A stretch of DNA of 64,000 nt, taken from NCBI RefSeq assembly GCF_037977055.1, contig NZ_CP150274.1, forward strand, positions 310,001-374,000. Direction: 5' to 3'. Below, piece after piece: positions 1 through 64,000 of this stretch. The position numbers and the translations under genes are program-made. This stretch comes from Paenibacillus sp. FSL K6-1096 (GTDB lineage: Bacteria; Bacillota; Bacilli; Paenibacillales; Paenibacillaceae). The notes under the pieces were generated by a model. It made no database searches and had not been told where the DNA came from. It was given only the letters and a program-made list of their open reading frames with translations. Positions within the stretch are counted from its first letter, which is position 1, and each line of letters starts with the position of its first letter.

Positions 1-546
1 ATCCTGCCATCAACCGAAGCCAAACCTGCCCACTTTTTAGCAGTCGCCACCCGGCGCCTGCGGCTCTGCGCGCAAATACTGGGTGCCTATGGTATCAGGC
101 TGGGACTCGAATTTGTCGGACCGCATCATCTGCGGACAGCCTGGAAATACCCCTTCATCTGGACGATGGATGAGACGCTGGACTGGATAGACGCGATCAG
201 AGAGCCGAATGTCGGTCTGCTGCTGGATGCGTTTCATTGGTACACGAATGGCCAGGCTCCAGGTGACATTGAGCGGCTGCAGGCGCAGCAAATCGTTCAT
301 GTGCACATTAACGACGCGCCGGATATCCCTCTGGAGGCTGTGCGGGATAACGAACGCCTGTACACCGGGGAAGGTGTCATCAATCTGGAAGGTTTTTTAA
401 GAGGACTGCAGCATATTGGTTATGACGGAATTGTATCCCAGGAGGTTCTGACGGCAGACCAGCCGGAAGATAAGCCGGAGCAGCTGGTTCTCCGCTCCAA
501 GGCAGGGTTCGACCGTGTATTTACCGCTGCCGGACTCCCGGTGTAA
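1..546 (+). CDS. Sugar phosphate isomerase/epimerase family protein, C-terminal part
   Basis: The reading frame is open from the first base, so the gene begins upstream of the window; 181 residues are visible. They look like the second half of a TIM-barrel enzyme of the xylose isomerase-like/AP endonuclease 2 superfamily (IolE, hydroxypyruvate isomerase and relatives). Visible metal-site candidates are the Glu in LEFVGPHH, the Asp and His in LLLDAFHWY, the HVHIND motif, and the Glu in SQEVL near the C-terminus. Family members isomerise or epimerise small sugars or polyols using a divalent metal. The substrate cannot be told. A strong terminator follows at 651-679. Confidence 0.8.
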   Translation: MLPSTEAKPAHFLAVATRRLRLCAQILGAYGIRLGLEFVGPHHLRTAWKYPFIWTMDETLDWIDAIREPNVGLLLDAFHWYTNGQAPGDIERLQAQQIVHVHINDAPDIPLEAVRDNERLYTGEGVINLEGFLRGLQHIGYDGIVSQEVLTADQPEDKPEQLVLRSKAGFDRVFTAAGLPV

Positions 547-650
547 GAAGATGAACCCGTTGAAGTAATATGTAAAGGATATGAAATGCATTTTTGAGTT
601 GATCATTAATGAAAAGGGATGTTGGTGTACAAGAACATAGTCCCATAAGA

Positions 651-679
651 GCCCGCGCCAAGCGCGGGTTTTCTGTTTT
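651..679 (+). terminator. Rho-independent terminator after the sugar isomerase gene
   Basis: CCCGCGC (652-658) and GCGCGGG (662-668) form a perfect 7-bp stem with a 3-nt loop, followed by TTTTCTGTTTT. It ends the first transcript of the window. Confidence 0.8.
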
Positions 680-871
680 AAGGGACAAGAACTTGGTACT
701 ATTACCGATTTGATGGATATCATCTTTGGGAGTGATGAGTTGCTGGATAAGGACTTCTCTAGATATATAAGAAGTGGCTTCCAGCTCAGGCTGTACATTG
801 CGTATTATCTAGGCCGGATAATCAATGCATCTTTCCCATCTTCATTGACTACTCCGAGATTCACTGTATAA
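680..871 (+). pseudogene. Possible gene relic downstream of the terminator
   Basis: One frame is open here without a convincing start codon or ribosome-binding site. It reads protein-like, with segments such as GTITDLMDIIFGSDELLDKD and FSRYIRSGFQLRLYIAYY, and stops at 869-871. It could be the 3' end of a gene whose front was lost when the AT-rich block to the right was inserted, or a chance ORF. I do not recognise the family. Confidence 0.25.
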
Positions 872-1188
872 CTTAGGAAATCAGTTTTTTTATTTTTTAC
901 ATAAATAATTCTAATTCAGATGCCAACATCGTTCAAAATACCGAGAAAGCTCTTTACGTTTTAACGATCAAGTCAACCTGTCGGTTCATCAGCTAACAAA
1001 GTAAAGGCTACAGAAGTATGGTTCTTCGTTACATCATGTTTGAGGATCACCCGGGGTAGAATCTAATCAAAACACTATCCGAAAGTTTGGGATGCAACTA
1101 GGATTTAGGACGTATGCTCCAGCTCGCCTATTCTTCGGCCTACCTAATTTTCGGAGGCCTTTTTAATCCTTTAAAAGTTTTAATTATG
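872..1188. other. AT-rich intergenic stretch without a recognised gene
   Basis: I see no convincing coding frame. A short hairpin with GGCCT (1137-1141) and AGGCC (1155-1159) followed by TTTTT could be a weak terminator that insulates the Rrf2 promoter. AT content rises here and stays high to about 5.6 kb. Confidence 0.5.
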
Positions 1189-1217
1189 TTGACTATTTAA
1201 ATAAATACAGATATTAT
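1189..1217 (+). promoter_or_regulatory. Sigma-A type promoter of the Rrf2 gene
   Basis: TTGACT (1189-1194) and TATTAT (1212-1217) are separated by 17 bases, close to the sigma-A consensus. The -10 region lies inside a gapped inverted repeat, ACAGA at 1208-1212 and TCTGT at 1230-1234, which is a plausible site for autoregulation by the Rrf2 protein. Confidence 0.65.
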
Positions 1218-1255
1218 AGATAAATATAGTCTGTTTTTGATATAAGGAGGAATAA

Positions 1256-1648
1256 ATGAAATATTCTAGAGCTACCGATTACGCATTGCATACAATGCTT
1301 TTTCTAGTACAGGCGACCCCTAAAGAGACAATGAGTGTAAATAAGCTGGCAGAACTACAAGACGTATCTCCTACTTATCTTTCCAAAATTTTAACGAAAC
1401 TTGTTAAGGCAGGAATGATCGAATCCTTACCAGGCATGAGCGGTGGCTATAAATTAAAAAGGAATTGGGCAGATATTTCATTCCTGGATGTCATCCAAGC
1501 CATTGAAGGTACTGCTTCATTGTTTGATTGCAGCTTTGACCATGGTCCCCAATGTCCCATTCAAAGGATAATATTGCAAGGAGAAAATAAGATGGAAAGT
1601 TATTTTAGAAATATGACCTTGGCTGATCTTGATAAAGAGATTCAATAA
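1256..1648 (+). CDS. Rrf2 family transcriptional regulator
   Basis: This 130-residue protein has the size and layout of Rrf2 regulators (IscR, NsrR, CymR and relatives): an N-terminal winged helix with the typical LQDVSPTYLSKILTKLVKAG recognition segment (about residues 33-52), a GGYKL wing, then a dimerisation helix. IscR and NsrR hold an Fe-S cluster with three Cys; here only two are visible, in DCSFDHGPQC, so a thiol or electrophile switch is more likely than a cluster. The start is fixed by AAGGAGG at 1244-1250. It is the first gene of an AT-rich group with an efflux pump and an Old Yellow Enzyme, so it probably controls them. Confidence 0.88.
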   Translation: MKYSRATDYALHTMLFLVQATPKETMSVNKLAELQDVSPTYLSKILTKLVKAGMIESLPGMSGGYKLKRNWADISFLDVIQAIEGTASLFDCSFDHGPQCPIQRIILQGENKMESYFRNMTLADLDKEIQ

Positions 1649-1661
1649 TTTTTTTTTGCTA

Positions 1662-1690
1662 TAAATACAGACAAAAGGAGTCTATAAACT
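1662..1690 (+). promoter_or_regulatory. Second copy of the Rrf2-region motif ahead of the transporter
   Basis: TAAATACAGAC recurs here; the matching TAAATACAGAT lies at 1202-1212 in front of the rrf2 gene. The distal part GAGTCTATAA resembles the right arm of the first site. Shared motifs before both genes suggest that one regulator binds both. The alignment is by eye only. Confidence 0.35.
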
Positions 1691-1725
1691 CCGGGAAAAT
1701 ATTGAGACAGGATGGAGATGCAGAA

Positions 1726-3171
1726 ATGGCTGAAAATGTGATGGAAGAACAGAATCAGGGATATAAAGTGATACCAATAATGGCAGCGTTGCTGCTAAGC
1801 GGATTTGTCGGAATGTTTAACGAAACATCATTAAACATAGCTTTGAGTGATCTTATACACTTATTTCAAATTTCGAATGCAACTGGCCAGTGGCTAACCA
1901 CAGGATACTTGTTGACATTAGCGATCTTAGTTCCCATCTCGGGATATCTGCTGCAACGTTTTTCTACCCGTCAGCTTTTCATTTCTTCACTTGCATTATC
2001 GATTATCGGGACACTGGTAGCAATAAGTGCTTCTGGATTCAGTATCCTAATGATTGCGCGTGTCATTCAAGCGGCGGGGGTTGCGATTATGCTGCCACTG
2101 ATGTACAGTACGGTACTAATCATCATTCGCCCAGAGAAGAGAGGGGGAGCATACGGCTTAATTGGATTGGTTTTGGTTGTTGCGCCAGCCATAGGACCAA
2201 CCATTTCAGGCTTGTTACTGGAGAAAATAGGATGGAACTGGATATTTGTGTTAACTCTTCCCATCTTAGTGCTCTCTTTGATGATAGGACTGCGATATTT
2301 GCACAACTTTTCGATGGTTACGAAACCTAAACTGGATATTCTCTCCCTATTCTTTTCTACTCTCGGGTTTGGTGGGATTGTATTTGCCTTTAGCAGTGCA
2401 GGAGAAGGTGAAGGAGGATTAGCTACACCAACTGTCATTATACCAATAGGTGTGGGTATTGCCTCTCTTATGGTCTTTATTATACGGCAATTGAATATGA
2501 AGCAGCCGATGATGGATATAACAGCATTTAAGCATAAAATGTTTGCTGTTGGTGCAGTCATGATTTTCTTAAATCTGATGATGATGTTAGCCGCTACAAT
2601 CATGTTGCCTATGCTATTGATCAGAGGGCTTGGTCTAAATGCTTTTGAAGCTGGACTTGTCATGCTGCCTGGTGGAATCGTAAATGCGATCATGCTGCCC
2701 TTTATGGGAAAAATTTTTGATAAATATGGCCCTAAGTGGGTGGTTCCAATAGGTATGTTAATTATAGTTGTTGTATTATGGCTCCTTTCTGGAGTTACAG
2801 TGAACACTACTTTGCTTCAGGTTATCATATTGCATTCTTTCTTGATGATTGGGATAGCTATGGTATGGATGCCTTCACAGGCAAATGGGCTAAATGAATT
2901 ACCGCCACAGCTCTACTCACATGGCAGTGCGATCATGAATACGATTCAACAGTTGGCAGGAGCAATCGGAACGGCAGTTGCCGTGAGTATTATGACGTTA
3001 GGGATGAATGATTTTATGAAACAAATGAAAGGTAGGGAAGATATTGAGGCGGTAGCTGTTGTAGCAGGGATTCAAAATGTATTCCTTTTCGCCATGTTTA
3101 TTGCATTAATCGGTCTTATACTTTCATTCTTTATTAAGCGGGTGAACGTATCCAGTATTGAACAGCAGTAG
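1726..3171 (+). CDS. MFS drug/H+ antiporter, DHA2 (14-TM, EmrB/QacA) family
   Basis: The 481-residue protein is rich in membrane helices. It shows the family pattern of an acidic residue in helix 1 (FVGMFNETSLNIALSDL), the loop 2 region GYLLQRFSTRQLF, and motif C in helix 5 (GLVLVVAPAIGPTISGLLLE, about 150-170). Length and helix count fit the 14-TM DHA2 exporters, which expel hydrophobic drugs or dyes by proton antiport. I chose ATG 1726, which has GGAG 8 bases upstream, over an in-frame TTG at 1702. It lies between the Rrf2 regulator and an Old Yellow Enzyme, which suggests a role in removing toxic electrophiles or drugs. The gene is AT-rich compared with most of the window. Confidence 0.87.
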   Translation: MAENVMEEQNQGYKVIPIMAALLLSGFVGMFNETSLNIALSDLIHLFQISNATGQWLTTGYLLTLAILVPISGYLLQRFSTRQLFISSLALSIIGTLVAISASGFSILMIARVIQAAGVAIMLPLMYSTVLIIIRPEKRGGAYGLIGLVLVVAPAIGPTISGLLLEKIGWNWIFVLTLPILVLSLMIGLRYLHNFSMVTKPKLDILSLFFSTLGFGGIVFAFSSAGEGEGGLATPTVIIPIGVGIASLMVFIIRQLNMKQPMMDITAFKHKMFAVGAVMIFLNLMMMLAATIMLPMLLIRGLGLNAFEAGLVMLPGGIVNAIMLPFMGKIFDKYGPKWVVPIGMLIIVVVLWLLSGVTVNTTLLQVIILHSFLMIGIAMVWMPSQANGLNELPPQLYSHGSAIMNTIQQLAGAIGTAVAVSIMTLGMNDFMKQMKGREDIEAVAVVAGIQNVFLFAMFIALIGLILSFFIKRVNVSSIEQQ

Positions 3172-3204
3172 CTTAATTTCAACTTATATTGGGAGGAAAT
3201 ATCA

Positions 3205-4338
3205 ATGAACCTTATGTATAATCCGCTTTTCCAACCGCTAACGTTTCGTAGCGGGCTGCAAGTTCATAATCGAATCGTAATGGCTCCAATGACCAACTGG
3301 TCTTCTCTTCCTGACGGTTCCGTTTCAGATGAAGAACTTCGTTATTACGAGCGGCGTTCGGGCCAAGTGGGAATGGTCATTACAGCATGTGCATATGTCA
3401 CGCCTAACGGCAAAGGATTTCATGGTGAAATTGCTGCCGATCGTGACGAATTAATCCCCAGTCTACAACAATTAGCATCAGCGATTAAAGCAAAAGGATC
3501 AAAAGCGATTTTGCAAATCTATCATGGAGGGCGCGAATGTCCGGCAGAATTGGTACCTGAACGAGATGTGGTTAGCGCAGGTAATGTGCCCAGCGTCCAA
3601 AACCCAACAGTAATTCCAAGAGCACTAACTCGTACGGAGATTGTTTCCATTATCAAGGATTTTGGAGAGGCGACGAGAAGAGCTATTGAAGCCGGTTATG
3701 ACGGTGTTGAAATCCATGGGGCTAACCGTTATTTATTTCAACAATTCTTTTCGCCGCATGCCAACAATCGTGATGATCAATGGGGAGGCAGTTTAACGAA
3801 GCGAATGGCATTTCCACTGGCCGTTGTAGATGAGGTGAAGCGTGTAGTAGCTGAGCATAGTAAAGGCGCGTTTGCAGTAGGCTTCCGATTTTCTCCGGAG
3901 GAAGCAGAATCTCCAGGGATCAAGATGTCAGATACGCTTGAGTTTGTGGATGTCCTCGCAGCACGGGAACTAGATTACCTTCATATTTCATTAATGGATA
4001 TCTGGTCGCACCCCCGTAGTGGAAATGATCTGAATCGCCCAAGAATTGAAATTATAAATAACAAGATTAATGGAAGAGTTCCTTTGATCGGTGTAGGAGC
4101 AATACGGACAGCAGAGGAAGCCTTAAAAGTTTTCGAAACGGGAATCCCACTAATTGCACTAGGAAGAGAACTCATCATTGACCCTGATTGGGTACAGAAA
4201 ACTCAAGATGGGCAAGAAGTGGATATTACTCTTTCTTTAACTAAAGAGGCACAGAAAGCATTAGTTATACCTGATCCGATGTGGAAAACGATTGTGAATA
4301 GCCCTCCAGGCTGGTTTCCAATTAGTGAATATAAATGA
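3205..4338 (+). CDS. NADH:flavin oxidoreductase, Old Yellow Enzyme family
   Basis: This 377-residue FMN-dependent TIM-barrel enzyme belongs to the OYE group. Visible landmarks are RIVMAPMTNWSS at the FMN site, QIYHGGREC carrying the usual active-site His, DGVEIHGANRYLFQQFFSPH with N.R.D.WGGS following, and GVGAIRTAEEAL at the phosphate-binding end. Family members reduce activated C=C bonds or nitro groups with NAD(P)H. GGGAGG at 3191-3196 sets the start. It follows the efflux pump by 33 bases and overlaps or nearly abuts the methyltransferase, so the genes are probably one operon. The physiological substrate is not deducible. Confidence 0.9.
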   Translation: MNLMYNPLFQPLTFRSGLQVHNRIVMAPMTNWSSLPDGSVSDEELRYYERRSGQVGMVITACAYVTPNGKGFHGEIAADRDELIPSLQQLASAIKAKGSKAILQIYHGGRECPAELVPERDVVSAGNVPSVQNPTVIPRALTRTEIVSIIKDFGEATRRAIEAGYDGVEIHGANRYLFQQFFSPHANNRDDQWGGSLTKRMAFPLAVVDEVKRVVAEHSKGAFAVGFRFSPEEAESPGIKMSDTLEFVDVLAARELDYLHISLMDIWSHPRSGNDLNRPRIEIINNKINGRVPLIGVGAIRTAEEALKVFETGIPLIALGRELIIDPDWVQKTQDGQEVDITLSLTKEAQKALVIPDPMWKTIVNSPPGWFPISEYK

Positions 4339-4352
4339 CGGAGGTTATCTTA

Positions 4353-4799
4353 ATGCTGAACAACATTTTTGATGAATTGAATTGGGAAAAAGCTTGGCGG
4401 GAGGATGAATCAACAGGCGTAAATATGATGAAAGCAGCGGGGATTGTTCCGGAACGTGCCTTTGACAAGACTGCTCAAAAGTATAATCATCAATGCTTTA
4501 CCGAAGAGGGAATGCAGCGTACAAAACGGATTATAGGTTGGCTGGAAGAACAAGGAGTAGCATTTGAAGGTGCTTCCGTGTTGGATATTGGCGCAGCGTC
4601 TGGAGGGTTCTCCATTCCTTTTGCACAAAGAGGTGCACAGGTTACAGCGGTTGAACCTAATCTCCCTTTTGCAGAAATTCTGGAGAACAACAACCAGAAG
4701 TGGACAGAGGGAAAAATTAAAATTGTGAAAAATGTATTTGAAGAAATTGAGATTAAGAAGGAGGAGTGGGAGAAGGCATTTGATTACGCTAAGGAATAG
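4353..4799 (+). CDS. Class I SAM-dependent methyltransferase, C-terminally short
   Basis: The 148-residue product carries a Rossmann-type SAM-binding start, VLDIGAASGGFSIPFAQRGA with VEPN at the end of strand 2. Relatives are usually 240-280 residues, and this frame stops soon after strand 3 (EKAFDYAKE), where the FD.v motif should begin the catalytic part. It therefore looks truncated and may be inactive. An in-frame ATG at 4335 overlaps the stop of the oxidoreductase gene, but ATG 4353 has GGAGG (4340-4344) at good spacing. A MITE-like element begins 72 bases after the stop, hinting that local rearrangement cut the gene. Confidence 0.7.
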   Translation: MLNNIFDELNWEKAWREDESTGVNMMKAAGIVPERAFDKTAQKYNHQCFTEEGMQRTKRIIGWLEEQGVAFEGASVLDIGAASGGFSIPFAQRGAQVTAVEPNLPFAEILENNNQKWTEGKIKIVKNVFEEIEIKKEEWEKAFDYAKE

Positions 4800-4871
4800 A
4801 GAACTGTTGATAAATAGCTTTGCCACACGCTTTAATTATAAATTCGTAAGGGAGTTACGATGAACTTCTAA

Positions 4872-5004
4872 TGTCGGTAGACAAGAACGGGGTTTCTGCA
4901 ACGTTGAAAATACCCATGGCATATTTCTCATTCACAATTGAGAATGCTTTAAAAAAGTATGTGTACATGGAGATCAACTCTACTGGATTTCTTGTCCACC
5001 GACA
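4872..5004. mobile_element. Candidate 133-bp MITE-like element with terminal inverted repeats
   Basis: TGTCGGTAGACAAGAA (4872-4887) and TTCTTGTCCACCGACA (4989-5004) are inverted repeats with a single mismatch. The element starts TG and ends CA and is flanked on both sides by TAA (4869-4871 and 5005-5007), as expected for a 3-bp target duplication. The interior holds no ORF but has a small hairpin (TTCTCA / TGAGAA). TG...CA ends with a 3-bp duplication fit IS3-like elements, so it may be a non-autonomous derivative. No transposase is visible. Confidence 0.6.
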
Positions 5005-5105
5005 TAATGAGTTGTTTTTTTGTGGCCAAACAAAGGTATAAGTCGACTTATATACATATGTACAAAATACGGGTTTTGTGAAGAAGTAGTAAGCAAATAA
5101 ATTGG

Positions 5106-5140
5106 ACCAGCTTAATTAAGCTGGTTTTGGGGCCGTTTTT
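5106..5140 (+). terminator. Palindrome with T-run, possible terminator
   Basis: ACCAGCTTAATTAAGCTGGT (5106-5125) is a perfect 20-bp palindrome followed by TTT and, after GGGGCCG, TTTTT (5136-5140). It could end transcription from the methyltransferase side. Confidence 0.5.
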
Positions 5141-5205
5141 ATATCTGATCGAATTACTGTTTGGCTTTGGAGATATGATTTCATTATGGTTTTACCTTTT
5201 CCAAA

Positions 5206-5590
5206 TTATGCTATATCGTCGGCTATCACGCAATCTATAGTTTCAGACACACCTTCGGCAGCAACTTGCGATGCTATGGCGGCTGTGGTTATTTGCTCAC
5301 CCTCATGGTTGCAGTTACCGTCAAAATCGTTTAGCGGGCTCCGTGCCCCTCCGGAATCAATGTAAACTTAACAAAAAAGAGGTGATGTTCCTCGAGCTCT
5401 CCCCCTTTCCTGATTTTTTTGTCGAGTGGCCTCGACGTTCTTCTTTTCATGATCCTTCAGGACCGTCTGGTGGACCTCAGAATCGATGAGTGCCGGATGA
5501 AAAGGAGATGATCCACTACCAGAACCTCTATACTGCAAGCCCCCTAGACCACTTGTATATTCTAAAACTAATATAAGTTGACTTTTATCT
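5206..5590 (-). pseudogene. Possible decayed coding region of unknown family
   Basis: On the minus strand one frame runs open from about 5590 to a stop at 5368-5370, then continues in the same frame to another stop at 5206-5208. Both halves read protein-like (for example HPALIDSEVHQTVLKDHEKK, then ITTAAIASQVAAEGVSETID). No good start codon or ribosome-binding site is seen, and I recognise no family. It may be a remnant interrupted by an in-frame TAA. Apart from this, the stretch from 5005 to 5669 shows no gene. Confidence 0.2.
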
Positions 5591-5669
5591 CATAAAAATA
5601 CTAGAATGATAGAGTACAAATTGGAATATGTTGTAACCAAACTATTGTGAAGAGGAGCGATTTAAAGGC

Positions 5670-6425
5670 ATGAAAAAGCTACTCGCCTCATTTTTTGCCA
5701 CTGTCACTTTGGTCATGAGTTTAGCTATTCCGAGTTATGCTGCTGAAGTATTACCGCCCGCCGAAGGGTCACCGCCCAATCTCCAATTGTACAGAACATT
5801 CGAAGCCGCCCCCAACAGTGAAATCGTTCTTGATAGTCTGCAAGCTTATGAGGAAAACGGAAAATACCATGTGCGGGTCGGAAAATCCCGCCCTGCAAAT
5901 GGACAACAAGAATCCTACAATATCGAAGTTGACTTTCAAACTGGAATTTATAGCGTTCAAAACTATACCTCGCATGAAGCAACTACAGAAGTCGAAAATG
6001 ATCCCATTACCACAAAGGCAATATACAACTACACAGCTACAGTCACCGCAAAAACACTCGATCCAGTAAATATTTTATGTAATTCGTCCACACTGCAGTG
6101 GTCCTGGTCCGAGAACACCAGTACAACGGGATATCCGTATACAGCCAACTCACGTTCTTTGACATGGTGGGATGCCCAGCCTACATCTTTAGGAACGTAT
6201 TGGTACTATTCTAACCATTCATGGGGCGGCGGCTCCGATTCTGGACAAAGTGCTTCTGTCCAGCACGTAAATTATAACTTTGGAGGCGGCATCGCCGGAA
6301 CGACATATGCCGAGCATTACATAAGTATAACGCCACGGCCAAACGGCATGTATCATTACTATGTAGACCTTGAGACAGATGGAATAGCCGGCAACCTGCT
6401 TCATCTCGGTATCGATGCCAACTAA
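5670..6425 (+). CDS. Secreted protein of unknown function
   Basis: The 251-residue protein opens with a clear signal peptide: MKK, a hydrophobic core, and a likely cut after SYA (about residue 24). The mature part is rich in Ser, Thr, Tyr, Trp and Asn and low in charge, typical of exported beta-rich proteins. The middle carries aromatic motifs such as LQWSWSENTST and YWYYSNHSWGGGSDSG. I recognise no catalytic motif or family. GAGGAG at 5652-5657 sets the start. It stands alone and ends at a very strong terminator. Confidence 0.8.
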   Translation: MKKLLASFFATVTLVMSLAIPSYAAEVLPPAEGSPPNLQLYRTFEAAPNSEIVLDSLQAYEENGKYHVRVGKSRPANGQQESYNIEVDFQTGIYSVQNYTSHEATTEVENDPITTKAIYNYTATVTAKTLDPVNILCNSSTLQWSWSENTSTTGYPYTANSRSLTWWDAQPTSLGTYWYYSNHSWGGGSDSGQSASVQHVNYNFGGGIAGTTYAEHYISITPRPNGMYHYYVDLETDGIAGNLLHLGIDAN

Positions 6426-6468
6426 AAACGAAGGCCTTCCTCTAGCTGGGAAGGCCTTCGTTTTTTTT
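6425..6468. terminator. Strong bidirectional terminator
   Basis: AACGAAGGCCTTCC and GGGAAGGCCTTCGTT pair almost perfectly around a short loop and are followed by T8 on the plus strand, with A5 preceding for the minus strand. It separates the convergent secreted-protein and small membrane-protein genes and overlaps the 3' end of the latter. Confidence 0.9.
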
Positions 6469-6792
6469 GTGTCTGAAAAATGAAAGGGTAGCTACGATTT
6501 GGATCAATAGGATCAGTAAAAATACGTTCCAAATGCTCGGAATGGAAGCAATGGAGATATAGAAGGAATAGGGTGCCAGCCAGATCAAAGAAATGGCCAT
6601 AAGCAAGCGAAGACCAAGCCAGATTGAAACGGCCATGAAGGCTGAAGGTAATGTGAGCATGAGGACCACAATCACTTTTGTGCTGCTGGATACCGCATGT
6701 TCACTGTAAGGGTTAAAAAACAGAAAAAGGAAACTTAGTCCAATACCCAGTAGGGATAAGATAAAGGCCGACCACTTCACCCCAGGACTCAA
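6442..6792 (-). CDS. Small integral membrane protein
   Basis: This 116-residue protein is nearly all hydrophobic, with about four predicted membrane helices (roughly residues 8-28, 38-58, 61-82 and 84-104) and a basic tail, FFRHKKNEGLPS. I recognise no family. The start is best placed at TTG 6792, because AGGAGG at 6801-6806 lies 8 bases upstream; the in-frame GTG at 6801 overlaps that site. Its last codons lie within the shared terminator hairpin. Confidence 0.65.
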   Translation of the reverse strand: MSPGVKWSAFILSLLGIGLSFLFLFFNPYSEHAVSSSTKVIVVLMLTLPSAFMAVSIWLGLRLLMAISLIWLAPYSFYISIASIPSIWNVFLLILLIQIVATLSFFRHKKNEGLPS

Positions 6793-6883
6793 ATAGCCCA
6801 CCTCCTGTTCATAGGAACCACTTTATTCCATTTCATCCTATCACATTGCACTCAAAAAACCTACCCCCAACCGTAAACATTGA

Positions 6884-7039
6884 TTTCCAAGCTTCCGTAT
6901 ATTTGCTTTGTTCAGCCCGGAACGGTTATTCGCCGGGGACAGCTTTGCTTATGCAGCGATGGGAATTTTTGCGGGACTTGCTGTCATTCTGTACGCTTCA
7001 GGTATCTATTATTTCAATAAAAAAGATCTGCATATCTAA
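6884..7039 (+). pseudogene. C-terminal remnant of a membrane (ABC-2 permease-like) protein
   Basis: A plus-strand frame just after a stop at 6881-6883 reads as the last 51 residues of a membrane protein: FSPERLFAGDSFAYAAMGIF, then a hydrophobic helix, ending YYFNKKDLHI and TAA at 7037-7039. The closing helix plus FNKKDLHI resembles the ends of ABC-2 type permeases. There is no start codon and the rest of the gene is absent, so this is a deletion remnant. It overlaps the stop of the convergent LysR gene by four bases. Confidence 0.6.
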
Positions 7040-7923
7040 AATGCACTGTCCAGCTTAATCAACCTCTCCACGAACACTTCGTTCGCTCTGCTGGGAACAT
7101 GACCGGTCAGCCGCACAACCGTGAAGTCTCTTTCAAGTCTCAGGCCCTGTACGGGAATTTCTATGAGCTTACCGGTCTCGATCTCCCTGCGGACCACCCA
7201 CTTCGAGAGCATGGCAATTCCCAGTCCGGCTGCGACAGCCTCCTTCACGCCCTGGCTGCTGTTGATTTCATAGGAGCGCTTCAGTCTTAAGCCCGTTTGT
7301 TCAAAAAAAATATCACTAAACGAACGCGTCCCCGAACCGCTCTCACGCAGCACCCATATCTGATCCTGGAGTGAGCCCACCTCCGTTGCACCCGCTCGTG
7401 AGAGCGGGTGATTCTCAGCAGCCACGATGATTAGCTCGTCTTGCATAAAGGGAACAACATGCAGATCTGCCGCCTCGATATTTCCTTCAATCAGCCCCAC
7501 CTCAATCTTATTGTCCCGTAAGGCCGCAACAATCTCCGATGAATTCGCAATCGTCATCCCCATCTCCACGTCAGGATATTGCTTGGCGAAGGATGTGAAC
7601 AGCCGGGGCAGGACATATTCGCCAACCGTAAAGCTTGCCCCGATATGCAGGCTTCCGCTAACGGTATCATGCAGCCTGGCCAGATCGAGCTTAACGGACT
7701 CATAGAGATTCAGCATCTCCTTCGCCCGTCTATAGAACAGCTCCCCCGCTTCCGTCAGCTTCACCCATTTGGGTGACCGGTTCATGAGCTTTACGCCGAA
7801 TTCCTTCTCCAGATTACGGATCTGCAGACTGACTCCCGGCTGTGACAGATGCAGCAGCTCGGCCGCCCGGGAGAAATTCCGCTGCTCCACAACCGTTACA
7901 TACACCACCAGAGATTCCAGCAT
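7036..7923 (-). CDS. LysR family transcriptional regulator
   Basis: The 295-residue protein has the LysR layout: an N-terminal winged helix (about 1-60, with NFSRAAELLHLSQPGVSLQI) and a two-lobed effector domain from about residue 90. It faces the YeiH-type transporter gene across 88 bases, the usual arrangement for a LysR protein that activates its neighbour and represses itself. CysL-type regulators are often found next to such transporters, so a sulfur-related signal is possible, but this is inference. GGCGGTGAG lies ahead of ATG 7923. Confidence 0.88.
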   Translation of the reverse strand: MLESLVVYVTVVEQRNFSRAAELLHLSQPGVSLQIRNLEKEFGVKLMNRSPKWVKLTEAGELFYRRAKEMLNLYESVKLDLARLHDTVSGSLHIGASFTVGEYVLPRLFTSFAKQYPDVEMGMTIANSSEIVAALRDNKIEVGLIEGNIEAADLHVVPFMQDELIIVAAENHPLSRAGATEVGSLQDQIWVLRESGSGTRSFSDIFFEQTGLRLKRSYEINSSQGVKEAVAAGLGIAMLSKWVVRREIETGKLIEIPVQGLRLERDFTVVRLTGHVPSRANEVFVERLIKLDSAF

Positions 7924-8053
7924 GATAGATAGCTCACCGCCTGTAAGATAAGTTTTTATTATGATATAGATTTAGAATCCGTATTTCCCTAATCAATCAT
8001 AACTGAATATAGTGATTAAAGAAACCAAATTCAACCTATTGGACGTGACTTCG

Positions 8054-9094
8054 ATGAATCTACAATTCGCCGGGCAAATAGCGGAAAAGAAAAAACAGGG
8101 CTTTGCGCTCGGCATCGCCTTGCCTCTAATGCTGGCGCTGCTCGCCAAATACGCATCTGCTGCCCCCATCCTCAGCATTATGGGACAATTAGTAATAGCT
8201 ATTCTGCTCGGAATGATCTGGAGAGCAACACTAGGCGTTCCAGGTTATTTAACACAGGGAATCTCCTTTACCTCCAAGAAGCTTCTGCGGTATGGCATCA
8301 TTCTGCTGGGCATGCGGCTTAGCCTGAAGGATATCCTTCAGGCGGGTCCCAAGGTGGTACTAATCGCCTTGGTGTGTATTGGTTTCACAATCTGTACGGT
8401 ACTTGGTCTTGCGAGGCTGTTCAAGGTAGAATCCAGACTGGGACTGCTTACGGCTTGCGGGACAGCGATCTGCGGAGCGGCAGCGGTGGTGGCCATCGCT
8501 CCACAGCTCAAGGCCAGTGACGAGGAAACGGCGATCAGTGCGGCAACTGTAGCGATCTTAGGCACTATTTTTACACTGATGTACACCCTTCTCTATCCCG
8601 TCCTTACCCTGACCCCGCTGGGCTACGGCATCTTCTCTGGTGCCACGCTCCATGAAATTGCTCATGTGATAGCAGCAACGGAGCCGGCCGGCAAGCAGGC
8701 AGTTGATCTTGCAGTCATCGTCAAATTAACCCGTGTCACCATGCTGGTGCCCATCGCTGTGATCATCGGAATCTGGACCAACCACAAAGAACGTAAGGCG
8801 AACCCGGGAAGCCGGCCATCCAACTGGAGATCTGTTCCCGTTCCATGGTTTATCCTGGGCTTCCTGCTGATGAGCACCGTCAACACCCTTCATATCATCC
8901 CTGAAGCAATCACGGATAAGCTTGTATTCGCCGCTTATTTCCTCATTGCCATGGCGATGGCCGGACTCGGCTTGAACGTGGATATGGCTGCTTTTAGACG
9001 CATGGGCCTTAAGGCATTTGGAGCCGGCTTGATCGGGTCTGTCCTGCTATCCGGGTTAGGCTTCCTGTTGGTGAAGATTTGGGGATTAGATTAA
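8054..9094 (+). CDS. YeiH family (UPF0324) putative sulfate exporter
   Basis: The protein of about 346 residues has ten or so membrane helices and the family motifs LLRYGIILLGMRLSLKDIL, TACGTAICGAAAVVAIAP and GATLHEIAHVIAA, followed by a conserved helix with the KLTR motif. The family is annotated as putative sulfate exporters, although the transported species is poorly established. ATG 8054 is chosen; an in-frame GTG at 8012 would add 14 residues, and neither has a strong ribosome-binding site. It is divergent from the LysR gene. The terminator at 9186-9230 lies between it and the convergent NlpC/P60 gene. Confidence 0.85.
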   Translation: MNLQFAGQIAEKKKQGFALGIALPLMLALLAKYASAAPILSIMGQLVIAILLGMIWRATLGVPGYLTQGISFTSKKLLRYGIILLGMRLSLKDILQAGPKVVLIALVCIGFTICTVLGLARLFKVESRLGLLTACGTAICGAAAVVAIAPQLKASDEETAISAATVAILGTIFTLMYTLLYPVLTLTPLGYGIFSGATLHEIAHVIAATEPAGKQAVDLAVIVKLTRVTMLVPIAVIIGIWTNHKERKANPGSRPSNWRSVPVPWFILGFLLMSTVNTLHIIPEAITDKLVFAAYFLIAMAMAGLGLNVDMAAFRRMGLKAFGAGLIGSVLLSGLGFLLVKIWGLD

Positions 9095-9185
9095 TCATTA
9101 GCTCTCTTGAGCCCTCTTGCAATATACAAATATCAATTCTCTTGCAGCCTGGCATGATGCTTATGAGGATAAAATCAGGCATAAA

Positions 9186-9230
9186 AAACGGCGCCCCACC
9201 CCGGTATTCCAGGGCAAAGTCGCCGTTTGA
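9186..9230. terminator. Terminator between convergent genes
   Basis: AAACGGCG (9186-9193) pairs with CGCCGTTT (9221-9228), with further internal GCCC/GGGC pairing and an A-run on the left. It can serve the transporter gene and the convergent peptidase gene. Confidence 0.7.
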
Positions 9231-9240
9231 TTATCTTATA

Positions 9241-9714
9241 TTAATTCCCGGTCATCTTCTGATACATGCTCTCCGAGATGGTTCTTCTTGCGGTAACATA
9301 GCGGTCCTTATAGTAACCTGATGACAGGCTGGTGATGGTCACACCCTTATTGCTGGAGGAATGAGCAAATTTGTTGTCGCCGACATAGATGCCTGCATGG
9401 GAGACGCCGTTGCCCCCGGTCTCGAAGAAGACCAGATCCCCTGGACGCAAATCGGACTTGGCGACATAATCGCCTGCAGTGGATTGAGACTTAGAGGTTC
9501 TTGGAAGATCCAGATCGAACTTACCAAATATGTATAGGATAAACCCGGAACAGTCAAACCCTTCAGATGCCTTGGTGCCCCCCCATTTGTATGGAGTTCC
9601 CATGACCTCATCAATCTCTTGGTTAAGCCTGGAACCGTCATCCGCAGATGCTCTTTCAGATCCAAACGATAGCAATAGCACAATACCCAGCAGCCATACG
9701 ATTCCTTTCTTCAA
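9241..9714 (-). CDS. Secreted NlpC/P60 family cell-wall peptidase
   Basis: The 157-residue protein has a signal peptide (cut near SERASA, about residue 24) and a complete NlpC/P60 domain. Catalytic residues are visible: Cys in GFDCSGF, His in VSHAGIYVGD, and a third polar position in KFAHSSS. The family cleaves D-Glu to diamino-acid bonds of peptidoglycan stem peptides. With no SH3 or LysM domain it is a minimal hydrolase. The start is TTG 9714, preceded by AGGAGA. Confidence 0.88.
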   Translation of the reverse strand: MKKGIVWLLGIVLLLSFGSERASADDGSRLNQEIDEVMGTPYKWGGTKASEGFDCSGFILYIFGKFDLDLPRTSKSQSTAGDYVAKSDLRPGDLVFFETGGNGVSHAGIYVGDNKFAHSSSNKGVTITSLSSGYYKDRYVTARRTISESMYQKMTGN

Positions 9715-9839
9715 ACAGAACTCAGTCTCCTTTCTTGCCGGCTAATGCTGCCTGACATTTATTAATTTTTTGTAACTATTATGAATGATAGTGTAATATC
9801 TTCCGTTCGTCAACCCCTTCTATGATTTTTTGAAAGAGT

Positions 9840-11675
9840 TTACATGCCTTGCTTCAGATTAATCTCCCTAATCCGTGCAAGCGGCACCTTCGGCTTGCGC
9901 TCCGCAGTCAGTATGCCGTTCACCTCATCCTGGACGTCAGTAACCTGTGTGTAGCAGTACCCGGAGATGAACGGAATGGCCTGAATCGCCCGGGTTAAGC
10001 TGCCGAACCGCTCCAGATAAGCCTCCTCGCTATCCACCTGTTGACCATACCCCCAGCCGTGCTCGCTAGTGAAGGCAATCCCTCCGTACTCGCTGATGAT
10101 GATCGGCTGTCCCTTATATTTGTAACCTTCTGCAAAAGCAAACTTCCACTCATTATACGTACCGCCGCTGCCCGTAATAGAGTCTTTATCCTTGTAAGTT
10201 TCATATAGCGCTTCGCCCCGCTCCACATAATCATGCAGGGTCAGAATGTCAGACACCGTATGCTCCCAGCCGTCATTTGTAATCACCGGACGATAGGGAT
10301 CGATAGATTTGGTCAAAAGGTAGATGCCCTCCGTGAAGGTCTGCTGCCGGACGTCATGAAGGATGTTCTGCACACCCCACGATTCGTTAAAAGGCACCCA
10401 GGTGATGATACACGGATGATTATACTGCTGCTGCACAACCTCCAGCCACTCCCTGGTGAACCGTTCCAGCGCCTCGTCGTTGTATTCATAAGCGGCCGCC
10501 ATTTCCGACCAGACCAATAACCCCTTGACGTCACACCAGTACAGGAACCGGGCGTCCTCCACCTTCATATGCTTGCGCAGACCGTTGTAGCCCATCTCCA
10601 TAATCGCCTCAATATCTTGAATCAGCGCTTCTTCTGACGGCGGGGTCAGATGGCTGCCGGTCCAGTAGCCCTGATCCAGGATCAGTCTCTGGTACAGAGG
10701 GATGTTATTCAGCAGGATCTGGCCGTCCTTGATCGAGATATTGCGCATGCCGAAATAAGAGCCCACCCGGTCAATCTCCTGATCCCCCGCATACAGCACG
10801 AACTCAATGTCAAAAAGATTCGGATTCCCCGGTGACCACAGGTTCTGCAGCCAAGGCCCGTTAATACCGCCCGTCATGCTGACTTCCACTGTCATCCATG
10901 CTCTGTCTACCGCCAGGCTAAGCTTATTCACTCTTTCGCCTTGATACGTAATTTCCGTCTCCAGCCGGAGATTCTGTGCTTCTGTGAGCCCATGTACGCG
11001 ATAGTCCAGCCGAATCATCTGGCGGTTAATGTCGGGCGTCATTTTCACTGAATCCAGCCGGGCAGCGGGGACATGCTCCAGCCAGACGCTTTTCCAGATG
11101 CCAGTGGTTTGCACATAGAACGAATCGTGATTCCGGCCCGCCCAGCGCTGCTTGCCCCGGGGCTGCAGACAGCTGTCGCTGTCAGTCACCATCAGCACAA
11201 TCTCATTCACGCCATCCGGCCCCAGCAGATCGGTAATATCGAACGAGAACCGGGCATATGCCCCCTCATGCTCTCCGGCATAGCTGCCATTCACCCAGCA
11301 GACCGCTTGATAGTCCACGCCTTCAAAATGCAGCACAGTCCGCTTCCCTTCTGCTTCCGGGGACAGAACCAGCTGCTTGCGGTACCAGATCCGCGGGTGG
11401 AAGGTCTCGTCGCCGATACCGCTGGCCGCTGTCTCGTAGGTGAATGGAACGTTAATCGTGTGCGTGGACGGGAAATGGTCCATCCAGCGCGCTGCAACGC
11501 CTGTCTGGTCATCATCGAAGCTGAATTCCCATTCTCCGTTCAGTTCCTGCCACTGGCTGCGGACAAATTGGGGTCTCGGGTAGTTCGGAATATAGAATTT
11601 CGTAGCTGCTGCTCTAGTCATCTCAGTTGTAGCCCTCTCTCTCGTTACTGAAGTATTCTCCATATTTACTATCAC
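9840..11675 (-). CDS. Glycoside hydrolase family 2 enzyme (beta-galactosidase/glucuronidase type)
   Basis: The 611-residue protein shows the GH2 order of a jelly-roll sugar-binding domain (about 30-200), an immunoglobulin-like domain (about 205-310) and a TIM barrel (about 315-600). The acid/base Glu lies in WVPFNESWG (Glu431) and the nucleophile Glu in IIISEYGG (Glu529). There is no signal peptide, so it acts inside the cell. The exact sugar (beta-galactoside, glucuronide or mannoside) is not certain. GTG 11675 follows AGGGAG at good spacing; ATG 11663 is an alternative. An AraC regulator gene faces it across about 80 bases and is its likely regulator. Confidence 0.88.
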   Translation of the reverse strand: MIVNMENTSVTRERATTEMTRAAATKFYIPNYPRPQFVRSQWQELNGEWEFSFDDDQTGVAARWMDHFPSTHTINVPFTYETAASGIGDETFHPRIWYRKQLVLSPEAEGKRTVLHFEGVDYQAVCWVNGSYAGEHEGAYARFSFDITDLLGPDGVNEIVLMVTDSDSCLQPRGKQRWAGRNHDSFYVQTTGIWKSVWLEHVPAARLDSVKMTPDINRQMIRLDYRVHGLTEAQNLRLETEITYQGERVNKLSLAVDRAWMTVEVSMTGGINGPWLQNLWSPGNPNLFDIEFVLYAGDQEIDRVGSYFGMRNISIKDGQILLNNIPLYQRLILDQGYWTGSHLTPPSEEALIQDIEAIMEMGYNGLRKHMKVEDARFLYWCDVKGLLVWSEMAAAYEYNDEALERFTREWLEVVQQQYNHPCIITWVPFNESWGVQNILHDVRQQTFTEGIYLLTKSIDPYRPVITNDGWEHTVSDILTLHDYVERGEALYETYKDKDSITGSGGTYNEWKFAFAEGYKYKGQPIIISEYGGIAFTSEHGWGYGQQVDSEEAYLERFGSLTRAIQAIPFISGYCYTQVTDVQDEVNGILTAERKPKVPLARIREINLKQGM

Positions 11676-11756
11676 AGAGTACTCCCTTGTCCCGGGAAAG
11701 AAAATGATTTATCCTATCTATTGACTGATCTATTATATAAAAAGGTGGAAATATGT

Positions 11757-12536
11757 ATGATCACCCTGAAGCGGTGCGGTGCGAATGTAATTCATCCGGA
11801 GGGCATGACAATAGACCGCCCGGAAGGCTCCGGCGATTATGTGTTTGTATTCTTTCGCAGCAGGATGCAGCTGAGGCTTGAGAAGCGGAGTGTCTATGCT
11901 GAACCGAATACCTATATCATCTATAACCAAACCAGCGATTATTTCTATAAGGATGCGGAGCTTCCGCTGGTGCATGACTGGTTTCACTTTGAGATGGAGG
12001 AAAAAGATGCTTGGTGGGACCGCCTAAAGCTGCCGCTGGACACCTTAATGAAGGCCCATGACCCTCTATATATCTCCAGAAAAGTTCATGAGCTTCATTG
12101 GGAGAATCTGCAGAACGGTACCTTCCGCCAGGAGATTATCGACTCCATATTGCGCGGCCTGTTCATGAAGCTTAGTGATATCCGTCATCATGTGGAGGCC
12201 AGCCAGCCGATCAGCAAATACTATGATGCGTTCCTGAACCTGAGAAATGAAGTGCTGAGCTCCCCCTCCACTTGGTATTCTGTCGAGCAGCTGGCGGAGC
12301 GGATGAATATGAGCCCATCTTATTTCCAACAGATTTACAAGCAGATCTTCGGCATCCCGGTGGTCAGCGACATCATCCTGGGCCGGTTGGGATATGCGTC
12401 TTATTTGCTGCGGAGCACCACGTATACGATCAGCCATATCTCAGCCATTTGCGGCTATGAGAACGATGTCCATTTCATGCGGCAGTTCAAGAAGTTCACC
12501 GGGCAGACGCCAAGTGAGTATAGGGGGAAGGGCTGA
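11757..12536 (+). CDS. AraC family transcriptional regulator
   Basis: The 259-residue protein has an N-terminal cupin-like ligand domain (about 1-130) and a C-terminal pair of HTH motifs (about 160-259) ending with the usual FMRQFKKFTGQTPSEYR signature. ATG 11757 is preferred because GGTGG precedes it; an upstream in-frame TTG at 11721 lacks a site. It is divergent from the GH2 gene, so it probably activates that gene when a sugar is present. Confidence 0.88.
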   Translation: MITLKRCGANVIHPEGMTIDRPEGSGDYVFVFFRSRMQLRLEKRSVYAEPNTYIIYNQTSDYFYKDAELPLVHDWFHFEMEEKDAWWDRLKLPLDTLMKAHDPLYISRKVHELHWENLQNGTFRQEIIDSILRGLFMKLSDIRHHVEASQPISKYYDAFLNLRNEVLSSPSTWYSVEQLAERMNMSPSYFQQIYKQIFGIPVVSDIILGRLGYASYLLRSTTYTISHISAICGYENDVHFMRQFKKFTGQTPSEYRGKG

Positions 12537-12547
12537 TACGGCTTTCT

Positions 12548-13096
12548 CTAGGCCACCGGATTAACAATACCGTAATAAACCATATCCTCAAAGGCATTAA
12601 TCTTATATACCTGATCCTTCAGTGTGCCTTCATAGCTCATTCCGCACTTTTGCATCACTCTGCCTGAGGCGGGATTGGAGGCGAAATGCCGGGCATAGAC
12701 CTTGTGATAATTCTTTACGGTAAAAGCAAATTCAATAACCGCCCGGGCTGCTTCCGATCCGTAGCCATGCCCCCAGTGGGCTTCACCGATCCAATACCCC
12801 ATCTCCCCATTACGATAAGACGGATGATGGGATAGCCCAATCGCCCCAACCAGTTGACCGTCTGTCTTGAGTGTAATCGCGAAGTCATACATTTTATCCT
12901 GCTCAAAGTTCTGTTCAATATTTGCGATCCAGTCTGCCGCACACTCCAAAGGATAAGGATACGGCAAGGTCAAGGTGCTCTTATATATATTGTAATTGTT
13001 ACAAAAACTGCTGACAGCGGTTGCATCCGATGGCTTGAATAAGCGCAGCCGTAATCTGTCCGTTTCGAGTGTCCGCTCTGCTTGATTGTAAATCAT
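12548..13096 (-). CDS. GNAT acetyltransferase, RimJ/RimL type
   Basis: The 182-residue protein is a GNAT fold enzyme of the RimJ/RimL group: ETDRLRLRLFKPSD at the start, the GEMGYWIGEAHWGHGYGSEA acetyl-CoA loop, and ASNPASGRVMQKCGMSYEG near the end. The substrate may be a protein N-terminus or a small amine. GGAG near 13103-13107 sets ATG 13096. The upstream small membrane-protein gene ends 11 bases before, and the ribosome-binding site touches that stop, so translation is probably coupled. Confidence 0.88.
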   Translation of the reverse strand: MIYNQAERTLETDRLRLRLFKPSDATAVSSFCNNYNIYKSTLTLPYPYPLECAADWIANIEQNFEQDKMYDFAITLKTDGQLVGAIGLSHHPSYRNGEMGYWIGEAHWGHGYGSEAARAVIEFAFTVKNYHKVYARHFASNPASGRVMQKCGMSYEGTLKDQVYKINAFEDMVYYGIVNPVA

Positions 13097-13107
13097 ACGT
13101 ATTCTCC

Positions 13108-13314
13108 TTAGAAAATCCACATTAACACAACAATAATCAAAGCAATAATAGCAACTGCGATCAACGTATCGGAGATTTGCCGCCACAATCCCAGTGGCCC
13201 TTTGGTATGAAGCTCCTGTGCTTTGAAGTCATGATTGGCTTTGTGCCCGCCGGGGTCATTCGAATAGATAGGTGGTCCACCAAAGGGTCCACCGCCAGTT
13301 GGGAATTCAGTCAT
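13108..13314 (-). CDS. Small tail-anchored membrane protein
   Basis: The 68-residue protein has a Gly/Pro-rich cytosolic head (MTEFPTGGGPFGGPP) and a single C-terminal helix (about 49-67, LIAVAIIALIIVVLMW). An excellent site, GGGAGGTGA, lies just before ATG 13314, which settles the start against a longer frame. No known family is recognised. It sits immediately upstream of the acetyltransferase in one transcript. Confidence 0.75.
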   Translation of the reverse strand: MTEFPTGGGPFGGPPIYSNDPGGHKANHDFKAQELHTKGPLGLWRQISDTLIAVAIIALIIVVLMWIF

Positions 13315-13464
13315 CAGAATCACCTCCCTTTTTATAATTATACACCATTTGATCTCATTTTTGGTAAATACGAAGATTAATATGGAAGCAATTAACATTC
13401 CGTGCTTAAGTGTTCATTCTTTCTTCTCACGGGTAGTAGATTATTAGGAAAGGAGCCATCGTCT

Positions 13465-13827
13465 ATGGATCAAATTCAAACCTCTGATATTATTGCTGTA
13501 CTGGCGCTGGTGCTGGCGTTATTGCTGATGCTGAGCGTGTTCAGCCTGAAGCGGCGGGTGAATGAGCTGGAATCCCGGCTGATGCAAAGGGATACTTACG
13601 GGGGGACACCTGTATCTCCAGCCGCCAGCAAATCCTCCGGTAACCCGGTCCCGATGCTCGTGCAGAACCCGGAGATGCCGCCCGATCTGGAGCGGAGAAT
13701 ACGCCTGCTGCTGGCCGAAGGCAAGAAGATACAGGCGATCAAGGTTATGCGCGAAGCGCGGAATCTGACGCTGAAGGAAGCGAAGGACTTCATCGACAGC
13801 CTGGAGCGGGGCGGAACCTTCCGTTAA
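13465..13827 (+). CDS. Membrane-anchored protein with L7/L12 C-terminal-like domain
   Basis: The 120-residue protein has one N-terminal membrane helix (about 6-28), a short coiled segment, a Ser/Pro linker, and a C-terminal part (about 80-116, LLAEGKKIQAIKVMREARN followed by TLKEAKDFIDSLE) that matches the helical fold of the ribosomal L7/L12 C-terminal domain. Such proteins recur in Bacillota; the role is unknown. AAGGAG at 13450-13455 sets ATG 13465. Confidence 0.75.
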   Translation: MDQIQTSDIIAVLALVLALLLMLSVFSLKRRVNELESRLMQRDTYGGTPVSPAASKSSGNPVPMLVQNPEMPPDLERRIRLLLAEGKKIQAIKVMREARNLTLKEAKDFIDSLERGGTFR

Positions 13828-13841
13828 GTGAGCCTATAGCA

Positions 13842-13886
13842 AATGACCTCAGTCCTCCACCAGGCGGTGGAAGCTGAGGTCATTTT
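13842..13886 (+). terminator. Terminator after the L7/L12-like gene
   Basis: ATGACCTCAG and CTGAGGTCAT form a 10-bp stem, extended by inner CCTCCAC/GGTGG pairing, with TTTT after it on the plus strand. It also lies downstream of the convergent ABC operon. Confidence 0.8.
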
Positions 13887-13914
13887 GGTGATGACGCCTA
13901 TACTGGTAATGAGA

Positions 13915-14562
13915 CTAAATATCCTTGTTCATATAAATCCGCGAAGAGATCAAGTAAGAGGCGTAGATAATGATCAGGTAGGCGAGCACGCCGATGACCA
14001 CCAGCAGCATATTTTCTATTTTGCCGTTCTGAATCCACTGAGAGAGAGCCGGATACTCCTTGTTCAAGCTTGCAAAGATGGTGAAAATAAACATAATAAC
14101 CATCAAAAATATAAAATTGGTGATCTGCATCCCTTTTTGCCCCAGCCAGTAATAGAGCGGCAGATAGAATGAGGCCAGCAGGGGGATCAGGGCCGTAACC
14201 AGACCCAGCTCTTTCCAGTGCAGCGGTTCGTCCAGCTTGCCCAGCGCGACAGCAACATAGTACATTCCAATGGTGCATACGATGCTAAACAGCGCGAGCG
14301 GCAGCAGTGTCATATATTTCGCTTGAACCAGCCGCTGCCTTGGCACCGGCAATGTGGCCAGAAACTTCTGGTTGTTATGCTGCATATCAATCGTACAGGC
14401 GTTAATCAGCAGCAATAGTGCCGGCAGCAACGCGAATACCGTATAAGATTCTGCATTGGAATAGATCATAAGCACGAAATAGGGAATCAGCAGCAGCGTA
14501 AATTTCCGGATTATCATGAAGTCTTTACGGATCAGAGCGATGGAATTAGACAACCCCTTCAC
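13915..14562 (-). CDS. ABC-2 type transporter permease
   Basis: The 215-residue membrane protein has about six helices and starts with the basic segment SIALIRKDFMIIRK typical of this permease group. It carries LPVPRQRLVQAKY in the first cytosolic loop, as in YtrC/YtrD-like and bacitracin-type permeases. It overlaps the ATPase gene by 17 bases and belongs to a GntR-ATPase-permease operon. The exported substrate is unknown; relatives respond to cell-wall active antibiotics. The start is GTG 14562. Confidence 0.82.
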   Translation of the reverse strand: MKGLSNSIALIRKDFMIIRKFTLLLIPYFVLMIYSNAESYTVFALLPALLLLINACTIDMQHNNQKFLATLPVPRQRLVQAKYMTLLPLALFSIVCTIGMYYVAVALGKLDEPLHWKELGLVTALIPLLASFYLPLYYWLGQKGMQITNFIFLMVIMFIFTIFASLNKEYPALSQWIQNGKIENMLLVVIGVLAYLIIIYASYLISSRIYMNKDI

Positions 14563-15415
14563 CCCCTTTTACTGTAAAATACATAATCTCTTCCAGCGTA
14601 GGCGTCTCGCAGAGTGCCGTGTCCTTGAAATATCTTTCGCCCTCCGCCCGGTTGCTGATCAGGCCCTCGAACCCCAGCCCGTTCTCCCGCAGCCCTACGA
14701 ACCACCGCCGGACATCCCGGTCCAGCAGCTCCTTCCCGCCTTTGACCAGCAGATAGCGCTCACTGAGACTCTCCTTCATCTCGTTGAACACAATTCGTCC
14801 CTCGTTAATGAATACAATATAGTCGGCAATCCGGTCCAGATCGGTAGTGTTGTGGGTGGAGAACAGGATCGACTTTTTCTCATCCTGGATATGCTCACTG
14901 AGCAAATCCAGCATCTCGCGGCGGAAGACCGGATCAAGCCCCGAGGTCGGCTCATCCATGATCAGCAGGTCAGCACCATGGGATAGAGCTACAGCCAGCG
15001 AGAACTTGATTTTCATCCCCTTCGACAACTCCTTGATTCTCTTTCCCGGCGACAGCTTGAACTGCTCCTGAAACTTCAGATATGTATCGTTGTCCCACCC
15101 CGGATAGAACGGAGCGATAATATTCTTCATCTGCTTCACGGTCATATTCTCATAATAGATACTCTCATCCGAAACGTAGCCGATCCGCGCCCGGATCGCT
15201 GTCTGCTCCTGCCGGTTATTGTGTCCGAACATCTGAATGTCGCCTTGATCCGGGTAGATTAGGCCCATCATCATCTTGATCAGCGAGGTTTTGCCTGCAC
15301 CATTCGGGCCGATCAGCCCGGTAATGAACCCTTCCTTAATCGATAGCGAAATATCCTTAAGCTCAAACCGGTCGTAGCTCTTGGTTACATGGTCTAACTG
15401 GATGACATTGCTCAT
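14546..15415 (-). CDS. ABC transporter ATP-binding protein (YtrB/BcrA type)
   Basis: The 289-residue ATPase has Walker A GPNGAGKTSLIKM (about 36-48), a slightly unusual signature ELSKGMKIKFSLA, Walker B LLIMDEPTSGLDP and the switch His in FSTHNTTD. The C-terminal 70 residues are the variable part common in drug-export ATPases. GGAGGAACAGGA precedes ATG 15415. The start overlaps the stop of the GntR gene by four bases, and its own end overlaps the permease, so the three are translated together. Confidence 0.9.
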   Translation of the reverse strand: MSNVIQLDHVTKSYDRFELKDISLSIKEGFITGLIGPNGAGKTSLIKMMMGLIYPDQGDIQMFGHNNRQEQTAIRARIGYVSDESIYYENMTVKQMKNIIAPFYPGWDNDTYLKFQEQFKLSPGKRIKELSKGMKIKFSLAVALSHGADLLIMDEPTSGLDPVFRREMLDLLSEHIQDEKKSILFSTHNTTDLDRIADYIVFINEGRIVFNEMKESLSERYLLVKGGKELLDRDVRRWFVGLRENGLGFEGLISNRAEGERYFKDTALCETPTLEEIMYFTVKGGEGVV

Positions 15416-15792
15416 TCCTGTTCCTCCTCATAGAGAAGCTTCAGCATCTCCGCCAGTTCGGCGTATTCCATCCCCAGCTGCCTGCTCTCATCAATAATCT
15501 CTTTCAGTTTGCCTTCCACCATCCGCAGCCGCTGTTCCCGGATATATTCCTGATCCGCCCCGGATACAAAAGACCCCTTGCCGACAATCGAGTTAATCAG
15601 TCCCTCCCGCTCCAGCTCCTCATAAGCCCGCTTCGTGGTGATTACACTGATCTGCAGCTCCTTAGCCAGCAAGCGGATCGACGGCAATGGCGTTCCCGAG
15701 ACCAGCTCGCCTTGCAGAATCATCTGGCGGACCTGTCCGACAATCTGGGCGTAGATCGGTTCGCCGGATGTACTTGATATCAGAATATTCAT
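15412..15792 (-). CDS. GntR family regulator, YtrA subfamily
   Basis: The 126-residue protein has the GntR winged helix (LPSIRLLAKELQISVITTKR and GLINSIVGKGSFV) but only a short two-helix tail for dimerisation, which defines the YtrA subfamily. Such regulators sit first in ABC transporter operons and repress them until a signal, often a cell-wall antibiotic, is present. A perfect operator-like palindrome lies 36 bases upstream. Confidence 0.88.
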   Translation of the reverse strand: MNILISSTSGEPIYAQIVGQVRQMILQGELVSGTPLPSIRLLAKELQISVITTKRAYEELEREGLINSIVGKGSFVSGADQEYIREQRLRMVEGKLKEIIDESRQLGMEYAELAEMLKLLYEEEQE

Positions 15793-15827
15793 GCAGCAGC
15801 ATCAGCTTCCTTTGTGTTCTTTGTGTT

Positions 15828-15854
15828 TAGTGTATATATTTAATATATACACTA
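15828..15854. promoter_or_regulatory. YtrA-type operator: perfect 27-bp palindrome
   Basis: TAGTGTATATATT (15828-15840) and AATATATACACTA (15842-15854) are exact reverse complements around one base. The TATA-rich centre can also provide a -10 region for the leftward promoter, so a bound dimer would block RNA polymerase. Position and symmetry fit autoregulation by the adjacent GntR/YtrA protein. Confidence 0.8.
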
Positions 15855-15912
15855 TAACCAATTCTGTCAATTCATGATTTCACCCCAGTTAAGAAAAGCG
15901 GTCGGCAGGCGC

Positions 15913-16590
15913 TTACATCAGCCCTGCCGACCGCAGGAATTGACGGACGATCTCACTTTGCCATTTCACCCTTAAGGAATAATCCAGGCTCCAGCAGGTC
16001 TCCACTGTCACTGCCCTGGCGTCAACCAGGCGCTGGCAGGCCATCCGGAAGGTTCCGGCGCGTTCCCGGTGCCGCAGGTTGAAGTGGTATGCCTTATTGG
16101 CAATAGTCAGATTCATCCGCCCGATGATCCGCTTCGCCGTGCCCCCGGCCCGGCTGGCCTGGCTGATAATCAGGCTCTGGCCGACCCGCTTCGGGTTCAG
16201 CTGGGACAGCCCGTTGGCTTCATGGAGATCAAGCACCCAGGAAGGGCGGTAACGCAAGGCAAGCTGCCATATCGCTGCGGACAGCGGATGTCTGGCCTGG
16301 CTTCCGGGGCCACGCGGAAATGTACGGTTCAGATCGGGCTGTCCGCGGATTCCCTTACGCCGTGCGATCTGGTTCGCCAGCGGAACGATGATCAGCTTCC
16401 CCTGGCGCAGCTTCATCTCCCCCCGGCTGAACCTTCCGGCGATGCCCTGGGCGGCGCGGCTGCTTGCCGGCTCATTCCCGTGGACACCAGAGAGGATCAT
16501 GAATACAGGACCGGGAGCCCCGCTGCTGATGACATAATAAGGTGTAGCATATGGCGTTCCTGCTGCCAGCGTATGCTTCTCTACTGACAC
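15913..16590 (-). CDS. Zinc hydrolase of the succinylglutamate desuccinylase/aspartoacylase family
   Basis: The 225-residue protein carries the M14-like zinc motif SGVHGNEPAS (His and Glu ligands), a later LDLHEANG (third ligand) and VTVETCW with the probable catalytic Glu. DLNRTFPRG provides the Asn-Arg substrate carboxylate site. Family members hydrolyse N-acyl amino acids or peptide-like bonds. It is a little shorter than the usual 280-330 residues, which may mean a compact variant. GTG 16590 follows a strong AGGAGGTGA. Confidence 0.8.
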   Translation of the reverse strand: MSVEKHTLAAGTPYATPYYVISSGAPGPVFMILSGVHGNEPASSRAAQGIAGRFSRGEMKLRQGKLIIVPLANQIARRKGIRGQPDLNRTFPRGPGSQARHPLSAAIWQLALRYRPSWVLDLHEANGLSQLNPKRVGQSLIISQASRAGGTAKRIIGRMNLTIANKAYHFNLRHRERAGTFRMACQRLVDARAVTVETCWSLDYSLRVKWQSEIVRQFLRSAGLM

Positions 16591-16736
16591 TGTGGTTCAC
16601 CTCCTGTGGATCATGTGGACGATGGAATACATGAAGTAGGACAACAGCAATGGTTACACAGTACTGTATGCGGATTACTCACAGGGGATTGGACATATAG
16701 GACAGGAACAGAATTTTCGGGCCCGCTATACAACCC

Positions 16737-16771
16737 AAAAAAGCCGGAATGTCCTGTAAGGACATTCCGGC
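16737..16771 (-). terminator. Terminator of the bacteriophytochrome gene
   Basis: GCCGGAATGTCCT (16743-16755) and AGGACATTCCGGC (16759-16771) form a perfect 13-bp stem with a 3-nt loop. On the minus strand it is followed by T6. Confidence 0.9.
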
Positions 16772-16794
16772 TCATTGGCTTGATATGTTAAATA

Positions 16795-19341
16795 CTAATA
16801 GAATACAACCTTATTCTTCCCGGTGGACTTCGCTTCATAGAGCGCCTTCTCTGCCTTGGCGATGAAGTCAGACGGTCGGTCTGAGGGAACCGGCACCTTC
16901 AGCACTCCGCCGATGCTTACGGTAACGACTCCTTCCTCTTCATAGCGGTCACGGGGAATCTGCAGCTCCTGGACGCTTTGGCGGGCGGCTTCAGCCAGCT
17001 CCTCTGCCTGTTCTTGCGAGGCTCCGGCCATCGTCACGATAAAGTTCGCGCCGCTGAACCGGGCCACGAAGCCCCCATAGCTCATTCCAATAATGTTCAG
17101 TACGTCAGCCACCGACTGGATGCACAGATCACCGCCTTTTAATCCGTGGACAGCATTATAGGCATGGAAGTCATCGATGTCGATGGACAGCAGCAGCAGC
17201 GGCTCCTGCAGGTTCCTCTCATCCTCCCAGCGCTGATCCAGCTCATTCTCCAGCGCCTGCCGGTTCGGCAGATCGGTCAGAGAATCTGTAGTCAGGTAGC
17301 TCTGCATCTGAGTGGCCGCATCAGCATACGCTTCGCCCTTCGCTTCTGCCCCTGTCCCAGGACTTAAGACTGCCATCACCGACGGTTTGCCGCCATGGAC
17401 AACAGATGCGAGGCTCAAGGATAATTCCAGCGGCGCTCCTTCCCCGTTCACGAATTGGCCCTGGCCGGATACGAACTGGGTCACATTCCTGCTTAAGTTC
17501 TGGAAGTGCTGCTGCAGGTCAGGGCGGTAGGTGCCATGCACATAATTCAGGAACGGCTGCCCGACCAGGGAGCTGCCCTTCTCTTCACCAAGCAGCTCCT
17601 GAGCCCGGTTATTGCAATAGGTAATCACATCATCCGTGATCATCAGGAACGCTACCGGAGACAGCTCCATCAGCTGCAGATAACGCTGTTCATTGTGACG
17701 GAGCGTACGGGCATTCTGCAGGGCCTGCTCTTCCGCCTGACGAAGCTGGTTCTCGGTCTGTGCGCGCAGGATGGATTTGAGCTGCGGCAGAATATTCAGA
17801 TGCTGCTCCCTCCAGGGAAGAGAGGTCGACTGGACCACCTGCCGCCATTTCTCGAATGACTTCCGTGGAGACAGCCGCATGGTGTCACCTTCCTGGATGA
17901 CCGCCTTGGCCGGATCGCCGGCCCAGTCTACAATCTCCACCACTTCCGGGCGGAACCAGATCATGTAATTCTGATGGCCCGGGGTCAGGGCAAGATAGAT
18001 GACACCTGAGGCCGTGTTCTTGTAAGCCTTCGCGGACTCATATTCCAGACTGAGCTTGGAGGTGCAATAGGTGTAATCCTTCGCCTTGCCGGACAGCCAG
18101 CCGGCAAGCTCCCGTACCTGCTCCCGCGAAGGCGTCGCTCCGAACAGCATCAGCTTATCCTGGTAGCAGACCGCTGCACCGGAAGCCTCCATCAGCTCCA
18201 GCAGGGTCTGTTCTTCCTCTACCAGCTGCTCAATGATACTGGATGAGCTGGTATGGCCTGTGAAAATATCGACAATCCGCATTGCCTTGGTCCGTACCTC
18301 CAGCTCAGTCTGATAGTTATCCAGCTGCTGGCGCTGGAACAGCTCGCTGGAGAAGAAAGCCCCCAGGAAGTTGCACAGATTGCGGATGCGGTGAGGCACA
18401 TATCTCGGGGAATAGTGATGGCAGGTGATCAGTCCCCATAGCTTATTGTTGTTAATCAGGGAGATGGTTGTAGTCGCCCCCACCCCCATATTCTGCAAGT
18501 ATTCAATATGGAGCGGGGAGACGCTGCGCAGGATGGAGAGGCTGAGGTTGAGCGGCTTGCCGGTCAGCGGCTGAAGCACAGGGGTAATCGGCACGGGGAG
18601 ATAGTTCACATCCACGATGGTCCGCAGCCAGTTGCGCAGATACAGCTCACGCGCCTGCTTAGGAATGTCGGATGCCGGATAATGATGCCCCAGGAACGGC
18701 TCCAGCCCTTCTTCCTTGGCTTCGGCAATGACCTTGCCGTTCCACTGCTCATCGAACTCGTAGATCATCACTCGGTCATAGCCCAGCATCTCTTTCACCT
18801 GCTCGGCAGCAGCCTGGCTGGCCTCCAGCCGGTTCGAGGTATGCTTCAGCCGTCCGAAGAACGTGCGAATCCAGTCGTAATCATTGGCGCTGTCGCTCTC
18901 ACTGATTGAAGCCGGCTCCAGTTCGACAATCATCAGGCCCTCGCTTTCGTGAATGATGCAGAAGAAATCCTCCGGCACACCTCTAACTTCAATCTGTATG
19001 ACCGTATATTGTAAATCTGCGGTTTCTTTCGCGTTAACACTGCGTACAAGCAGCATGGCCAGTTGTCCGGGGCCGATCAGATCCGCCATCGGTGTTCCCA
19101 GAAGCGCATCAGCAGCGGTTCCCAGCAGCACATCTGTATTCCAACTGGCCTGGACGATCAGATTGTCCTGATCCTGGGTTACGGCCAGCAGTACGCCATG
19201 CGGTTGAATCAGCCCGGGAATATGGATCGGCTCCTTCTCGCAGTTCGTCAGATCCACGGCTTCCTTGGGGCTTAGTCCGGTCTCGTTCAGTAACGTCCGG
19301 TTGAGCGGTTGATTCTCGTTTTGTGCTTTGAAATCTGCCAT
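16795..19341 (-). CDS. Bacteriophytochrome with PAS and degenerate GGDEF output
   Basis: The 848-residue red/far-red photoreceptor has the order PAS (about 30-120), GAF (about 150-325), PHY (about 340-520), coiled coil, PAS (about 550-660), GGDEF (about 685-848). Cys34 in LTNCEKEPIHIPG is the biliverdin-linking Cys of bacteriophytochromes. PASDIP (222-227), His278 in SPLHIEYLQNMGV, PRKSF and WFRPE of the PHY tongue are all present. The output domain keeps the fold, but its signature loop reads SGANF (763-767) instead of GGDEF, so diguanylate cyclase activity is unlikely and it may bind partners or nucleotide only. No heme oxygenase gene is visible in the window. A strong terminator follows. 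Confidence 0.9.
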   Translation of the reverse strand: MADFKAQNENQPLNRTLLNETGLSPKEAVDLTNCEKEPIHIPGLIQPHGVLLAVTQDQDNLIVQASWNTDVLLGTAADALLGTPMADLIGPGQLAMLLVRSVNAKETADLQYTVIQIEVRGVPEDFFCIIHESEGLMIVELEPASISESDSANDYDWIRTFFGRLKHTSNRLEASQAAAEQVKEMLGYDRVMIYEFDEQWNGKVIAEAKEEGLEPFLGHHYPASDIPKQARELYLRNWLRTIVDVNYLPVPITPVLQPLTGKPLNLSLSILRSVSPLHIEYLQNMGVGATTTISLINNNKLWGLITCHHYSPRYVPHRIRNLCNFLGAFFSSELFQRQQLDNYQTELEVRTKAMRIVDIFTGHTSSSSIIEQLVEEEQTLLELMEASGAAVCYQDKLMLFGATPSREQVRELAGWLSGKAKDYTYCTSKLSLEYESAKAYKNTASGVIYLALTPGHQNYMIWFRPEVVEIVDWAGDPAKAVIQEGDTMRLSPRKSFEKWRQVVQSTSLPWREQHLNILPQLKSILRAQTENQLRQAEEQALQNARTLRHNEQRYLQLMELSPVAFLMITDDVITYCNNRAQELLGEEKGSSLVGQPFLNYVHGTYRPDLQQHFQNLSRNVTQFVSGQGQFVNGEGAPLELSLSLASVVHGGKPSVMAVLSPGTGAEAKGEAYADAATQMQSYLTTDSLTDLPNRQALENELDQRWEDERNLQEPLLLLSIDIDDFHAYNAVHGLKGGDLCIQSVADVLNIIGMSYGGFVARFSGANFIVTMAGASQEQAEELAEAARQSVQELQIPRDRYEEEGVVTVSIGGVLKVPVPSDRPSDFIAKAEKALYEAKSTGKNKVVFY

Positions 19342-19575
19342 AGGTGATGGTCCTCCAGTGATGTATTTGTTTCAAAAGCATTTTTTGCGTAGACTCATTC
19401 TAACGTACTTCAGGCTGAAATAACAATCAGACCACGCACAACCAATTGAAATAGATAACGCTGATCATGTGTTACAGGAATCCCGATCAGGTATAATTAT
19501 TAGGGATAGGGCATAATCTTAGGAGGCTGTCAGGTAAGCCATTACACGCACAGCCCATGATCCGAGGTGACCAAG

Positions 19576-19698
19576 ATGAGACGATACAGACGTTCCGGCA
19601 GAGACCTGGTTTCTTTGCTTCTGGGTGTATTCTCCATACTGATCATTGCCTTCTACGTAATCCGGTATCTTCTGCAGACCGTATCCTTTGCACCTTAG
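19576..19698 (+). CDS. Small single-pass membrane protein (40 aa)
   Basis: ATG 19576 follows GAGGTGA (19564-19570) at good spacing. The product has a basic N-terminus (MRRYRRSGRDLV) and one membrane helix ending YVIRYLLQTVSFAP. It is too short for usual gene calling, but the ribosome-binding site and charge pattern make it a credible gene. No family is recognised. Confidence 0.55.
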   Translation: MRRYRRSGRDLVSLLLGVFSILIIAFYVIRYLLQTVSFAP

Positions 19699-19718
19699 AG
19701 CCTTGAATCCTGCCATGC

Positions 19719-19747
19719 AAAAAGGAGCATTTGGGGGAAATGCTCCT
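19719..19747 (-). terminator. Hairpin with minus-strand T-run
   Basis: AGGAGCATTT (19723-19732) pairs with AAATGCTCCT (19738-19747). T5 follows on the minus strand. It would stop leftward transcripts coming from the GrpB gene region. Confidence 0.65.
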
Positions 19748-20010
19748 CTTCGGCTTGCATATACCATCTGTTAAGCTGCACTTCCAGACGATTTGTAATC
19801 CGGAAGGTATACCATTAATTTACCTTAAAAATGACATTAATACAAGTATTTCCTTCTATTCCAGCGTAAATGTGAACAAATCATGGATGCGCTGCTCTGC
19901 AGGCCTGCACGGGTAAGAATACCGTCCCGGCCGGACTTTGCCGGCTAAGGGATGTGCCCATTATAATGGACCTACTCTGCGCAGAGATTAACCTTGGAAG
20001 GAACTTACAC

Positions 20011-20139
20011 ATGGACCCAAATCCCCTCTTTAACGCCTGGAGGACGTTCGGGTTCCGTGATCCGGCCGGGTTACGGGAATATGACGCGGTGCTGCCGGAC
20101 CGGCCGTCCGCTGCGGGCTTTTGGGACCCTGTCCGTTAG
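20011..20139 (+). CDS. Possible small protein (42 aa)
   Basis: ATG 20011 has AAGGAA 9 bases upstream and opens a frame of 42 residues starting MDPNPLFNAWRTFGFRDP and ending AAGFWDPVR. There is no membrane helix or known motif. It is convergent to the GrpB gene. It may be real or chance; the rest of 19750-20155 shows no gene. Confidence 0.3.
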   Translation: MDPNPLFNAWRTFGFRDPAGLREYDAVLPDRPSAAGFWDPVR

Positions 20140-20155
20140 CATATAAGCATAGTCC

Positions 20156-20680
20156 TTATTCTTCTGCCGCCTTCTGCAGAATGGACCGCACGAACGCAGT
20201 CTTACCCTCACAATACGCATCGATATCGTAGCGGTGCTGCCCAGCGAGCTGCTGCTTGACCGCCTGATACTCGTCACGTGCAGACGGATGGGCGCGCAGA
20301 TAGTCCCGGAACGCGATATGCTCCAGGTAGCCTTTGCCGTCCTGCGGGCATACGTAGAGGTGATACTTCATGAAGCTGTCGTCGTGCTTGCTCCTGAAGG
20401 CCTCCCTGCCCTCAATGCCCAGATTGCCCTGATGCTCATAGCCGAACGACTCTAGTCTGCGGATGATCTCCGGAAGCTTATCATAGCTCTCCATCACCAG
20501 ATCAATATCAATGACCGGCTTGGCCCATAAACCCTCAATAGAGGTGCTGCCAACATGCTCCGAGCCGATAATCAGGTCACCGGCAATTTCAAGCATCCGG
20601 GCTTCAATCCGGAGGTATTCCTCCTTCCAGGCCGGATCATAGGGAACGACTTCAACAACCTTCGTCTTCTCAGCGATGAT
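20156..20680 (-). CDS. GrpB family protein with apparent AUC start
   Basis: The 174-residue frame matches the GrpB/UPF0157 family of nucleotidyltransferase-fold proteins: VVEVVPYDPAWKEEY at the N-terminus, the GSEHVGSTSIEGLWAKPVID core with IDLV, and HIAFRDYLRAHPSARDEY near the end. The expected N-terminus reads in frame back to two ATC codons (20680-20678 and 20677-20675). Between these and an in-frame TGA further upstream there is no ATG, GTG, TTG or CTG, while a full AAGGAGG (20687-20693) sits at ideal distance. So the gene appears to start at AUC. A first internal ATG at 20593 would remove the conserved start. The biochemical role of the family is uncertain. Confidence 0.82.
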   Translation of the reverse strand: MIAEKTKVVEVVPYDPAWKEEYLRIEARMLEIAGDLIIGSEHVGSTSIEGLWAKPVIDIDLVMESYDKLPEIIRRLESFGYEHQGNLGIEGREAFRSKHDDSFMKYHLYVCPQDGKGYLEHIAFRDYLRAHPSARDEYQAVKQQLAGQHRYDIDAYCEGKTAFVRSILQKAAEE

Positions 20681-20773
20681 TCTTCGCCTCCTTCAGCGGG
20701 TAACTACTCCGTACTCCAGGATAAAAGACACCCCGCTATCTCATACTAACCCACAGAGACGGAGGTGAACAGT

Positions 20774-20944
20774 GTGCCCAAGAATAACGCAGACGCGAAG
20801 CTTGACCGTGAGGACAACCGCGCCGACAGCAAGCATAATCAGCAGAATCACGCCAGTATCACTGAAATCCCACAGATGGTGACTCCGAATAAAGCAGCCA
20901 ATGTCGTGCCAAGCTTAAACGGCGTAACCAAGAACGAAACCTGA
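20774..20944 (+). CDS. Small hydrophilic protein (56 aa)
   Basis: GTG 20774 follows a strong GGAGGTGA (20761-20768). The product is charged and Asn-rich (MPKNNADAKLDREDNRADSK at the start, NGVTKNETx at the end) with no membrane helix. Composition recalls small spore-associated or cytosolic stress proteins, but no family motif is recognised. The gene has its own terminator at 20967-21010. Confidence 0.65.
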   Translation: MPKNNADAKLDREDNRADSKHNQQNHASITEIPQMVTPNKAANVVPSLNGVTKNET

Positions 20945-20966
20945 TTCCCGCTTCCCCATGCTTTTC

Positions 20967-21010
20967 AGACCAGGCGTCCCCTATACTAAAGGTGGCAGCC
21001 TGGTCTTTTG
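20967..21010 (+). terminator. Terminator after the 56-aa gene
   Basis: AGACCAGGC (20967-20975) pairs exactly with GCCTGGTCT (20998-21006) and is followed by TTT. Confidence 0.75.
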
Positions 21011-21119
21011 CCGGGCAGAGCAGTTATACTATAAAACGAAATGATAGAATAAGAGAGCTTAACCTTAGCTTCGAATTATCCATTTAAGGAAACCCATTCA
21101 TCCAGAAAAGAGTGAACGT

Positions 21120-21947
21120 ATGACGATAGGATTTTTTGACTCGGGCATTGGCGGGTTAACTGTGCTGCATCAGGTGCTGAAGCTTATGCCGCAAGAGGAT
21201 TATCTCTTCTATGCAGATACCGACCATGTTCCCTATGGCGAGAAAACAAAAGAGGAAGTCAGAGCATATATCCTGCAAGCGGTGGAATTCATTGCCCGGC
21301 AGGATATCACAGCCCTGGTCATCGCTTGTAATACAGCTACCAGTATCGTAATCGAGGAGCTTAGAAGCCGCTATACCTTCCCTGTGCTCGGGATCGAGCC
21401 GGCCGTGAAGCCTGCGGTTGAACAATCCGAGGGCCAGCAGCAAAGAGTGCTAGTGTTAGCTACCCGCCTGACGCTGCAGGAGAAGAAATATCATGATCTG
21501 GTCCACCGCATAGACCCTGGTGAGCGGGTGGATAGTCTGCCGCTGCCCGGGCTGGTCCAGTATGCCGAGCAGTTTGAGTTCCGTGAAGAGAAGATTATCC
21601 CTTATCTCCAGAAGGAGCTGGCTCACCTGAACCTTGCGCGCTACAGCACCGTGGTCCTCGGCTGCACTCATTTCCCCTACTTCGAGGATAGCCTGCGGAA
21701 GGTATTTCCGCCCGGGGTGAAGTTCATCTCCGGCAGCCGCGGCACGGCCAGACACCTGAAGCAGCTCCTTGGAACCAAAGGTGAGATCAACCAGGGTACA
21801 GGCAATATACGCTACTACAGATCAGGTGTTGAGGTAGACGATTCCGCGTTATTATCTAAGTATGACGGCCTGTTCAAGCGGCTGGATGTAATGGAAGCAG
21901 CAGCGGCTGACATACCGGACCGCAGCTCTGAGGGGGAGTTCATATGA
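21120..21947 (+). CDS. murI: Glutamate racemase
   Basis: The 275-residue enzyme interconverts L- and D-glutamate, supplying D-Glu for peptidoglycan. The two catalytic Cys are visible in VIACNTATS (about residue 70) and VLGCTHFPYF (about 182), along with the N-terminal GFFDSGIGGLTVL and the YADTDHVPYGEK substrate loop. Length is normal. The ribosome-binding site before ATG 21120 is weak (AGAGTGAA). The stop overlaps the start of the next gene (ATGA), so the two are co-translated. Confidence 0.95.
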   Translation: MTIGFFDSGIGGLTVLHQVLKLMPQEDYLFYADTDHVPYGEKTKEEVRAYILQAVEFIARQDITALVIACNTATSIVIEELRSRYTFPVLGIEPAVKPAVEQSEGQQQRVLVLATRLTLQEKKYHDLVHRIDPGERVDSLPLPGLVQYAEQFEFREEKIIPYLQKELAHLNLARYSTVVLGCTHFPYFEDSLRKVFPPGVKFISGSRGTARHLKQLLGTKGEINQGTGNIRYYRSGVEVDDSALLSKYDGLFKRLDVMEAAAADIPDRSSEGEFI

Positions 21948-22717
21948 GTCACTACGAAGCCATGATGGGAAGATTACGCCAGAATCCGCTGAAGAATATC
22001 ACGCTGCTCAAAATGTTAACTGCCTATCATGCGCAGATTGATAGCGTACTAATTGAACAAGAGCAGGACTGGGGCGTGCTGCTGCTCATGCGTGCCGGAA
22101 CCTTCGGCTACGATCAACGGACCTATCCCGAAGCAGATACGGTTGTCCTTATGGATTACAGCAGTCCTGAAGTCTTCCCCGCTCTGCTGGAGCGCCTGCC
22201 CAGAGAGGCGAAGCTGGTCTTCAAGCTGCAGGAGCAGGCGTACCGGCAGGCGCTGGAGCCTTATTTCACGCTGCGCCGGGTCCGTAGCCTCTACTCCTAT
22301 TCCACGGACGGCGGTCCGGGCTTCCGCGTGGATGAGGATTGCATCCTCAGTGAGTCTGTCGATGAACGGCTGCTGCCGCTGTGGATGGCGAACGACTATA
22401 CAATGGAAGAGCTAAGGCATTATTTCGAGGAAGGGGCTTTTTCGGTCTCCTTATTTGACGGGGATACGCCCCTCAGTACATGTATCGTGTACCGCAATGA
22501 GGAGCGCGTCTGGGAGATTGGTGCCGTCCATACCGCTGAAGAAGCCCGACAACGCGGACTGGCGCAGCGCGTCGTCCGGACAGCGGTAGTCCACACTCTG
22601 GACAGGGGCTATATTCCCCGCTATCAGGTACTGGAGAGTAATCTCGCTTCCATCCGCCTGGCCGAGTCCATCGGGCTTACCCGTGCAGTCACGCTGGAGC
22701 ACTGGCTTAATTATTGA
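21944..22717 (+). CDS. GNAT family N-acetyltransferase
   Basis: The 257-residue protein has a C-terminal GNAT domain (about 130-257) with the acetyl-CoA loop AEEARQRGLAQRVVRTAV and the YQVLESNLASIRLAESIGL helix. The N-terminal half is a second, divergent domain. It overlaps murI by four bases. The substrate is unknown. Confidence 0.82.
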   Translation: MSHYEAMMGRLRQNPLKNITLLKMLTAYHAQIDSVLIEQEQDWGVLLLMRAGTFGYDQRTYPEADTVVLMDYSSPEVFPALLERLPREAKLVFKLQEQAYRQALEPYFTLRRVRSLYSYSTDGGPGFRVDEDCILSESVDERLLPLWMANDYTMEELRHYFEEGAFSVSLFDGDTPLSTCIVYRNEERVWEIGAVHTAEEARQRGLAQRVVRTAVVHTLDRGYIPRYQVLESNLASIRLAESIGLTRAVTLEHWLNY

Positions 22718-23922
22718 GGCGGTGTTATTCCCTTGCTCATCAGAATGCTGATATTCTCCTGCTGGCGGTACTCTGTCGGGGTAAGCCCGTATTTCTTGCG
22801 GAACATCTGGGTGAAATGGCGCATGTCCTGATACCCTACCCGCTCTGCGATGTCCGCCAGCCTCAGCCCGGGATTGAGCAGCAGCAGCTTCGCCTGCTCC
22901 AGCCGGAGCGAGGTGACATATTCCTTGTACCCCTGTCCGGTCTTAAGCTTGAACAGCTGGCTGAAATAGGCCGGATTCAGAAACACCACTGAGGCGATCC
23001 TCTCCAGCGACAGCTCCTCATGGAAATGCTCCTTAATATACTGCAGCGCCACCTCAATCGCCTTCTCCCCGCTCCCCTTCGCCGGAGCAAGCGGCAGCGA
23101 CTGGAACGCCGAAGCCTCCCGCATCCGCTTCACAATCTGCGGCACCTCATGGAAGTCACAGCTAAGCCCGGAATGGATAATCTGAAAAGGAATCCGCAAA
23201 ACCTGCGACAGATGCTTCTTCACCTCCGCCAGGAACAGCTCTACCCGGACGTTCTCGCCCGGCGTGATGAGGCCCAGCAGATGCTGCCGGTCATAGCTGA
23301 CCACGAAGCCCCGCCCATGCTGCTCGATCAGCTCGGAGAGGACATTCTCAACGATGAAATGCTCCAGCCGGACACTTCGCTCCCCGGGCTCCAGCTGTAC
23401 CATGACCAGATAGAACTGGCCGTAATCTTCAATAAAAGGCGTTAGCTCCAGATTCCCCGTATCCAGGCCCGAGGCCAGCCGCTGGAATACCCCTTCGCGG
23501 AGGAAGCGCAGGCTGGCCTTCAGCCGTTCACCCTGCTGCGACAGCTGGTGGTCATGCCGGATCTCTGTGGTGAGGCTGCCGATCAGCTCGGTCAGCTTGG
23601 TTTTGCCGATCGGCTTCAGCAGGTAGTCCCGCGCCCCCAGCCGCACCGCCTCCTGGGCATACGAGAATTCGCTGTGGGCGGAAATAACGATCCATTTCAC
23701 ATACGGATACCGGCGCTTTGAAATCTTCATGAATTCAAGGCCGTTCATGCCCGGCATCAGAATATCGGTCAGCACGATATGGATGTGCTGCTCTTCCATA
23801 ATCTTCACCGCTTCTTCGGCCCGCTCGGCCACGAAGACCTGATGCTCCGGGCAGATCTGGCGGATCGTGCGCCGGACCCCTTCACGGATGACCCGCTCGT
23901 CATCGGCGATCAGAATATTCAT
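22711..23922 (-). CDS. YesN-type response regulator with AraC HTH
   Basis: The 403-residue protein has a receiver domain (1-120) with phospho-acceptor Asp53 in VLTDILMPGMNG and Lys in YLLKPIG, a middle linker domain, and a C-terminal AraC double HTH (about 295-395) ending RKKYGLTPTEYRQ. Its ATG overlaps the stop of the kinase gene by one base (TAATG). It is the last gene of the sugar transport operon and probably controls that operon's transcription. It converges on the acetyltransferase gene with 7 bases of overlap. Confidence 0.92.
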   Translation of the reverse strand: MNILIADDERVIREGVRRTIRQICPEHQVFVAERAEEAVKIMEEQHIHIVLTDILMPGMNGLEFMKISKRRYPYVKWIVISAHSEFSYAQEAVRLGARDYLLKPIGKTKLTELIGSLTTEIRHDHQLSQQGERLKASLRFLREGVFQRLASGLDTGNLELTPFIEDYGQFYLVMVQLEPGERSVRLEHFIVENVLSELIEQHGRGFVVSYDRQHLLGLITPGENVRVELFLAEVKKHLSQVLRIPFQIIHSGLSCDFHEVPQIVKRMREASAFQSLPLAPAKGSGEKAIEVALQYIKEHFHEELSLERIASVVFLNPAYFSQLFKLKTGQGYKEYVTSLRLEQAKLLLLNPGLRLADIAERVGYQDMRHFTQMFRKKYGLTPTEYRQQENISILMSKGITPPQ

Positions 23923-25685
23923 TAAGGCTGTCCTCCTTCTGCTGGAACCGGCAGCACAATGGCCACCCGGGTGCCTTCGCCGGGGAAGCTCTCGATCTGC
24001 AGGCCGTATTCTTCCCCGAACATGAACTGCAGGCGGCGGTGCAGGTTCTGCAGCCCGATTCCGCTTTTACCGCTCATACCCGCACTGTCCCCGGCCAGCG
24101 ATGCCTGCAGCCGGCTAAGCTGCTCTGCATCCATCCCGGTTCCGTTATCCTCGACAATCAGCTTCAGCATCCGGCCTTCCTCACGGGTATACACCTTCAG
24201 AATGCCCTGGCGGCCTAAGGATTCCAGCCCGTGCTTGACGGCATTCTCAATTACCGGCTGGACGGTCATCTTCGGCACCCGGATCGTCAGCCAGCGTTCA
24301 TCCACATTCGTAATGATCTGCAGCCGCCCCTCCAGCCGGATGGAGATGATTTTCAGATAATGCCCCATCTGCTCCAGCTCTTCGCGCAGGCTGACATCCG
24401 CTCCGTCCTCCCACTGGCTGCTGTAACGGAACATCGAGGACAGGGAGAGCACCAGCTCACCGAGCTGCTCATTGCCCTCCTCATCCAGCATCCAGTAGAT
24501 CATATCCAGCGTGTTGTAGAGAAAATGCGGGTTCACCTGGGACTGCAAAGCATGCAGCTCCGCATTCTTCTCGCTGACCGAGGCGAGCTTAACCCGCTCA
24601 ATCAGCTCCTCGATCCGCCGGACCATCCGGTTGAAGGAAGCGACCAGAATATTGATCTCCTGATAAGAGGATACGTTGACCAGCCCGCGGAAATTCCCGA
24701 CCTCCACCTGCCGCATCTCGCGGATCAGCTTCTTCAGCGGCGAGGAGATGGTCTGCGACACAACCGAAGCAATCAGCGTGGAGACCAGGATCAGCGCCGA
24801 GATGACGATCAGCAGATACCGCTTCATCTCCACTAGCTCCACGTTCAGATCCTTGTCCGGGGTAATACTCATGATCCACCAGCCCGAGAAGCTTAGCTTC
24901 GAGGCTATAACCAGCTGTCCGCCCTTCTGCTGAACCATCACATCCTCATCAGCGGGAAGCTTCGGCAAGGCTGCGGCGTCCGGCTGCGGGTCCGTTGCCG
25001 AGGTGACGAAACGTCCGTCGGGGGACATCAGGTAGACCTGGCTATGCGCGCCAAGCTTCAGATTCTCCAGAGCCTCCAGCACCGGCTGCGGGTCGGTCTC
25101 ATACAGCACGATGCCAATCGGCTTATGCTCATTCAGATCATAGAGCTGCCGCCCGAAGGCGAAGACCGGACTGTCCTCCACCTGGTCGATCAGGGAGTGT
25201 GCGTACACGCCGAGCCAGACCATTTTGCCCGAAGATGCCTGAAGCTGCCGGTACCAGTCCTCCTGCCTATACTCCGGGTCCACCACATTCATGGAATTGC
25301 CGTAATTATAAATCTTACCCTTGTCCGTGATCACATGGATGCCAACCAGATCGTCCCGCGAATAAAAAATCGAGCCGATAATATTCGTCACCGTCTGCTC
25401 ATTGATATACGCCACCGCGGGTCCGTCCGTCTTCTCGTTAATCAGGCGGATCATCTCAAAGTTATTGCTGAGCGATTTGGACAAAGCGTCATACCCCTTA
25501 TAGAGCAGCGTAAACAAGCCTGCGGTCTGGGCGACATTCTTGCGTGATAACTCGCTGATCTTCTCATGCAGCTGATCCGTAGTCCGGTTATAGTACAGCA
25601 GGCTGACGATAAGCAGAATACTGGACATGCAAAAAAGAAACAGCAAGAACAACCGATGATGAATGGAATGAAAGCCGATCTTCAT
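23922..25685 (-). CDS. YesM-type sensor histidine kinase
   Basis: The 587-residue kinase has two membrane helices (about 10-31 and 290-312) around a large extracellular sensor domain of Cache type, a HAMP region, and a His_kinase domain with phospho-acceptor His387 in QVNPHFLYNTLD. The ATPase part shows the N-box IENAVKHG (480-487) and DNGTGM, GIGLQN glycine boxes. I start it at ATG 25685 after AAGGGGAGAG; a longer frame to 25742 lacks a site. It lies downstream of a sugar transporter and is predicted to sense a sugar or its loaded binding protein. Confidence 0.92.
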   Translation of the reverse strand: MKIGFHSIHHRLFLLFLFCMSSILLIVSLLYYNRTTDQLHEKISELSRKNVAQTAGLFTLLYKGYDALSKSLSNNFEMIRLINEKTDGPAVAYINEQTVTNIIGSIFYSRDDLVGIHVITDKGKIYNYGNSMNVVDPEYRQEDWYRQLQASSGKMVWLGVYAHSLIDQVEDSPVFAFGRQLYDLNEHKPIGIVLYETDPQPVLEALENLKLGAHSQVYLMSPDGRFVTSATDPQPDAAALPKLPADEDVMVQQKGGQLVIASKLSFSGWWIMSITPDKDLNVELVEMKRYLLIVISALILVSTLIASVVSQTISSPLKKLIREMRQVEVGNFRGLVNVSSYQEINILVASFNRMVRRIEELIERVKLASVSEKNAELHALQSQVNPHFLYNTLDMIYWMLDEEGNEQLGELVLSLSSMFRYSSQWEDGADVSLREELEQMGHYLKIISIRLEGRLQIITNVDERWLTIRVPKMTVQPVIENAVKHGLESLGRQGILKVYTREEGRMLKLIVEDNGTGMDAEQLSRLQASLAGDSAGMSGKSGIGLQNLHRRLQFMFGEEYGLQIESFPGEGTRVAIVLPVPAEGGQP

Positions 25686-25776
25686 AGACTCTCCCCTTTC
25701 CCGCACCCTGTTCTGCCGTTTCTTATTATAGAACCTTTCCATTTTTATGCAATGAGAGAATTCGTCCGTCTGCCGC

Positions 25777-26601
25777 TTACCCCTTAACCGCTCCGGCCAC
25801 CATCCCTTTGGTAATCTGATTTGACAGGAAAAAGTAGATCAGAATCACCGGCAGCGCACCCATCACCAGGAAGGCCCCGATATTGCCATAGTTGACCGAA
25901 TACTGGCTGACGAAGGTGTAGACGCCGAACGGCAGGGTCTTCAGCTTCTCCGAGGAGATGAACGTAGCGGCCAGAATATACTCGTTCCAGATATTAATGA
26001 AGGTCAGGATGCACACGGTCATGACCGGCGGCACCGACACCGGCAGAATGATGCTGCGGAAGATCCGGTACACGCTTGCCCCGTCGATGAACGCCGATTC
26101 TTCGATCTCATGTGGAATGGCTCGCATGAAGCCGCTCAAGATGAACACGGCAATGGGAGTTGAGAACGCGATGTACGGCAGAATCAGCGACAGGTGAGTG
26201 TTGAGGATCGTCATATTTTTGAAAATAATCATCAGCGGCAGCAGCGTGGCCTGCATCGGGATCATCATCCCCATCAGGAAAATGGTCATCACCACATTGC
26301 CGTACCTCCAGCGGAACCGGGAGATGGCATAGGCCGTCATTGAGGCCAGGATGATGACACAAAGCATCGTAACTCCGGTAACGAACACACTATTCGAGAG
26401 ATACTTCAGATAACTGCCCGAGGTGTAAGCCTCATAGTAGTTATGCCACTGCAATTTATGGGGCAGGGAAAAGAAGCTTCCATCCAGAATCTCCTCATTG
26501 GTCTTCAGTGAATATAACAGCAGCCACAGCAGCGGGTAGAGCTGGGTGATCACAGGAATGGCAAAAAGAAGATACACGATTCCTTTTTTGAGCTTACGCA
26601 T
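25777..26601 (-). CDS. Carbohydrate ABC transporter permease (MalG type)
   Basis: The 274-residue protein has six membrane helices and the EAA-type loop ESAFIDGASVYRIFRSIILP, where the coupling ATPase docks. No ATPase gene is present in the operon, which is common because a shared MsmX-like ATPase serves many such systems. It ends 91 bases before the kinase start and begins 18 bases after the first permease. Confidence 0.92.
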   Translation of the reverse strand: MRKLKKGIVYLLFAIPVITQLYPLLWLLLYSLKTNEEILDGSFFSLPHKLQWHNYYEAYTSGSYLKYLSNSVFVTGVTMLCVIILASMTAYAISRFRWRYGNVVMTIFLMGMMIPMQATLLPLMIIFKNMTILNTHLSLILPYIAFSTPIAVFILSGFMRAIPHEIEESAFIDGASVYRIFRSIILPVSVPPVMTVCILTFINIWNEYILAATFISSEKLKTLPFGVYTFVSQYSVNYGNIGAFLVMGALPVILIYFFLSNQITKGMVAGAVKG

Positions 26602-26619
26602 GGTCCGCGCACTCCTTTG

Positions 26620-27510
26620 CTAGTTGAATTTGCGCTCCAGCCGGTTGAAGATCGTGTTGATGACCCCGGTGAAGAGCAGACAGACCACGACCAGGAACGT
26701 GGCAATCGCGCTGCCGTAGCCGTATTTGAAGGACAGGAACGAGCTGTTGTACATATGGGTGGAGATAACATCCGTAGCATGTGCGGGTCCTCCCCCGGTC
26801 ATAACCATGACCAGATCAAACGCCTGTAGTGAACCGATAAAGGCCAGAATGATCGATATTTTGAAAATAGGCACGATCAGCGGAAGCGTAATATAGCGGT
26901 CGGCCTTGAAGCCGTCTGCCCCGTCGATTTTGGCCGCTTCATAGAGCTCGTCGGGAATGTTCTGTACGCCGGTATATTGGATCAGCAGATGGTAGCCGAA
27001 GTATTGCCACAGGGATACCAGATACAGAGCATACATGGCGATAGCAGGCTCGGTCAGCCAGTTATGGGTCCAGCTCTCCAGGCCCAGGGAGACGAACACA
27101 CCGTTCAGCATTCCTCCCATGGAGGTGGGATTGTAGATCGTTTTCCAGAGTTGTCCGATAATGACGACTGACAGAATAACCGGCGTGAAGTAGATCGACA
27201 CCAGTGTGTTTCCCTTGCGCACATAGCGGTTCAGCAGAATAGCCATGCCCAGACAGAGCGGAATCTCCAGCATCGAGGCGACAGCATACAGCAGAGTTCT
27301 CCGTACAGAGGGCCAGAACACCGGATCATGCCAGAACATCTCCTTGAAATTGCCGAAGCCAACAAACTGCGAAGAAGTCAAGCCGTCCCATTTCAGCAAG
27401 CCTGTAAAGAACGAAACCAGGATCGGAACGAATACCAGGCACACGTACAAAAGCAGACATGGCACTATGAAGGCAGCGATTGTGCGTGCCGGCACCTTAA
27501 GAACTTTCAT
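26620..27510 (-). CDS. Sugar ABC transporter permease (MalF type)
   Basis: The 296-residue protein has six helices and the loop YEAAKIDGADGFKADRYITL for ATPase docking. It follows the binding-protein gene after a gap containing a stable hairpin and precedes the second permease by 18 bases. It imports an oligosaccharide of unknown identity. Confidence 0.92.
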   Translation of the reverse strand: MKVLKVPARTIAAFIVPCLLLYVCLVFVPILVSFFTGLLKWDGLTSSQFVGFGNFKEMFWHDPVFWPSVRRTLLYAVASMLEIPLCLGMAILLNRYVRKGNTLVSIYFTPVILSVVIIGQLWKTIYNPTSMGGMLNGVFVSLGLESWTHNWLTEPAIAMYALYLVSLWQYFGYHLLIQYTGVQNIPDELYEAAKIDGADGFKADRYITLPLIVPIFKISIILAFIGSLQAFDLVMVMTGGGPAHATDVISTHMYNSSFLSFKYGYGSAIATFLVVVCLLFTGVINTIFNRLERKFN

Positions 27511-27596
27511 CTTTCCCGCCTCCTATCAAGCAGATTCTTTATCTGTTCATTAGATTAATCATTAATGTCATTAATTTATAAATGGAGCATAACAAA

Positions 27597-27636
27597 CCCG
27601 ATGCGAAGCAAGCAGGGGAGGCGGCTTCGCATCGGG
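27597..27636 (-). promoter_or_regulatory. Intercistronic hairpin between binding protein and permease
   Basis: CCCGATGCGAAGC (27597-27609) and GCTTCGCATCGGG (27624-27636) form a perfect 13-bp stem with no T-run after it on the minus strand. Such hairpins stabilise the upstream binding-protein message and lower permease expression. Confidence 0.75.
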
Positions 27637-27656
27637 AAGAATGTTATATGACGGGC

Positions 27657-29033
27657 TTATTTATTAGCTTCAAAAGCAGCCTGATGCTCCTTCGCTACTG
27701 CAGCGGAATCCATCTTCTGCACGAACAGGTTCTGAATGCTGCTGAGATGGACCTGGGCTGTGGCCGGATTCATCGTGTTATCGAAGGCCAGGTCTCCGCC
27801 CTTCACCTGGTTGAACAGTCCGGCAATGTTAACCGCCAGATCAGAGTAACCGGCCGCCTTGAGGTCTCCGTCTACCTTTTGGCCGATCCCTACCGCATTC
27901 TTCAGCTCAAACTGTTTCTTGGGATATTGGGTACCGAAGAAGTTGAGGAAATCCTTGGCTTCCTGCAGATGCTCGCTGTTCGCCGATATAGCGAAGGCAC
28001 TGCCGGGGGCCAGCATGAATTCGTTGGGGTCGCCCTTGCCGTTCACGGTCGGGAACTGGAAGGCCCCAACCTTACCCGCCACAGGGGATGCGTCGATCGC
28101 GCCGGTCTCCCAAGAGCCGATGCACCACATGGCCGCTTTGCCTGTTCTGAAGATGTTGCCGCCGGCTGTAGCATCAATCGAGGTTGCGCCATCCGGGAAT
28201 GCGCCTGCCTGAACCAGCGCCTGGAAGGCATCTACCGCTTCGATGAAGGCCGGGTCCTCGAATGTCTTTTTGCCGTCAATGACATCCTGTAGGAAGCCCG
28301 GGCCGCCGTTGGTGCGGAGCAGAATGTTCATGAACAGGAACGAACCGGTCCAGGAATCCTTCTCGCCGATGGCCAGCGGCGTAATGCCTTTATCCTTCAG
28401 GATCTTGACATCCTGCAGCATCTCCTCGAACGTCGTTGGCGGAGCGGCGATTCCGGCCTGGGCGAACAGATCTTTGTTGTAGTACACCACTTCGATGTTG
28501 TTGCCGTCCGGGATAGCGTATACATTATTGTCGAAGCTGTAATAATCCAGCAAGCCCTTCTGGTAGGTGTCCTTCAGACCATTCTGATCAAGCATGTCGT
28601 TCAGCGGAGCGAGCAGACCGGCATCGACGAACGGCTTCATCTGGGCCGCCGGGTTGACGATGGTGATGTCCGGCACTTCCTTGGACGCTGCCTGGGTCTT
28701 CAGCTTCACCTTCTGCTGGTCGGTGTTCAGCGTATCCAGCTCAATTGTGACATTCGGATGCTCCTTCATGTACGCGTCGGTCAGCTCACGGATCATTTTG
28801 TAGTTGGGTGTCGCCGGGTCAGGATAGATGTTCTGAAAAGTAAGCGTTACCTTTTTGTCGCTGGGCGCGTTTGTCGCTGTTGAATTCCCGCTGCCGGTGG
28901 CCGCGTTCGGTGCTGCGTTGTCCTTCTTATCCGCGCCTGTGTTGCTGTTCGAGTTCCCGCATGCGGCAAGGCTTAGCGCCATCACTGCTGTGAGTGCGAT
29001 GGTGGCTGTCTGCTTCATTTTTCTGTTAACCAT
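27657..29033 (-). CDS. Sugar ABC transporter substrate-binding lipoprotein
   Basis: The 458-residue protein is a type 1 extracellular solute-binding protein. A lipoprotein signal with lipobox SLAAC places the anchored Cys at residue 25, followed by an Asn/Ser/Thr-rich linker. AAGGGGG precedes ATG 29033; a second ATG at 29018 is possible. It is the first gene of the operon (binding protein, MalF, MalG, kinase, regulator). The ligand is unknown. Confidence 0.92.
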   Translation of the reverse strand: MVNRKMKQTATIALTAVMALSLAACGNSNSNTGADKKDNAAPNAATGSGNSTATNAPSDKKVTLTFQNIYPDPATPNYKMIRELTDAYMKEHPNVTIELDTLNTDQQKVKLKTQAASKEVPDITIVNPAAQMKPFVDAGLLAPLNDMLDQNGLKDTYQKGLLDYYSFDNNVYAIPDGNNIEVVYYNKDLFAQAGIAAPPTTFEEMLQDVKILKDKGITPLAIGEKDSWTGSFLFMNILLRTNGGPGFLQDVIDGKKTFEDPAFIEAVDAFQALVQAGAFPDGATSIDATAGGNIFRTGKAAMWCIGSWETGAIDASPVAGKVGAFQFPTVNGKGDPNEFMLAPGSAFAISANSEHLQEAKDFLNFFGTQYPKKQFELKNAVGIGQKVDGDLKAAGYSDLAVNIAGLFNQVKGGDLAFDNTMNPATAQVHLSSIQNLFVQKMDSAAVAKEHQAAFEANK

Positions 29034-29139
29034 AAATGAATGCCCCCTTAATTGTGATAAGCTAATTATCATCGCGCAGAGGGCTTCCGGGCAAGGTAGG
29101 AACTGCAGGAGAAAGGTTTGTTTTTTCTAGGTATGAGTA

Positions 29140-29577
29140 TTATTCCAGCGTTTTCTCAAGCAGCTGCTCATCGTCCTTAACGTAATGGCAATGCTCATAG
29201 AATTGAATGGCGGCGGCGTTTCTTCTGCCGGTTAAAATGCGAATGTGTGTCACTCCGCGTTCCCGGAGATTTTTTTCCAGACAGTCAATAATGGTGAGGG
29301 CCACCCCTTGCCTCCTGGCGGCTTCCTGCACATAGAGTTCCGTGATTTCACCGTAAGGCTCATCATAGCAGAAGGAGTATAGGCTTTGGGCGCAGCCAAA
29401 CCCTACGATAGCACCGTTCAGCTCGGCTACAGCAATTATCTCGTTACGGTTAGTATGTAAATGCTCAATGATCTTCGCTGGAGGCCTTGGTGCGCCGCCG
29501 TTAAATTCCTGATTCAGTCTGGACAGTGCTTCAGCGTCGGTTGCAGTTGCGAGTCTTGCGAGTGGAGCGGAGTTCAT
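29140..29577 (-). CDS. GNAT family acetyltransferase
   Basis: The 145-residue protein has the GNAT motifs EITELYVQEAARRQGVALTI and HIRILTGRRNAAAIQFYEHC, similar to aminoglycoside 6'-N-acetyltransferase-like and other small-molecule acetyltransferases. The start is ATG 29577 with GAGGTGA upstream. The open frame continues upstream through the 51-bp repeats, but that extension is not coding in my view. Confidence 0.85.
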   Translation of the reverse strand: MNSAPLARLATATDAEALSRLNQEFNGGAPRPPAKIIEHLHTNRNEIIAVAELNGAIVGFGCAQSLYSFCYDEPYGEITELYVQEAARRQGVALTIIDCLEKNLRERGVTHIRILTGRRNAAAIQFYEHCHYVKDDEQLLEKTLE

Positions 29578-29639
29578 TTTCCAGTCACCTCGTTTAGGAT
29601 TGTTAAAAAAGGCAGCCGGGTCCCCATAGGATCGACTGC

Positions 29640-29906
29640 CGCATACATTCGCCCCACGCGCCTTCAGCGAGCCTATTGTATATTGTTTTTCACATACATT
29701 TGACACACGCGCCTTGAGCGAGCCTATTGTATTTTGTTTTTCACATACATTTGAACACATGCGCCTTGAGCGAGCCTATTGTATACTGTTTTCCACATAC
29801 ATTGGGCCCCACGCGCCTTCAGCGAGCCTATTGTATACTGTTTTTCGCATACATTTGGTCCACACACCCGCCGCTCGCCTATTGTATTCGGTATATCATA
29901 TACACA
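29640..29906. repeat. Tandem 51-52 bp palindromic repeat cluster A (five units)
   Basis: Five units repeat at 51-52 bp spacing. The 26-nt cores start at 29675, 29726, 29778, 29830 and 29881 (the last degenerate), and half a core lies at 29641-29650. Each core has arms like ATTGTATAC and CATACATT around a loop with GTTTTTC. GC-rich spacers such as CGCGCCTTGAGCGAGCCT lie between them. The cluster fills the gap between the acetyltransferase and helicase genes. On the minus strand the units read as NVCEKQYTIGSLKARGA, which makes spurious long ORFs. Clusters B and C are related. Confidence 0.88.
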
Positions 29907-29953
29907 CCTTATCCACGACAGAAGAGAATCATGATTTCCTAATAAACAAGCAA

Positions 29954-29985
29954 AGCCCTCTCTACGATCCACGTAAAAGAGGGCT
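29954..29985 (-). terminator. Terminator of the TerB/BrxD/helicase operon
   Basis: AGCCCTCT (29954-29961) and AGAGGGCT (29978-29985) form an 8-bp stem nine bases past the helicase stop. The T-run on the minus strand is weak (TTTG). Confidence 0.55.
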
Positions 29986-29993
29986 AATCTGTT

Positions 29994-32201
29994 CTATACT
30001 TGTGCAGGCGGCTGCCTCCATTGCTTTATTACGCTGAGCAGGCCGGGCACATCCAGCCCGTCAAGCGAAAAAGCCTTGCGCAGCAGATCATGCGGAATGA
30101 ACTCATCGTATTTGCCGAGATATGGGGCTTCATCCGGGCCAAGCAGCGCCAAGGCATCTGTAGCTGCTGTGGCTTCGGCGATGATCGCCTCCTCCAGCTC
30201 CTCTGCTTCCGTCTTGCCGGCAACCACCATATAATACGGCTCCATCGGTATGACGGAGCGCAGTCCCTGCGGCCCCTTCAGATTGTTCTTCAGCAGCCGT
30301 TCCAGCGTGCGGAACTGGCGGCTGCCTGCCCATGGCAGGATGAACATGGAGTCCCCTCCAGCCGGCAGTACCGGACGTGTCAGGAGGCCGCTCTCCTTGG
30401 CCAGCCTTCTTGCCCGCTCCAGTCTGGCGGCAGCGCTGGGCGCAAGATACGGATACAGCGCTGTAGAGCCCAGCACCTCACGGATCTTGGTCATGATCCG
30501 GGTATGAACATCACCGCCGGCCCCCAGCCATAGAGTGTCTACTTTGCCGCGCGAGCCTTTGACATAGACAGCCTTGTGGCGGTTGTCGACCTCCTCCACC
30601 TTCCACAGCTTGCCTGCCAAGGTGAAGCAGTAGCCCGGAGGCGGCACTGTCGTAATCGAACCGATCTCCTCCGTGCCGTTATAGACGACATGCTCTTCGT
30701 CATCCTTGAACACCGCGTAGAACCGGAAGTTGTTCACGATCTTCTCTCCGGCCAGTCCGATCAAGAGGCTGCCCTCATCCATCTTCTCAATATGCCCCAT
30801 GCCCAGCATATATTCCAAGAACGCATCATAATCCGCAGGGTCAATGCCGCGGAAGGAGGGCAGACTGAGCACCGCCTCCTTCAGCTCCTCCGGCTCCGCT
30901 TCACCCATGCTCTTCAGGATGCTCATCGTCTGATGATAGAGCAGCCCTACAGGCAGCTGGCGCACTGCCAGCGGCTCCACCCATTTCTCGCGCACATACA
31001 GCTCGATCACGGCAATGGCCCGCAGCAGCGTCCACGGCATCCGCGCGGGCAGCTGCGCCTCTTCGTCCTCCTCCTCGGGCGTGACGAAGATCATCTCCGA
31101 GGCGGCATCCCCCCGCCGCCCCGAACGGCCCAGCCGCTGTACGAAGCTCGCGCAGCTGTAGGGGGCACCGAGCTGGAGCACCCGGTCCAGCTCGCCCAGA
31201 TCAATGCCCAGCTCCAGCGTCAGCGTCGCCGCCGCCACAGCCGGCCCTGCGCCCTGCTTAAGCGCGGCCTCCGTCTCTTCGCGCAGCATCGCGGAGATGC
31301 TTCCATGATGCACATGGAAGACATCCCGCTCGCCGCGTTTCGCGGCAATGCGCCGCATCTCCAGAATCGCCTCTTCGGCGTCGGTGCGGCTGTTCGTGAA
31401 GATCAACGCTTTCTTGATATGCGTGTGATCGTAGATGAACCCGTAATACGCCTGTCGCGCCCGCTCCAGGTGTTCGGCCTCCTCCTCGTTCCGCGCATCC
31501 GGGAACGAGAAATGCTCCACGCTCAGCCGCAGCTTGCGCCCGCCCTGCGGAGCGCTGACCTCCACGCTCTCGCGTGTTCCCGCCGCCAGCCATTCCGTGA
31601 CGGAGGCGTAGTCGCTTAAGGTCGCCGAGAGGCCGATGCGCCGCGGATAACAGCCCGCCATCCGCGAGATCCGCGCCAGCTGGCTCAGCACCTGAATGCC
31701 GCGGTCCGCGCCCATGAACGCGTGCACTTCATCGATGATGATGAAGCGCAGATCATGGAACAGCGCCGGAATCGCATTCGGGCGGTTCATCAGCAGGCCC
31801 TCCAGCGATTCCGGGGTTATCTGCAGCACCCCCGAAGGGTTCTGCATCAGCTTCGTCTTATCCGCCTGGGGCACATCCCCATGCCAATGCCAGACCGGGA
31901 TATTGCCTTCGCGCAGCAGATCGTTCAGACGTGCGAACTGATCGTTGATCAGCGCCTTCAGCGGCGCGATATACAGAATGCCGACTGAGGCAGACGGACG
32001 CTCATACAGCCCCGTCAGCGCCGGGAAGAACGCCGCTTCCGTCTTGCCAGAAGCGGTCCCCGAAGCAATCAGCAGATGATGCGGCGTGTCGAACAGCACA
32101 CGGCAGGCATCGACCTGCGCCTCGCGCAGTGTATCCCAGCGGTTCTTGTAGATGAATTCCTTAATGAACGGAGCGAGCCGGTAGAACGGGTTATCGCTCA
32201 T
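29994..32201 (-). CDS. Lhr/BrxHI-like DEAD/DEAH-box helicase
   Basis: The 735-residue SF2 helicase shows motif I ASGTASGKTEA, motif II DEVH in IIIDEVHAF, motif III LSATLS, and motifs V and VI in LELGIDLGELDRVLQLG and QRLGRSGRRGD. The long C-terminal region resembles Lhr-type helicases, and the partner genes suggest the BrxHI branch. It unwinds or translocates on nucleic acid using ATP. Its start overlaps the BrxD-like gene by four bases. It is the last gene of the three-gene operon and may be the effector or the remodelling motor of a defence module. Confidence 0.85.
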   Translation of the reverse strand: MSDNPFYRLAPFIKEFIYKNRWDTLREAQVDACRVLFDTPHHLLIASGTASGKTEAAFFPALTGLYERPSASVGILYIAPLKALINDQFARLNDLLREGNIPVWHWHGDVPQADKTKLMQNPSGVLQITPESLEGLLMNRPNAIPALFHDLRFIIIDEVHAFMGADRGIQVLSQLARISRMAGCYPRRIGLSATLSDYASVTEWLAAGTRESVEVSAPQGGRKLRLSVEHFSFPDARNEEEAEHLERARQAYYGFIYDHTHIKKALIFTNSRTDAEEAILEMRRIAAKRGERDVFHVHHGSISAMLREETEAALKQGAGPAVAAATLTLELGIDLGELDRVLQLGAPYSCASFVQRLGRSGRRGDAASEMIFVTPEEEDEEAQLPARMPWTLLRAIAVIELYVREKWVEPLAVRQLPVGLLYHQTMSILKSMGEAEPEELKEAVLSLPSFRGIDPADYDAFLEYMLGMGHIEKMDEGSLLIGLAGEKIVNNFRFYAVFKDDEEHVVYNGTEEIGSITTVPPPGYCFTLAGKLWKVEEVDNRHKAVYVKGSRGKVDTLWLGAGGDVHTRIMTKIREVLGSTALYPYLAPSAAARLERARRLAKESGLLTRPVLPAGGDSMFILPWAGSRQFRTLERLLKNNLKGPQGLRSVIPMEPYYMVVAGKTEAEELEEAIIAEATAATDALALLGPDEAPYLGKYDEFIPHDLLRKAFSLDGLDVPGLLSVIKQWRQPPAQV

Positions 32202-33520
32202 AGGTCGAACTCCGCCAGGAAGCCGTCCAGCTCATTCTCGTTCTCCTGCGCAGCAGGCCGCGGGGTCTGCTCCCCGACCAGCTTCTCGAAGGTTACGTCC
32301 GGATGCTGGTGCAGGGTATGCAGCAGATCCATGAAGTCGCGCACCACCTCGCGTGCAGTAAGCAGCTCGTCCGCCCCCAGCCGGTTGACCGCCTCTTCCA
32401 TGAAGTGCACAAGCTGTTCCTGGGTAAGGCTGGCTTCATACCCGTAATGGAGGGCATGAATGTCACGCAGCTTCTGGAGCAGTATCAGAATCTCCTCATG
32501 GGAGAGCATGTCCAGCGCAATAATCGGCCCGGTGAAGTTATTCCGTCCGGACTCGGCATATCTTCCGGCCACCAGCCGGGAGCGCAGAGCCTCGTAGCTG
32601 AACAAGCCGCGCCGGGGGTCCTCCACGAACTGCGGCGTCCCCCCGATGAAGATGCCCAGCCGTTCAGCCTTGCCCTGCATCGTATCGTTGAACATAGTCA
32701 GCAGCTTCTCGTAATTGCTCTGCCGGGAGATGCTGTTCGTAATCTTGTAGAGGTTGACCCCTTCGTCGATGAACAGCAGCAGGCCCTTATAGCCGATGGC
32801 TCCGGTGAATTCAGCCCACAGCTTCATATAGTCATACCAGTTGTCATCGTCGATGATGACACCGACCCCCAGCGCCTTCCGGGCATCCGTCCGGGTCGGG
32901 AATTCCCCGCGCAGCCAGCGCAGCGCATCCTGCTTCAACCCGTCATCCGCCAGCAGATGCCCGTTCCAGTAGGATGCCAGCACCTTGGCGAAGTCGAAGC
33001 CGTGCACCAGCCCGCGCATCCCGGAGGCAACGGTATAGATCCGCTGCTCAACGAAGCTGCCAAGCTCAGGCGCACCCGGCCCGCAGCCCTTCTCCTGCAT
33101 CACCGCCTGCTGAAGCGTCATGATCCACTTCTGGAGCATAATCTCCAGCGCCCCGCCATCCGGGCGGGTCTTGGTGGAGAGATGGCTCATCAGCTCACGG
33201 TAGGTGGCGAGTCCCTGCCCCTTCGTGCCGACCAGCCGCCGCTCCGGCGAGAGGTCGGCGTCGGCGACCACGAAGTCCCGGTCCATCGCGTAATTGCGGA
33301 TGATCTGAAGCAGGAAGCTTTTGCCGCTGCCGAATTTGCCTGTAATCAGCTTGAAGGCGGCTCCGCCCTCGGCGATATTCTCCATATCGCGGAGAATCGC
33401 CTCCACCTCCGGCCGGCGGCCGACAGCGATGTGCTCCAGGCCAATCCGCGGCACAACCCCCGCTGTCAGGGAGTTCACGAGTGCGGTGGTCATCCGCTTC
33501 GGTATTTTGAGTGCGTTCAT
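32198..33520 (-). CDS. BrxD-like (DUF2791) P-loop ATPase
   Basis: The 440-residue AAA-like ATPase has Walker A ITGKFGSGKSFL (about 59-70), Walker B GLLLFIDEGVNLY, and a sensor region LGIFIGGTPQFVEDPRRGLF. The GTPQFVED segment and overall order match the DUF2791/BrxD family, known from type 2 BREX and from Ter-linked operons. I start it at ATG 33520 (MNALKIPKRM), after AGAGGTGA; a frame beginning 14 codons earlier would overlap the TerB gene. It sits between the TerB-N/C gene and the helicase gene. It probably acts as an ATP-driven sensor or loader for the helicase. Confidence 0.82.
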   Translation of the reverse strand: MNALKIPKRMTTALVNSLTAGVVPRIGLEHIAVGRRPEVEAILRDMENIAEGGAAFKLITGKFGSGKSFLLQIIRNYAMDRDFVVADADLSPERRLVGTKGQGLATYRELMSHLSTKTRPDGGALEIMLQKWIMTLQQAVMQEKGCGPGAPELGSFVEQRIYTVASGMRGLVHGFDFAKVLASYWNGHLLADDGLKQDALRWLRGEFPTRTDARKALGVGVIIDDDNWYDYMKLWAEFTGAIGYKGLLLFIDEGVNLYKITNSISRQSNYEKLLTMFNDTMQGKAERLGIFIGGTPQFVEDPRRGLFSYEALRSRLVAGRYAESGRNNFTGPIIALDMLSHEEILILLQKLRDIHALHYGYEASLTQEQLVHFMEEAVNRLGADELLTAREVVRDFMDLLHTLHQHPDVTFEKLVGEQTPRPAAQENENELDGFLAEFDL

Positions 33521-33528
33521 TGCTTCAT

Positions 33529-35151
33529 TCACCTCTTTAGATAGTCCAGCATCAATATACATTCTTCCGTCAGCTCTTCGCCGTCAATAACCAGGTCTCC
33601 CAGATTGTCCATGGCCAGCTCATTAATCTCATCATAGAGCAGCTCAGCCATCGTTCCTGCTTCCGCAGCCAGCCGTCCGGCCTTCAACGCACCGTCTGCT
33701 TCGGCCAATGCAAGCACGACCTCCCGTTGCAACGGACTCAGTACAGAAGCAAAGTGAACCCAAGCCTCCGCTTCGCCAGCCACGGCTGACAGGCTGGTCT
33801 CCACCACTGCTTCCGATACATGTCCGGCTTCCGCTCTAACTCCTTCGTTGTTCAGAGTTTCAACTCTAGCCTCTTCATGTTCTACCCGGCCACCGCCCGG
33901 TTCCTCTATCCCCGCCACTGCTCCAACCTGACTCCAAGCCGCTGCTTCATCCTCCGGCTCCACAGATTCCTCCACCGTGAGCAGCGAACGCACCACCTCA
34001 GAATCATTCTCCAGCTGCTCCAGCTTCTGCGGATCAATCACAACTGCCGGCCCCTTCTCTTCCTTCTCGGCCTTGCGGAATTCACGCTCCAGGAACCGGG
34101 TAATCAGCTCGTCCATATCGGCGTCGACCTTAATATCCTTCAGCCTTCCCCTGTATCCCAGAAGCGCGCGCAGCTTATTCTCGGTCAGCCGGAACAGGCG
34201 GGTAATCAAGCTGCGCAGCGGAGGGGACTTGCTGATCCGCACCACAGGCACCAGGACTGAGTAGCCATACAATGAGATATCGTATACGGCACTGCGGAAC
34301 AGATACCGCTCACGCATCACCGGCGGTCCGGGCGGGAACATCGTGATCAGATTCGAGTCGTGCTTGCGCGACACATAGGCATCAATTAAGGCTACGACCT
34401 GGGGAATATACCGTTCAGCCGCCGCTTTCCCTTCACCGGCATAGAACTTCGATTTGCTGATATCATAATCCGACATCACGCTAAGCACCTCAATGCTCAG
34501 CTGCTCCGGGGCGGATGTCAGGCAGCGGACCAGCTCCAGCTCCGCCAGATCACCGGCCAGCCCGCGCGAACGGGCCACAATCTCAGCGAGCGGCACATCC
34601 AGCTTATGTACAAAAGAGAAATCCGCCAGCCACCCGCCAAGATATTGATCCAGACGCTTATAGCTGTCCCGGTAGGCTTCCCAGAGCAGACTCAGCTGCC
34701 GGTATCCGTCCTGCGGCTCGTCCCAGCCGACACCGTTAATCAACTCATACGTATGCAGGAAAATATATGACAGATCCGTCTTCGGGTATCTTCCCTGACG
34801 CACTTCATCCCGCCAGAAGAAATACCATCTGCTCTGCGCTCCCGTCATATGCCCGTAGGTCGGCCAATAGCTCTTGAACGGGACGAACAGCGCCGCAGGC
34901 TCCTTATGGTCTACAAGCTCCCGGGCACGATGAACGAACTGGCTCTCCGTGGTGGTTACCGGCTCAGTGCTCTCCTCCATATCCCACAGCTGAAGCTGCA
35001 CGGCCGGCTTCTCCGCTTTCTTCTGCTCCGCTGCCGCCCGGGTCTCCGGCTGCTCCGCTTCGGCTGTTCCGCGCGGCGGTATCGCCATATTCTGCTCCGT
35101 GCTCTCCCAGACCAGCTCCGTGAAATGCAGCCCCTGCTTGTCTTTAGCCAT
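33529..35151 (-). CDS. TerB-N and TerB-C domain protein
   Basis: The 540-residue protein has a TerB-N domain (about 80-290) with QSRWYFFWRDEVRQGRYP, DLSYIFLHTYELINGVG and a helical core, a middle segment, a low-complexity acidic linker (about 390-455), and a TerB-C domain at the end (WVHFASVLSPLQREVVLAL, GDLVIDGEELTEEC). TerB-type domains bind metals and link to stress or phage responses in tellurite-resistance gene systems. ATG 35151 lacks a good ribosome-binding site, so an internal start is possible. It is the first gene of the operon with the BrxD-like ATPase and the helicase. Confidence 0.78.
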   Translation of the reverse strand: MAKDKQGLHFTELVWESTEQNMAIPPRGTAEAEQPETRAAAEQKKAEKPAVQLQLWDMEESTEPVTTTESQFVHRARELVDHKEPAALFVPFKSYWPTYGHMTGAQSRWYFFWRDEVRQGRYPKTDLSYIFLHTYELINGVGWDEPQDGYRQLSLLWEAYRDSYKRLDQYLGGWLADFSFVHKLDVPLAEIVARSRGLAGDLAELELVRCLTSAPEQLSIEVLSVMSDYDISKSKFYAGEGKAAAERYIPQVVALIDAYVSRKHDSNLITMFPPGPPVMRERYLFRSAVYDISLYGYSVLVPVVRISKSPPLRSLITRLFRLTENKLRALLGYRGRLKDIKVDADMDELITRFLEREFRKAEKEEKGPAVVIDPQKLEQLENDSEVVRSLLTVEESVEPEDEAAAWSQVGAVAGIEEPGGGRVEHEEARVETLNNEGVRAEAGHVSEAVVETSLSAVAGEAEAWVHFASVLSPLQREVVLALAEADGALKAGRLAAEAGTMAELLYDEINELAMDNLGDLVIDGEELTEECILMLDYLKR

Positions 35152-35536
35152 CCTTCATCGCCCCACCCGTAAGTCATGGTAATTCCCACATTATATCATA
35201 TACCCAAGCCAGCCGATGCAGCCGTACCCGTCCTAATCTCATTCTCAGCATAGTGCAGACGGACTGAGCTTCCGCTATTTTCAACAAATCTAGCCATTAC
35301 GCTAACCAAGCGGACTCAGAATCGCTTAATTGCACGCTGACGCCCATTTCGGAACCCAACACCTCATATTAAGCGCCTCTCAGTCCGCCCACACTCCAGG
35401 AAGCGGCTTTTTGAACAAATAACGGCCTGTGAGTCCGCATAACTTGTAAACAAACGAATCGACCAGCGTTTCGGATACTTCCAGACATTACGTCCAGCAC
35501 ATCCAGCACTCCCCGCACAAACCCCCGATTCATCAG
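35152..35536. other. Intergenic stretch with no gene apart from repeats
   Basis: No coding frame is credible between the TerB gene and the response regulator terminator. The stretch should hold the promoter of the TerB operon, but I see no clear -35/-10 pair. It contains four GCGGACT-type repeats listed separately. Confidence 0.5.
35259..35438. repeat. Four copies of a GCGGACT-type interspersed repeat
   Basis: Units of about 22 bp share the pattern GCGGACT-S-A-N4-CGCTTATTT. Two lie on the plus strand (35259-35280, 35310-35331) and two on the minus strand (35366-35388, 35417-35438), with spacings near 51, 56 and 51. Within each unit, GCGGA and TCCGC-like arms form a weak palindrome. The head-to-head arrangement suggests repeated local insertion or duplication of a small intergenic module. 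Confidence 0.7.
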
Positions 35537-35571
35537 AAAAAGACCTTGAGAGACTGGCTCCTCAAGATCTT
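35537..35571 (-). terminator. Terminator of the second sugar operon
   Basis: AAGACCTTGAG (35540-35550) pairs with CTCAAGATCTT (35561-35571) with one mismatch, and T5 follows on the minus strand. Confidence 0.7.
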
Positions 35572-35646
35572 GGATAAGAACGTCCGTTTGTGTCTCCCTA
35601 AGAATATACTATACTCCGCCCGCAGGCTGCAATAGCCTATGCACCC

Positions 35647-37266
35647 TCATCCTTTCATATAATCACTCGGGCTGCGCCCGGTAACCATCTTGAAGACCTG
35701 GCTGAAATACGCGGGATTGTTGAAGCCCACCATTTCACTGATTTCATACACCATGTGCTGGCCGGATTGGAGGAATTCTATCGCCCGGCCGATCCGGTAC
35801 TGGTTCAGGTAGCTGACGAAATTCTCACCGCTGATCCGTTTGAACAGCTGGCTCAGATATTTCGGATGCACATGCAGCTCCTGCGCCAGGCCCATGAAGC
35901 TGATTTCCTGGTTATAGTGGACCTCCACATAGCTTTTGACGCTCTCTACCAGCCGGTTCTTCTTAACATTCATTTCCGTGAAGGCTGCTCGCAGGAATTC
36001 GGGAAAAGTCTGCCCCATCCACTCCGTCAGACTTCTGCCGTTGTAATAGCCCGACACCGCCTGAAGAAATTCGGCCATGCTCATCGGTGGAGTCCGGCCC
36101 GGGCAACAGGCATTCCAATAATACATCAGCGCAGTGAACAGCCCGACACATACCGTCTGTATATCCTGGAGATGCTGCAGCTCATCCTGCCGGAGCCTGC
36201 CGTAGATGATCTCCCAGGTCTCCCATATTTTTGGCGTCTCCTTGCGCAGCAGCACCTCATTCCACTCCTGAAGCAGCCGGGAATAATCCTCCAGAGTCCA
36301 CAGGTTGTCAGCTCTGCACGGTTCATAAGCATAGATGGGGCTGGTCTCCTGAAATTCTGCAGCGGCCAGCGCCTCTCTGCTCTCCAGATAAGCATCGATC
36401 AGCTCATGGATGGCCGCTTTGACGGAACCGATGCCGGCATAGGCCTGAAGCTGAACGTAATTCCGAATTTTATCCATCATCTCCTGCACCGCCTCCTTCA
36501 GAACCGGGATCAGCTCTCCCGCTTCACGGTCCAGCAGCAGCACCACCAGCAGATCGTCGGAATAGTCCAGCACATGACCCTGCACCGAAGGATGTCCGGC
36601 CAGCTTGTGCTGGAGCGTCTCCCTGCAGATATTGCCGGCTCCGAAGCGCAGCAGCTGCCATTCGCGTTCCTTCAGCTTATGCAGCGGCAACGGGCGGTTA
36701 AGCTGGATGCTGGCTGCGGCCAGCCGCTGCGGATGTGTGATTTGAAGGTAACCGAGCCGTTCCTCGGAGCATTCATCCGCGCTGTAGCGTGTGGTCAGCA
36801 GCTCCAGCAGCAGACGTTCCCGCAGAAAAGGAAGCGTGCGGCCGATCTCCTGCTTGTAGCGCTCCTCCAGCTGTTTTTGCTGCTCGCCGGCTTCCAGCTC
36901 CAGCAGCACCGCACGGAGTACCGCTTCGATCTCCTGGACCCGGGCCGGCTTCAGCAGGAAATGGCTCACCCCCCAGCGCATCGCCTGGCGGGCATTCTCG
37001 AATTCCTCGTACCCGCTCAATATAATGATTGGCAGCTCCGGCGACAGCTCCCGCAGTGCCTCCGTAAGCTCCAATCCGCTCATCCCCGGCATATAGACAT
37101 CGGTCATCACCAGATCGGGGGTACCCTTGCGGAACAGCTCCAGCGCCTCACTGCCGTTGACTGCCGCTCCGGCTATGGTCAGGCCAAGCTTCTCCCAGCC
37201 CACATGTCTCGTAAGGGCTTTCAGAATGTGCGGGTCGTCATCCACCAGCAGAATGGACCTGCTCAT
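35647..37266 (-). CDS. YesN-type response regulator with AraC HTH (second set)
   Basis: The 539-residue protein has a receiver domain with Asp56 in VMTDVYMPGMSG and Lys in FLLKPAR, a long middle domain, and a C-terminal AraC HTH ending MVTGRSPSDYMKG. The start at ATG 37266 overlaps the kinase stop by four bases (ATGA). It is the last gene of the second binding-protein/permease/kinase/regulator operon, arranged as in the first set at 22.7-29 kb. Confidence 0.92.
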   Translation of the reverse strand: MSRSILLVDDDPHILKALTRHVGWEKLGLTIAGAAVNGSEALELFRKGTPDLVMTDVYMPGMSGLELTEALRELSPELPIIILSGYEEFENARQAMRWGVSHFLLKPARVQEIEAVLRAVLLELEAGEQQKQLEERYKQEIGRTLPFLRERLLLELLTTRYSADECSEERLGYLQITHPQRLAAASIQLNRPLPLHKLKEREWQLLRFGAGNICRETLQHKLAGHPSVQGHVLDYSDDLLVVLLLDREAGELIPVLKEAVQEMMDKIRNYVQLQAYAGIGSVKAAIHELIDAYLESREALAAAEFQETSPIYAYEPCRADNLWTLEDYSRLLQEWNEVLLRKETPKIWETWEIIYGRLRQDELQHLQDIQTVCVGLFTALMYYWNACCPGRTPPMSMAEFLQAVSGYYNGRSLTEWMGQTFPEFLRAAFTEMNVKKNRLVESVKSYVEVHYNQEISFMGLAQELHVHPKYLSQLFKRISGENFVSYLNQYRIGRAIEFLQSGQHMVYEISEMVGFNNPAYFSQVFKMVTGRSPSDYMKG

Positions 37267-39086
37267 ATCTGATCCCGCAGCAGCCGTTCCAGCTGCGCTT
37301 CCGTCTCGATGACCGGCAGCGTAATCATAGCAGCCACCCCTTTCTCCGGCCGGTTGGCCAGGTATAGTCCGTAAGGCTCCCCGCAATACAGCTGAATGCG
37401 GCTCATCACATTGCGGATGCCGATTCCGCCGGCCTGCTCTATCGACCAGTCCTCCGCCAAGCCACGGCCGTTATCCAGCACCCTGATCTGCAGGTAAGGC
37501 GGGCCGCCTTGAGGCTTGACCTCGCGGACCTCCAAATGAATCTCCAGGGGGCCGGAGCCAGTCTCGCAGCTGCCGTGAATAATGGAATTCTCAATCAGCG
37601 GCTGGAGAATCACCTTCGGAATGAAATAACTCCGTACCGCCGGGTCCGGGATGGACTCTGTATACGCTATGGCTATAGGCAGCCGTTCCCGCTGGATGCT
37701 GACATAACACCGGGCGTGCTCCAGCTCATCGCGCAGGCGGATCAGCATCCGGCCGCCGCTGAGGCCGATCCGCAGCATTTTGCCGAGCTGGGTAATCATG
37801 TAGCTGATATCCTCGGCGTCGTAATCCATCGCCTTCCAGTGAATCATATCCAGCGTGTTGTAGAGGAAATGCGGCTTGATCTGGGCCTCCAGCAGACCGG
37901 CCTGGGCCTCCCGCTTGGCCGCGCTCGCTTCGCGCTCACGCTGCATCAGCTCCTGCAGCCGGTGAACCATATGATTGAAGCCGTAAGACATCTGCGTGTA
38001 TTCCTCTGTCAGCGATTCGCTCATATGGGCCCGGAAATCTCCGCGCTCCAGCTTCCGCATCTCCTGGATCAGCCTTCGCACCGGACGAATCATGCTCCGG
38101 ATGAAGAAGTACGCAAGCAGCGCCGACAGGAGCAGGCTTAACAGGCCGATCCCGATCACCTGCCTTGTCCGCCTTGCGGACCTCCTGCAGCAGCGAGCGG
38201 GTCGGGATCACCTGGACCAGACGCCAAGAGATTGTGCTGGGCTTTGAGAACAGAACGAGATAGGTCTGCCCGTCCTTTTTCAGCAACTCGTGCCCTCATT
38301 GCCTTCGTACGTGTGCTGGTTCAGCCACTTTGCCTCCAGAACAGCCTTGTCCGCAGTGCTTTTCTCATTATTGACCAGCAGCAGGAGGTTGCCTGTGGTA
38401 TCCACCAGATGAATCTGGCCGTCCAGTACGGCCGGAATATCCTTGAATTGCTTCAGGATATCGTCTGCGGTCAGCCGGATATAGAGATACCCGACCGTTT
38501 TGCCTTCATTACTGAACAAATGCTGGATATGCCCGATCAGGTAAGGCCCGTTGTCTGCGCCGCTGCTGTCCAGCGGAACCCAGAGCGCGTCCGCCTGCTT
38601 CAGCCGGGGATACCAGCTCTCGCTGCGGAGCGAGGTGACCGGAAAGACAAGATCTGTGGAGCTCAGCGGCACCTCATTGAACAGATCACTGTAAATCTCA
38701 ATCGAGCTTACCCCTTCGTTCAGCACCAGCGAATGCTGGAGAATCTCTGTAATCTCCCGCTTTCTGGAGATCATCTCGTATTTGGAGGCAGGCACAGACT
38801 CCAGTCCCTCAATGACGTCCTTGTTGGCGGCAATGGAATAAGCGGTCCCCGACACATTGGTCATGAAATCGAAGCCGCGCTTCGTGCTTTCATTCAGCAG
38901 GGCCAGCCGGGTGCTGCTGATCTCGCTGAAGGTGACGGAAGAGAAGGTCCGGTAGGCCAGCAGCACAATGAAGCCGAGTAGCATCAGATTGAAGAAAATA
39001 ATACTGGCCGCCATCAGCGTGGAGAGCTTACTCCTCCTGATCCGCAGCAGCCATCTGCCTAGCATCCTTTTTTGCATCTGCCTCAT
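37263..39086 (-). pseudogene. YesM-type histidine kinase gene split by two frameshifts
   Basis: The N-terminal part (39086 to 38280) encodes a membrane helix, an extracellular sensor domain and stops at TGA after EGNEGTSC. The C-terminal part (from about 38180 to 37263) encodes the second helix, HAMP, QIKPHFLYNTLDMIHW and the ATPase boxes IENSIIHG, DNGRGL, GIGIRN. Both are in the same frame. The stretch of about 110 bases between them is coded in another frame (LLKKDGQTYLVLFSKPSTIS, then VQVIPTRSLLQEVRK), so one base appears lost near 38285 and one gained near 38180. Either two sequencing errors or a true double mutation explains this. If real, the kinase is broken while its partner regulator is intact. 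Confidence 0.85.
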
Positions 39087-39107
39087 CCCTATGCTTTTCC
39101 ACAGATT

Positions 39108-39956
39108 CTATCCCTTCAAGCCGGATGTCGCAATTCCCTCGACAAAATACTTCTGCAAAGTGATAAAGAGAATAAAGCACGGCACCAGCGACAATACCGA
39201 CATGGCAAACATCGGTCCCCAATCCGACTGGGAGCTGGAATCAAGGAACAGGCGCAGCCCAAGCGGCACGGTATATTTACTGATATCGCTAAGGAAGATC
39301 AGCTGGCTGAAGAAATCATCCCACGTCCACATGAAGGTAAAAATCATCGTCGTGATCAGCGCAGGCAGCGCCAGAGGAACAATAATCCGGCTGAATATTT
39401 GCACCGGCCCGCAGCCGTCGATCGTTGCCGCTTCGTCCAGCTCCTTCGGCAAACCGCGGATGAACTGGACGGTCAGGAAGATGAAGAAACCATCCGTCGC
39501 CATCCACTTCGGCACAATCAGCGGCGCAAAGGTGTTCACCCAGCCGAGATGATTAAACAGGATGTACCGGGGAATCAGGGTCACATGCTGCGGCAGCATA
39601 ATGGTCATCAGCATCAGCGCGAAGAAGACCGCCTTGAACCGGAAATGAAGCCGCGCGAACGCATAAGCCGCCATCGAACAGGTAATGACGTTGCCGAGCA
39701 CCGCCCCCAGAGAGACCAGAGCGGAGTTCAGCAGGAAACGGGCGAAGGAGCTGCCCTGGAACCCGAACCAGCCGGTTACATAATTATGGAAATTCCACTG
39801 CCGCGGCCAGAACCAGATTTCCGAGAAAATCATATTTGCCGGCTTGAACGAGCTGCCAACCATCCACAGCACCGGGTACAGCATGACGAAGGCGATCAGA
39901 CAGATGATGACATGCTTAAGCAAAAGGGTACTTCTGGATGAACTTCCAGTATCCAT
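39108..39956 (-). CDS. Carbohydrate ABC transporter permease (MalG type, second set)
   Basis: The 282-residue protein has six helices and the docking loop LDEAATIDGCGPVQIFSRIIVP. It begins 3 bases after the MalF-type gene ends and is followed 21 bases later by the kinase gene. It works with the neighbouring permease and binding protein; the ATPase is encoded elsewhere. Confidence 0.92.
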   Translation of the reverse strand: MDTGSSSRSTLLLKHVIICLIAFVMLYPVLWMVGSSFKPANMIFSEIWFWPRQWNFHNYVTGWFGFQGSSFARFLLNSALVSLGAVLGNVITCSMAAYAFARLHFRFKAVFFALMLMTIMLPQHVTLIPRYILFNHLGWVNTFAPLIVPKWMATDGFFIFLTVQFIRGLPKELDEAATIDGCGPVQIFSRIIVPLALPALITTMIFTFMWTWDDFFSQLIFLSDISKYTVPLGLRLFLDSSSQSDWGPMFAMSVLSLVPCFILFITLQKYFVEGIATSGLKG

Positions 39957-39959
39957 AGC

Positions 39960-40907
39960 TTACTTCCCCCCGTCTTCATAGTGAACCCATAGCTTGCTGC
40001 TGCCGAACAGCAGGAGGGTAAATATTCCGATCAGCAGCACCAGCACCCAGGCCATCGCCGAGGCATAGCCCATCTGAAAGAAGGAGAACCCTTTTTTATA
40101 CAGATATAGAGAATACATCAGGGTGGAGTTCACCGGTCCCCCGCTGCCGTTGCTGACAATAAACGCCTGCGTGAATGACTGGAAGGCTGTAATCGTCTGC
40201 ATAATCACATTGAAAAAGATGACCGGAGACAATACCGGCAGCGTAATATGCAGAAACTGGCCGATTTTACCTGCACCATCCACTGAAGACGCATCATAAT
40301 ACTCCGGCGGTACCTGCTTCAGCCCGGACAGAAAGATAATCATAGATGAACCGAATTGCCACACCGCCAGCAGGATTAACGAATACAGAGAGTATTTCGG
40401 GTTGGACACCCAATCGGGCGCTTGGATTCCCGCCATGGCCAGCAGCTGGTTCAGCAGTCCGTCGCCGCCCAGCATCTTACGCCACAGCATAGCAATAGCC
40501 ACACTTCCGCCAAGCAGCGTCGGGATGTAATAGACCGTCCGGTAAATGCCAAGGCCGCGGATGCCTTTGTTGAGCAGCAGCGCGACCGCCAAGGCAAACA
40601 TCAGCTTCAGCGGCACCGACACGAACACGAAGATAAAGGTCACCTTGAGCGATTGGATAAACAACGGATCGGCGGTAAGCATGACTCTGAAATTGTCCAG
40701 CCCGATCCACCGGGAGCTCTCCAGAATGCTGTAATCGGTAAAAGAAAAATAGAGTGAGGCGGCCATCGGCCCCAGTGTCAGACATATCAGCCCCAGCAGC
40801 CAGGGCGACAGAAACAGCATGGCGGTCGCGTTCTGATTGCGTAGCAGCCTTACGCCGCGCCGCTTCGTCCCTGCCGGGCTTTGTACCGTAACCAGATCTG
40901 AACTCAA
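39960..40907 (-). CDS. Sugar ABC transporter permease (MalF type, second set)
   Basis: The 315-residue protein has six helices and the docking loop YDASSVDGAGKIGQFLHITLP. TTG 40907 is chosen because GGGGGG and AAGGGAG precede it just after the binding-protein stop. An ATG at 40952 in the same frame would overlap that gene by 26 bases and has no site. Confidence 0.88.
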   Translation of the reverse strand: MSSDLVTVQSPAGTKRRGVRLLRNQNATAMLFLSPWLLGLICLTLGPMAASLYFSFTDYSILESSRWIGLDNFRVMLTADPLFIQSLKVTFIFVFVSVPLKLMFALAVALLLNKGIRGLGIYRTVYYIPTLLGGSVAIAMLWRKMLGGDGLLNQLLAMAGIQAPDWVSNPKYSLYSLILLAVWQFGSSMIIFLSGLKQVPPEYYDASSVDGAGKIGQFLHITLPVLSPVIFFNVIMQTITAFQSFTQAFIVSNGSGGPVNSTLMYSLYLYKKGFSFFQMGYASAMAWVLVLLIGIFTLLLFGSSKLWVHYEDGGK

Positions 40908-40926
40908 TAGTTTCCCCCCGCTCCCT

Positions 40927-42270
40927 TTATTTGGCTTTGTCCAGTATGGCATTAGAGCCTGAGATGAACTGCCCGCTGATCTGCTCGATACTGCCCTGGC
41001 CGAAAGCGATCTGTTCGCTCGCGCTCTTGAAGTTCTTATCGATCTCTGAGAAGCCCTGCGGGTACGGCGGGTCGATATCGCTGGAATGCTTGGAGACTAC
41101 ATCGATAAAATCAAACACCAACTTCTCCTCGGCGGTCAGCGACGGCTTCAGCTGCTCCCGGACGGCGGAATTGACCGGCACGCCCCGTTCAGCACCCAGG
41201 ATTGCGGTGCCTTCCGGATCATTGACCATGAAATCGATCAGCTTCGCTACCTCCTTGGGATATTTGGTCTTGGCATTGCCGGAGATGAACTGGCCGGGCT
41301 TCAGATATTCGCCGATGGCCTGCTCCCCCTCCAGATGGGGAATGACCTGCATTTTCAGCTTCTGGCTCTGATCCTTCAGGACATTCTGGTAGGTCATCAG
41401 CTGGTTGGACCAGGTGAAGTCAAGTGCGGACTGGCCGACGGAGAGCGGCCGCGTCTCCAGGGCATTCGTCATGGCCGCCGTCATCTCTGCGGTTGTAGCG
41501 CCTCCGCTGTCGCGCAGCCCCTGCCAGTACTTGAACCATTCATGGAGAATCTCGCTCGTGACACCGAGCTTATCCCCTTCGAATAATCCGGTTCCGTGCT
41601 GGCGCACGAATACCTCGAAGATGTTGGTGGTTCCCGAGATATCCGGTGTCCCGTAGTAGCCGCCGCCTTTTTTATCGGCGATGGTATTGGCCATGTCTGC
41701 GAAGTCCATCCAGGTCCAGGACTCCTGCGGCTCAGCAATCCCCAGCTCCTGCAATACGGAAGCATTATAGATAACGCCGGGCGCATTCACTCCAAGGGTT
41801 ATGGCATATAATTTGCCGTCAATGCTGCCGGCCGAGATCATGCTTTGGTCATGGTCCTCAGTACGCAGCGTTCCATCCTGGGTATAGGGCGTAAGGTCAA
41901 GCAATGTGCCGCGTTTGGCGTAATCGGACAGGAACGCATAATCCATCTGAATAATATCCGGCGCATTGGAGCCTGCCACCTGGGTGGACAGCTTATCGAA
42001 GTAGCCGTCCCAGCCGGAATATTCCGGCTTAATCGTAATCCCCGGGTTCTTCTCCTCAAAACGTTTAATCATCTTGGCGGTCAGATCATGGCGGGTCTGT
42101 GATCCCCACCAGGTCATGCGCAGCTCGATTGCAGGCGTCTCATTTGCTGTCCCGGAGGCAGCCTTGGCCCCCTCCCCCGCATTCGTTCCACTGGATGAGC
42201 ATGCAGCCGTCGTCATCAGCAATGCTGCACTTAGCAGCAGCGTAACCCCTCGTCTTCCCTTGATTCTCAT
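40927..42270 (-). CDS. Sugar ABC transporter substrate-binding lipoprotein (second set)
   Basis: The 447-residue protein has a lipoprotein signal with lipobox TTAAC (Cys24), a Ser/Gly/Ala linker, and a type 1 solute-binding fold (ELRMTWWGSQTRHD, then APDIIQMDYAFLSDY). GAGGAGG precedes ATG 42270. It heads the second transport/two-component operon. A near-cre site lies about 85 bases upstream. The ligand is unknown. Confidence 0.92.
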   Translation of the reverse strand: MRIKGRRGVTLLLSAALLMTTAACSSSGTNAGEGAKAASGTANETPAIELRMTWWGSQTRHDLTAKMIKRFEEKNPGITIKPEYSGWDGYFDKLSTQVAGSNAPDIIQMDYAFLSDYAKRGTLLDLTPYTQDGTLRTEDHDQSMISAGSIDGKLYAITLGVNAPGVIYNASVLQELGIAEPQESWTWMDFADMANTIADKKGGGYYGTPDISGTTNIFEVFVRQHGTGLFEGDKLGVTSEILHEWFKYWQGLRDSGGATTAEMTAAMTNALETRPLSVGQSALDFTWSNQLMTYQNVLKDQSQKLKMQVIPHLEGEQAIGEYLKPGQFISGNAKTKYPKEVAKLIDFMVNDPEGTAILGAERGVPVNSAVREQLKPSLTAEEKLVFDFIDVVSKHSSDIDPPYPQGFSEIDKNFKSASEQIAFGQGSIEQISGQFISGSNAILDKAK

Positions 42271-42352
42271 CTGTTGCCTCCTCGAATTTATTCCGGCATG
42301 TCCCTCGGCTCCAATTGCTACGGTACATGTCCGGGCAGTGTTCATTCCAATA

Positions 42353-42366
42353 AGTAAGCGGTTACA
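42353..42366. promoter_or_regulatory. Possible catabolite-responsive (cre) site
   Basis: On the minus strand the bases read TGTAACCGCTTACT, close to the cre consensus with about two mismatches. It lies upstream of the binding-protein gene, where CcpA control of a sugar operon would be expected. Confidence 0.35.
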
Positions 42367-42440
42367 TTAATGATTATACGGACCGCTCTGTGTAGGGTAA
42401 ATCCAGAAAAGTAAGGGGTTATATCAAATAAGTAAGACAA

Positions 42441-42467
42441 AAAGCCAGCCGGAATTCTCCGGCTGGC
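42441..42467 (-). terminator. Terminator of the MFS transporter gene
   Basis: GCCAGCCGGA (42444-42453) and TCCGGCTGGC (42458-42467) pair perfectly around a 4-nt loop. T5 follows on the minus strand. Confidence 0.88.
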
Positions 42468-42497
42468 CAGATTGTTGCAAGCTTCTTCGTTATGCCT

Positions 42498-43715
42498 CTA
42501 CTCCAGCTCCAGCCCCTTCGTTTCCTTGCCCAGGAACAGCACCGCGAGCGCGCCGATCACAATCGTCACGAAGAATAGCATGAAGATCGTGCTGATTCCG
42601 ACCGCTTTGCCGACCATCAGTCCGACCAGGGTTGGAGCGATAATGCCCCCGATCCGGCCAAATGAAGTCGCCAGCCCCGCTCCGGTAGACCGGATGGAGG
42701 TCGGATACAGCTCAGGCGTATAAGCGTACATGCCGCCCCAGGCGCCCAGATTGAAGAAGGACAGGCAGATCCCGGCGGCCATCAGCATCCCTTCGGTGGT
42801 GGCATTCCCGAACCAGGCCGCGCTGGCCGCAGTCAGCAGCAGATAGATGACCAGCACGAACTTGCGGCCGTATTTCTCGATGAAATAAGCGGCGGTGAAG
42901 TAACCGGGGAGCTGGGCGAGTGTCATGATCAGCACATACTCGAAGCTTTTGACCAGACTGAAGCCCTTCAGCACCATGACGGTCGGCAGCCACAGGAACA
43001 TGCCATAATACGAGAACACCACGGTGAACCACAGCACCCACAGCATGATCGTGGAACGGCGGTGCTCTGCCGACCAGACTGCCGCCACACGCTTCTGTAG
43101 AGACACCGGAGGAGCCTTCTTGATCTCCGCGAACTTCGGCGAGTCATCAATCGCCCTGCGCAGATAGAGCGCATAGAGCGCCGGAACTGCACCGATGGCA
43201 AAGGCCACCCGCCAGCCGTAATCCGGAATTACGAAAAAAGCGATCAGCGCCGACAGAATCCAGCCCAGCGCCCAGAAGCTCTCCAGCAGCACAACTGCCC
43301 TGCCCCGCTCCTTGGCCGGCATACTCTCCGACACCAGCGTTGAGGCTACCGGCAGCTCCCCGCCCAGCCCAAAGCCGGCAATGAAGCGCAGCGCACATAA
43401 TATGATATACCCTGTGGCGAAGGCCGACAGGCCGCTGGCAATGGAGAAGATGAGCAGCGTCCATAAGAGTACAGACTTACGGCCGAAGCGGTCGGCCAGA
43501 ATACCGGCGCAAGCCGCGCCCACAGCCATCCCCACCGAATTAATACTGGTTAAATAACCGATCTTCTCCGGCCCGAGCGACCATTCCTTGGCCAGTGCCG
43601 CCACTACAAAAGAGATCATCCCTACATCCATCGCGTCGAACATCCAGCTGAGACCTGCACTGAAGAGCAGCTTCCTCTGCTTCCGGTTCTGCAGCAGCGA
43701 CATTTGTTTAAACAT
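42498..43715 (-). CDS. MFS transporter of the NiaP/aromatic acid:H+ symporter type
   Basis: The 405-residue protein has 12 membrane helices and the sugar/acid symporter motifs: FDAMDVGMISFVV in helix 1, GILADRFGRKSVLL in loop 2, FGLGGELPVASTLVSESMPA after helix 4, and YTPELYPTSIRSTGAGLA in the second half. Closest in style are NiaP (nicotinate) and aromatic acid transporters. Niacin or aromatic acid uptake is likely, but the substrate is not certain. Confidence 0.8.
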   Translation of the reverse strand: MFKQMSLLQNRKQRKLLFSAGLSWMFDAMDVGMISFVVAALAKEWSLGPEKIGYLTSINSVGMAVGAACAGILADRFGRKSVLLWTLLIFSIASGLSAFATGYIILCALRFIAGFGLGGELPVASTLVSESMPAKERGRAVVLLESFWALGWILSALIAFFVIPDYGWRVAFAIGAVPALYALYLRRAIDDSPKFAEIKKAPPVSLQKRVAAVWSAEHRRSTIMLWVLWFTVVFSYYGMFLWLPTVMVLKGFSLVKSFEYVLIMTLAQLPGYFTAAYFIEKYGRKFVLVIYLLLTAASAAWFGNATTEGMLMAAGICLSFFNLGAWGGMYAYTPELYPTSIRSTGAGLATSFGRIGGIIAPTLVGLMVGKAVGISTIFMLFFVTIVIGALAVLFLGKETKGLELE

Positions 43716-43794
43716 TCCTAAGGCCCCTCTCCGATTCCCGCTGAATTCCTCATCTGAAGACTAGTTCTTCTTACACATTCTAGAATCGGACGGT

Positions 43795-44568
43795 TCAAAA
43801 ATCAAGGAATAACACCGCATTGAAATATTGCCGGGCCATCGCCTGAAAATAACACGTCTGCACCGAGATCGCCGCGATCAGCAGCATATTCTGCACCGCA
43901 TCCCGCTGCGGCCTGGTCAGGTGGCTAAGCCGCTTCATCATGCGTTCCATCGCCGCTCTGATCCCGCTGTCCGATTTCCACTGGAACTCCTTCGGATTCC
44001 CGGACGGGGGCTTTGCCGCTGCCTGGGCCGCCATCGGGGCCCGGGTCTTGATCTCCTCGAACAGCTCGGCATAACCGTGGTACAGCTGTGCAGGCTCAAC
44101 CAGATCATCGTCATCCCGCTCAGGCACCAGGAACAGCACGCGGAAAAGCTGGCGGATGCTCTCGAAATCGAGGGCAGCCTTGAGATCGTCAATAATAAAC
44201 AGCATCGCTGCCTGATTAATGGAGTACTTTTTGCCTTCGCGCGGCGAGCCGAGATACTCCTTGAAATCCCGTTTGACCCAATTCTGCATAGCCGTCACAG
44301 ATAATGTGGAATACTCAATCAGACTGCCGAGGGAGGCAATCTCGCCTAGCGACAGGCCTTTGACGGCGCCGCCTTTGATCAGCTTCTGCAGAATCGGGGG
44401 AATGTCGGTTGACAGAAACGCCGGCAGGCTCGTCCCCTCCCGCACCTCGTCCCGGTGGAACTTGGTCCAGGCCTCCTGCAGAATATGGAGCGGCCTCTGC
44501 TCCGAGTGTGGGCTTAGAGACAGTAATAGTCCAGACATTTCTATCCGGCTTAGTGTAAAAGCTTCCAT
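43795..44568 (-). CDS. DUF1836 domain-containing protein
   Basis: The 257-residue protein matches the DUF1836 family: a MerR-like helical region with SLIEYSTLSVTAMQNWVKRD and a conserved YSINQAAMLFIIDDLKAAL. The C-terminal half is helical. Function is unknown; a DNA-binding role is inferred from the HTH-like segment. The start is ATG 44568 with GGAGGG upstream; an ATG at 44625 has no site. It is divergent from the CNNM/CBS gene. Confidence 0.7.
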   Translation of the reverse strand: MEAFTLSRIEMSGLLLSLSPHSEQRPLHILQEAWTKFHRDEVREGTSLPAFLSTDIPPILQKLIKGGAVKGLSLGEIASLGSLIEYSTLSVTAMQNWVKRDFKEYLGSPREGKKYSINQAAMLFIIDDLKAALDFESIRQLFRVLFLVPERDDDDLVEPAQLYHGYAELFEEIKTRAPMAAQAAAKPPSGNPKEFQWKSDSGIRAAMERMMKRLSHLTRPQRDAVQNMLLIAAISVQTCYFQAMARQYFNAVLFLDF

Positions 44569-44683
44569 AGATGGCAACCCTCCACCATTTGATATTTCAC
44601 TGAAAAGTTCGTACAATAGGTTCATATGAACTCATAATATGAGTATAACCTATTTTAGGGACGAAAGGGATGGTAAAGATTAT

Positions 44684-46006
44684 ATGGGTATAGGACTTAG
44701 TTTGACGCTCGTGGCAATTTTGATTATTTTAACGGCATTTTTTGTAGCGACGGAGTTTGCAGTAGTGAGATTGCGGGGCAGCCAGGTCAGCCAGATGGTG
44801 CTGGACGGCAAGAAGAATGCACTGGCGGTACAGCGGGTAGCCGCTAACCTGGACGGATATCTGTCCGCCTGCCAGCTCGGTATCACCATTACTGCACTCG
44901 GGATCGGGGCCTTGGCTGAGCCTGCCTTTGAGCAGCTCATCATCCCGCTGTTTGATCTCTTTGGTATTGCGCACAGCGTCAGCGAACCCATAGCATTCGG
45001 AGTGGCCTTCATCATTGCCACCTTCCTGCATGTCGTGGTGGGTGAGCTTGCACCGAAGACCGCCGCTATTAATATTCCGGAGAAAATTGGTCAATTTACC
45101 GCACCGCTGATTATTTGGTTCTACAGAATATTGTACCCTTTGATTTGGTTCATGAATGGTTCCGCCAACCTGCTCGTCCGTATGTTCGGCATGAAGCCTG
45201 CCAGTGAACACGGCGACGCCCACAGCGAAGACGAGATCCGCCTGATCCTGTCCGAGAGCTATGAGAGCGGCAAAATCAACAAAGCGGAGTATGGTTATGT
45301 TAACCGTATTTTCACCTTTGATGAGATGCTGGCCAAGGAAATTATGGTGCCCCGCACCGATATGGTCTGCCTGTTCACCGATCATTCGCTGCAGGAGAAT
45401 ATCGCAATCATCCGCAAGGAGCAGTATACGCGATTCCCTGTTGCAGACGGCAGCAAAGATAATATCGTTGGTATGATCAACACCAAGCAGCTCTACCTGC
45501 AATATGACAACAACCCGGATTTCGATTTCAAAAGCCTGATCCAGCCTCTGCTGACTGTATCGGAGGTCACACCGGTGAAGACTCTGCTGACCCGTATGCA
45601 GAAGGAAGGCGTGCATATCGCCCTGCTGCTCGATGAATACGGCGGCACCTCCGGCCTGATTACAATTGAGGACATTCTGGAAGAGATCGTCGGCGAGATC
45701 CGTGACGAATTCGACGAGGATGAACGCAAGAATGTAGAGAAGCTGAGCGAGAACCATTACCTGTTCGACGGCAATGTGTCTCTGCTGGAGGTCAAAGAGG
45801 TCACAGGCCTGGATCTCCACGATGAGGAAGTCACCACCATCGGCGGATGGCTCTACAGTCACTTGGAAGAACCGGCTGTCGGCAAAAGCATGCTCTACGA
45901 GCATACCACGCTCACAGTGCGTGAGATGAACCGCCACCGCATCCGCCGGGTCGAGATCAAGATTGATCTTCCGGCCTTAGAGGATACTGCAGTTCACAGC
46001 GAGTAA
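44684..46006 (+). CDS. CNNM/CBS (HlyC/CorC) family membrane protein
   Basis: The 440-residue protein has an N-terminal CNNM domain with four helices (about 1-190, TEFAVVRLRGSQVSQM, HVVVGELAPKTAAINIPEKI), a pair of CBS domains (about 200-330, MVPRTDMVCLF and LLDEYGGTSGLITIEDILEE) and a C-terminal CorC domain (about 345-430). Such proteins transport or regulate Mg2+ and related cations. ATG 44684 is preferred; a frame starting 44639 lacks a site. A terminator follows at 46031-46066. Confidence 0.88.
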   Translation: MGIGLSLTLVAILIILTAFFVATEFAVVRLRGSQVSQMVLDGKKNALAVQRVAANLDGYLSACQLGITITALGIGALAEPAFEQLIIPLFDLFGIAHSVSEPIAFGVAFIIATFLHVVVGELAPKTAAINIPEKIGQFTAPLIIWFYRILYPLIWFMNGSANLLVRMFGMKPASEHGDAHSEDEIRLILSESYESGKINKAEYGYVNRIFTFDEMLAKEIMVPRTDMVCLFTDHSLQENIAIIRKEQYTRFPVADGSKDNIVGMINTKQLYLQYDNNPDFDFKSLIQPLLTVSEVTPVKTLLTRMQKEGVHIALLLDEYGGTSGLITIEDILEEIVGEIRDEFDEDERKNVEKLSENHYLFDGNVSLLEVKEVTGLDLHDEEVTTIGGWLYSHLEEPAVGKSMLYEHTTLTVREMNRHRIRRVEIKIDLPALEDTAVHSE

Positions 46007-46030
46007 GGTGTGTAGATAAGCTGTAATAAA

Positions 46031-46066
46031 TAAGGCGCTTCCCTGGAGGTAATGGGGAGCGCCTTA
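46031..46066 (+). terminator. Terminator after the CNNM/CBS gene
   Basis: TAAGGCGCT with CCC pairs with GGG and AGCGCCTTA, a stem of about 12 bp with one bulge, followed by CTTTG. Confidence 0.7.
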
Positions 46067-46147
46067 CTTTGTTCTTGTATAGGAAATTATAGTTTCCTAC
46101 TACAGTGGAAACCGAATAAAATTGGCTGGTACAGCGCCTATAGACCA

Positions 46148-46335
46148 AATGTATGTGAAAAACAATATACATTGTGCCGCAAACGGGCATATGGACTAAA
46201 TGTATGTGAAAAACAGCATACATTGTGTTCGCAAACAGGAACACGGTCTGAATGTATGTAAAAAACAACATACATTGTGCTGCAAGCGGGCAATTGGACC
46301 ACATGTATGTGAAAAACAGCATATATTGTGTTCGC
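46148..46335. repeat. Tandem 51-52 bp palindromic repeat cluster B (four units)
   Basis: Four 26-nt cores start at 46148, 46199, 46251 and 46302. They are oriented opposite to cluster A: arms AATGTATG and CATACATT around TGAAAAACAG. GC-rich spacers of 25 bp (such as GTGCCGCAAACGGGCATATG) separate them. The cluster lies between the convergent CNNM/CBS and acetyltransferase genes. It is the same core as cluster A on the other strand. Confidence 0.88.
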
Positions 46336-46376
46336 GCGAATTCGTTAAAATGATTCTTCCCCTATATTTAATGCAA

Positions 46377-46883
46377 TTAACTATATATTTTGCCCATATA
46401 GTATTCGTCCACCCATTCCCCATCCACCAGCAGCGACTTTGGCTTCGTGCCTTCAATAGCAAAGCCCTGCTTCGTATACAAAGAGACGGCTGCTTCATTA
46501 TGCCGCATCACAGTAAGCTCCAGACGCACCATGCCGCATTGCCTCGCCCACTGATCCATCTCCCTGAACAACGCGCCTCCGATTCCCATGCCCTGATACC
46601 GCTTCAGAATGCCGGTCACGATATAAGCGCTGTGTCTGTTGCGGCTGAAGCTCCCTCCTTCGGCAGACAGGTATCCCACAAGCTCGCCGTCTGCTTCCGC
46701 TCCCAAAATAAGCGAGTTCTCCGCTTGGCCTAAGCCTCTAATCATGTCTTCCACCTGCAGAATACTGCTCTGTCTCTCGCCCGGGGACAGCAGCATATAT
46801 GAGGTTTCCCGGTCAAGACGGTGCTGGAGATTCAATAGTGCAGCAGCATCCTCCTGAACCAGTTCCCTCAATGTAACGTTCAT
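46377..46883 (-). CDS. GNAT family N-acetyltransferase
   Basis: The 168-residue protein has the GNAT motifs AYIVTGILKRYQGMGIGGAL and MVRLELTVMRHNEAAVSLYT, ending KSLLVDGEWVDEYYMGKIY, a pattern of the YhhY/RimI-like branch. AGGAGG and ATG 46883 define the start. The substrate is unknown. Confidence 0.88.
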   Translation of the reverse strand: MNVTLRELVQEDAAALLNLQHRLDRETSYMLLSPGERQSSILQVEDMIRGLGQAENSLILGAEADGELVGYLSAEGGSFSRNRHSAYIVTGILKRYQGMGIGGALFREMDQWARQCGMVRLELTVMRHNEAAVSLYTKQGFAIEGTKPKSLLVDGEWVDEYYMGKIYS

Positions 46884-46953
46884 TTCAATTTCCTCCTGCA
46901 ATTCATAGAAATATATAATTAATGCAATTAATTATAACAATTAACCTTATTAA

Positions 46954-47313
46954 CTAGATGATGGCGCGGCAAATCATCAGCACATTCCCGTCCGGGTCTT
47001 TGAAGTTGAACCAGTGGTCATGCTCAATATCGGTCAGAATCTCAGCACCGCTGGCTTTGACATAGTCGTAGGCAGCATCGATATCCTCTGTGAGCAGATG
47101 AAAAGATGGCACCTTCAGCACGGCCTCGGCTGTGAATATTTTGCTGTCCAGCACAATGCCCGGTCCCTGCATCGGCACCTCATACAGATGCCCGAACAAT
47201 ACTTCACCGTCATTCGGCAGTCCAAGCAGGCTGCAATACCAGCTTCTGGACCTCTCAATATCACTGACCGGAATGAAGACAGCGCCAACCTGATTGCGTA
47301 TCGGACTTGTCAC
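46954..47313 (-). CDS. VOC (glyoxalase/bleomycin resistance) superfamily protein
   Basis: The 119-residue protein shows the paired beta-alpha-beta modules of the VOC fold: VGAVFIPVSDIERSRSWYCSL at the start and HWFNFKDPDGNVLMICR at the end. Members bind metals and act as dioxygenases, lyases, isomerases or antibiotic-binding proteins. This one has no specific motif that tells which. GTG 47313 follows GAGGAGG. Confidence 0.82.
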   Translation of the reverse strand: MTSPIRNQVGAVFIPVSDIERSRSWYCSLLGLPNDGEVLFGHLYEVPMQGPGIVLDSKIFTAEAVLKVPSFHLLTEDIDAAYDYVKASGAEILTDIEHDHWFNFKDPDGNVLMICRAII

Positions 47314-47398
47314 AGCTAAGATAGCCTCCTCTATATAGATGCAAGTATGGGATAAGGTCTGTAACCATTTCGATACAATCTGCCAATTTCCTGCCTGT

Positions 47399-47429
47399 TT
47401 GGTGACGGGATTATAAGATATGCTATAAT
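47399..47429 (+). promoter_or_regulatory. Promoter of the ktrB-like gene
   Basis: TTGGTG (47399-47404) and TATAAT (47424-47429) are 19 bases apart. The -10 box is perfect, the -35 box is moderate and the spacing a little long. Confidence 0.5.
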
Positions 47430-47462
47430 CTTGTCAGATCCTATCCCATTGTCAGGAGAAGA

Positions 47463-48815
47463 ATGAACTTGGCTAACCTATTCTTTGGGCATCTCCGGCT
47501 GACGCCGCCCAAAATCCTATCACTCGGCTTCATCCTGCTGATCGCGACCGGAACCCTGCTCTTGTCCTTGCCTGCCGCTTCCACCGGCGCAAGCATCTCG
47601 TTCATTGATGCGCTGTTCATGGCAACCTCAGCGACCTGTGTGACCGGCCTTGCGGTCATCGACACGGGCACCCAGCTCTCCACCTTCGGGCAGATAGTGC
47701 TGCTGGTGCTGTTCCAGTTCGGGGGCCTCGGCTTTGTTACGATGGCCACACTGATTACGCTGGTGCTGAACAAGCGGATCTCCCTGAAGGAACGCCTGCT
47801 GATGCAGGAGTCGATGAACCAGAACTCCATGCAGGGGATCGTGAAGCTGATCCGCCGTGTTCTGATCTATTCACTCGTGATCCAGCTTAGCGGGGCTCTG
47901 CTGCTGGCTGCGAGATTCTTGGCGGATATGCCTGCCGGCAAAGCCATATATTACGGACTGTTCCATAGTATATCCATCTTCAATAATGCGGGCTTCGACC
48001 TGTTCGGCGATGTGCACGGGCCGTTCAGCGGTCTGACCCGATATGTCGAAGACCCCATCGTGAATATTACCTCGATGCTGCTGATTTTTCTCGGCGGGAT
48101 CGGCTTCATCGTATTGTCAGATGTCATCGACTACCCGAAGCGCAAGCGGCTGACGCTCCACTCTAAGGTCGTGCTGTCCACTTCAGCTGCACTGATCCTG
48201 ATCGGGGCTGCCGTCTTCTTCTGGCTGGAGCTGAACTCTACCCTGAAGCCGCTTCATGCCGGAGGCAAGATCATGGCCTCCTTCCTGCAGGCCATTACGC
48301 CCCGCTCCGGCGGCGTGACGACTATTGAGATTCCGCTGCTGCGGGAATCCACCCAATTCCTGATGATCCTGCTGATGTTCATCGGGGCCGCTCCCGGCTC
48401 CACCGGCGGCGGAATCAAGATTACCACCTTCGCGATTCTGGTCAGCACCGCCTACGCCAAGCTCCGGGGCAAGGAGGATATCGTCATGTTCCGCCACCGT
48501 ATCTCGAAGGAGAATGTCTACAGGGCAATTACGATGACCCTGCTGTCGCTGATGCTGGTCGTCATCTCTACTATGCTGCTGTCCGTGACGGAGAGCGCTG
48601 ACTTCCTCAGCGTACTGTTCGAGGCGGTCTCGGCCTTCGGCACCTCCGGGATCACCATGGGCCTGACCACCGAGCTGACAACCATCGGCAAGGTGCTGGT
48701 CATCATTCTGATGTTCGTAGGCCGGACAGGCCCGCTTACCCTGGCCTATGCCCTCAAGCCGAAGAACAGCAAGGAGCTGTACCGTTATCCTGAAGGCAAC
48801 ATCACCATCGGCTAA
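47463..48815 (+). CDS. ktrB: Ktr/Trk-type potassium channel subunit
   Basis: The 450-residue protein has four repeats of a helix-pore-helix unit. The selectivity loops are visible as ATCVTGLAV, NNAGFDLFG, PRSGGVTTI and FGTSGITMGL. It opens SLGFILLIATGTLLLSLPAA, typical of KtrB/KtrD. It moves K+ with Na+ and needs a KtrA/KtrC-type regulatory ring, which is not encoded next to it. CAGGAGAAG precedes ATG 47463. A bidirectional terminator follows. Confidence 0.92.
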   Translation: MNLANLFFGHLRLTPPKILSLGFILLIATGTLLLSLPAASTGASISFIDALFMATSATCVTGLAVIDTGTQLSTFGQIVLLVLFQFGGLGFVTMATLITLVLNKRISLKERLLMQESMNQNSMQGIVKLIRRVLIYSLVIQLSGALLLAARFLADMPAGKAIYYGLFHSISIFNNAGFDLFGDVHGPFSGLTRYVEDPIVNITSMLLIFLGGIGFIVLSDVIDYPKRKRLTLHSKVVLSTSAALILIGAAVFFWLELNSTLKPLHAGGKIMASFLQAITPRSGGVTTIEIPLLRESTQFLMILLMFIGAAPGSTGGGIKITTFAILVSTAYAKLRGKEDIVMFRHRISKENVYRAITMTLLSLMLVVISTMLLSVTESADFLSVLFEAVSAFGTSGITMGLTTELTTIGKVLVIILMFVGRTGPLTLAYALKPKNSKELYRYPEGNITIG

Positions 48816-48828
48816 GGATATCACAGCA

Positions 48829-48877
48829 AAAAAGCGATCCCGCACTGCCAGCAGCCTGGCGTTACGGGGTCGCTTTT
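48829..48877. terminator. Bidirectional terminator
   Basis: AAAAGCGA with CCC pairs with GGG and TCGCTTTT; an inner CCAG/CTGG stem extends it. It lies between the convergent ktrB and small-protein genes. Confidence 0.82.
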
Positions 48878-48885
48878 AATTTCAA

Positions 48886-49161
48886 TTACTCTTCGGGTAA
48901 CTCTTGAGTATCCAGTGCCGCATCGAGCAGCTGATTGTACAGCTCATCATCCTGCTCCAGCAGCGCATCGATCTCCAGGAACTGCTCCTCACTCCCCGGC
49001 TCGCCGGCGAAGCTCAGGCTGTAATCCCATTCGGTGCCGCGGGTGCTGAAGAACGTGATCTCGTAAGGGGAACGGTGCTTGTCCACTGTAAACACGGTTC
49101 TTCCCACGTAACTTTGATCCTCCGCACGCTTTAATTCGGCTTTGATGATTTCTAGATTCAT
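48886..49161 (-). CDS. Small acidic protein of unknown function
   Basis: The 91-residue protein is acidic and soluble, with a predicted mixed fold (VGRTVFTVDKHRSPYEITF, then WDYSLSFAGEPGSEEQF). AAAGAGG sits directly before ATG 49161. No family is recognised. Confidence 0.7.
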   Translation of the reverse strand: MNLEIIKAELKRAEDQSYVGRTVFTVDKHRSPYEITFFSTRGTEWDYSLSFAGEPGSEEQFLEIDALLEQDDELYNQLLDAALDTQELPEE

Positions 49162-49328
49162 CCTCTTTCCTTCCTTTCATCGGATCATGCCCACACCATC
49201 CAGTATAACATTGATATGTAAGCAATTCCTTTACTTTAGCGCTTTAATTGACTTTTTTCATCCGGCGGTTAATAATTTAGTACAATGCTTATATAGAGCT
49301 AAAATTATGGTACTGGAGGAATTTGCAA

Positions 49329-50567
49329 ATGACGGAAACAGAGTATCAATCCAAGCTGGACAAATACGCGGATTTGGCTGTTCAAATCGGTGTAAATGTT
49401 CAGCCTGGCCAAATTCTGGTCGTGAACGCCCCAATCACTGCGGCTGAATTCGTCCATCTGATTACAGCCAAAGCTTATGCCATCGGCGCCAGCCAGGTCA
49501 AGGTGAACTGGAGTGACGAATTCGTGACCCGCCAGCAGTTTGAACATGCTGCGCCGGAAGTATTCACCAAGCCACCAACCTGGTTTGCAGGCGAAATGAC
49601 CGAGCTGGCCGAGAACGGCGCTGCCTTCCTGTCGGTCATCGCCGAGAATCCCGATGCACTCAAAGGCATCGATCCTGAGCGGATTGCTAACTTCCAGAAG
49701 ACCCGGGGCGCTGCACTGACGAAATACCGCGAATTGCAAATGTCCGACAAGGTAAGCTGGAGCATTGTAGCCATCCCCTCCCAGCCATGGGCGGACAAGG
49801 TCTTTCCTGAGCTGCCTGCCGATGAGCGCGTCGACAAGCTGTGGGAAGCTATTTTCCATACCGTCCGGCTGGACCGCGAAGATCCTGTAGCTGCCTGGCA
49901 GGAGCATCTGGACACGCTTGAACAGAAAGCCGATGTTCTGAATTCCAAGAAATACCACAGCCTGCATTACATAGCACCCGGAACCGACCTGACCATTGAG
50001 CTGCCTGAAGGTCATGTCTGGGCACAGGGCGACAGCATCAATGCGCAAGGCCACTCTTTTGTCGCCAATATGCCTACCGAGGAAGTGTTCACCGCTCCGA
50101 AGAAGACCGGCGTGAACGGAACGGTAAGAAGCACGAAGCCGCTCAGCTACGGCGGGAATATTATTGACGGCTTCTCTATTACCTTTGAACAGGGCAAGAT
50201 TACCAGTGTAACTGCCGAACAGGGCCAGGAAGCACTCGAATATCTGATCAGCCTGGATGAAGGCGCCAAGTACCTGGGCGAAGTCGCCCTTGTACCGCAT
50301 CAATCCCCAATTTCCGAATCGGGTATCCTCTATTTCAACACCCTGTTTGACGAGAATGCCTCCAACCATCTGGCGATTGGTACAGCCTATGCCTTCTGCC
50401 TGGAAGGCGGCAAGGAGATGAATCAGGAGGAGCTGACCGCCCGCGGCCTCAATAACAGTGTAACCCATGTCGACTTCATGATCGGCTCCGGGGAGATGGA
50501 TATTTACGGTATCACGGCTGACGGTACACGTGAGCCCGTATTCCTGAAGGGCAACTGGGCATTCTGA
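49329..50567 (+). CDS. M29 family aminopeptidase
   Basis: The 412-residue metallopeptidase matches the M29 family (AmpS, PepS, aminopeptidase T). Probable metal ligands are the Glu in MPTEEVFTAPKK, the Glu in KYLGEVALVPHQSPISESG, His in NHLAIGTAYA and His-Asp in THVDFMIGSGE. It removes N-terminal residues from peptides in the cytosol. GGAGGA at 49315-49320 sets ATG 49329. A second copy follows directly. Confidence 0.92.
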   Translation: MTETEYQSKLDKYADLAVQIGVNVQPGQILVVNAPITAAEFVHLITAKAYAIGASQVKVNWSDEFVTRQQFEHAAPEVFTKPPTWFAGEMTELAENGAAFLSVIAENPDALKGIDPERIANFQKTRGAALTKYRELQMSDKVSWSIVAIPSQPWADKVFPELPADERVDKLWEAIFHTVRLDREDPVAAWQEHLDTLEQKADVLNSKKYHSLHYIAPGTDLTIELPEGHVWAQGDSINAQGHSFVANMPTEEVFTAPKKTGVNGTVRSTKPLSYGGNIIDGFSITFEQGKITSVTAEQGQEALEYLISLDEGAKYLGEVALVPHQSPISESGILYFNTLFDENASNHLAIGTAYAFCLEGGKEMNQEELTARGLNNSVTHVDFMIGSGEMDIYGITADGTREPVFLKGNWAF

Positions 50568-50620
50568 GGCCCTTGTGGACCTATTCTGCCTTTCAATAGA
50601 TAATGAATGGAGCTGAACTC

Positions 50621-51850
50621 ATGTTGGATTTCACACAAAAGCTGGAGAATTACGCGCTGCTCGCTGTTAAGATCGGCGTAAATATTCAACCCGGACAGAC
50701 CCTCGTGGTCAACGCGGACATCGTCGCAGCAGAACTGGTACGCCTGATTGTACGCCAGGCCTATGAAGCAGGAGCCAAGCTCGTCAAGGTGAACTATTCC
50801 GATGAATTCGTCACCCGGACCCGTTATGATCTCGCGCCTTCCGAGAGCTTCTTGGAGCCGCCGAAGTGGCAGGCGGATGAGCTGGAGGATCTTGCCCGCA
50901 GCGGCGCGGCATTCCTGACGATTATCTCGGCCGATCCCGACCTTCTGAACGGCGTCGATCCCACCCGGATCACCAACCATCAGAAAACAGCCGGCCAGGC
51001 CATGGCCCCATACCGCGAGATGCTGATGTCCAACCATGTCAGCTGGAGCGGCCTGGCCTTCCCTTCCCCTTCCTGGGCCGCCAAAGTGTTCCCGGATGCC
51101 GCACCCGAACAGCAGATTGACCTGCTGTGGGACGCCATCTTCAAGGCTGTCCGCGCGGATCAGGAGAATCCTGTGGAAGCCTGGAGCAACCATCTGGCCG
51201 GCCTGAAATCGCGCTGCGAGCAGCTCAATGCGAAGAAATACCGCAAGCTGCATTACACGGCTCCGGGCACCGATCTGACGCTCGAACTGCCGGAAGGCCA
51301 TATCTGGTGTCAGGCTGGCGCAGTCAACAGCCGCGGCATGTCCTTCCTGGCGAACATTCCGACCGAGGAAGTGTTCACCGCTCCGCTGAAGACCGGTGCA
51401 AACGGTACGGTCCGCAGCACGAAACCGCTCAGCTATGGCGGCAACATTATTGACCGCTTCACGCTGACCTTGGAGAACGGTAAAGTCACGGACTTTACCG
51501 CAGAAGTCGGCCAGGAAGCGCTGGCCTCCCTGCTGGCTATGGACGAAGGGGCTGCCTACTTCGGCGAAGTGGCGCTGGTGCCGTATCACTCTCCAATCTC
51601 GGAGAGCGGCATTCTCTATTACACCACACTTTATGATGAGAATGCTTCGTGCCACCTTGCTCTTGGCGCTGCCTATGCCTTCACCCTGGAGGACGGCATC
51701 AATATGACCAAGGAGCAGCTGGCCGAGCGCGGCATGAACCAGAGTCTCACTCATGTAGACTTCATGATGGGCTCCCCGGAGATGAATATCGACGGAATTA
51801 CCGACGACGGCTCCATTGACCCGATCTTCCGGAATGGAGATTGGGCGTAG
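50621..51850 (+). CDS. M29 family aminopeptidase, tandem paralogue
   Basis: The 409-residue enzyme is clearly related to the preceding one throughout, with the same metal-site motifs (IPTEEVFTAPLK, EVALVPYHSPISESG, CHLALGAAYAF, THVDFMMGSPE). The pair probably arose by tandem duplication and diverged in specificity. ATG 50621 follows GGAGCTGA; an upstream ATG at 50603 has no site. A strong terminator ends the pair. Confidence 0.92.
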   Translation: MLDFTQKLENYALLAVKIGVNIQPGQTLVVNADIVAAELVRLIVRQAYEAGAKLVKVNYSDEFVTRTRYDLAPSESFLEPPKWQADELEDLARSGAAFLTIISADPDLLNGVDPTRITNHQKTAGQAMAPYREMLMSNHVSWSGLAFPSPSWAAKVFPDAAPEQQIDLLWDAIFKAVRADQENPVEAWSNHLAGLKSRCEQLNAKKYRKLHYTAPGTDLTLELPEGHIWCQAGAVNSRGMSFLANIPTEEVFTAPLKTGANGTVRSTKPLSYGGNIIDRFTLTLENGKVTDFTAEVGQEALASLLAMDEGAAYFGEVALVPYHSPISESGILYYTTLYDENASCHLALGAAYAFTLEDGINMTKEQLAERGMNQSLTHVDFMMGSPEMNIDGITDDGSIDPIFRNGDWA

Positions 51851-51872
51851 ACTGCGTTTCATTTGGATAAAA

Positions 51873-51913
51873 GGCCCCGCGATGCTCAGCTATGAGCGCG
51901 CGGGGTCTTTTTG
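51873..51913 (+). terminator. Terminator of the aminopeptidase pair
   Basis: GGCCCCGCG and CGCGGGGTC pair (one G-T) around a loop and are followed by T5. Confidence 0.85.
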
Positions 51914-51971
51914 TTGTCTATGAAGTGCTTTTCGCCCAAATTGCAAGTTTGTTCAAAGTTAATTCACAATA

Positions 51972-51991
51972 TTGTTGAAATTAGTTCACAA
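51972..51991. promoter_or_regulatory. Possible Rex-like or other TTCACAA operator
   Basis: TTGTTGAAATTAGTTCACAA resembles the Rex consensus (TTGTGAA, spacer, TTCACAA) with an imperfect left half and a longer spacer. Related TTCACAA and GTCACAA words are found nearby at 51963 and 52007. It precedes the 58-aa membrane-protein gene. Confidence 0.25.
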
Positions 51992-52039
51992 ATATGTCAC
52001 AATACAATTAAGGATAGCATTTACAAGGAGGGAATTCAG

Positions 52040-52216
52040 ATGAGAGATTCTTTGAATCATGAAGAGACAGAGCAGACTGAACAAGAACGTCTGGACGTCC
52101 AGGCCCCCAAAGACTTAAGTATCGTTGCTTCCGACGCCATCAAATACACGGCTTATATTATGCTTCTGTTCGGGTTCTTGTATTTCCTGATTGCCTACCT
52201 CGGCCCCATGCTATAA
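52040..52216 (+). CDS. Small single-pass membrane protein (58 aa)
   Basis: ATG 52040 follows AAGGAGGG (52025-52032). The product has an acidic cytosolic head (about 1-33) and one C-terminal helix (TAYIMLLFGFLYFLIAYLG). No family is recognised; size and layout recall small subunits of respiratory complexes, but this is only a guess. Confidence 0.7.
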   Translation: MRDSLNHEETEQTEQERLDVQAPKDLSIVASDAIKYTAYIMLLFGFLYFLIAYLGPML

Positions 52217-52255
52217 TGCAATACATTAATAGTATCCGCTTCTGCGTAAGCGCTT

Positions 52256-52298
52256 ACGGCTGATCTGCTCCTGCGGGAAGATGGATGAGCCGTTTTTG
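52256..52298 (+). terminator. Terminator after the 58-aa gene
   Basis: ACGGCTGATCT pairs with AGATGGATGAGCCGT (with a bulge) and is followed by T5. A perfect palindrome, CGTAAGCGCTTACG, at 52245-52258 runs into its left arm. Confidence 0.7.
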
Positions 52299-52317
52299 TA
52301 TTGCCATAACCGGTCAC

Positions 52318-52355
52318 CAAAACGGCAGCCCCCGTTAAGCTTGAGGACTGCCGTT
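52318..52355 (-). terminator. Terminator of the MBL/TetR/AlkZ-related operon
   Basis: AACGGCAG (52321-52328) and CTGCCGTT (52348-52355) pair. T4 follows on the minus strand. Confidence 0.7.
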
Positions 52356-52368
52356 CTTCGTTTATTTT

Positions 52369-53061
52369 TTATTTCCAGCCAAGGACCTTGCTGATCCAGG
52401 CAGTGGCCTCCGGTGTCCAGGCCTCTTCCATCCTCGCGCGCAACCAGGCGGTCGCCTCATCCCGCGTTCCTTCGAAGGGCGGAATTCCCGCCTCCCGCAT
52501 CCAGTGCTCTATCGTTTCATAGGAGGTGCTATTCCAGCCGTTTGGCTCCCCGTCGGCATTCAGCCGCTGCTTGACTCCCGAGATCACAATGTCGAGTGAT
52601 CCTTGCAGCTCCGTTAGAGCATTGTCAAAAGCAGTCTTCTTCTCCTTCGCCTTCATCTCTGCCACCGTGCGCAGCTTACGCGTCTCGATGCCTTCCTCCG
52701 CCCGGATAATCTCCAGCAGGGTCAGCGCTTCTCTTGAAGCCAGACCGCTGGCATACCGTTCCTCCAGGGACCGCCGGTGTCCGGCCGCCGCCACATAGGC
52801 CGGTAGCCATTCGCGTGATACGAGTACGGCTTTTTTCTTAATAAATTTACCGTATCCGGCTAAGCCTTCCCCGGGAAATCTGACCCGCCATCCCCAAGGG
52901 TCGAGCTCTGTATCAGTATGCCAGTTCTCCTTCAGAGTTAGTCCGTTCACCGAAGGATGCCCGGGTATCAGGTCCGCCAGCGGAACGATGCCCAGTCTCT
53001 CCACCACCTCTGCCATCTGCTCAAAGGTAGTCACGCTCTCTAGTTTATCTGCTCTGCCCAC
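52369..53061 (-). CDS. AlkZ-related protein (tentative)
   Basis: The 230-residue protein resembles the family annotated as AlkZ-related, which is linked to winged-helix DNA glycosylases. I base this on remembered family segments (ENWHTDTELDPWGWRVRFPG, GWNSTSYETIEHWMREAGIP), not on a visible catalytic motif, so it is tentative. GTG 53061 has AGGAGG 9 bases upstream; GTG 53082 and ATG 53079 overlap that site. It is the third gene after the MBL hydrolase and TetR genes. Confidence 0.6.
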   Translation of the reverse strand: MGRADKLESVTTFEQMAEVVERLGIVPLADLIPGHPSVNGLTLKENWHTDTELDPWGWRVRFPGEGLAGYGKFIKKKAVLVSREWLPAYVAAAGHRRSLEERYASGLASREALTLLEIIRAEEGIETRKLRTVAEMKAKEKKTAFDNALTELQGSLDIVISGVKQRLNADGEPNGWNSTSYETIEHWMREAGIPPFEGTRDEATAWLRARMEEAWTPEATAWISKVLGWK

Positions 53062-53096
53062 TTGGCCTAGCCTCCTCATCACTCTGGCTTGTACAC

Positions 53097-53684
53097 TTAG
53101 TTAAGCTTATCATAAGTGTCTGATCCCATACAGCGGATTCCCGCAATATAGGTGTTAATCAGCCGGGTAAGCGTGACATTCAGGTCCAGCGGCATTCCAA
53201 ATCCGCCTTGATGATCCAGGGTGGACAATCCGTGCAAGATACTCCGTAATCCACGGACAGCATGAAGATTTCCTTCCTCGTCCAATCCGAAACCGGATAT
53301 CACATGGATGACCAGCGACAGAATCTTGTCGCTGGCTGCTTCCAGAGCGGTGTTGCCTTGTTCCGGAGCTTTTAGCGTGGTTTGATATAGCCCCGGGTGG
53401 GCTCTGGTAAATCCGATGTAAGCCTTACTCATGGCATGGACCGCTGCCGCTCCGCTCAGCCCCTTCGTCGCCTCCGATATGACCTTATACAACTGCTCCT
53501 GGCCATAAATAGCGAGCAGGGTACGCAGCCCCGAGAGTCCGTTAATATGATTATAGAGCGACGGAGAACGGACACCCAGCTTCGCAGCTAATGCAGCCAG
53601 CGTCACTTCTTCAATCCCGTATTCGTCCGCCAGCTCTGCCGCAGCCAGCACCAGCGTGTGTGTATCCAGCCCTGCTCTAGCCAT
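53097..53684 (-). CDS. TetR family transcriptional regulator
   Basis: The 195-residue protein has an N-terminal HTH (about 8-52, YGIEEVTLAALAAKLGVRSP followed by SLYNHINGLSGLR) and a C-terminal ligand domain of the TetR_C_13/WHG type with CMGSDTYD near the end. GGGAGGAGGG precedes ATG 53684. It overlaps the MBL gene by eight bases and probably binds the double palindrome at 54420-54465 to repress the operon. Confidence 0.88.
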   Translation of the reverse strand: MARAGLDTHTLVLAAAELADEYGIEEVTLAALAAKLGVRSPSLYNHINGLSGLRTLLAIYGQEQLYKVISEATKGLSGAAAVHAMSKAYIGFTRAHPGLYQTTLKAPEQGNTALEAASDKILSLVIHVISGFGLDEEGNLHAVRGLRSILHGLSTLDHQGGFGMPLDLNVTLTRLINTYIAGIRCMGSDTYDKLN

Positions 53685-54405
53685 GCACCGTCCCTCCTCC
53701 CTTGACCAGCACTTCCGCCTCAGCAGCCGCGCGCTTCATAGCTGCTACCGGGTCCCGCAGCAGATCCCCGTGTCCTACCCCCAGCAAGGTTGGGTCAAGC
53801 TCAATCAGCTTATACGCGCTGGCCAGCGCCTGCTCCACATTCCAGGTAGCCATCGCCGGAAAAGGGAACCAGGGCACCTTCTTGCCGGACACCGCTGTAG
53901 CCCGGAACGTCTGGAAGGCATCCCCCGCAACTACAGCTCCGCTGCGTTGATCCCGGAACGACATCGAACCCGGCGTATGCCCGGGCGTACTAACAGCAAC
54001 AAGTGATCCGATACGGTCACCTTCATGCAGCAGTACATCGGGTCTCGTTAAGATCTTAGACGGCACACTGCCCTTAACCGGAGCCTGCGGCTCACCGGGT
54101 CTTAGCGAACGGTCACCGGCAAGCAGCGAAGCATCCCGCTCCGAGATGTAGACCTTCGCCTGTGGAAGATGCTGCTTCAAGGCATCCAGCGCCCCGACAT
54201 GATCCATATGACCATGCGTCAGCACGATCCGGGTAAGCGGCTTCTGAAGCTTGGCCGCCTGGCGCAGAATTCCTTTCGTACTATAGGACATTCCCGCATC
54301 TATAAGTGTAAGCTCCTGCTCTTCTTCGATTAAATAACAATTCACCGGAAACACACTCGGCAGCCACGTCAGCTGAAACAAATTGCCTTCCTGAGTCACT
54401 CTCAT
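53677..54405 (-). CDS. MBL-fold metallo-hydrolase
   Basis: The 242-residue protein has the metal-binding motif THGHMDHVGA (HxHxDH), SYSTKGILRQ and later Asp/His ligands in VSTPGHTPGSMSF and VVAGDAF. It is a glyoxalase II-like hydrolase; the substrate is unknown. GGGGGAG precedes ATG 54405. It is the first gene of the MBL/TetR/AlkZ-related operon. A drug or electrophile response is suggested by the TetR regulation. Confidence 0.88.
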   Translation of the reverse strand: MRVTQEGNLFQLTWLPSVFPVNCYLIEEEQELTLIDAGMSYSTKGILRQAAKLQKPLTRIVLTHGHMDHVGALDALKQHLPQAKVYISERDASLLAGDRSLRPGEPQAPVKGSVPSKILTRPDVLLHEGDRIGSLVAVSTPGHTPGSMSFRDQRSGAVVAGDAFQTFRATAVSGKKVPWFPFPAMATWNVEQALASAYKLIELDPTLLGVGHGDLLRDPVAAMKRAAAEAEVLVKGGGTVHG

Positions 54406-54419
54406 TCGTTCTCCCCCTA

Positions 54420-54465
54420 AAAACTAACCTTATTAGTTTAAATATAAACTAATAAGGTTAGTTTT
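54420..54465. promoter_or_regulatory. Double TetR operator: 46-bp inverted repeat
   Basis: Two 21-bp arms (54420-54440 and 54445-54465) are exact reverse complements around four bases. Each arm also holds its own palindrome of AAACTAA, five bases, TTAGTTT (54421-54439 and 54446-54464). Two dimers could bind 25 bp apart. The site overlaps the promoter region of the MBL gene. Confidence 0.85.
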
Positions 54466-54477
54466 GCAAGAGGTATT

Positions 54478-54510
54478 AAAAAAGACCCAGGGCAACATCT
54501 GCCCGGGTCT
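54478..54510 (-). terminator. Terminator after the Rpn remnant
   Basis: AGACCC with GGGCA pairs with TGCCC and GGGTCT around a short loop, and T6 follows on the minus strand. Confidence 0.78.
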
Positions 54511-54520
54511 GTATTCACAT

Positions 54521-54983
54521 TCACATCAGTTTCTTAATCTCATCAAGTGGCAGTTCAACGGCTTTGGATACCGCCTCGGGAGAAAATCCGTGGAGCAACA
54601 ATTTACGGATAATCTCCACCTGGCCTTCTTCTTTGCCTTTCTCAATACCCTCTTCATAACCCCAACGCTTCCAAGCTGGCATAAGCTCCATAATTGCTTC
54701 TCCCTCCTCCGGATAGTGATCGATTAATTCTCTTAAAATTTCTTCATCCTGTGCCCGGTCCGGCTTGAAGTACAGGTCCGCTACTGACATAATCAATGCC
54801 AACCTGCCTTGATCCAGCCGCGTCCTCAGCTTCATGAACATCCGCAGGAATTCCCGGCGCACCTCTCTCGCTTCTCTTGTAGTATACCCCTTCTTCGCCA
54901 ATAACGCAGCAGCCACCGCATTATCCGAATCGATGAACCGACGACAATTCTGCTTGCGCAGCTCCACCTTAAGAAACTGGAAC
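54521..54983 (-). pseudogene. C-terminal remnant of an Rpn/YhgA-type nuclease
   Basis: The visible frame (about 150 residues from FQFLKVELRKQNCRRFIDSD) matches the C-terminal half of Rpn-family recombination-promoting nucleases: the VREFLRMFMKLRTRLDQGRL-like helix, and a coiled EEGIEKGKEEGQVEIIRKLL tail. The N-terminal PD-(D/E)XK nuclease part is missing. The open frame reaches back through the pstB terminator, but that part is not homologous. So the gene was cut at about 54983 next to the pst operon. It still has its own terminator. Confidence 0.75.
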
Positions 54984-55012
54984 CAAAAAAACACCACCCG
55001 CAATGGGTGGTG
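54984..55012 (-). terminator. Terminator of the pst operon
   Basis: CACCACCCG and GGGTGGTG pair around GCAAT or similar, and T7 follows on the minus strand, 22 bases past the pstB stop. Confidence 0.85.
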
Positions 55013-55034
55013 CCTCTCCTCTAATATATATGCG

Positions 55035-55811
55035 TCACCCAAACCGGCCCATAATGTATTCCTGGGTCATTTGGTTCTCCGGGTTGCTGAAGACCTTCTC
55101 GGTCTTGTCGTATTCCACCAGCGAGCCTAAGTAGAAATACGCTGTGTAATCCGAGATACGCGCTGCCTGCTGCATGTTGTGGGTGACGATGACGATGCGC
55201 AGCTCCTCCTTCAGCTCCTTAATCAGCTCCTCTACCTTGCCGGTCGATACCGGGTCCAGGGCTGAGGCCGGCTCATCCAGCAGCAGAATCTGCGGATTGA
55301 CCGAGAGCGCCCGGGCGATGCACAGCCGCTGCTGCTGTCCGCCGGACAGGGCCAGTGCCGAGTCCTTCAGACGGTCTTTGACCTCATCCCACAGGGCGGC
55401 GCGGCGCAGGCTGCTCTCTACAATCTCATCCAGCGCCTGCTTGCCCTTGATGCCATGGTACTTGGGACCGAAGGCGATATTGTCATAGATCGATTTATAA
55501 AAAGGGTTCGGCTTCTGCCAGACCATGCCGATTTTCTGGCGCAGCTTAATCACATCGGTTCCGGGCGCATTGATGTCCACTCCGTCAATCCAGATGCTCC
55601 CTTTGGTGGTCGAGCCGGAAATATCATCATTCATCCGGTTAAGTGACCGGAGGAAGGTGGACTTCCCGCAGCCCGAGGGCCCGATCAGCGCGGTTACCGT
55701 ATTCTGGGCGAACGGCAGGCTAATCCCCTTCACCGCCTCATAGGTTCCATAGAATATACTCAGGTCCTCCGTTTGAAACGACTCACGTACTGCTGGCTCC
55801 GCGATTCCCAT
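55035..55811 (-). CDS. pstB: Phosphate ABC transporter ATP-binding protein
   Basis: The 258-residue ATPase has Walker [22 protein letters not shown], the phosphate-specific [10 protein letters not shown], signature [16 protein letters not shown] and Walker [13 protein letters not shown]. It powers high-affinity phosphate uptake with PstSCA. AGGAGGAATTAAG precedes ATG 55811. It is the last gene of pstSCAB; no phoU follows. Confidence 0.95.
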
Positions 55812-55858
55812 CTTAATTCCTCCTACAGGCTCTTTTTGTAATGCGGCTTGTCAAATCC

Positions 55859-56755
55859 TTAGCTCATCCGCTTGGAGGCGGTCAGCTTCTTGTAGATGAA
55901 TCTGCCGAAGTAACGGGCAGCCAGATTGAAGATCAGCACTGTCAGTACCAGTACGGCCGAAGCTCCGGCAGCAATCTGTACCGCATCCGGCGCCAGGCCT
56001 TCACTGTTAACCTTCCAGATATGCACCGCCAGTGTCTCTGCCGGACGGAACGGGTTGAGCGGCGATGAAGGGCTCAGCGGGTTCCAGTTGCTGAAGTCCA
56101 GCCGCGGGCTGCTCATCCCCGCAGTGAACATCAGCGCGGCGGCTTCCCCGAAGACGCGTCCGGCCGACAGGATCGTACCCGTGATAATAGTCGGAAGCGC
56201 GACCGGGAATAGTACACTGGTTACGATTTTCCATTTGGACAAGCCAAGGGCGAACCCTGCTTCCTTCTGCTGCTTGGGCACCGTGCGGAAAGCCTGCTCC
56301 GTGATACGCACCATCAGCGGCAAATTGAACACCGTCAGCGCCAGTGCGCCGGAGATCAGGGAGAAGCCGAGATTGAAGGTGTTGACGATCAGCAGGAGGC
56401 CGAACAGACCGACAATAATCGACGGGAAGGACGACAGCACCTCCACGATCAGCCGGATGAAATTGGTCAGCTTGCCGGGACGGGCATATTCCGCCATGAA
56501 TATCCCTGCGCCCAGACCGAGCGGCACTGTAATGATCAAGGTCAGCACCAGCAGGAACAGCGAGTTGAACAGCTGCGGCCCCACGCCCCCGCCTGCGCGG
56601 ATCTTCTGCGGCGCTGAGGTCAGGAAGTCCCAGCTGATATGGTTAAAGCCGCGGATCAGAATATACCCCAAGAGGCCTATAAGCACAGCTACAATCAGTA
56701 ATGCGAAGGTTACAATAACAACAGTGGCTATTTTGTCAGCAGTTCTCGGCTTCAA
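55859..56755 (-). CDS. pstA: Phosphate ABC transporter permease PstA
   Basis: The 298-residue permease has six helices and typical segments GVGPQLFNSLFLLVLTLIIT and the docking loop EQAFRTVPKQQKEAGFALGL. Its TTG start overlaps the pstC stop (TTGA), with AAGGAGA before it. It pairs with PstC. Confidence 0.93.
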   Translation of the reverse strand: MKPRTADKIATVVIVTFALLIVAVLIGLLGYILIRGFNHISWDFLTSAPQKIRAGGGVGPQLFNSLFLLVLTLIITVPLGLGAGIFMAEYARPGKLTNFIRLIVEVLSSFPSIIVGLFGLLLIVNTFNLGFSLISGALALTVFNLPLMVRITEQAFRTVPKQQKEAGFALGLSKWKIVTSVLFPVALPTIITGTILSAGRVFGEAAALMFTAGMSSPRLDFSNWNPLSPSSPLNPFRPAETLAVHIWKVNSEGLAPDAVQIAAGASAVLVLTVLIFNLAARYFGRFIYKKLTASKRMS

Positions 56756-57654
56756 ATTTTATTTCTCCTTTCGAGCATTCTGACCAGCAGGACGAAGATA
56801 AAGGTCATCAGCATCAGAACCAGCGCCATACTCCACAGCGCATTGTTCTGCGGTGAACCCATCGTTGTATTCCCCATGCCCAGCGTAATTACACTGGTAA
56901 GTGTAGACGCGGACTCGAACAGGGAATGAGGCACAAACGGTGCGTTACCGATAACCATCTGTACTGCCAATGCTTCACCGAATGCACGGGCCATGCCAAG
57001 GACCACCCCGGTCATAATCGCCGGAAAGGTAGTCGGGAGAATCACCCGGGAGATCGTCTGCCAGCGGGTGGCACCGAGCGCGAAGGAGGATTCCTTCAGG
57101 TTCTGCGGCAGCGATGCAAGCGCGTCTGCAGCCACGCTGGTGATCGTCGGAAGAATCATGACCGACAGCACTAGCGCGCCTGCAGCCACCCCGATGCCCT
57201 GGCCGGGCAGCGTATCCCGCAGGAATGGAACAATGACGCTTAAGCCTACGAATCCGTAGACAACGGACGGGATGCCTGACAGCAGCTCGATGACCGGCTG
57301 CAGCAGCTTTTTACCCCAGCCTGGGACAATCTCTGTCATGAACAGTGCCGCGCAAATGCTCAGCGGGCTGGCGATAAGCGCTGCGAGCAGGGTGACCAGG
57401 AAGGACCCCGAGATGAACGGTAAGGCTCCATAGGACGGCGTCTCCGCTTCGGGTGACCACCTTGTGCCCAACAGGAATTCAGATATTTTCACTTCACCGC
57501 TCACGAAGTTGGCAATGCCTTTGGAGGCTACGAAATAAACCATGGAAATAATGATGACAATGAGCAGCAGCACGCAAAAGGACATATAAATACGTCCGAT
57601 TAAATTTTCTATATGATGTTTTTCCAGCCGCTTGTTTGTTGGTTGTCCCCTCAA
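56752..57654 (-). CDS. pstC: Phosphate ABC transporter permease PstC
   Basis: The 300-residue permease shows GALPFISGSFLVTLLAALIA, LLSGIPSVVYGFVGLSVIVP and the docking loop DALASLPQNLKESSFALGAT. It begins at TTG 57654 with AGGGAG upstream. A small hairpin (57683-57705) between pstS and pstC probably reduces expression after the abundant binding protein. Confidence 0.93.
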   Translation of the reverse strand: MRGQPTNKRLEKHHIENLIGRIYMSFCVLLLIVIIISMVYFVASKGIANFVSGEVKISEFLLGTRWSPEAETPSYGALPFISGSFLVTLLAALIASPLSICAALFMTEIVPGWGKKLLQPVIELLSGIPSVVYGFVGLSVIVPFLRDTLPGQGIGVAAGALVLSVMILPTITSVAADALASLPQNLKESSFALGATRWQTISRVILPTTFPAIMTGVVLGMARAFGEALAVQMVIGNAPFVPHSLFESASTLTSVITLGMGNTTMGSPQNNALWSMALVLMLMTFIFVLLVRMLERRNKI

Positions 57655-57682
57655 GAATGCTCCCTCTTTCTAAAGTGAAAAG

Positions 57683-57705
57683 AGAGGCAGAAGGTATCCG
57701 CCTCT
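57683..57705 (-). promoter_or_regulatory. Intercistronic hairpin between pstS and pstC
   Basis: AGAGGC (57683-57688) and GCCTCT (57700-57705) pair; CTCTTTTC follows on the minus strand. It may act as a weak attenuator. Confidence 0.55.
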
Positions 57706-57743
57706 AATCACATTAAAGTTCTGATTCATCAACCCTGTGTGAA

Positions 57744-58694
57744 TTATTTAGGAGTTACAGTGCCTGCAACATCGCGCGATACCTGCATTTTGGAAGCCGG
57801 GATGTAGCCAAGCTCCACAACGTCGCCGGTCTGTACTTCATCGGTCATGAAGTAGTCCAGGAAGGCTTTTACCGTCCCATTCGGTTCACCGTTTGTGTAC
57901 ATGTGCTCGTAAGCCCATACCGGATACTTACCGGCGACTACGTTGTCAACAGAAGGCTCTACGCCGTCATAGTTGAGGGTCTTTACAGTATCATCCAGGT
58001 AAGACAGCGCCAGATAACCGATGGCTCCCGGAGTTTCGCCGATCATTTTCTTAACCGTACCGGAGGAATCCTCCTGGATTGAGCCCTTCAGGTCCTCAGT
58101 CTTGGTGCCCAGAGCGAAGCTCTCGAAGGTAGCGCGTGTTCCGGAGCTTGCCGGACGGTTGATGATCTGGATGGCCTGGTCAGCGCCGCCAACGTCTTTC
58201 CAGTTCGTGATTTTACCGGTGAAAATATCAACCAGCTGCTGCTTCGTCAGACTGTCCACGCCTGCTGCCGGGTTGCTTACTGCTGCAATCGCAACAACCG
58301 CCACCTGATGATCCTTCAGCTCAGCCGCTTTTGCTGCATCCTTCAGCTTCTCTTCGGCGAATACGTCGGAGTTCCCGATGTCAACCTGCTTCTCCGAGAC
58401 CTGAGTCAGCCCGGTTCCGCTGCCGCCGCCTTGGACCTGAATGTCCACGCCGCTGTTGGTTTCCATGAATTTCTCGGCGACCTGCTCAACGAGCGGCTGA
58501 AGTGCTGTGGAGCCCGATGCCAGGATCGATCCGCTTAAGTTAGCACCGCTGCTGGCTTCTGTGTTTGTTGCAGCCGGTGTGTTTCCTCCGTTATTGGATG
58601 CTGCCTTGTTTCCCCCGTTGTTACCGCCACATGCTGAAAGTGCTACTACGCCCGTAAGCGCCAAAGCCATGAGCCACGTTTTTCTGAATTGCAT
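57744..58694 (-). CDS. pstS: Phosphate-binding lipoprotein PstS
   Basis: The 316-residue protein has a lipobox ALSAC (Cys22), a Gly/Asn linker, and phosphate-binding segments GSTALQPLVEQV, GGGSGTGLTQV, and RPASSGTRATFESF. AGGAGGAAAAC precedes ATG 58694. It captures phosphate outside the membrane for PstCAB. I could not identify a clear PhoP box upstream. Confidence 0.95.
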   Translation of the reverse strand: MQFRKTWLMALALTGVVALSACGGNNGGNKAASNNGGNTPAATNTEASSGANLSGSILASGSTALQPLVEQVAEKFMETNSGVDIQVQGGGSGTGLTQVSEKQVDIGNSDVFAEEKLKDAAKAAELKDHQVAVVAIAAVSNPAAGVDSLTKQQLVDIFTGKITNWKDVGGADQAIQIINRPASSGTRATFESFALGTKTEDLKGSIQEDSSGTVKKMIGETPGAIGYLALSYLDDTVKTLNYDGVEPSVDNVVAGKYPVWAYEHMYTNGEPNGTVKAFLDYFMTDEVQTGDVVELGYIPASKMQVSRDVAGTVTPK

Positions 58695-58954
58695 TGTTTG
58701 TTTTCCTCCTAAAGGTTTTGTGAGTGTGTGCCATGTTCCATCTGCTTCGTACAAAACGCACTCGGGAAGCATTATTGCTTATCTATCAGCGTCTCTTCTG
58801 ACTCTTCTTATTCTAGGACCCGTTCGTTAGATAAAAGTACAGAGTTTGTAAAACGAAAGATAAAAGTTATAATATAAATTGTATGGAGGTATAGATAATT
58901 TCTATATTCAAACAACAATCGCCAGCAAATCGCCGCGCACCCGGAGGAATTTTC

Positions 58955-59842
58955 ATGAACCTTGTAAAGCTGCAAATCCTGGTCCTGATCGAAAAATATA
59001 AAAAAGTAACGGATGTCGCCGCAGAGATGGGCCTGAAGCAGCCCACGGTATCCTTTCATATGAAAAGCCTGGAAAGCGAGCTGGGCGCTTCCCTGTTCCA
59101 GTACCGGAGCGGCCGTGTGCTGCTGACGGATGCCGGACGCGCCTTGCACCAGTATGCTGTCCGCATGGTATCCCTGGCTGCCGAAGCAGAGCGTGCGGTC
59201 AAGCAGTTTACTTCCCTGGCTTCGGGCAATCTGGAGCTTGCTGCCAGCAGCATACCCGGTAATTATCTTGTGCCCAAACTGCTGTCCCGATTCATGCAGC
59301 AGCATGAAGGGATCAATGTCTACTTATCCGTGCTGCCGGATGAGACCATTCGCGAGCGCCTGCGCAGCCGGGAGATTCAACTGGCGGTACTGCATAGCGC
59401 AGAGGGCCAGGACGATTCCTTCCAGACACAGGTGATCTCGGCGGATGAGATGGTGCTGGCTTTTACGCCTGACCACCCGTTTGCCGGTATGGAGCAGCTT
59501 ACGGTGGAAGCGGTAGCGCGGGAGCCTTGGGTGCAGCATGAGGCCGCCTCCTTCCTACGGGGGGCCGCAGATCAGTGGGCACAGCTCAATAACGTGAGGG
59601 TATGGAACCATGCGGTGCTGGGCTCACCCGAGGCCGTCAAAAGCATGCTGTGTGCAGGCGGTGCAGTCGGAGTATACTCTATGGCAGGGATTGCAGCCGA
59701 GGCCGCGACAGGTCGTCTAGCCTATGCGAAGCTGCCGGGAATTCAACCCGGGGATGGGGCATTCGTGCTGGCCTGGCGGAAGGATTACACGCTGTCCCCG
59801 TTGCAGAAGGCGTTTGCTCAGATGGCGGGGACGTCCGGGTGA
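58955..59842 (+). CDS. LysR family transcriptional regulator
   Basis: The 295-residue protein has the N-terminal winged helix (KVTDVAAEMGLKQPTVSFHM) and a two-lobe effector domain (about 90-290). GGAGGAATTTTC precedes ATG 58955. It is divergent from pstS, so it may act on itself or a more distant target; a link to phosphate is not established. Confidence 0.88.
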   Translation: MNLVKLQILVLIEKYKKVTDVAAEMGLKQPTVSFHMKSLESELGASLFQYRSGRVLLTDAGRALHQYAVRMVSLAAEAERAVKQFTSLASGNLELAASSIPGNYLVPKLLSRFMQQHEGINVYLSVLPDETIRERLRSREIQLAVLHSAEGQDDSFQTQVISADEMVLAFTPDHPFAGMEQLTVEAVAREPWVQHEAASFLRGAADQWAQLNNVRVWNHAVLGSPEAVKSMLCAGGAVGVYSMAGIAAEAATGRLAYAKLPGIQPGDGAFVLAWRKDYTLSPLQKAFAQMAGTSG

Positions 59843-59918
59843 AGAACTCCCCCCTAACAGGTGGCTGATGCTGGTGCTAATGCTCATATAACCTGCCCGC
59901 CTACCTCCGCCGTCGCCC

Positions 59919-60143
59919 AATGTAATCGGTTTTTCGATTACATTCGGCCCACGCACCCTCACGCAGCCAATTGTGATCGGTTTTTCGTTTTCATTTGACC
60001 CACGCGCCCATGCAACGCCAAATGTGATCGGTTTTTCGATTACATTGGGCTCACACGCCCATACAGCGCCGAATGTGATCGGTTTTTCGACTATATCCGG
60101 CCCCCCACTCCTGTTCAATATGTTCGGTTTCTCGCATACGTTT
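59919..60143. repeat. Tandem 51 bp palindromic repeat cluster C (four to five units)
   Basis: Cores start at 59919, 59970, 60021 and 60072 with exact 51-bp spacing, and a degenerate one is near 60119. The first core is a perfect 10-bp stem, AATGTAATCG and CGATTACATT, around GTTTTT. GC-rich spacers (CGGCCCACGCACCCTCACGC and like) lie between. In cluster C both arms differ from clusters A and B but still pair. It lies between the convergent LysR and methyltransferase genes. Confidence 0.88.
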
Positions 60144-60156
60144 GCTCCAATTTCCT

Positions 60157-60208
60157 AAAAAAACGGTATCCCCAGGCGCACTGGCTGCGCTCTTTGGAGA
60201 TACCGTTT
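60157..60208 (-). terminator. Terminator of the methyltransferase gene
   Basis: AAACGGTATC with CCC pairs with GG and GATACCGTTT; T7 follows on the minus strand. Confidence 0.85.
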
Positions 60209-60220
60209 ATATGTTTAAGT

Positions 60221-61078
60221 CTATTCCGGTGAGACAGCGACCAATGTGAAGGTCTTGGGGATGCCCTTATCGTATACGTCGGACGACAGGTTCGGCTCCT
60301 CAACGAGCTGCTGAATGACCAGCCCGCTGGCCGCAGCAGCGGTAACGATCTCGCCGAGTGTCCAGCGCCGCCAATAGACAGCATTCGGTTTGGCAGCTTC
60401 TGCGGTTGAGCCTCCGTCCGGCATGTACTTGGAATAAGATACCTGCTTCTCTTCAAGCGCGGTATCGAAATAATCTCCGCTTACCTTGTGCTTGCGCACC
60501 TTGGCCGTGGAGCCTTTGGAGGAGATCAGCTTGGTCGTCACCGGATGGAAATCGCGCAGGACGAACGTCCCGCCCGGTGCCAGCAGACGCCGGGCCACAG
60601 CCATGAACCTGCTCAGGTCCGTGAAGTAATGGACGATCCCCATCTCCGCAAAAACCAGCTCATAGGTGCTGTCCGGGAGCACCTCCGGCAATGCCAGCAC
60701 ATCCGATACGATATATTCCAGCGGCACACCGGCAGCCTGTGCCAGCTCGCGGGCATACCGGGCATTGGCCTCCGAGAAATCCGCTACGGTGACTTCCGCC
60801 CCAAGCAGGGCGAGCGCCACGGCCTTCATGCCGTTAGAGCCCATCAGATTGATAATCCGGCGTCCCTTCACTTCCCCGAAATAGGCATTCAGCGGGAACA
60901 GCTTCCCGGCGGGGTCTTTAGCCAGCTTCCCGGCTGCTTCGGCAGGCGTGCCGAACCGGCGGGTCCAGGCTGCATAGGTATCCTCGTTCCACAGCTCTTC
61001 ACTGATCGGAGCCCCCTGACGGTCCGGATAGCCAGGTTGTTCCCCGCCTTCCGGCTGATTGTAATCATGCTCATTCAT
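60221..61078 (-). CDS. Class I SAM-dependent methyltransferase
   Basis: The 285-residue enzyme shows the SAM-binding Rossmann motifs: GRRIINLMGSNGMKAVALALLG (with NLMGSNG in place of the common DxGxGxG), VTVADFSEANARYA, and FAEMGIVHYFTDL at strand 4. The G-rich loop is unusual but conserved in a subfamily. The acceptor is unknown. AAAGGGAGA precedes ATG 61078. The DMT exporter gene lies 39 bases upstream in the same direction. Confidence 0.85.
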   Translation of the reverse strand: MNEHDYNQPEGGEQPGYPDRQGAPISEELWNEDTYAAWTRRFGTPAEAAGKLAKDPAGKLFPLNAYFGEVKGRRIINLMGSNGMKAVALALLGAEVTVADFSEANARYARELAQAAGVPLEYIVSDVLALPEVLPDSTYELVFAEMGIVHYFTDLSRFMAVARRLLAPGGTFVLRDFHPVTTKLISSKGSTAKVRKHKVSGDYFDTALEEKQVSYSKYMPDGGSTAEAAKPNAVYWRRWTLGEIVTAAAASGLVIQQLVEEPNLSSDVYDKGIPKTFTLVAVSPE

Positions 61079-61117
61079 TGCTGTTGTTCTCCCTTTACTT
61101 TATATATGGTAGTCATA

Positions 61118-62032
61118 CTATGACGCACTGGGCAGCGCTTCCTCCAGCTCCAGCGTCTTCTTGCGCCCTGAATACAGATACACGCCAAGTCCGGCCAGGA
61201 CAAGCACGCCGCCCGCCCACTGTAACCCGCTGAGATGCTCGCCCAGCAGAAGGAAAGCGAGAATACTTGCGCCCACCGGCTCACCCAGAATATTCATGGA
61301 CACGGTAGTCGCGGATACATATTGCAGCAGCCAGTTAAACAGAATGTGGCCGAAGACCGTCGGCACTACCGCCAGCAGGACGAAGATGCCCCATTCGCGG
61401 GCCGGATAGGCGAAGAACGCTGTCCCAGTGATCAGATTGTACACGGCGAAGACAAGGGCGGCAGAGACAAAAACAATCAGGCTGTACAGATAAGAAGGCA
61501 TACGTACCACCAGCCGCTGGCCCAGCAGGAGATGTCCGGCCACCGCTATGGTCCCGCCGACCGACAGCAGGTCTCCCTTCAGATTATCGGCCGACAGCCC
61601 GATGTCCCCCCAGCCGATAAAGACCACGCCGAAGATGGCAACCGCCATCCCGAGCATCGCAAGAAAACTGTTGCGCTCTTTAAACAGGATGTACGCACCG
61701 ATCATAATGAATAACGGCTCCAGCGCCATAATCATCGTTGAGCTGGCTACTGAGGTGTAGCGAAGCGAGCCCATCCAGAGCAGAAAATGCAGAGCCAGCA
61801 GCGCACCCGAGGCTACCAGCAGCAGCCAGTCCTTCAGCCGGAGCTGCGCGGCTGCGCCGGTGTATGGCCGGGCGAACGGCAGCATCAGCAGCGAGGTGAA
61901 CAGCAGCCGGTACATGCCCTGCACCGATACGGGGGCGGCGGACCACTTAATGAAGATCGAGGAGAACGAGATTGCCACAATGCCGATGACCATCAGCAGA
62001 GGAACGGGAACAGGCGGTTTACTGGTACTCAT
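61118..62032 (-). CDS. DMT superfamily (EamA) exporter
   Basis: The 304-residue protein has ten membrane helices in two EamA repeats, with SSIFIKWSAAPVSVQGMYRLL at the start and NILGEPVGASILAFLLLGEHL in the second repeat. Members export amino acids, nucleotides or other metabolites. The substrate is not known. AAGGGGC precedes ATG 62032. Confidence 0.88.
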   Translation of the reverse strand: MSTSKPPVPVPLLMVIGIVAISFSSIFIKWSAAPVSVQGMYRLLFTSLLMLPFARPYTGAAAQLRLKDWLLLVASGALLALHFLLWMGSLRYTSVASSTMIMALEPLFIMIGAYILFKERNSFLAMLGMAVAIFGVVFIGWGDIGLSADNLKGDLLSVGGTIAVAGHLLLGQRLVVRMPSYLYSLIVFVSAALVFAVYNLITGTAFFAYPAREWGIFVLLAVVPTVFGHILFNWLLQYVSATTVSMNILGEPVGASILAFLLLGEHLSGLQWAGGVLVLAGLGVYLYSGRKKTLELEEALPSAS

Positions 62033-62131
62033 AATAAGAATGCCCCTTCGTATGTTGTAAGACTCATTATGTTAATTTAACGCAAATTGCCGAAAAAAGC
62101 AGCCCTTTTCATAATATTCTCCTCCCGCAGC

Positions 62132-62172
62132 AAAAAGGCATAGAATCCGTCCCCAGACGGGTCCTATGCCCT
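62132..62172 (-). terminator. Terminator of the VanW gene
   Basis: AAGGCATAG and CCGTC pair with GACGG and CCTATGCC; T5 follows on the minus strand. Confidence 0.82.
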
Positions 62173-62214
62173 TACATGAACTTGTATGTCCGCCGCAGAA
62201 GTCAGCAGCCGGAA

Positions 62215-63033
62215 TTACCCATGCAGCAGCGGAGAATACATCATCAGCGCGTGATTCTCTGCCACCGCCTCATCTCCCGCCAGCTCCCCGGTATGGGTCA
62301 GCACCCTGCGGCGGATCGCATTGCGGCGGATGTACCCGCCCCACGGCTCCAGACTGATACGGTGTCCATCCTCATAGACCTCATACTGATAGAGCTGCTG
62401 ACCGTCACAGCGCCATTCTCCGTGCAGATGAGTCTCGTCCAGTGACAGCTTAAGCTGGTAGACTTGCTCCGTATCATTTCGGATCTGCAGATCCAGATAG
62501 TTATACGCGCAGGTGGCACCACTGCCGAACGGCTGGGTCCGCTGCTCATCGGGGAACACATCATAGCTGTGCCGGTGCCGTTCAGTTACGGTCAGCGGGG
62601 TATGCAGCGTCATCCAGTAGATCAGATTGGATAACTGGCATAATCCGCCGCCGGTTCCCGAGCGGAACCCGCCGTAATGCAGAACCATCCCGTCCAGATA
62701 CCCCTTCCGGCGGGTCGGCTTGCCGATTGTGCGCCAATAGGAGAAAGTCTCACCCGGCCGGATGAGCAGTCCGTCAAGCTTCGCTACGGCCAGCTTCAGA
62801 TTTGTGATTTTGTTATATTGAAGCTGCATATCGACATTGCGCAATTTGCGCAGAAGCGGGGTCGCGTGACTGGCGGCCTCATAGGACAACGGCTGGGACA
62901 GATGCTCCCGGGCGAGCTTTTCCCGTGACATCATCCATTTCCAGTATCTTCTCCAGGTAAAATAACGCTTGCCGGCAAACAGCCTCAGCCTGGAGCGGCG
63001 GATCGGCTTCATGGCATTCATCGTCTGATTCAT
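62215..63033 (-). CDS. VanW family protein
   Basis: The 272-residue protein carries the VanW signature: LIRPGETFSYWRTIGKPTRR, GGFRSGTGGGLCQLSNLIYW and a late conserved DLQIRNDTEQ segment. The family is found near vancomycin resistance genes and in many cell-wall contexts, but its function is not known. It has a basic N-terminus and no signal peptide. AGGAGG precedes ATG 63033. Confidence 0.88.
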   Translation of the reverse strand: MNQTMNAMKPIRRSRLRLFAGKRYFTWRRYWKWMMSREKLAREHLSQPLSYEAASHATPLLRKLRNVDMQLQYNKITNLKLAVAKLDGLLIRPGETFSYWRTIGKPTRRKGYLDGMVLHYGGFRSGTGGGLCQLSNLIYWMTLHTPLTVTERHRHSYDVFPDEQRTQPFGSGATCAYNYLDLQIRNDTEQVYQLKLSLDETHLHGEWRCDGQQLYQYEVYEDGHRISLEPWGGYIRRNAIRRRVLTHTGELAGDEAVAENHALMMYSPLLHG

Positions 63034-63093
63034 TGCAAGATGTCCTCCTGTATCAGAATCTATTAATGACGATTATACCAGATTGGCAGAAAA

Positions 63094-63816
63094 TTACTTC
63101 CCCCGCTTGTTATGCCAGACCAAGGCGTGAAGCTGCGGCAGCACCCGGGCCCGGTTCATCTGCGGGTCAGCAATCACCAGTTGGAACAGCCACTCCAGCC
63201 TGCTTAACAGCCGGCCCGAGATGTCGCCCTCCTCGGTCACGTTGTCATTCCCCGGCTGCAGGAACAGCGGAACCCCGGGATACCTGAAATGCACCTTGCG
63301 GGCATACTCATAATCCGCCTGATCGAAGACGACCACCTTCAAGCTATGGTTAGCCCTGCCATTCATATGCACTCTATCTATAATCTCATCCAGCTTGCCC
63401 CAGTCGGTATTCATCCCGGAGCTGGGCGGCTTGGGGCTAATCGTCAGCACATCCACCTCGCCCAACCACTCCTGCCAGCGGCTGCCCTGCGTCTCAATAG
63501 CCGCCTGGATACCGCGTTCGTGCAGCAGGCGGATGAATTCACCCATCGCTTCCCCGATCAGTGCCGGGTTCCCGCCGGAAATCGTAACACAATCGAAATT
63601 CTCCCCAGCCAGTTCAAGCAATCCGGAGAGCACCTCCTGCGGCGTAAGCATCGTCACCTTATCCTTGGCCGAGCCGTCCCAGGTGAAGGCAGAATCACAC
63701 CAGGAACAGCGGTAATCACAGCCGTAGGTGCGGACGAACATTGTTTTGACGCCGATGACTGCCCCTTCGCCCTGGATCGTCGGTCCGAACATTTCGATAA
63801 CCGGAATTCTACTCAT
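63094..63816 (-). CDS. queE: 7-carboxy-7-deazaguanine synthase
   Basis: The 240-residue radical SAM enzyme has the cluster motif CDYRCSWC (Cys33, Cys37, Cys40; CX3CX2C), TIQGEGAVIG at the start and TISGGNPAL for SAM binding. It converts 6-carboxytetrahydropterin to the 7-deazaguanine core of queuosine. GGAGG precedes ATG 63816. It overlaps the queD gene by eight bases. Confidence 0.94.
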   Translation of the reverse strand: MSRIPVIEMFGPTIQGEGAVIGVKTMFVRTYGCDYRCSWCDSAFTWDGSAKDKVTMLTPQEVLSGLLELAGENFDCVTISGGNPALIGEAMGEFIRLLHERGIQAAIETQGSRWQEWLGEVDVLTISPKPPSSGMNTDWGKLDEIIDRVHMNGRANHSLKVVVFDQADYEYARKVHFRYPGVPLFLQPGNDNVTEEGDISGRLLSRLEWLFQLVIADPQMNRARVLPQLHALVWHNKRGK

Positions 63817-64000
63817 AGTCGCAGCCTCCGTACAGGCGGTAGGCCGGCCCCTCCTGCGGGATATCCGCAGCCAGCACCTCAGCCCACGAGGTCGGCGTTT
63901 CCCACAGCTTCACGGAATACACCGGCAGCGAAGCCTGCTTCAGCTCATAGGCAATGTAAGCTGACATATTCTCTGCGGTTGTGCGGAAGGACAGCATCGC
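63809..64000 (-). CDS. queD: 6-carboxytetrahydropterin synthase, C-terminal part
   Basis: The 3' part of a minus-strand gene is visible (about 63 residues); the start lies outside the window. Segments RTTAENMSAYIAYEL and SVKLWETPTSWAEVL match QueD, where the Glu near WETP and a nearby His/Cys act in catalysis. It precedes QueE in the queuosine pathway, and the eight-base overlap supports a joint operon. Confidence 0.9.
   Translation of the reverse strand, partial: AMLSFRTTAENMSAYIAYELKQASLPVYSVKLWETPTSWAEVLAADIPQEGPAYRLYGGCDYE

Follow-up and report, generated by a model that had tools for sequence, protein, structure and literature searches.

What are the short palindromes that recur at a regular interval in three gaps between genes of this window (the whole stretch of DNA analysed, 64 kb), and how did they come to lie behind the genes that precede them? 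A preliminary description had reported three clusters, A, B and C, with a core every 51-52 bp, and all three were found in place: the core pattern of A and B matched eight times in the window and that of C three times, against 0.00 expected for each. For cluster C a profile accepted all five cores, of which the exact pattern recovers three. On the strand analysed the core reads AATGTA...GAAAAAC...ACATT, with A and C on the minus strand and B on the plus strand. Cluster A begins 87 nt past the stop codon of a helicase gene, and the features of the three loci are as follows.

Near 29640, minus strand: partial copy of the core beside cluster A
29675..29906, minus strand: cluster A, five cores (29675-29700, 29726-29751, 29778-29803, 29830-29855 and 29881-29906, the last degenerate)
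29952..29986, minus strand: the helicase gene's intrinsic terminator, which precedes A in the orientation of the array, with hairpin and T-rich tail read directly
29994..32201, minus strand: DEAD/DEAH helicase gene, upstream neighbour of A
44639..46006, plus strand: CNNM/CorC-type transporter gene, upstream neighbour of B
46033..46071, plus strand: intrinsic terminator lying between the CNNM gene and B, found in array-free relatives too, such as G126
46082..46366, approximate (edges within several bases), plus strand: segment of locus B present here and missing in G126, made up of a short leader, the array and a trailer
46148..46327, plus strand: cluster B, four cores (46148-46173, 46199-46224, 46251-46276 and 46302-46327)
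59843..60156 (edges within a few bases), minus strand: segment of locus C missing in G165, array C with its edges, beginning at the terminator T-run
59919..60142, minus strand: cluster C, five cores (59919-59944, 59970-59995, 60021-60046, 60072-60097 and 60117-60142)
60157..60208, minus strand: intrinsic terminator of the methyltransferase gene, whose T-run is the insertion point of C
60221..61078, minus strand: methyltransferase gene, upstream neighbour of C

The clusters belong to a genome-wide intergenic family, and the possibility that only these copies exist proved false: the whole genome holds 931 pattern matches (control, 4), and a sample of 2.464 Mb (34% of the genome) contains 362 copies in 89 arrays at a profile score of at least 14 bits, the reversed-sequence null staying below 11 bits. 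Each unit is a 26-bp imperfect palindrome around an A-run, arrays have 1-12 units, the spacing is 51 or 52 bp in 260 of 273 intervals, and within every one of the 89 arrays all units lie on the same strand. Leaders and trailers are common to members of a subfamily only; a candidate universal leader motif occurred in 15 of the 89 stretches upstream of arrays, a rate close to the background (0.12 per stretch). Just three of the 89 arrays overlap a called gene. No earlier description of the family was found in a search limited to open-licence papers.

The preliminary description had placed the clusters near gene 3' ends, and this holds across the sample. With genes called by our own script, the upstream gene is on the strand of the array in 71 of the 81 arrays that have called genes on both sides (the other eight of 89, at stretch edges, being excluded), at a median of 96 nt from the stop codon. 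An intrinsic terminator lies within 130 nt upstream of 58 of the 89 arrays, about two thirds, compared with 35 of the 89 when the reverse strand is read and with 147 of 400 random gene ends (Fisher p 1.4e-6); our simple terminator caller found none upstream of the remaining 31. Regions between divergent genes hold 4 arrays in 229, and those between convergent genes 29 in 184.

Orientation follows a second rule. Since a search of the 34% sample gave no match to a B. subtilis dif motif and no DnaA-box clusters, ori and ter were placed by GC skew, with the ter boundary at 318 kb (the skew flips near 315-320 kb) and the other boundary at 3.69 Mb. By this division 81 of the 89 arrays are oriented with the leading strand, compared with 1535 of 1979 called genes (p 0.0013, only a moderate excess of array over gene polarity), and eight, cluster B included, run against it. 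Between convergent genes 26 of the 29 arrays follow the leading strand (p 1.5e-5; 15 of the 89 arrays were left unclassified by gene arrangement), and this 26:3 preference for the leading gene eliminates pure gene-following as the sole rule of orientation. Arrays of a single unit show the same polarity as long ones (20 of 22), so that array instability alone is insufficient to explain the polarity. In two other species, the arrays among the best matches listed, collapsed by hand and bracketed by GC-skew samples of one sign, agreed with the leading strand in 21 of 21 cases (G217, where 11 further arrays had no such bracket) and in 25 of 26 (G084, 22 further).

Orthologous loci in relatives were compared where both flanks could be read. 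Slot C is empty in G165, G376, G279, G197 and G231 among ten relatives read; G165, likely P. piscarius, is the closest relative compared. The insertion at C begins at the terminator T-run, past which no shared flank is evident. Of 30 relatives compared at slot B, 18 have no core there; the 30 include genomes with no readable gap (G197, G217, G134 and G256) or no downstream anchor (G157, G212 and G367), and the slot of an array at 6,996,593 is empty in G165, G126, G197 and G352. At these three slots the neighbouring terminator is present with and without the array. Slots are also reused: in G084 slot C holds a different array type in the same orientation, and in G376 slot B holds another type. 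Locus A is occupied in G165 at equal length. G165 retains one core at B, and one locus of the present genome keeps a possible remnant where a relative has a core, so loss may explain part of the absences. The edges of C and of the 6,996,593 array showed neither a clear target-site duplication nor a clear terminal inverted repeat; a short TATA at B could be duplicated.

A gene that might move the repeats was sought in several ways. The Y1 transposase domain (Y1_Tnp, PF01797) had no match in the whole genome, the same search being positive in 5 of 14 control genomes, and a RAYT/Y1 partner was rejected on this ground. Reverse transcriptase (RT) has one match in the genome, against about 260 arrays expected there; it lies in a group II intron that ends 93 nt before the first core of an array, the intron sitting between a terminator and that array. 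As a general driver, RT was rejected, because the numbers of RT matches and of repeats do not go together across 50 chosen genomes: G236, G331, G379, G191, G053, G064 and G044 have repeats and no RT match, and G179, G336 and G330 have 14-18 RT matches and repeats only at the control level. Among 129 neighbouring proteins (60-700 aa, at most 700 nt from an array), which matched 210 Pfam families, the 25 families listed are ordinary and the commonest occurs in five proteins.

Our best reading of the repeats is a mobile tandem element that does not code for protein and is likely directed to terminators at replication forks. That the more than 900 mostly tandem repeats behind gene ends spread by inserting behind terminators during chromosome replication is an explanation to which we give an even chance. 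The target would be the terminator hairpin, single-stranded in the lagging-strand template, a target also suggested for class C group II introns. Insertion would begin with a seed of a single unit or a few, later duplicated in register; the interval of 51-52 bp corresponds to about five helical turns and may reflect a protein that recognises dyad sites. Against this reading count the lack of a Y1_Tnp match, the single RT and the failure of RT number to follow the repeats, the lack of a clear duplication or terminal repeat, and the 31 arrays with no terminator called, beside 35 of 89 with one on the reverse strand. So do the eight arrays opposed to the leading strand, the leaders and trailers common only to subfamilies, the absences that may be losses, the occupied locus A in G165 and the only moderate excess of array over gene polarity. 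Tentatively, and with more doubt than confidence, the repeats may be mobile DNA of a new class, tandem palindromes without coding capacity that share the homing rule of class C group II introns (terminator hairpin, lagging-strand template), are moved by a putative fork-coupled enzyme and have a five-turn register set by a protein.

The strongest competitor, which we judge rather improbable, is that the arrays serve the host as protein-binding sites, one homodimer per dyad at roughly five-turn phasing, and act as a nucleoid, insulator or fork-polarity element behind terminators. BIMEs, for comparison, bind gyrase or IHF, and Pol I is a further binding partner of REP and BIME sequences. The 51-52 bp register recurs in other genera of Paenibacillaceae with different arms and different linkers, although the 12 arrays compared there had been pre-selected for that spacing (42 of 53 spacings were 51 or 52 bp, the remaining 11 two or three times that). 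Both core halves resemble TGTRNNYG in lists of half-sites, the arms are often unpaired (pair 2-25 is formed in 53% and pair 6-21 in 49% of 356 cores), and array density is even from ori to ter, at 30-47 arrays per Mb. Yet the distribution is patchy, with only 36 of 394 Paenibacillaceae genomes reaching 20 matches, slots are empty in relatives, and no binder was found. Protein binding, one of the roles first suggested for the clusters, is compatible with the fixed register and the similar half-sites.

Passive spread is unlikely. Here the units would be multiplied by slippage together with ectopic recombination or template switching from one terminator region to another, and selection would purge those upstream of genes or misoriented. 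Five arrays are cassettes with similar flanking terminators at both sides, linkers resemble one another more within an array (0.75) than across arrays (0.48), and arrays are few between divergent genes, all as such a process would predict; it fits poorly with an insertion that begins at a T-run and shares no evident flank beyond it, and with single units that are as polar as long arrays.

Very improbable is a role in read-through transcripts, whether as a structured RNA or as a backup terminator. It would suit the co-stranded upstream gene and some covariation, and the preliminary description had held that both arms changed together and that pairing, not sequence, is maintained. This holds only in part. 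Some compensatory change does exist: 79.5% of cells in 44 units are paired against 74.6% after shuffling, and in this genome left and right halves are coupled within arrays (2645 pairs against 2605.6 permuted, reached in none of 1000 permutations). The coupling lies mainly at pair 7-20 (227 against 203.9), the only pair at which it is strong. Between adjacent intact units, however, 302 changes are one-sided and 23 two-sided, and in the 12 arrays from other genera no coupling is seen, the observed value being reached in 280 of 1000 permutations. The 96 informative junctions, at 13 against 15, also suggested none, unlike the within-array permutation, and part of the within-array coupling may come from common descent of units or from joint decay. 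With strong coupling at one pair only and a mean RNA hairpin energy of -4.6 kcal/mol for the cores, the case for maintained pairing is weak. In the whole window no Rfam match attained the gathering score of its family, a search of clusters B and C giving only matches far below the families' scores; many arrays already follow a terminator; and the 26:3 preference for the leading gene would be unexpected of an element serving its upstream gene. That the repeats are REP/REPIN elements whose mobility depends on a RAYT (Y1) transposase is scarcely credible, unless a RAYT has been lost: they are palindromic, intergenic and of high copy number, and an IS110-family element is inserted in two sampled arrays, as happens to REPs, which are insertion targets of that family, but the genome lacks the Y1_Tnp domain found in control genomes, which leaves the earlier suggestion of a REP-like transposase substrate unsupported, and the units are direct rather than alternating.

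Insertion behind terminators during replication remains our preferred reading. A high-copy family obeys two placement rules, one set by terminator-bearing gene ends and the other by the direction of replication, and the searches so far revealed no mobility gene. It offers a test case for DNA insertion at terminator hairpins during replication and for a putative protein that recognises dyads spaced five helical turns apart. A further lesson is that apparent covariation in palindromic repeats is no proof of an RNA.

Among known systems, the polar motifs KOPS and SRS are 8-mers spread through genes and oriented with the leading strand; the repeats share that chromosome-wide orientation but form long palindromic arrays between genes. 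CRISPR arrays have near-identical repeats and unique spacers, whereas here the cores vary and linkers are 75% alike inside arrays. MITEs, bcr1, BOX and RUP, as far as the portions of PMC3733652 and PMC3049150 considered here describe them, are likewise small, non-coding and intergenic, and likely moved by something encoded elsewhere; our repeats differ in their tandem register, and no clear terminal inverted repeat or target duplication was seen at two insertion edges. With REP, BIME and REPIN sequences, as partly documented in PMC2817692 and PMC3116915, they share short, clustered extragenic palindromes in hundreds of copies (931 here). They depart from these in their direct tandem units at 51-52 bp, where REP clusters alternate in orientation, in having no Y1 transposase match for a RAYT, in being found here only in Paenibacillaceae, and in how they relate to terminators and to the direction of replication. 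According to the part of PMC8919778 drawn on here, class C group II introns integrate immediately behind terminators and show a strong strand bias. Unlike those introns, our repeats have no ribozyme or reverse transcriptase, the window giving no group II RNA match, they form tandem arrays, and their number is not tracked by that of RT across the 50 genomes; like them, in so far as the sections of PMC8919778 and PMC4424553 used here extend, they are placed after intrinsic terminators (58 of 89 arrays, with the T-run at locus C) and are biased in strand relative to replication (81 of 89).

The preliminary description had reported three intergenic clusters of the repeat, and clusters A and C (minus strand) and B (plus strand) were recovered where and as described, both by direct reading and by matches to a pattern for the 26-bp core. 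The family is not confined to them: across the whole genome of Paenibacillus sp. FSL K6-1096 (7.19 Mb in one contig, the window being G000:C1:310001-374000), a pattern search gave 931 matches, against 4 in the control. A profile trained on the cores was applied with a cut-off of at least 14 bits to a sample of 2.464 Mb, comprising the window and 120 stretches of 20 kb each, and detected 362 copies, while reversed sequence yielded nothing at or above 11 bits. These copies group into 89 arrays of up to 12 units (22 are single units); within each array all units lie on one strand, and successive units are spaced by 51 or 52 bp in 260 of 273 cases. Some arrays (L226, L320, and those at 6,431,078 and 7,072,681) form a subfamily with a palindromic TAGGAAACTATAGTTTCCTA-like leader and a hairpin trailer that has T-rich sequence behind it. 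Besides this family the genome carries another, CCTGCAAAATGTGCAACAATG-like repeat, matched 60 times in the sample and once in the reversed control, which lies at most 600 bp from an array in 20 of the 60 cases and appears to split some arrays, with examples adjoining those at 1,147,179, 1,510,422, 4,360,733, 4,676,216, and 4,926,176.

At least 20 pattern matches were present in 36 of 394 Paenibacillaceae genomes (top control count, 13), namely 24 of 100 in the genus Paenibacillus, this genome included, and 12 of 294 in other genera; these counts come from patterns that are blind to genomes with unrelated arms. Those other genera retain the A-run together with the 51/52 bp register but have different arms and linkers. 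Another pattern search found no more than 3 matches in any of 361 Bacilli genomes outside the Paenibacillaceae, and an exact-pattern scan of named genomes located loci in Paenibacillus piscarius, P. silagei, and P. tritici. The repeats are a real, large, and lineage-restricted tandem palindromic family, of which the titles and abstract openings listed in searches of open-licence literature contained no recognizable account.

Most probably the family is mobile, with insertion directed to terminators and polar with respect to replication; this reading rests on array orientation in convergent gaps and on empty slots in relatives. With 1979 genes called in the sample by our own script, the proposed placement near gene 3' ends held: 71 of the 81 arrays having neighbors on both sides follow a codirectional upstream gene at a median distance of 96 nt, codirectional downstream genes being a median of 248 nt away, and only 3 of 89 arrays overlap a called gene. 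Terminators were found within 130 nt upstream of 58 of 89 arrays; the reverse strand gave 35 of 89, and the ends of random genes 147 of 400. This last control takes in operon-internal genes and so inflates the contrast relative to operon ends. Convergent gaps hold 29 arrays and divergent gaps 4, the sample containing 184 and 229 such regions, respectively; 15 of the 89 arrays fell outside this classification.

The GC skew changes sign at 310-330 kb and at 3.672-3.715 Mb, and the first change falls at about 1-20,000 of the window, which therefore probably contains the replication terminus; a B. subtilis dif motif had no match in the sample, window included. Arrays follow the leading strand in 81 of 89 cases (20 of 22 for single units), a stronger bias than that of genes (1535 of 1979; p 0.0013). 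In convergent gaps, where a gene precedes the array in either orientation, 26 of 29 arrays have the leading-strand orientation. Cluster B, which lies about 35-40 kb away from where the skew switches, is among the 8 arrays that run against the leading strand. For two further species, the best matches listed, a sample of the repeats in each, were collapsed by hand to arrays and set against sparse GC-skew samples: 21 of 21 testable arrays agreed with the leading strand in G217 (11 more lay in intervals of changing or flat skew) and 25 of 26 in G084 (22 more were left out of the test). In G197, a relative judged by strand alone, a two-zone strand pattern fits 14 of 16 arrays among the matches listed.

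At locus C, where 10 relatives were read, the LysR gene almost abuts the terminator in five (G165, G376, G279, G197, and G231), and our genome has an extra segment of about 314 bp beginning at the T-run of the terminator. Of the remaining relatives, G134 shows a short gap, G126, G217, and G202 carry other sequence, and G084 has an array of the other arm type in the same place and orientation. An inverted-repeat element, GAAACGGCTTCGCCGTCC...GGACGG...CCGTTTC, occupies the post-gene slot in G126, G217, and G084 (L345, L346, and L349). Among 30 relatives at locus B, the profile found cores in G084, G231, and G376 (with other arms) and in G165 (one core), and G279 has what by eye is a shortened core; 18 are core-free and 7 were unreadable or unanchored. 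The array at 6,996,593, which begins about 8 nt past a T-run, is missing from G165, G126, G197, and G352; in G279 and G134 it is spanned by alignments. At the cluster A locus, G165 has an occupied slot of the same length. The nearest relative compared, G165, shows a difference of about 9-16% in genes at these loci, which leaves the gains and losses undatable. Five arrays have in common a cassette with similar terminators on both flanks.

The claim that the stems covary and that pairing is maintained stood in part. Within arrays of this genome, total pairing was 2645 against 2605.6 under permutation, a value reached in 0 of 1000 permutations, and pair 7-20 of intact units was paired 227 times against 203.9; with one core per array, 7-20 again exceeded permutation, as did 8-19 to a lesser degree. 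An alignment of 44 units had 79.5% paired cells versus 74.6% after shuffling, and the mean RNA folding energy of cores was -4.6 kcal/mol (-0.8 for shuffled cores). However, of the changes between neighboring intact units 302 were one-sided and 23 two-sided, pairs 2-25 and 6-21 are paired in about half of 356 cores, and 12 arrays of other genera had no excess, 280 of 1000 permutations reaching the observed value. Neither the unit's own arm nor the next unit's arm was favored as partner (13 versus 15 at 96 informative junctions). On these results, pairing is not strictly maintained. Half-sites of the form TGTRNNYG recur in both arms and would fit a dyad read by a protein at least as well.

Returning to the mobile, terminator-targeted reading, we considered candidate drivers and inserted elements. 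No Y1 transposase match was found in the genome, and its sole reverse-transcriptase match is a group II maturase of 430 aa, in which no endonuclease domain was matched. The elements found at arrays are as follows.

Elements inserted at repeat arrays
L320:680-2598 (G000:C1 about 4,589,270-4,591,190): group II intron with reverse transcriptase, between a terminator and a repeat-array leader
L121:6766-8448 and L144:2885-4549: two very similar IS110-family elements, each in the A-run loop of a core, splitting the array, with similar junctions

The IS110-family element sits inside the core loop of two sampled arrays (domain scans were made on one copy). Across 50 genomes, the number of reverse transcriptases does not follow that of repeats. 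In G197, 7 of 8 reverse-transcriptase matches lie on the strand of their own zone and 1 at a zone boundary. The intron at L320 is likely of class C, as assigned from maturase and position features rather than a class-specific model. Class C introns are described in PMC8919778 and PMC4424553 as inserted directly behind terminators with a strong strand bias. The favored strand is named lagging in this work; there the term would seem to denote the lagging-strand template, which is the annotated leading strand.
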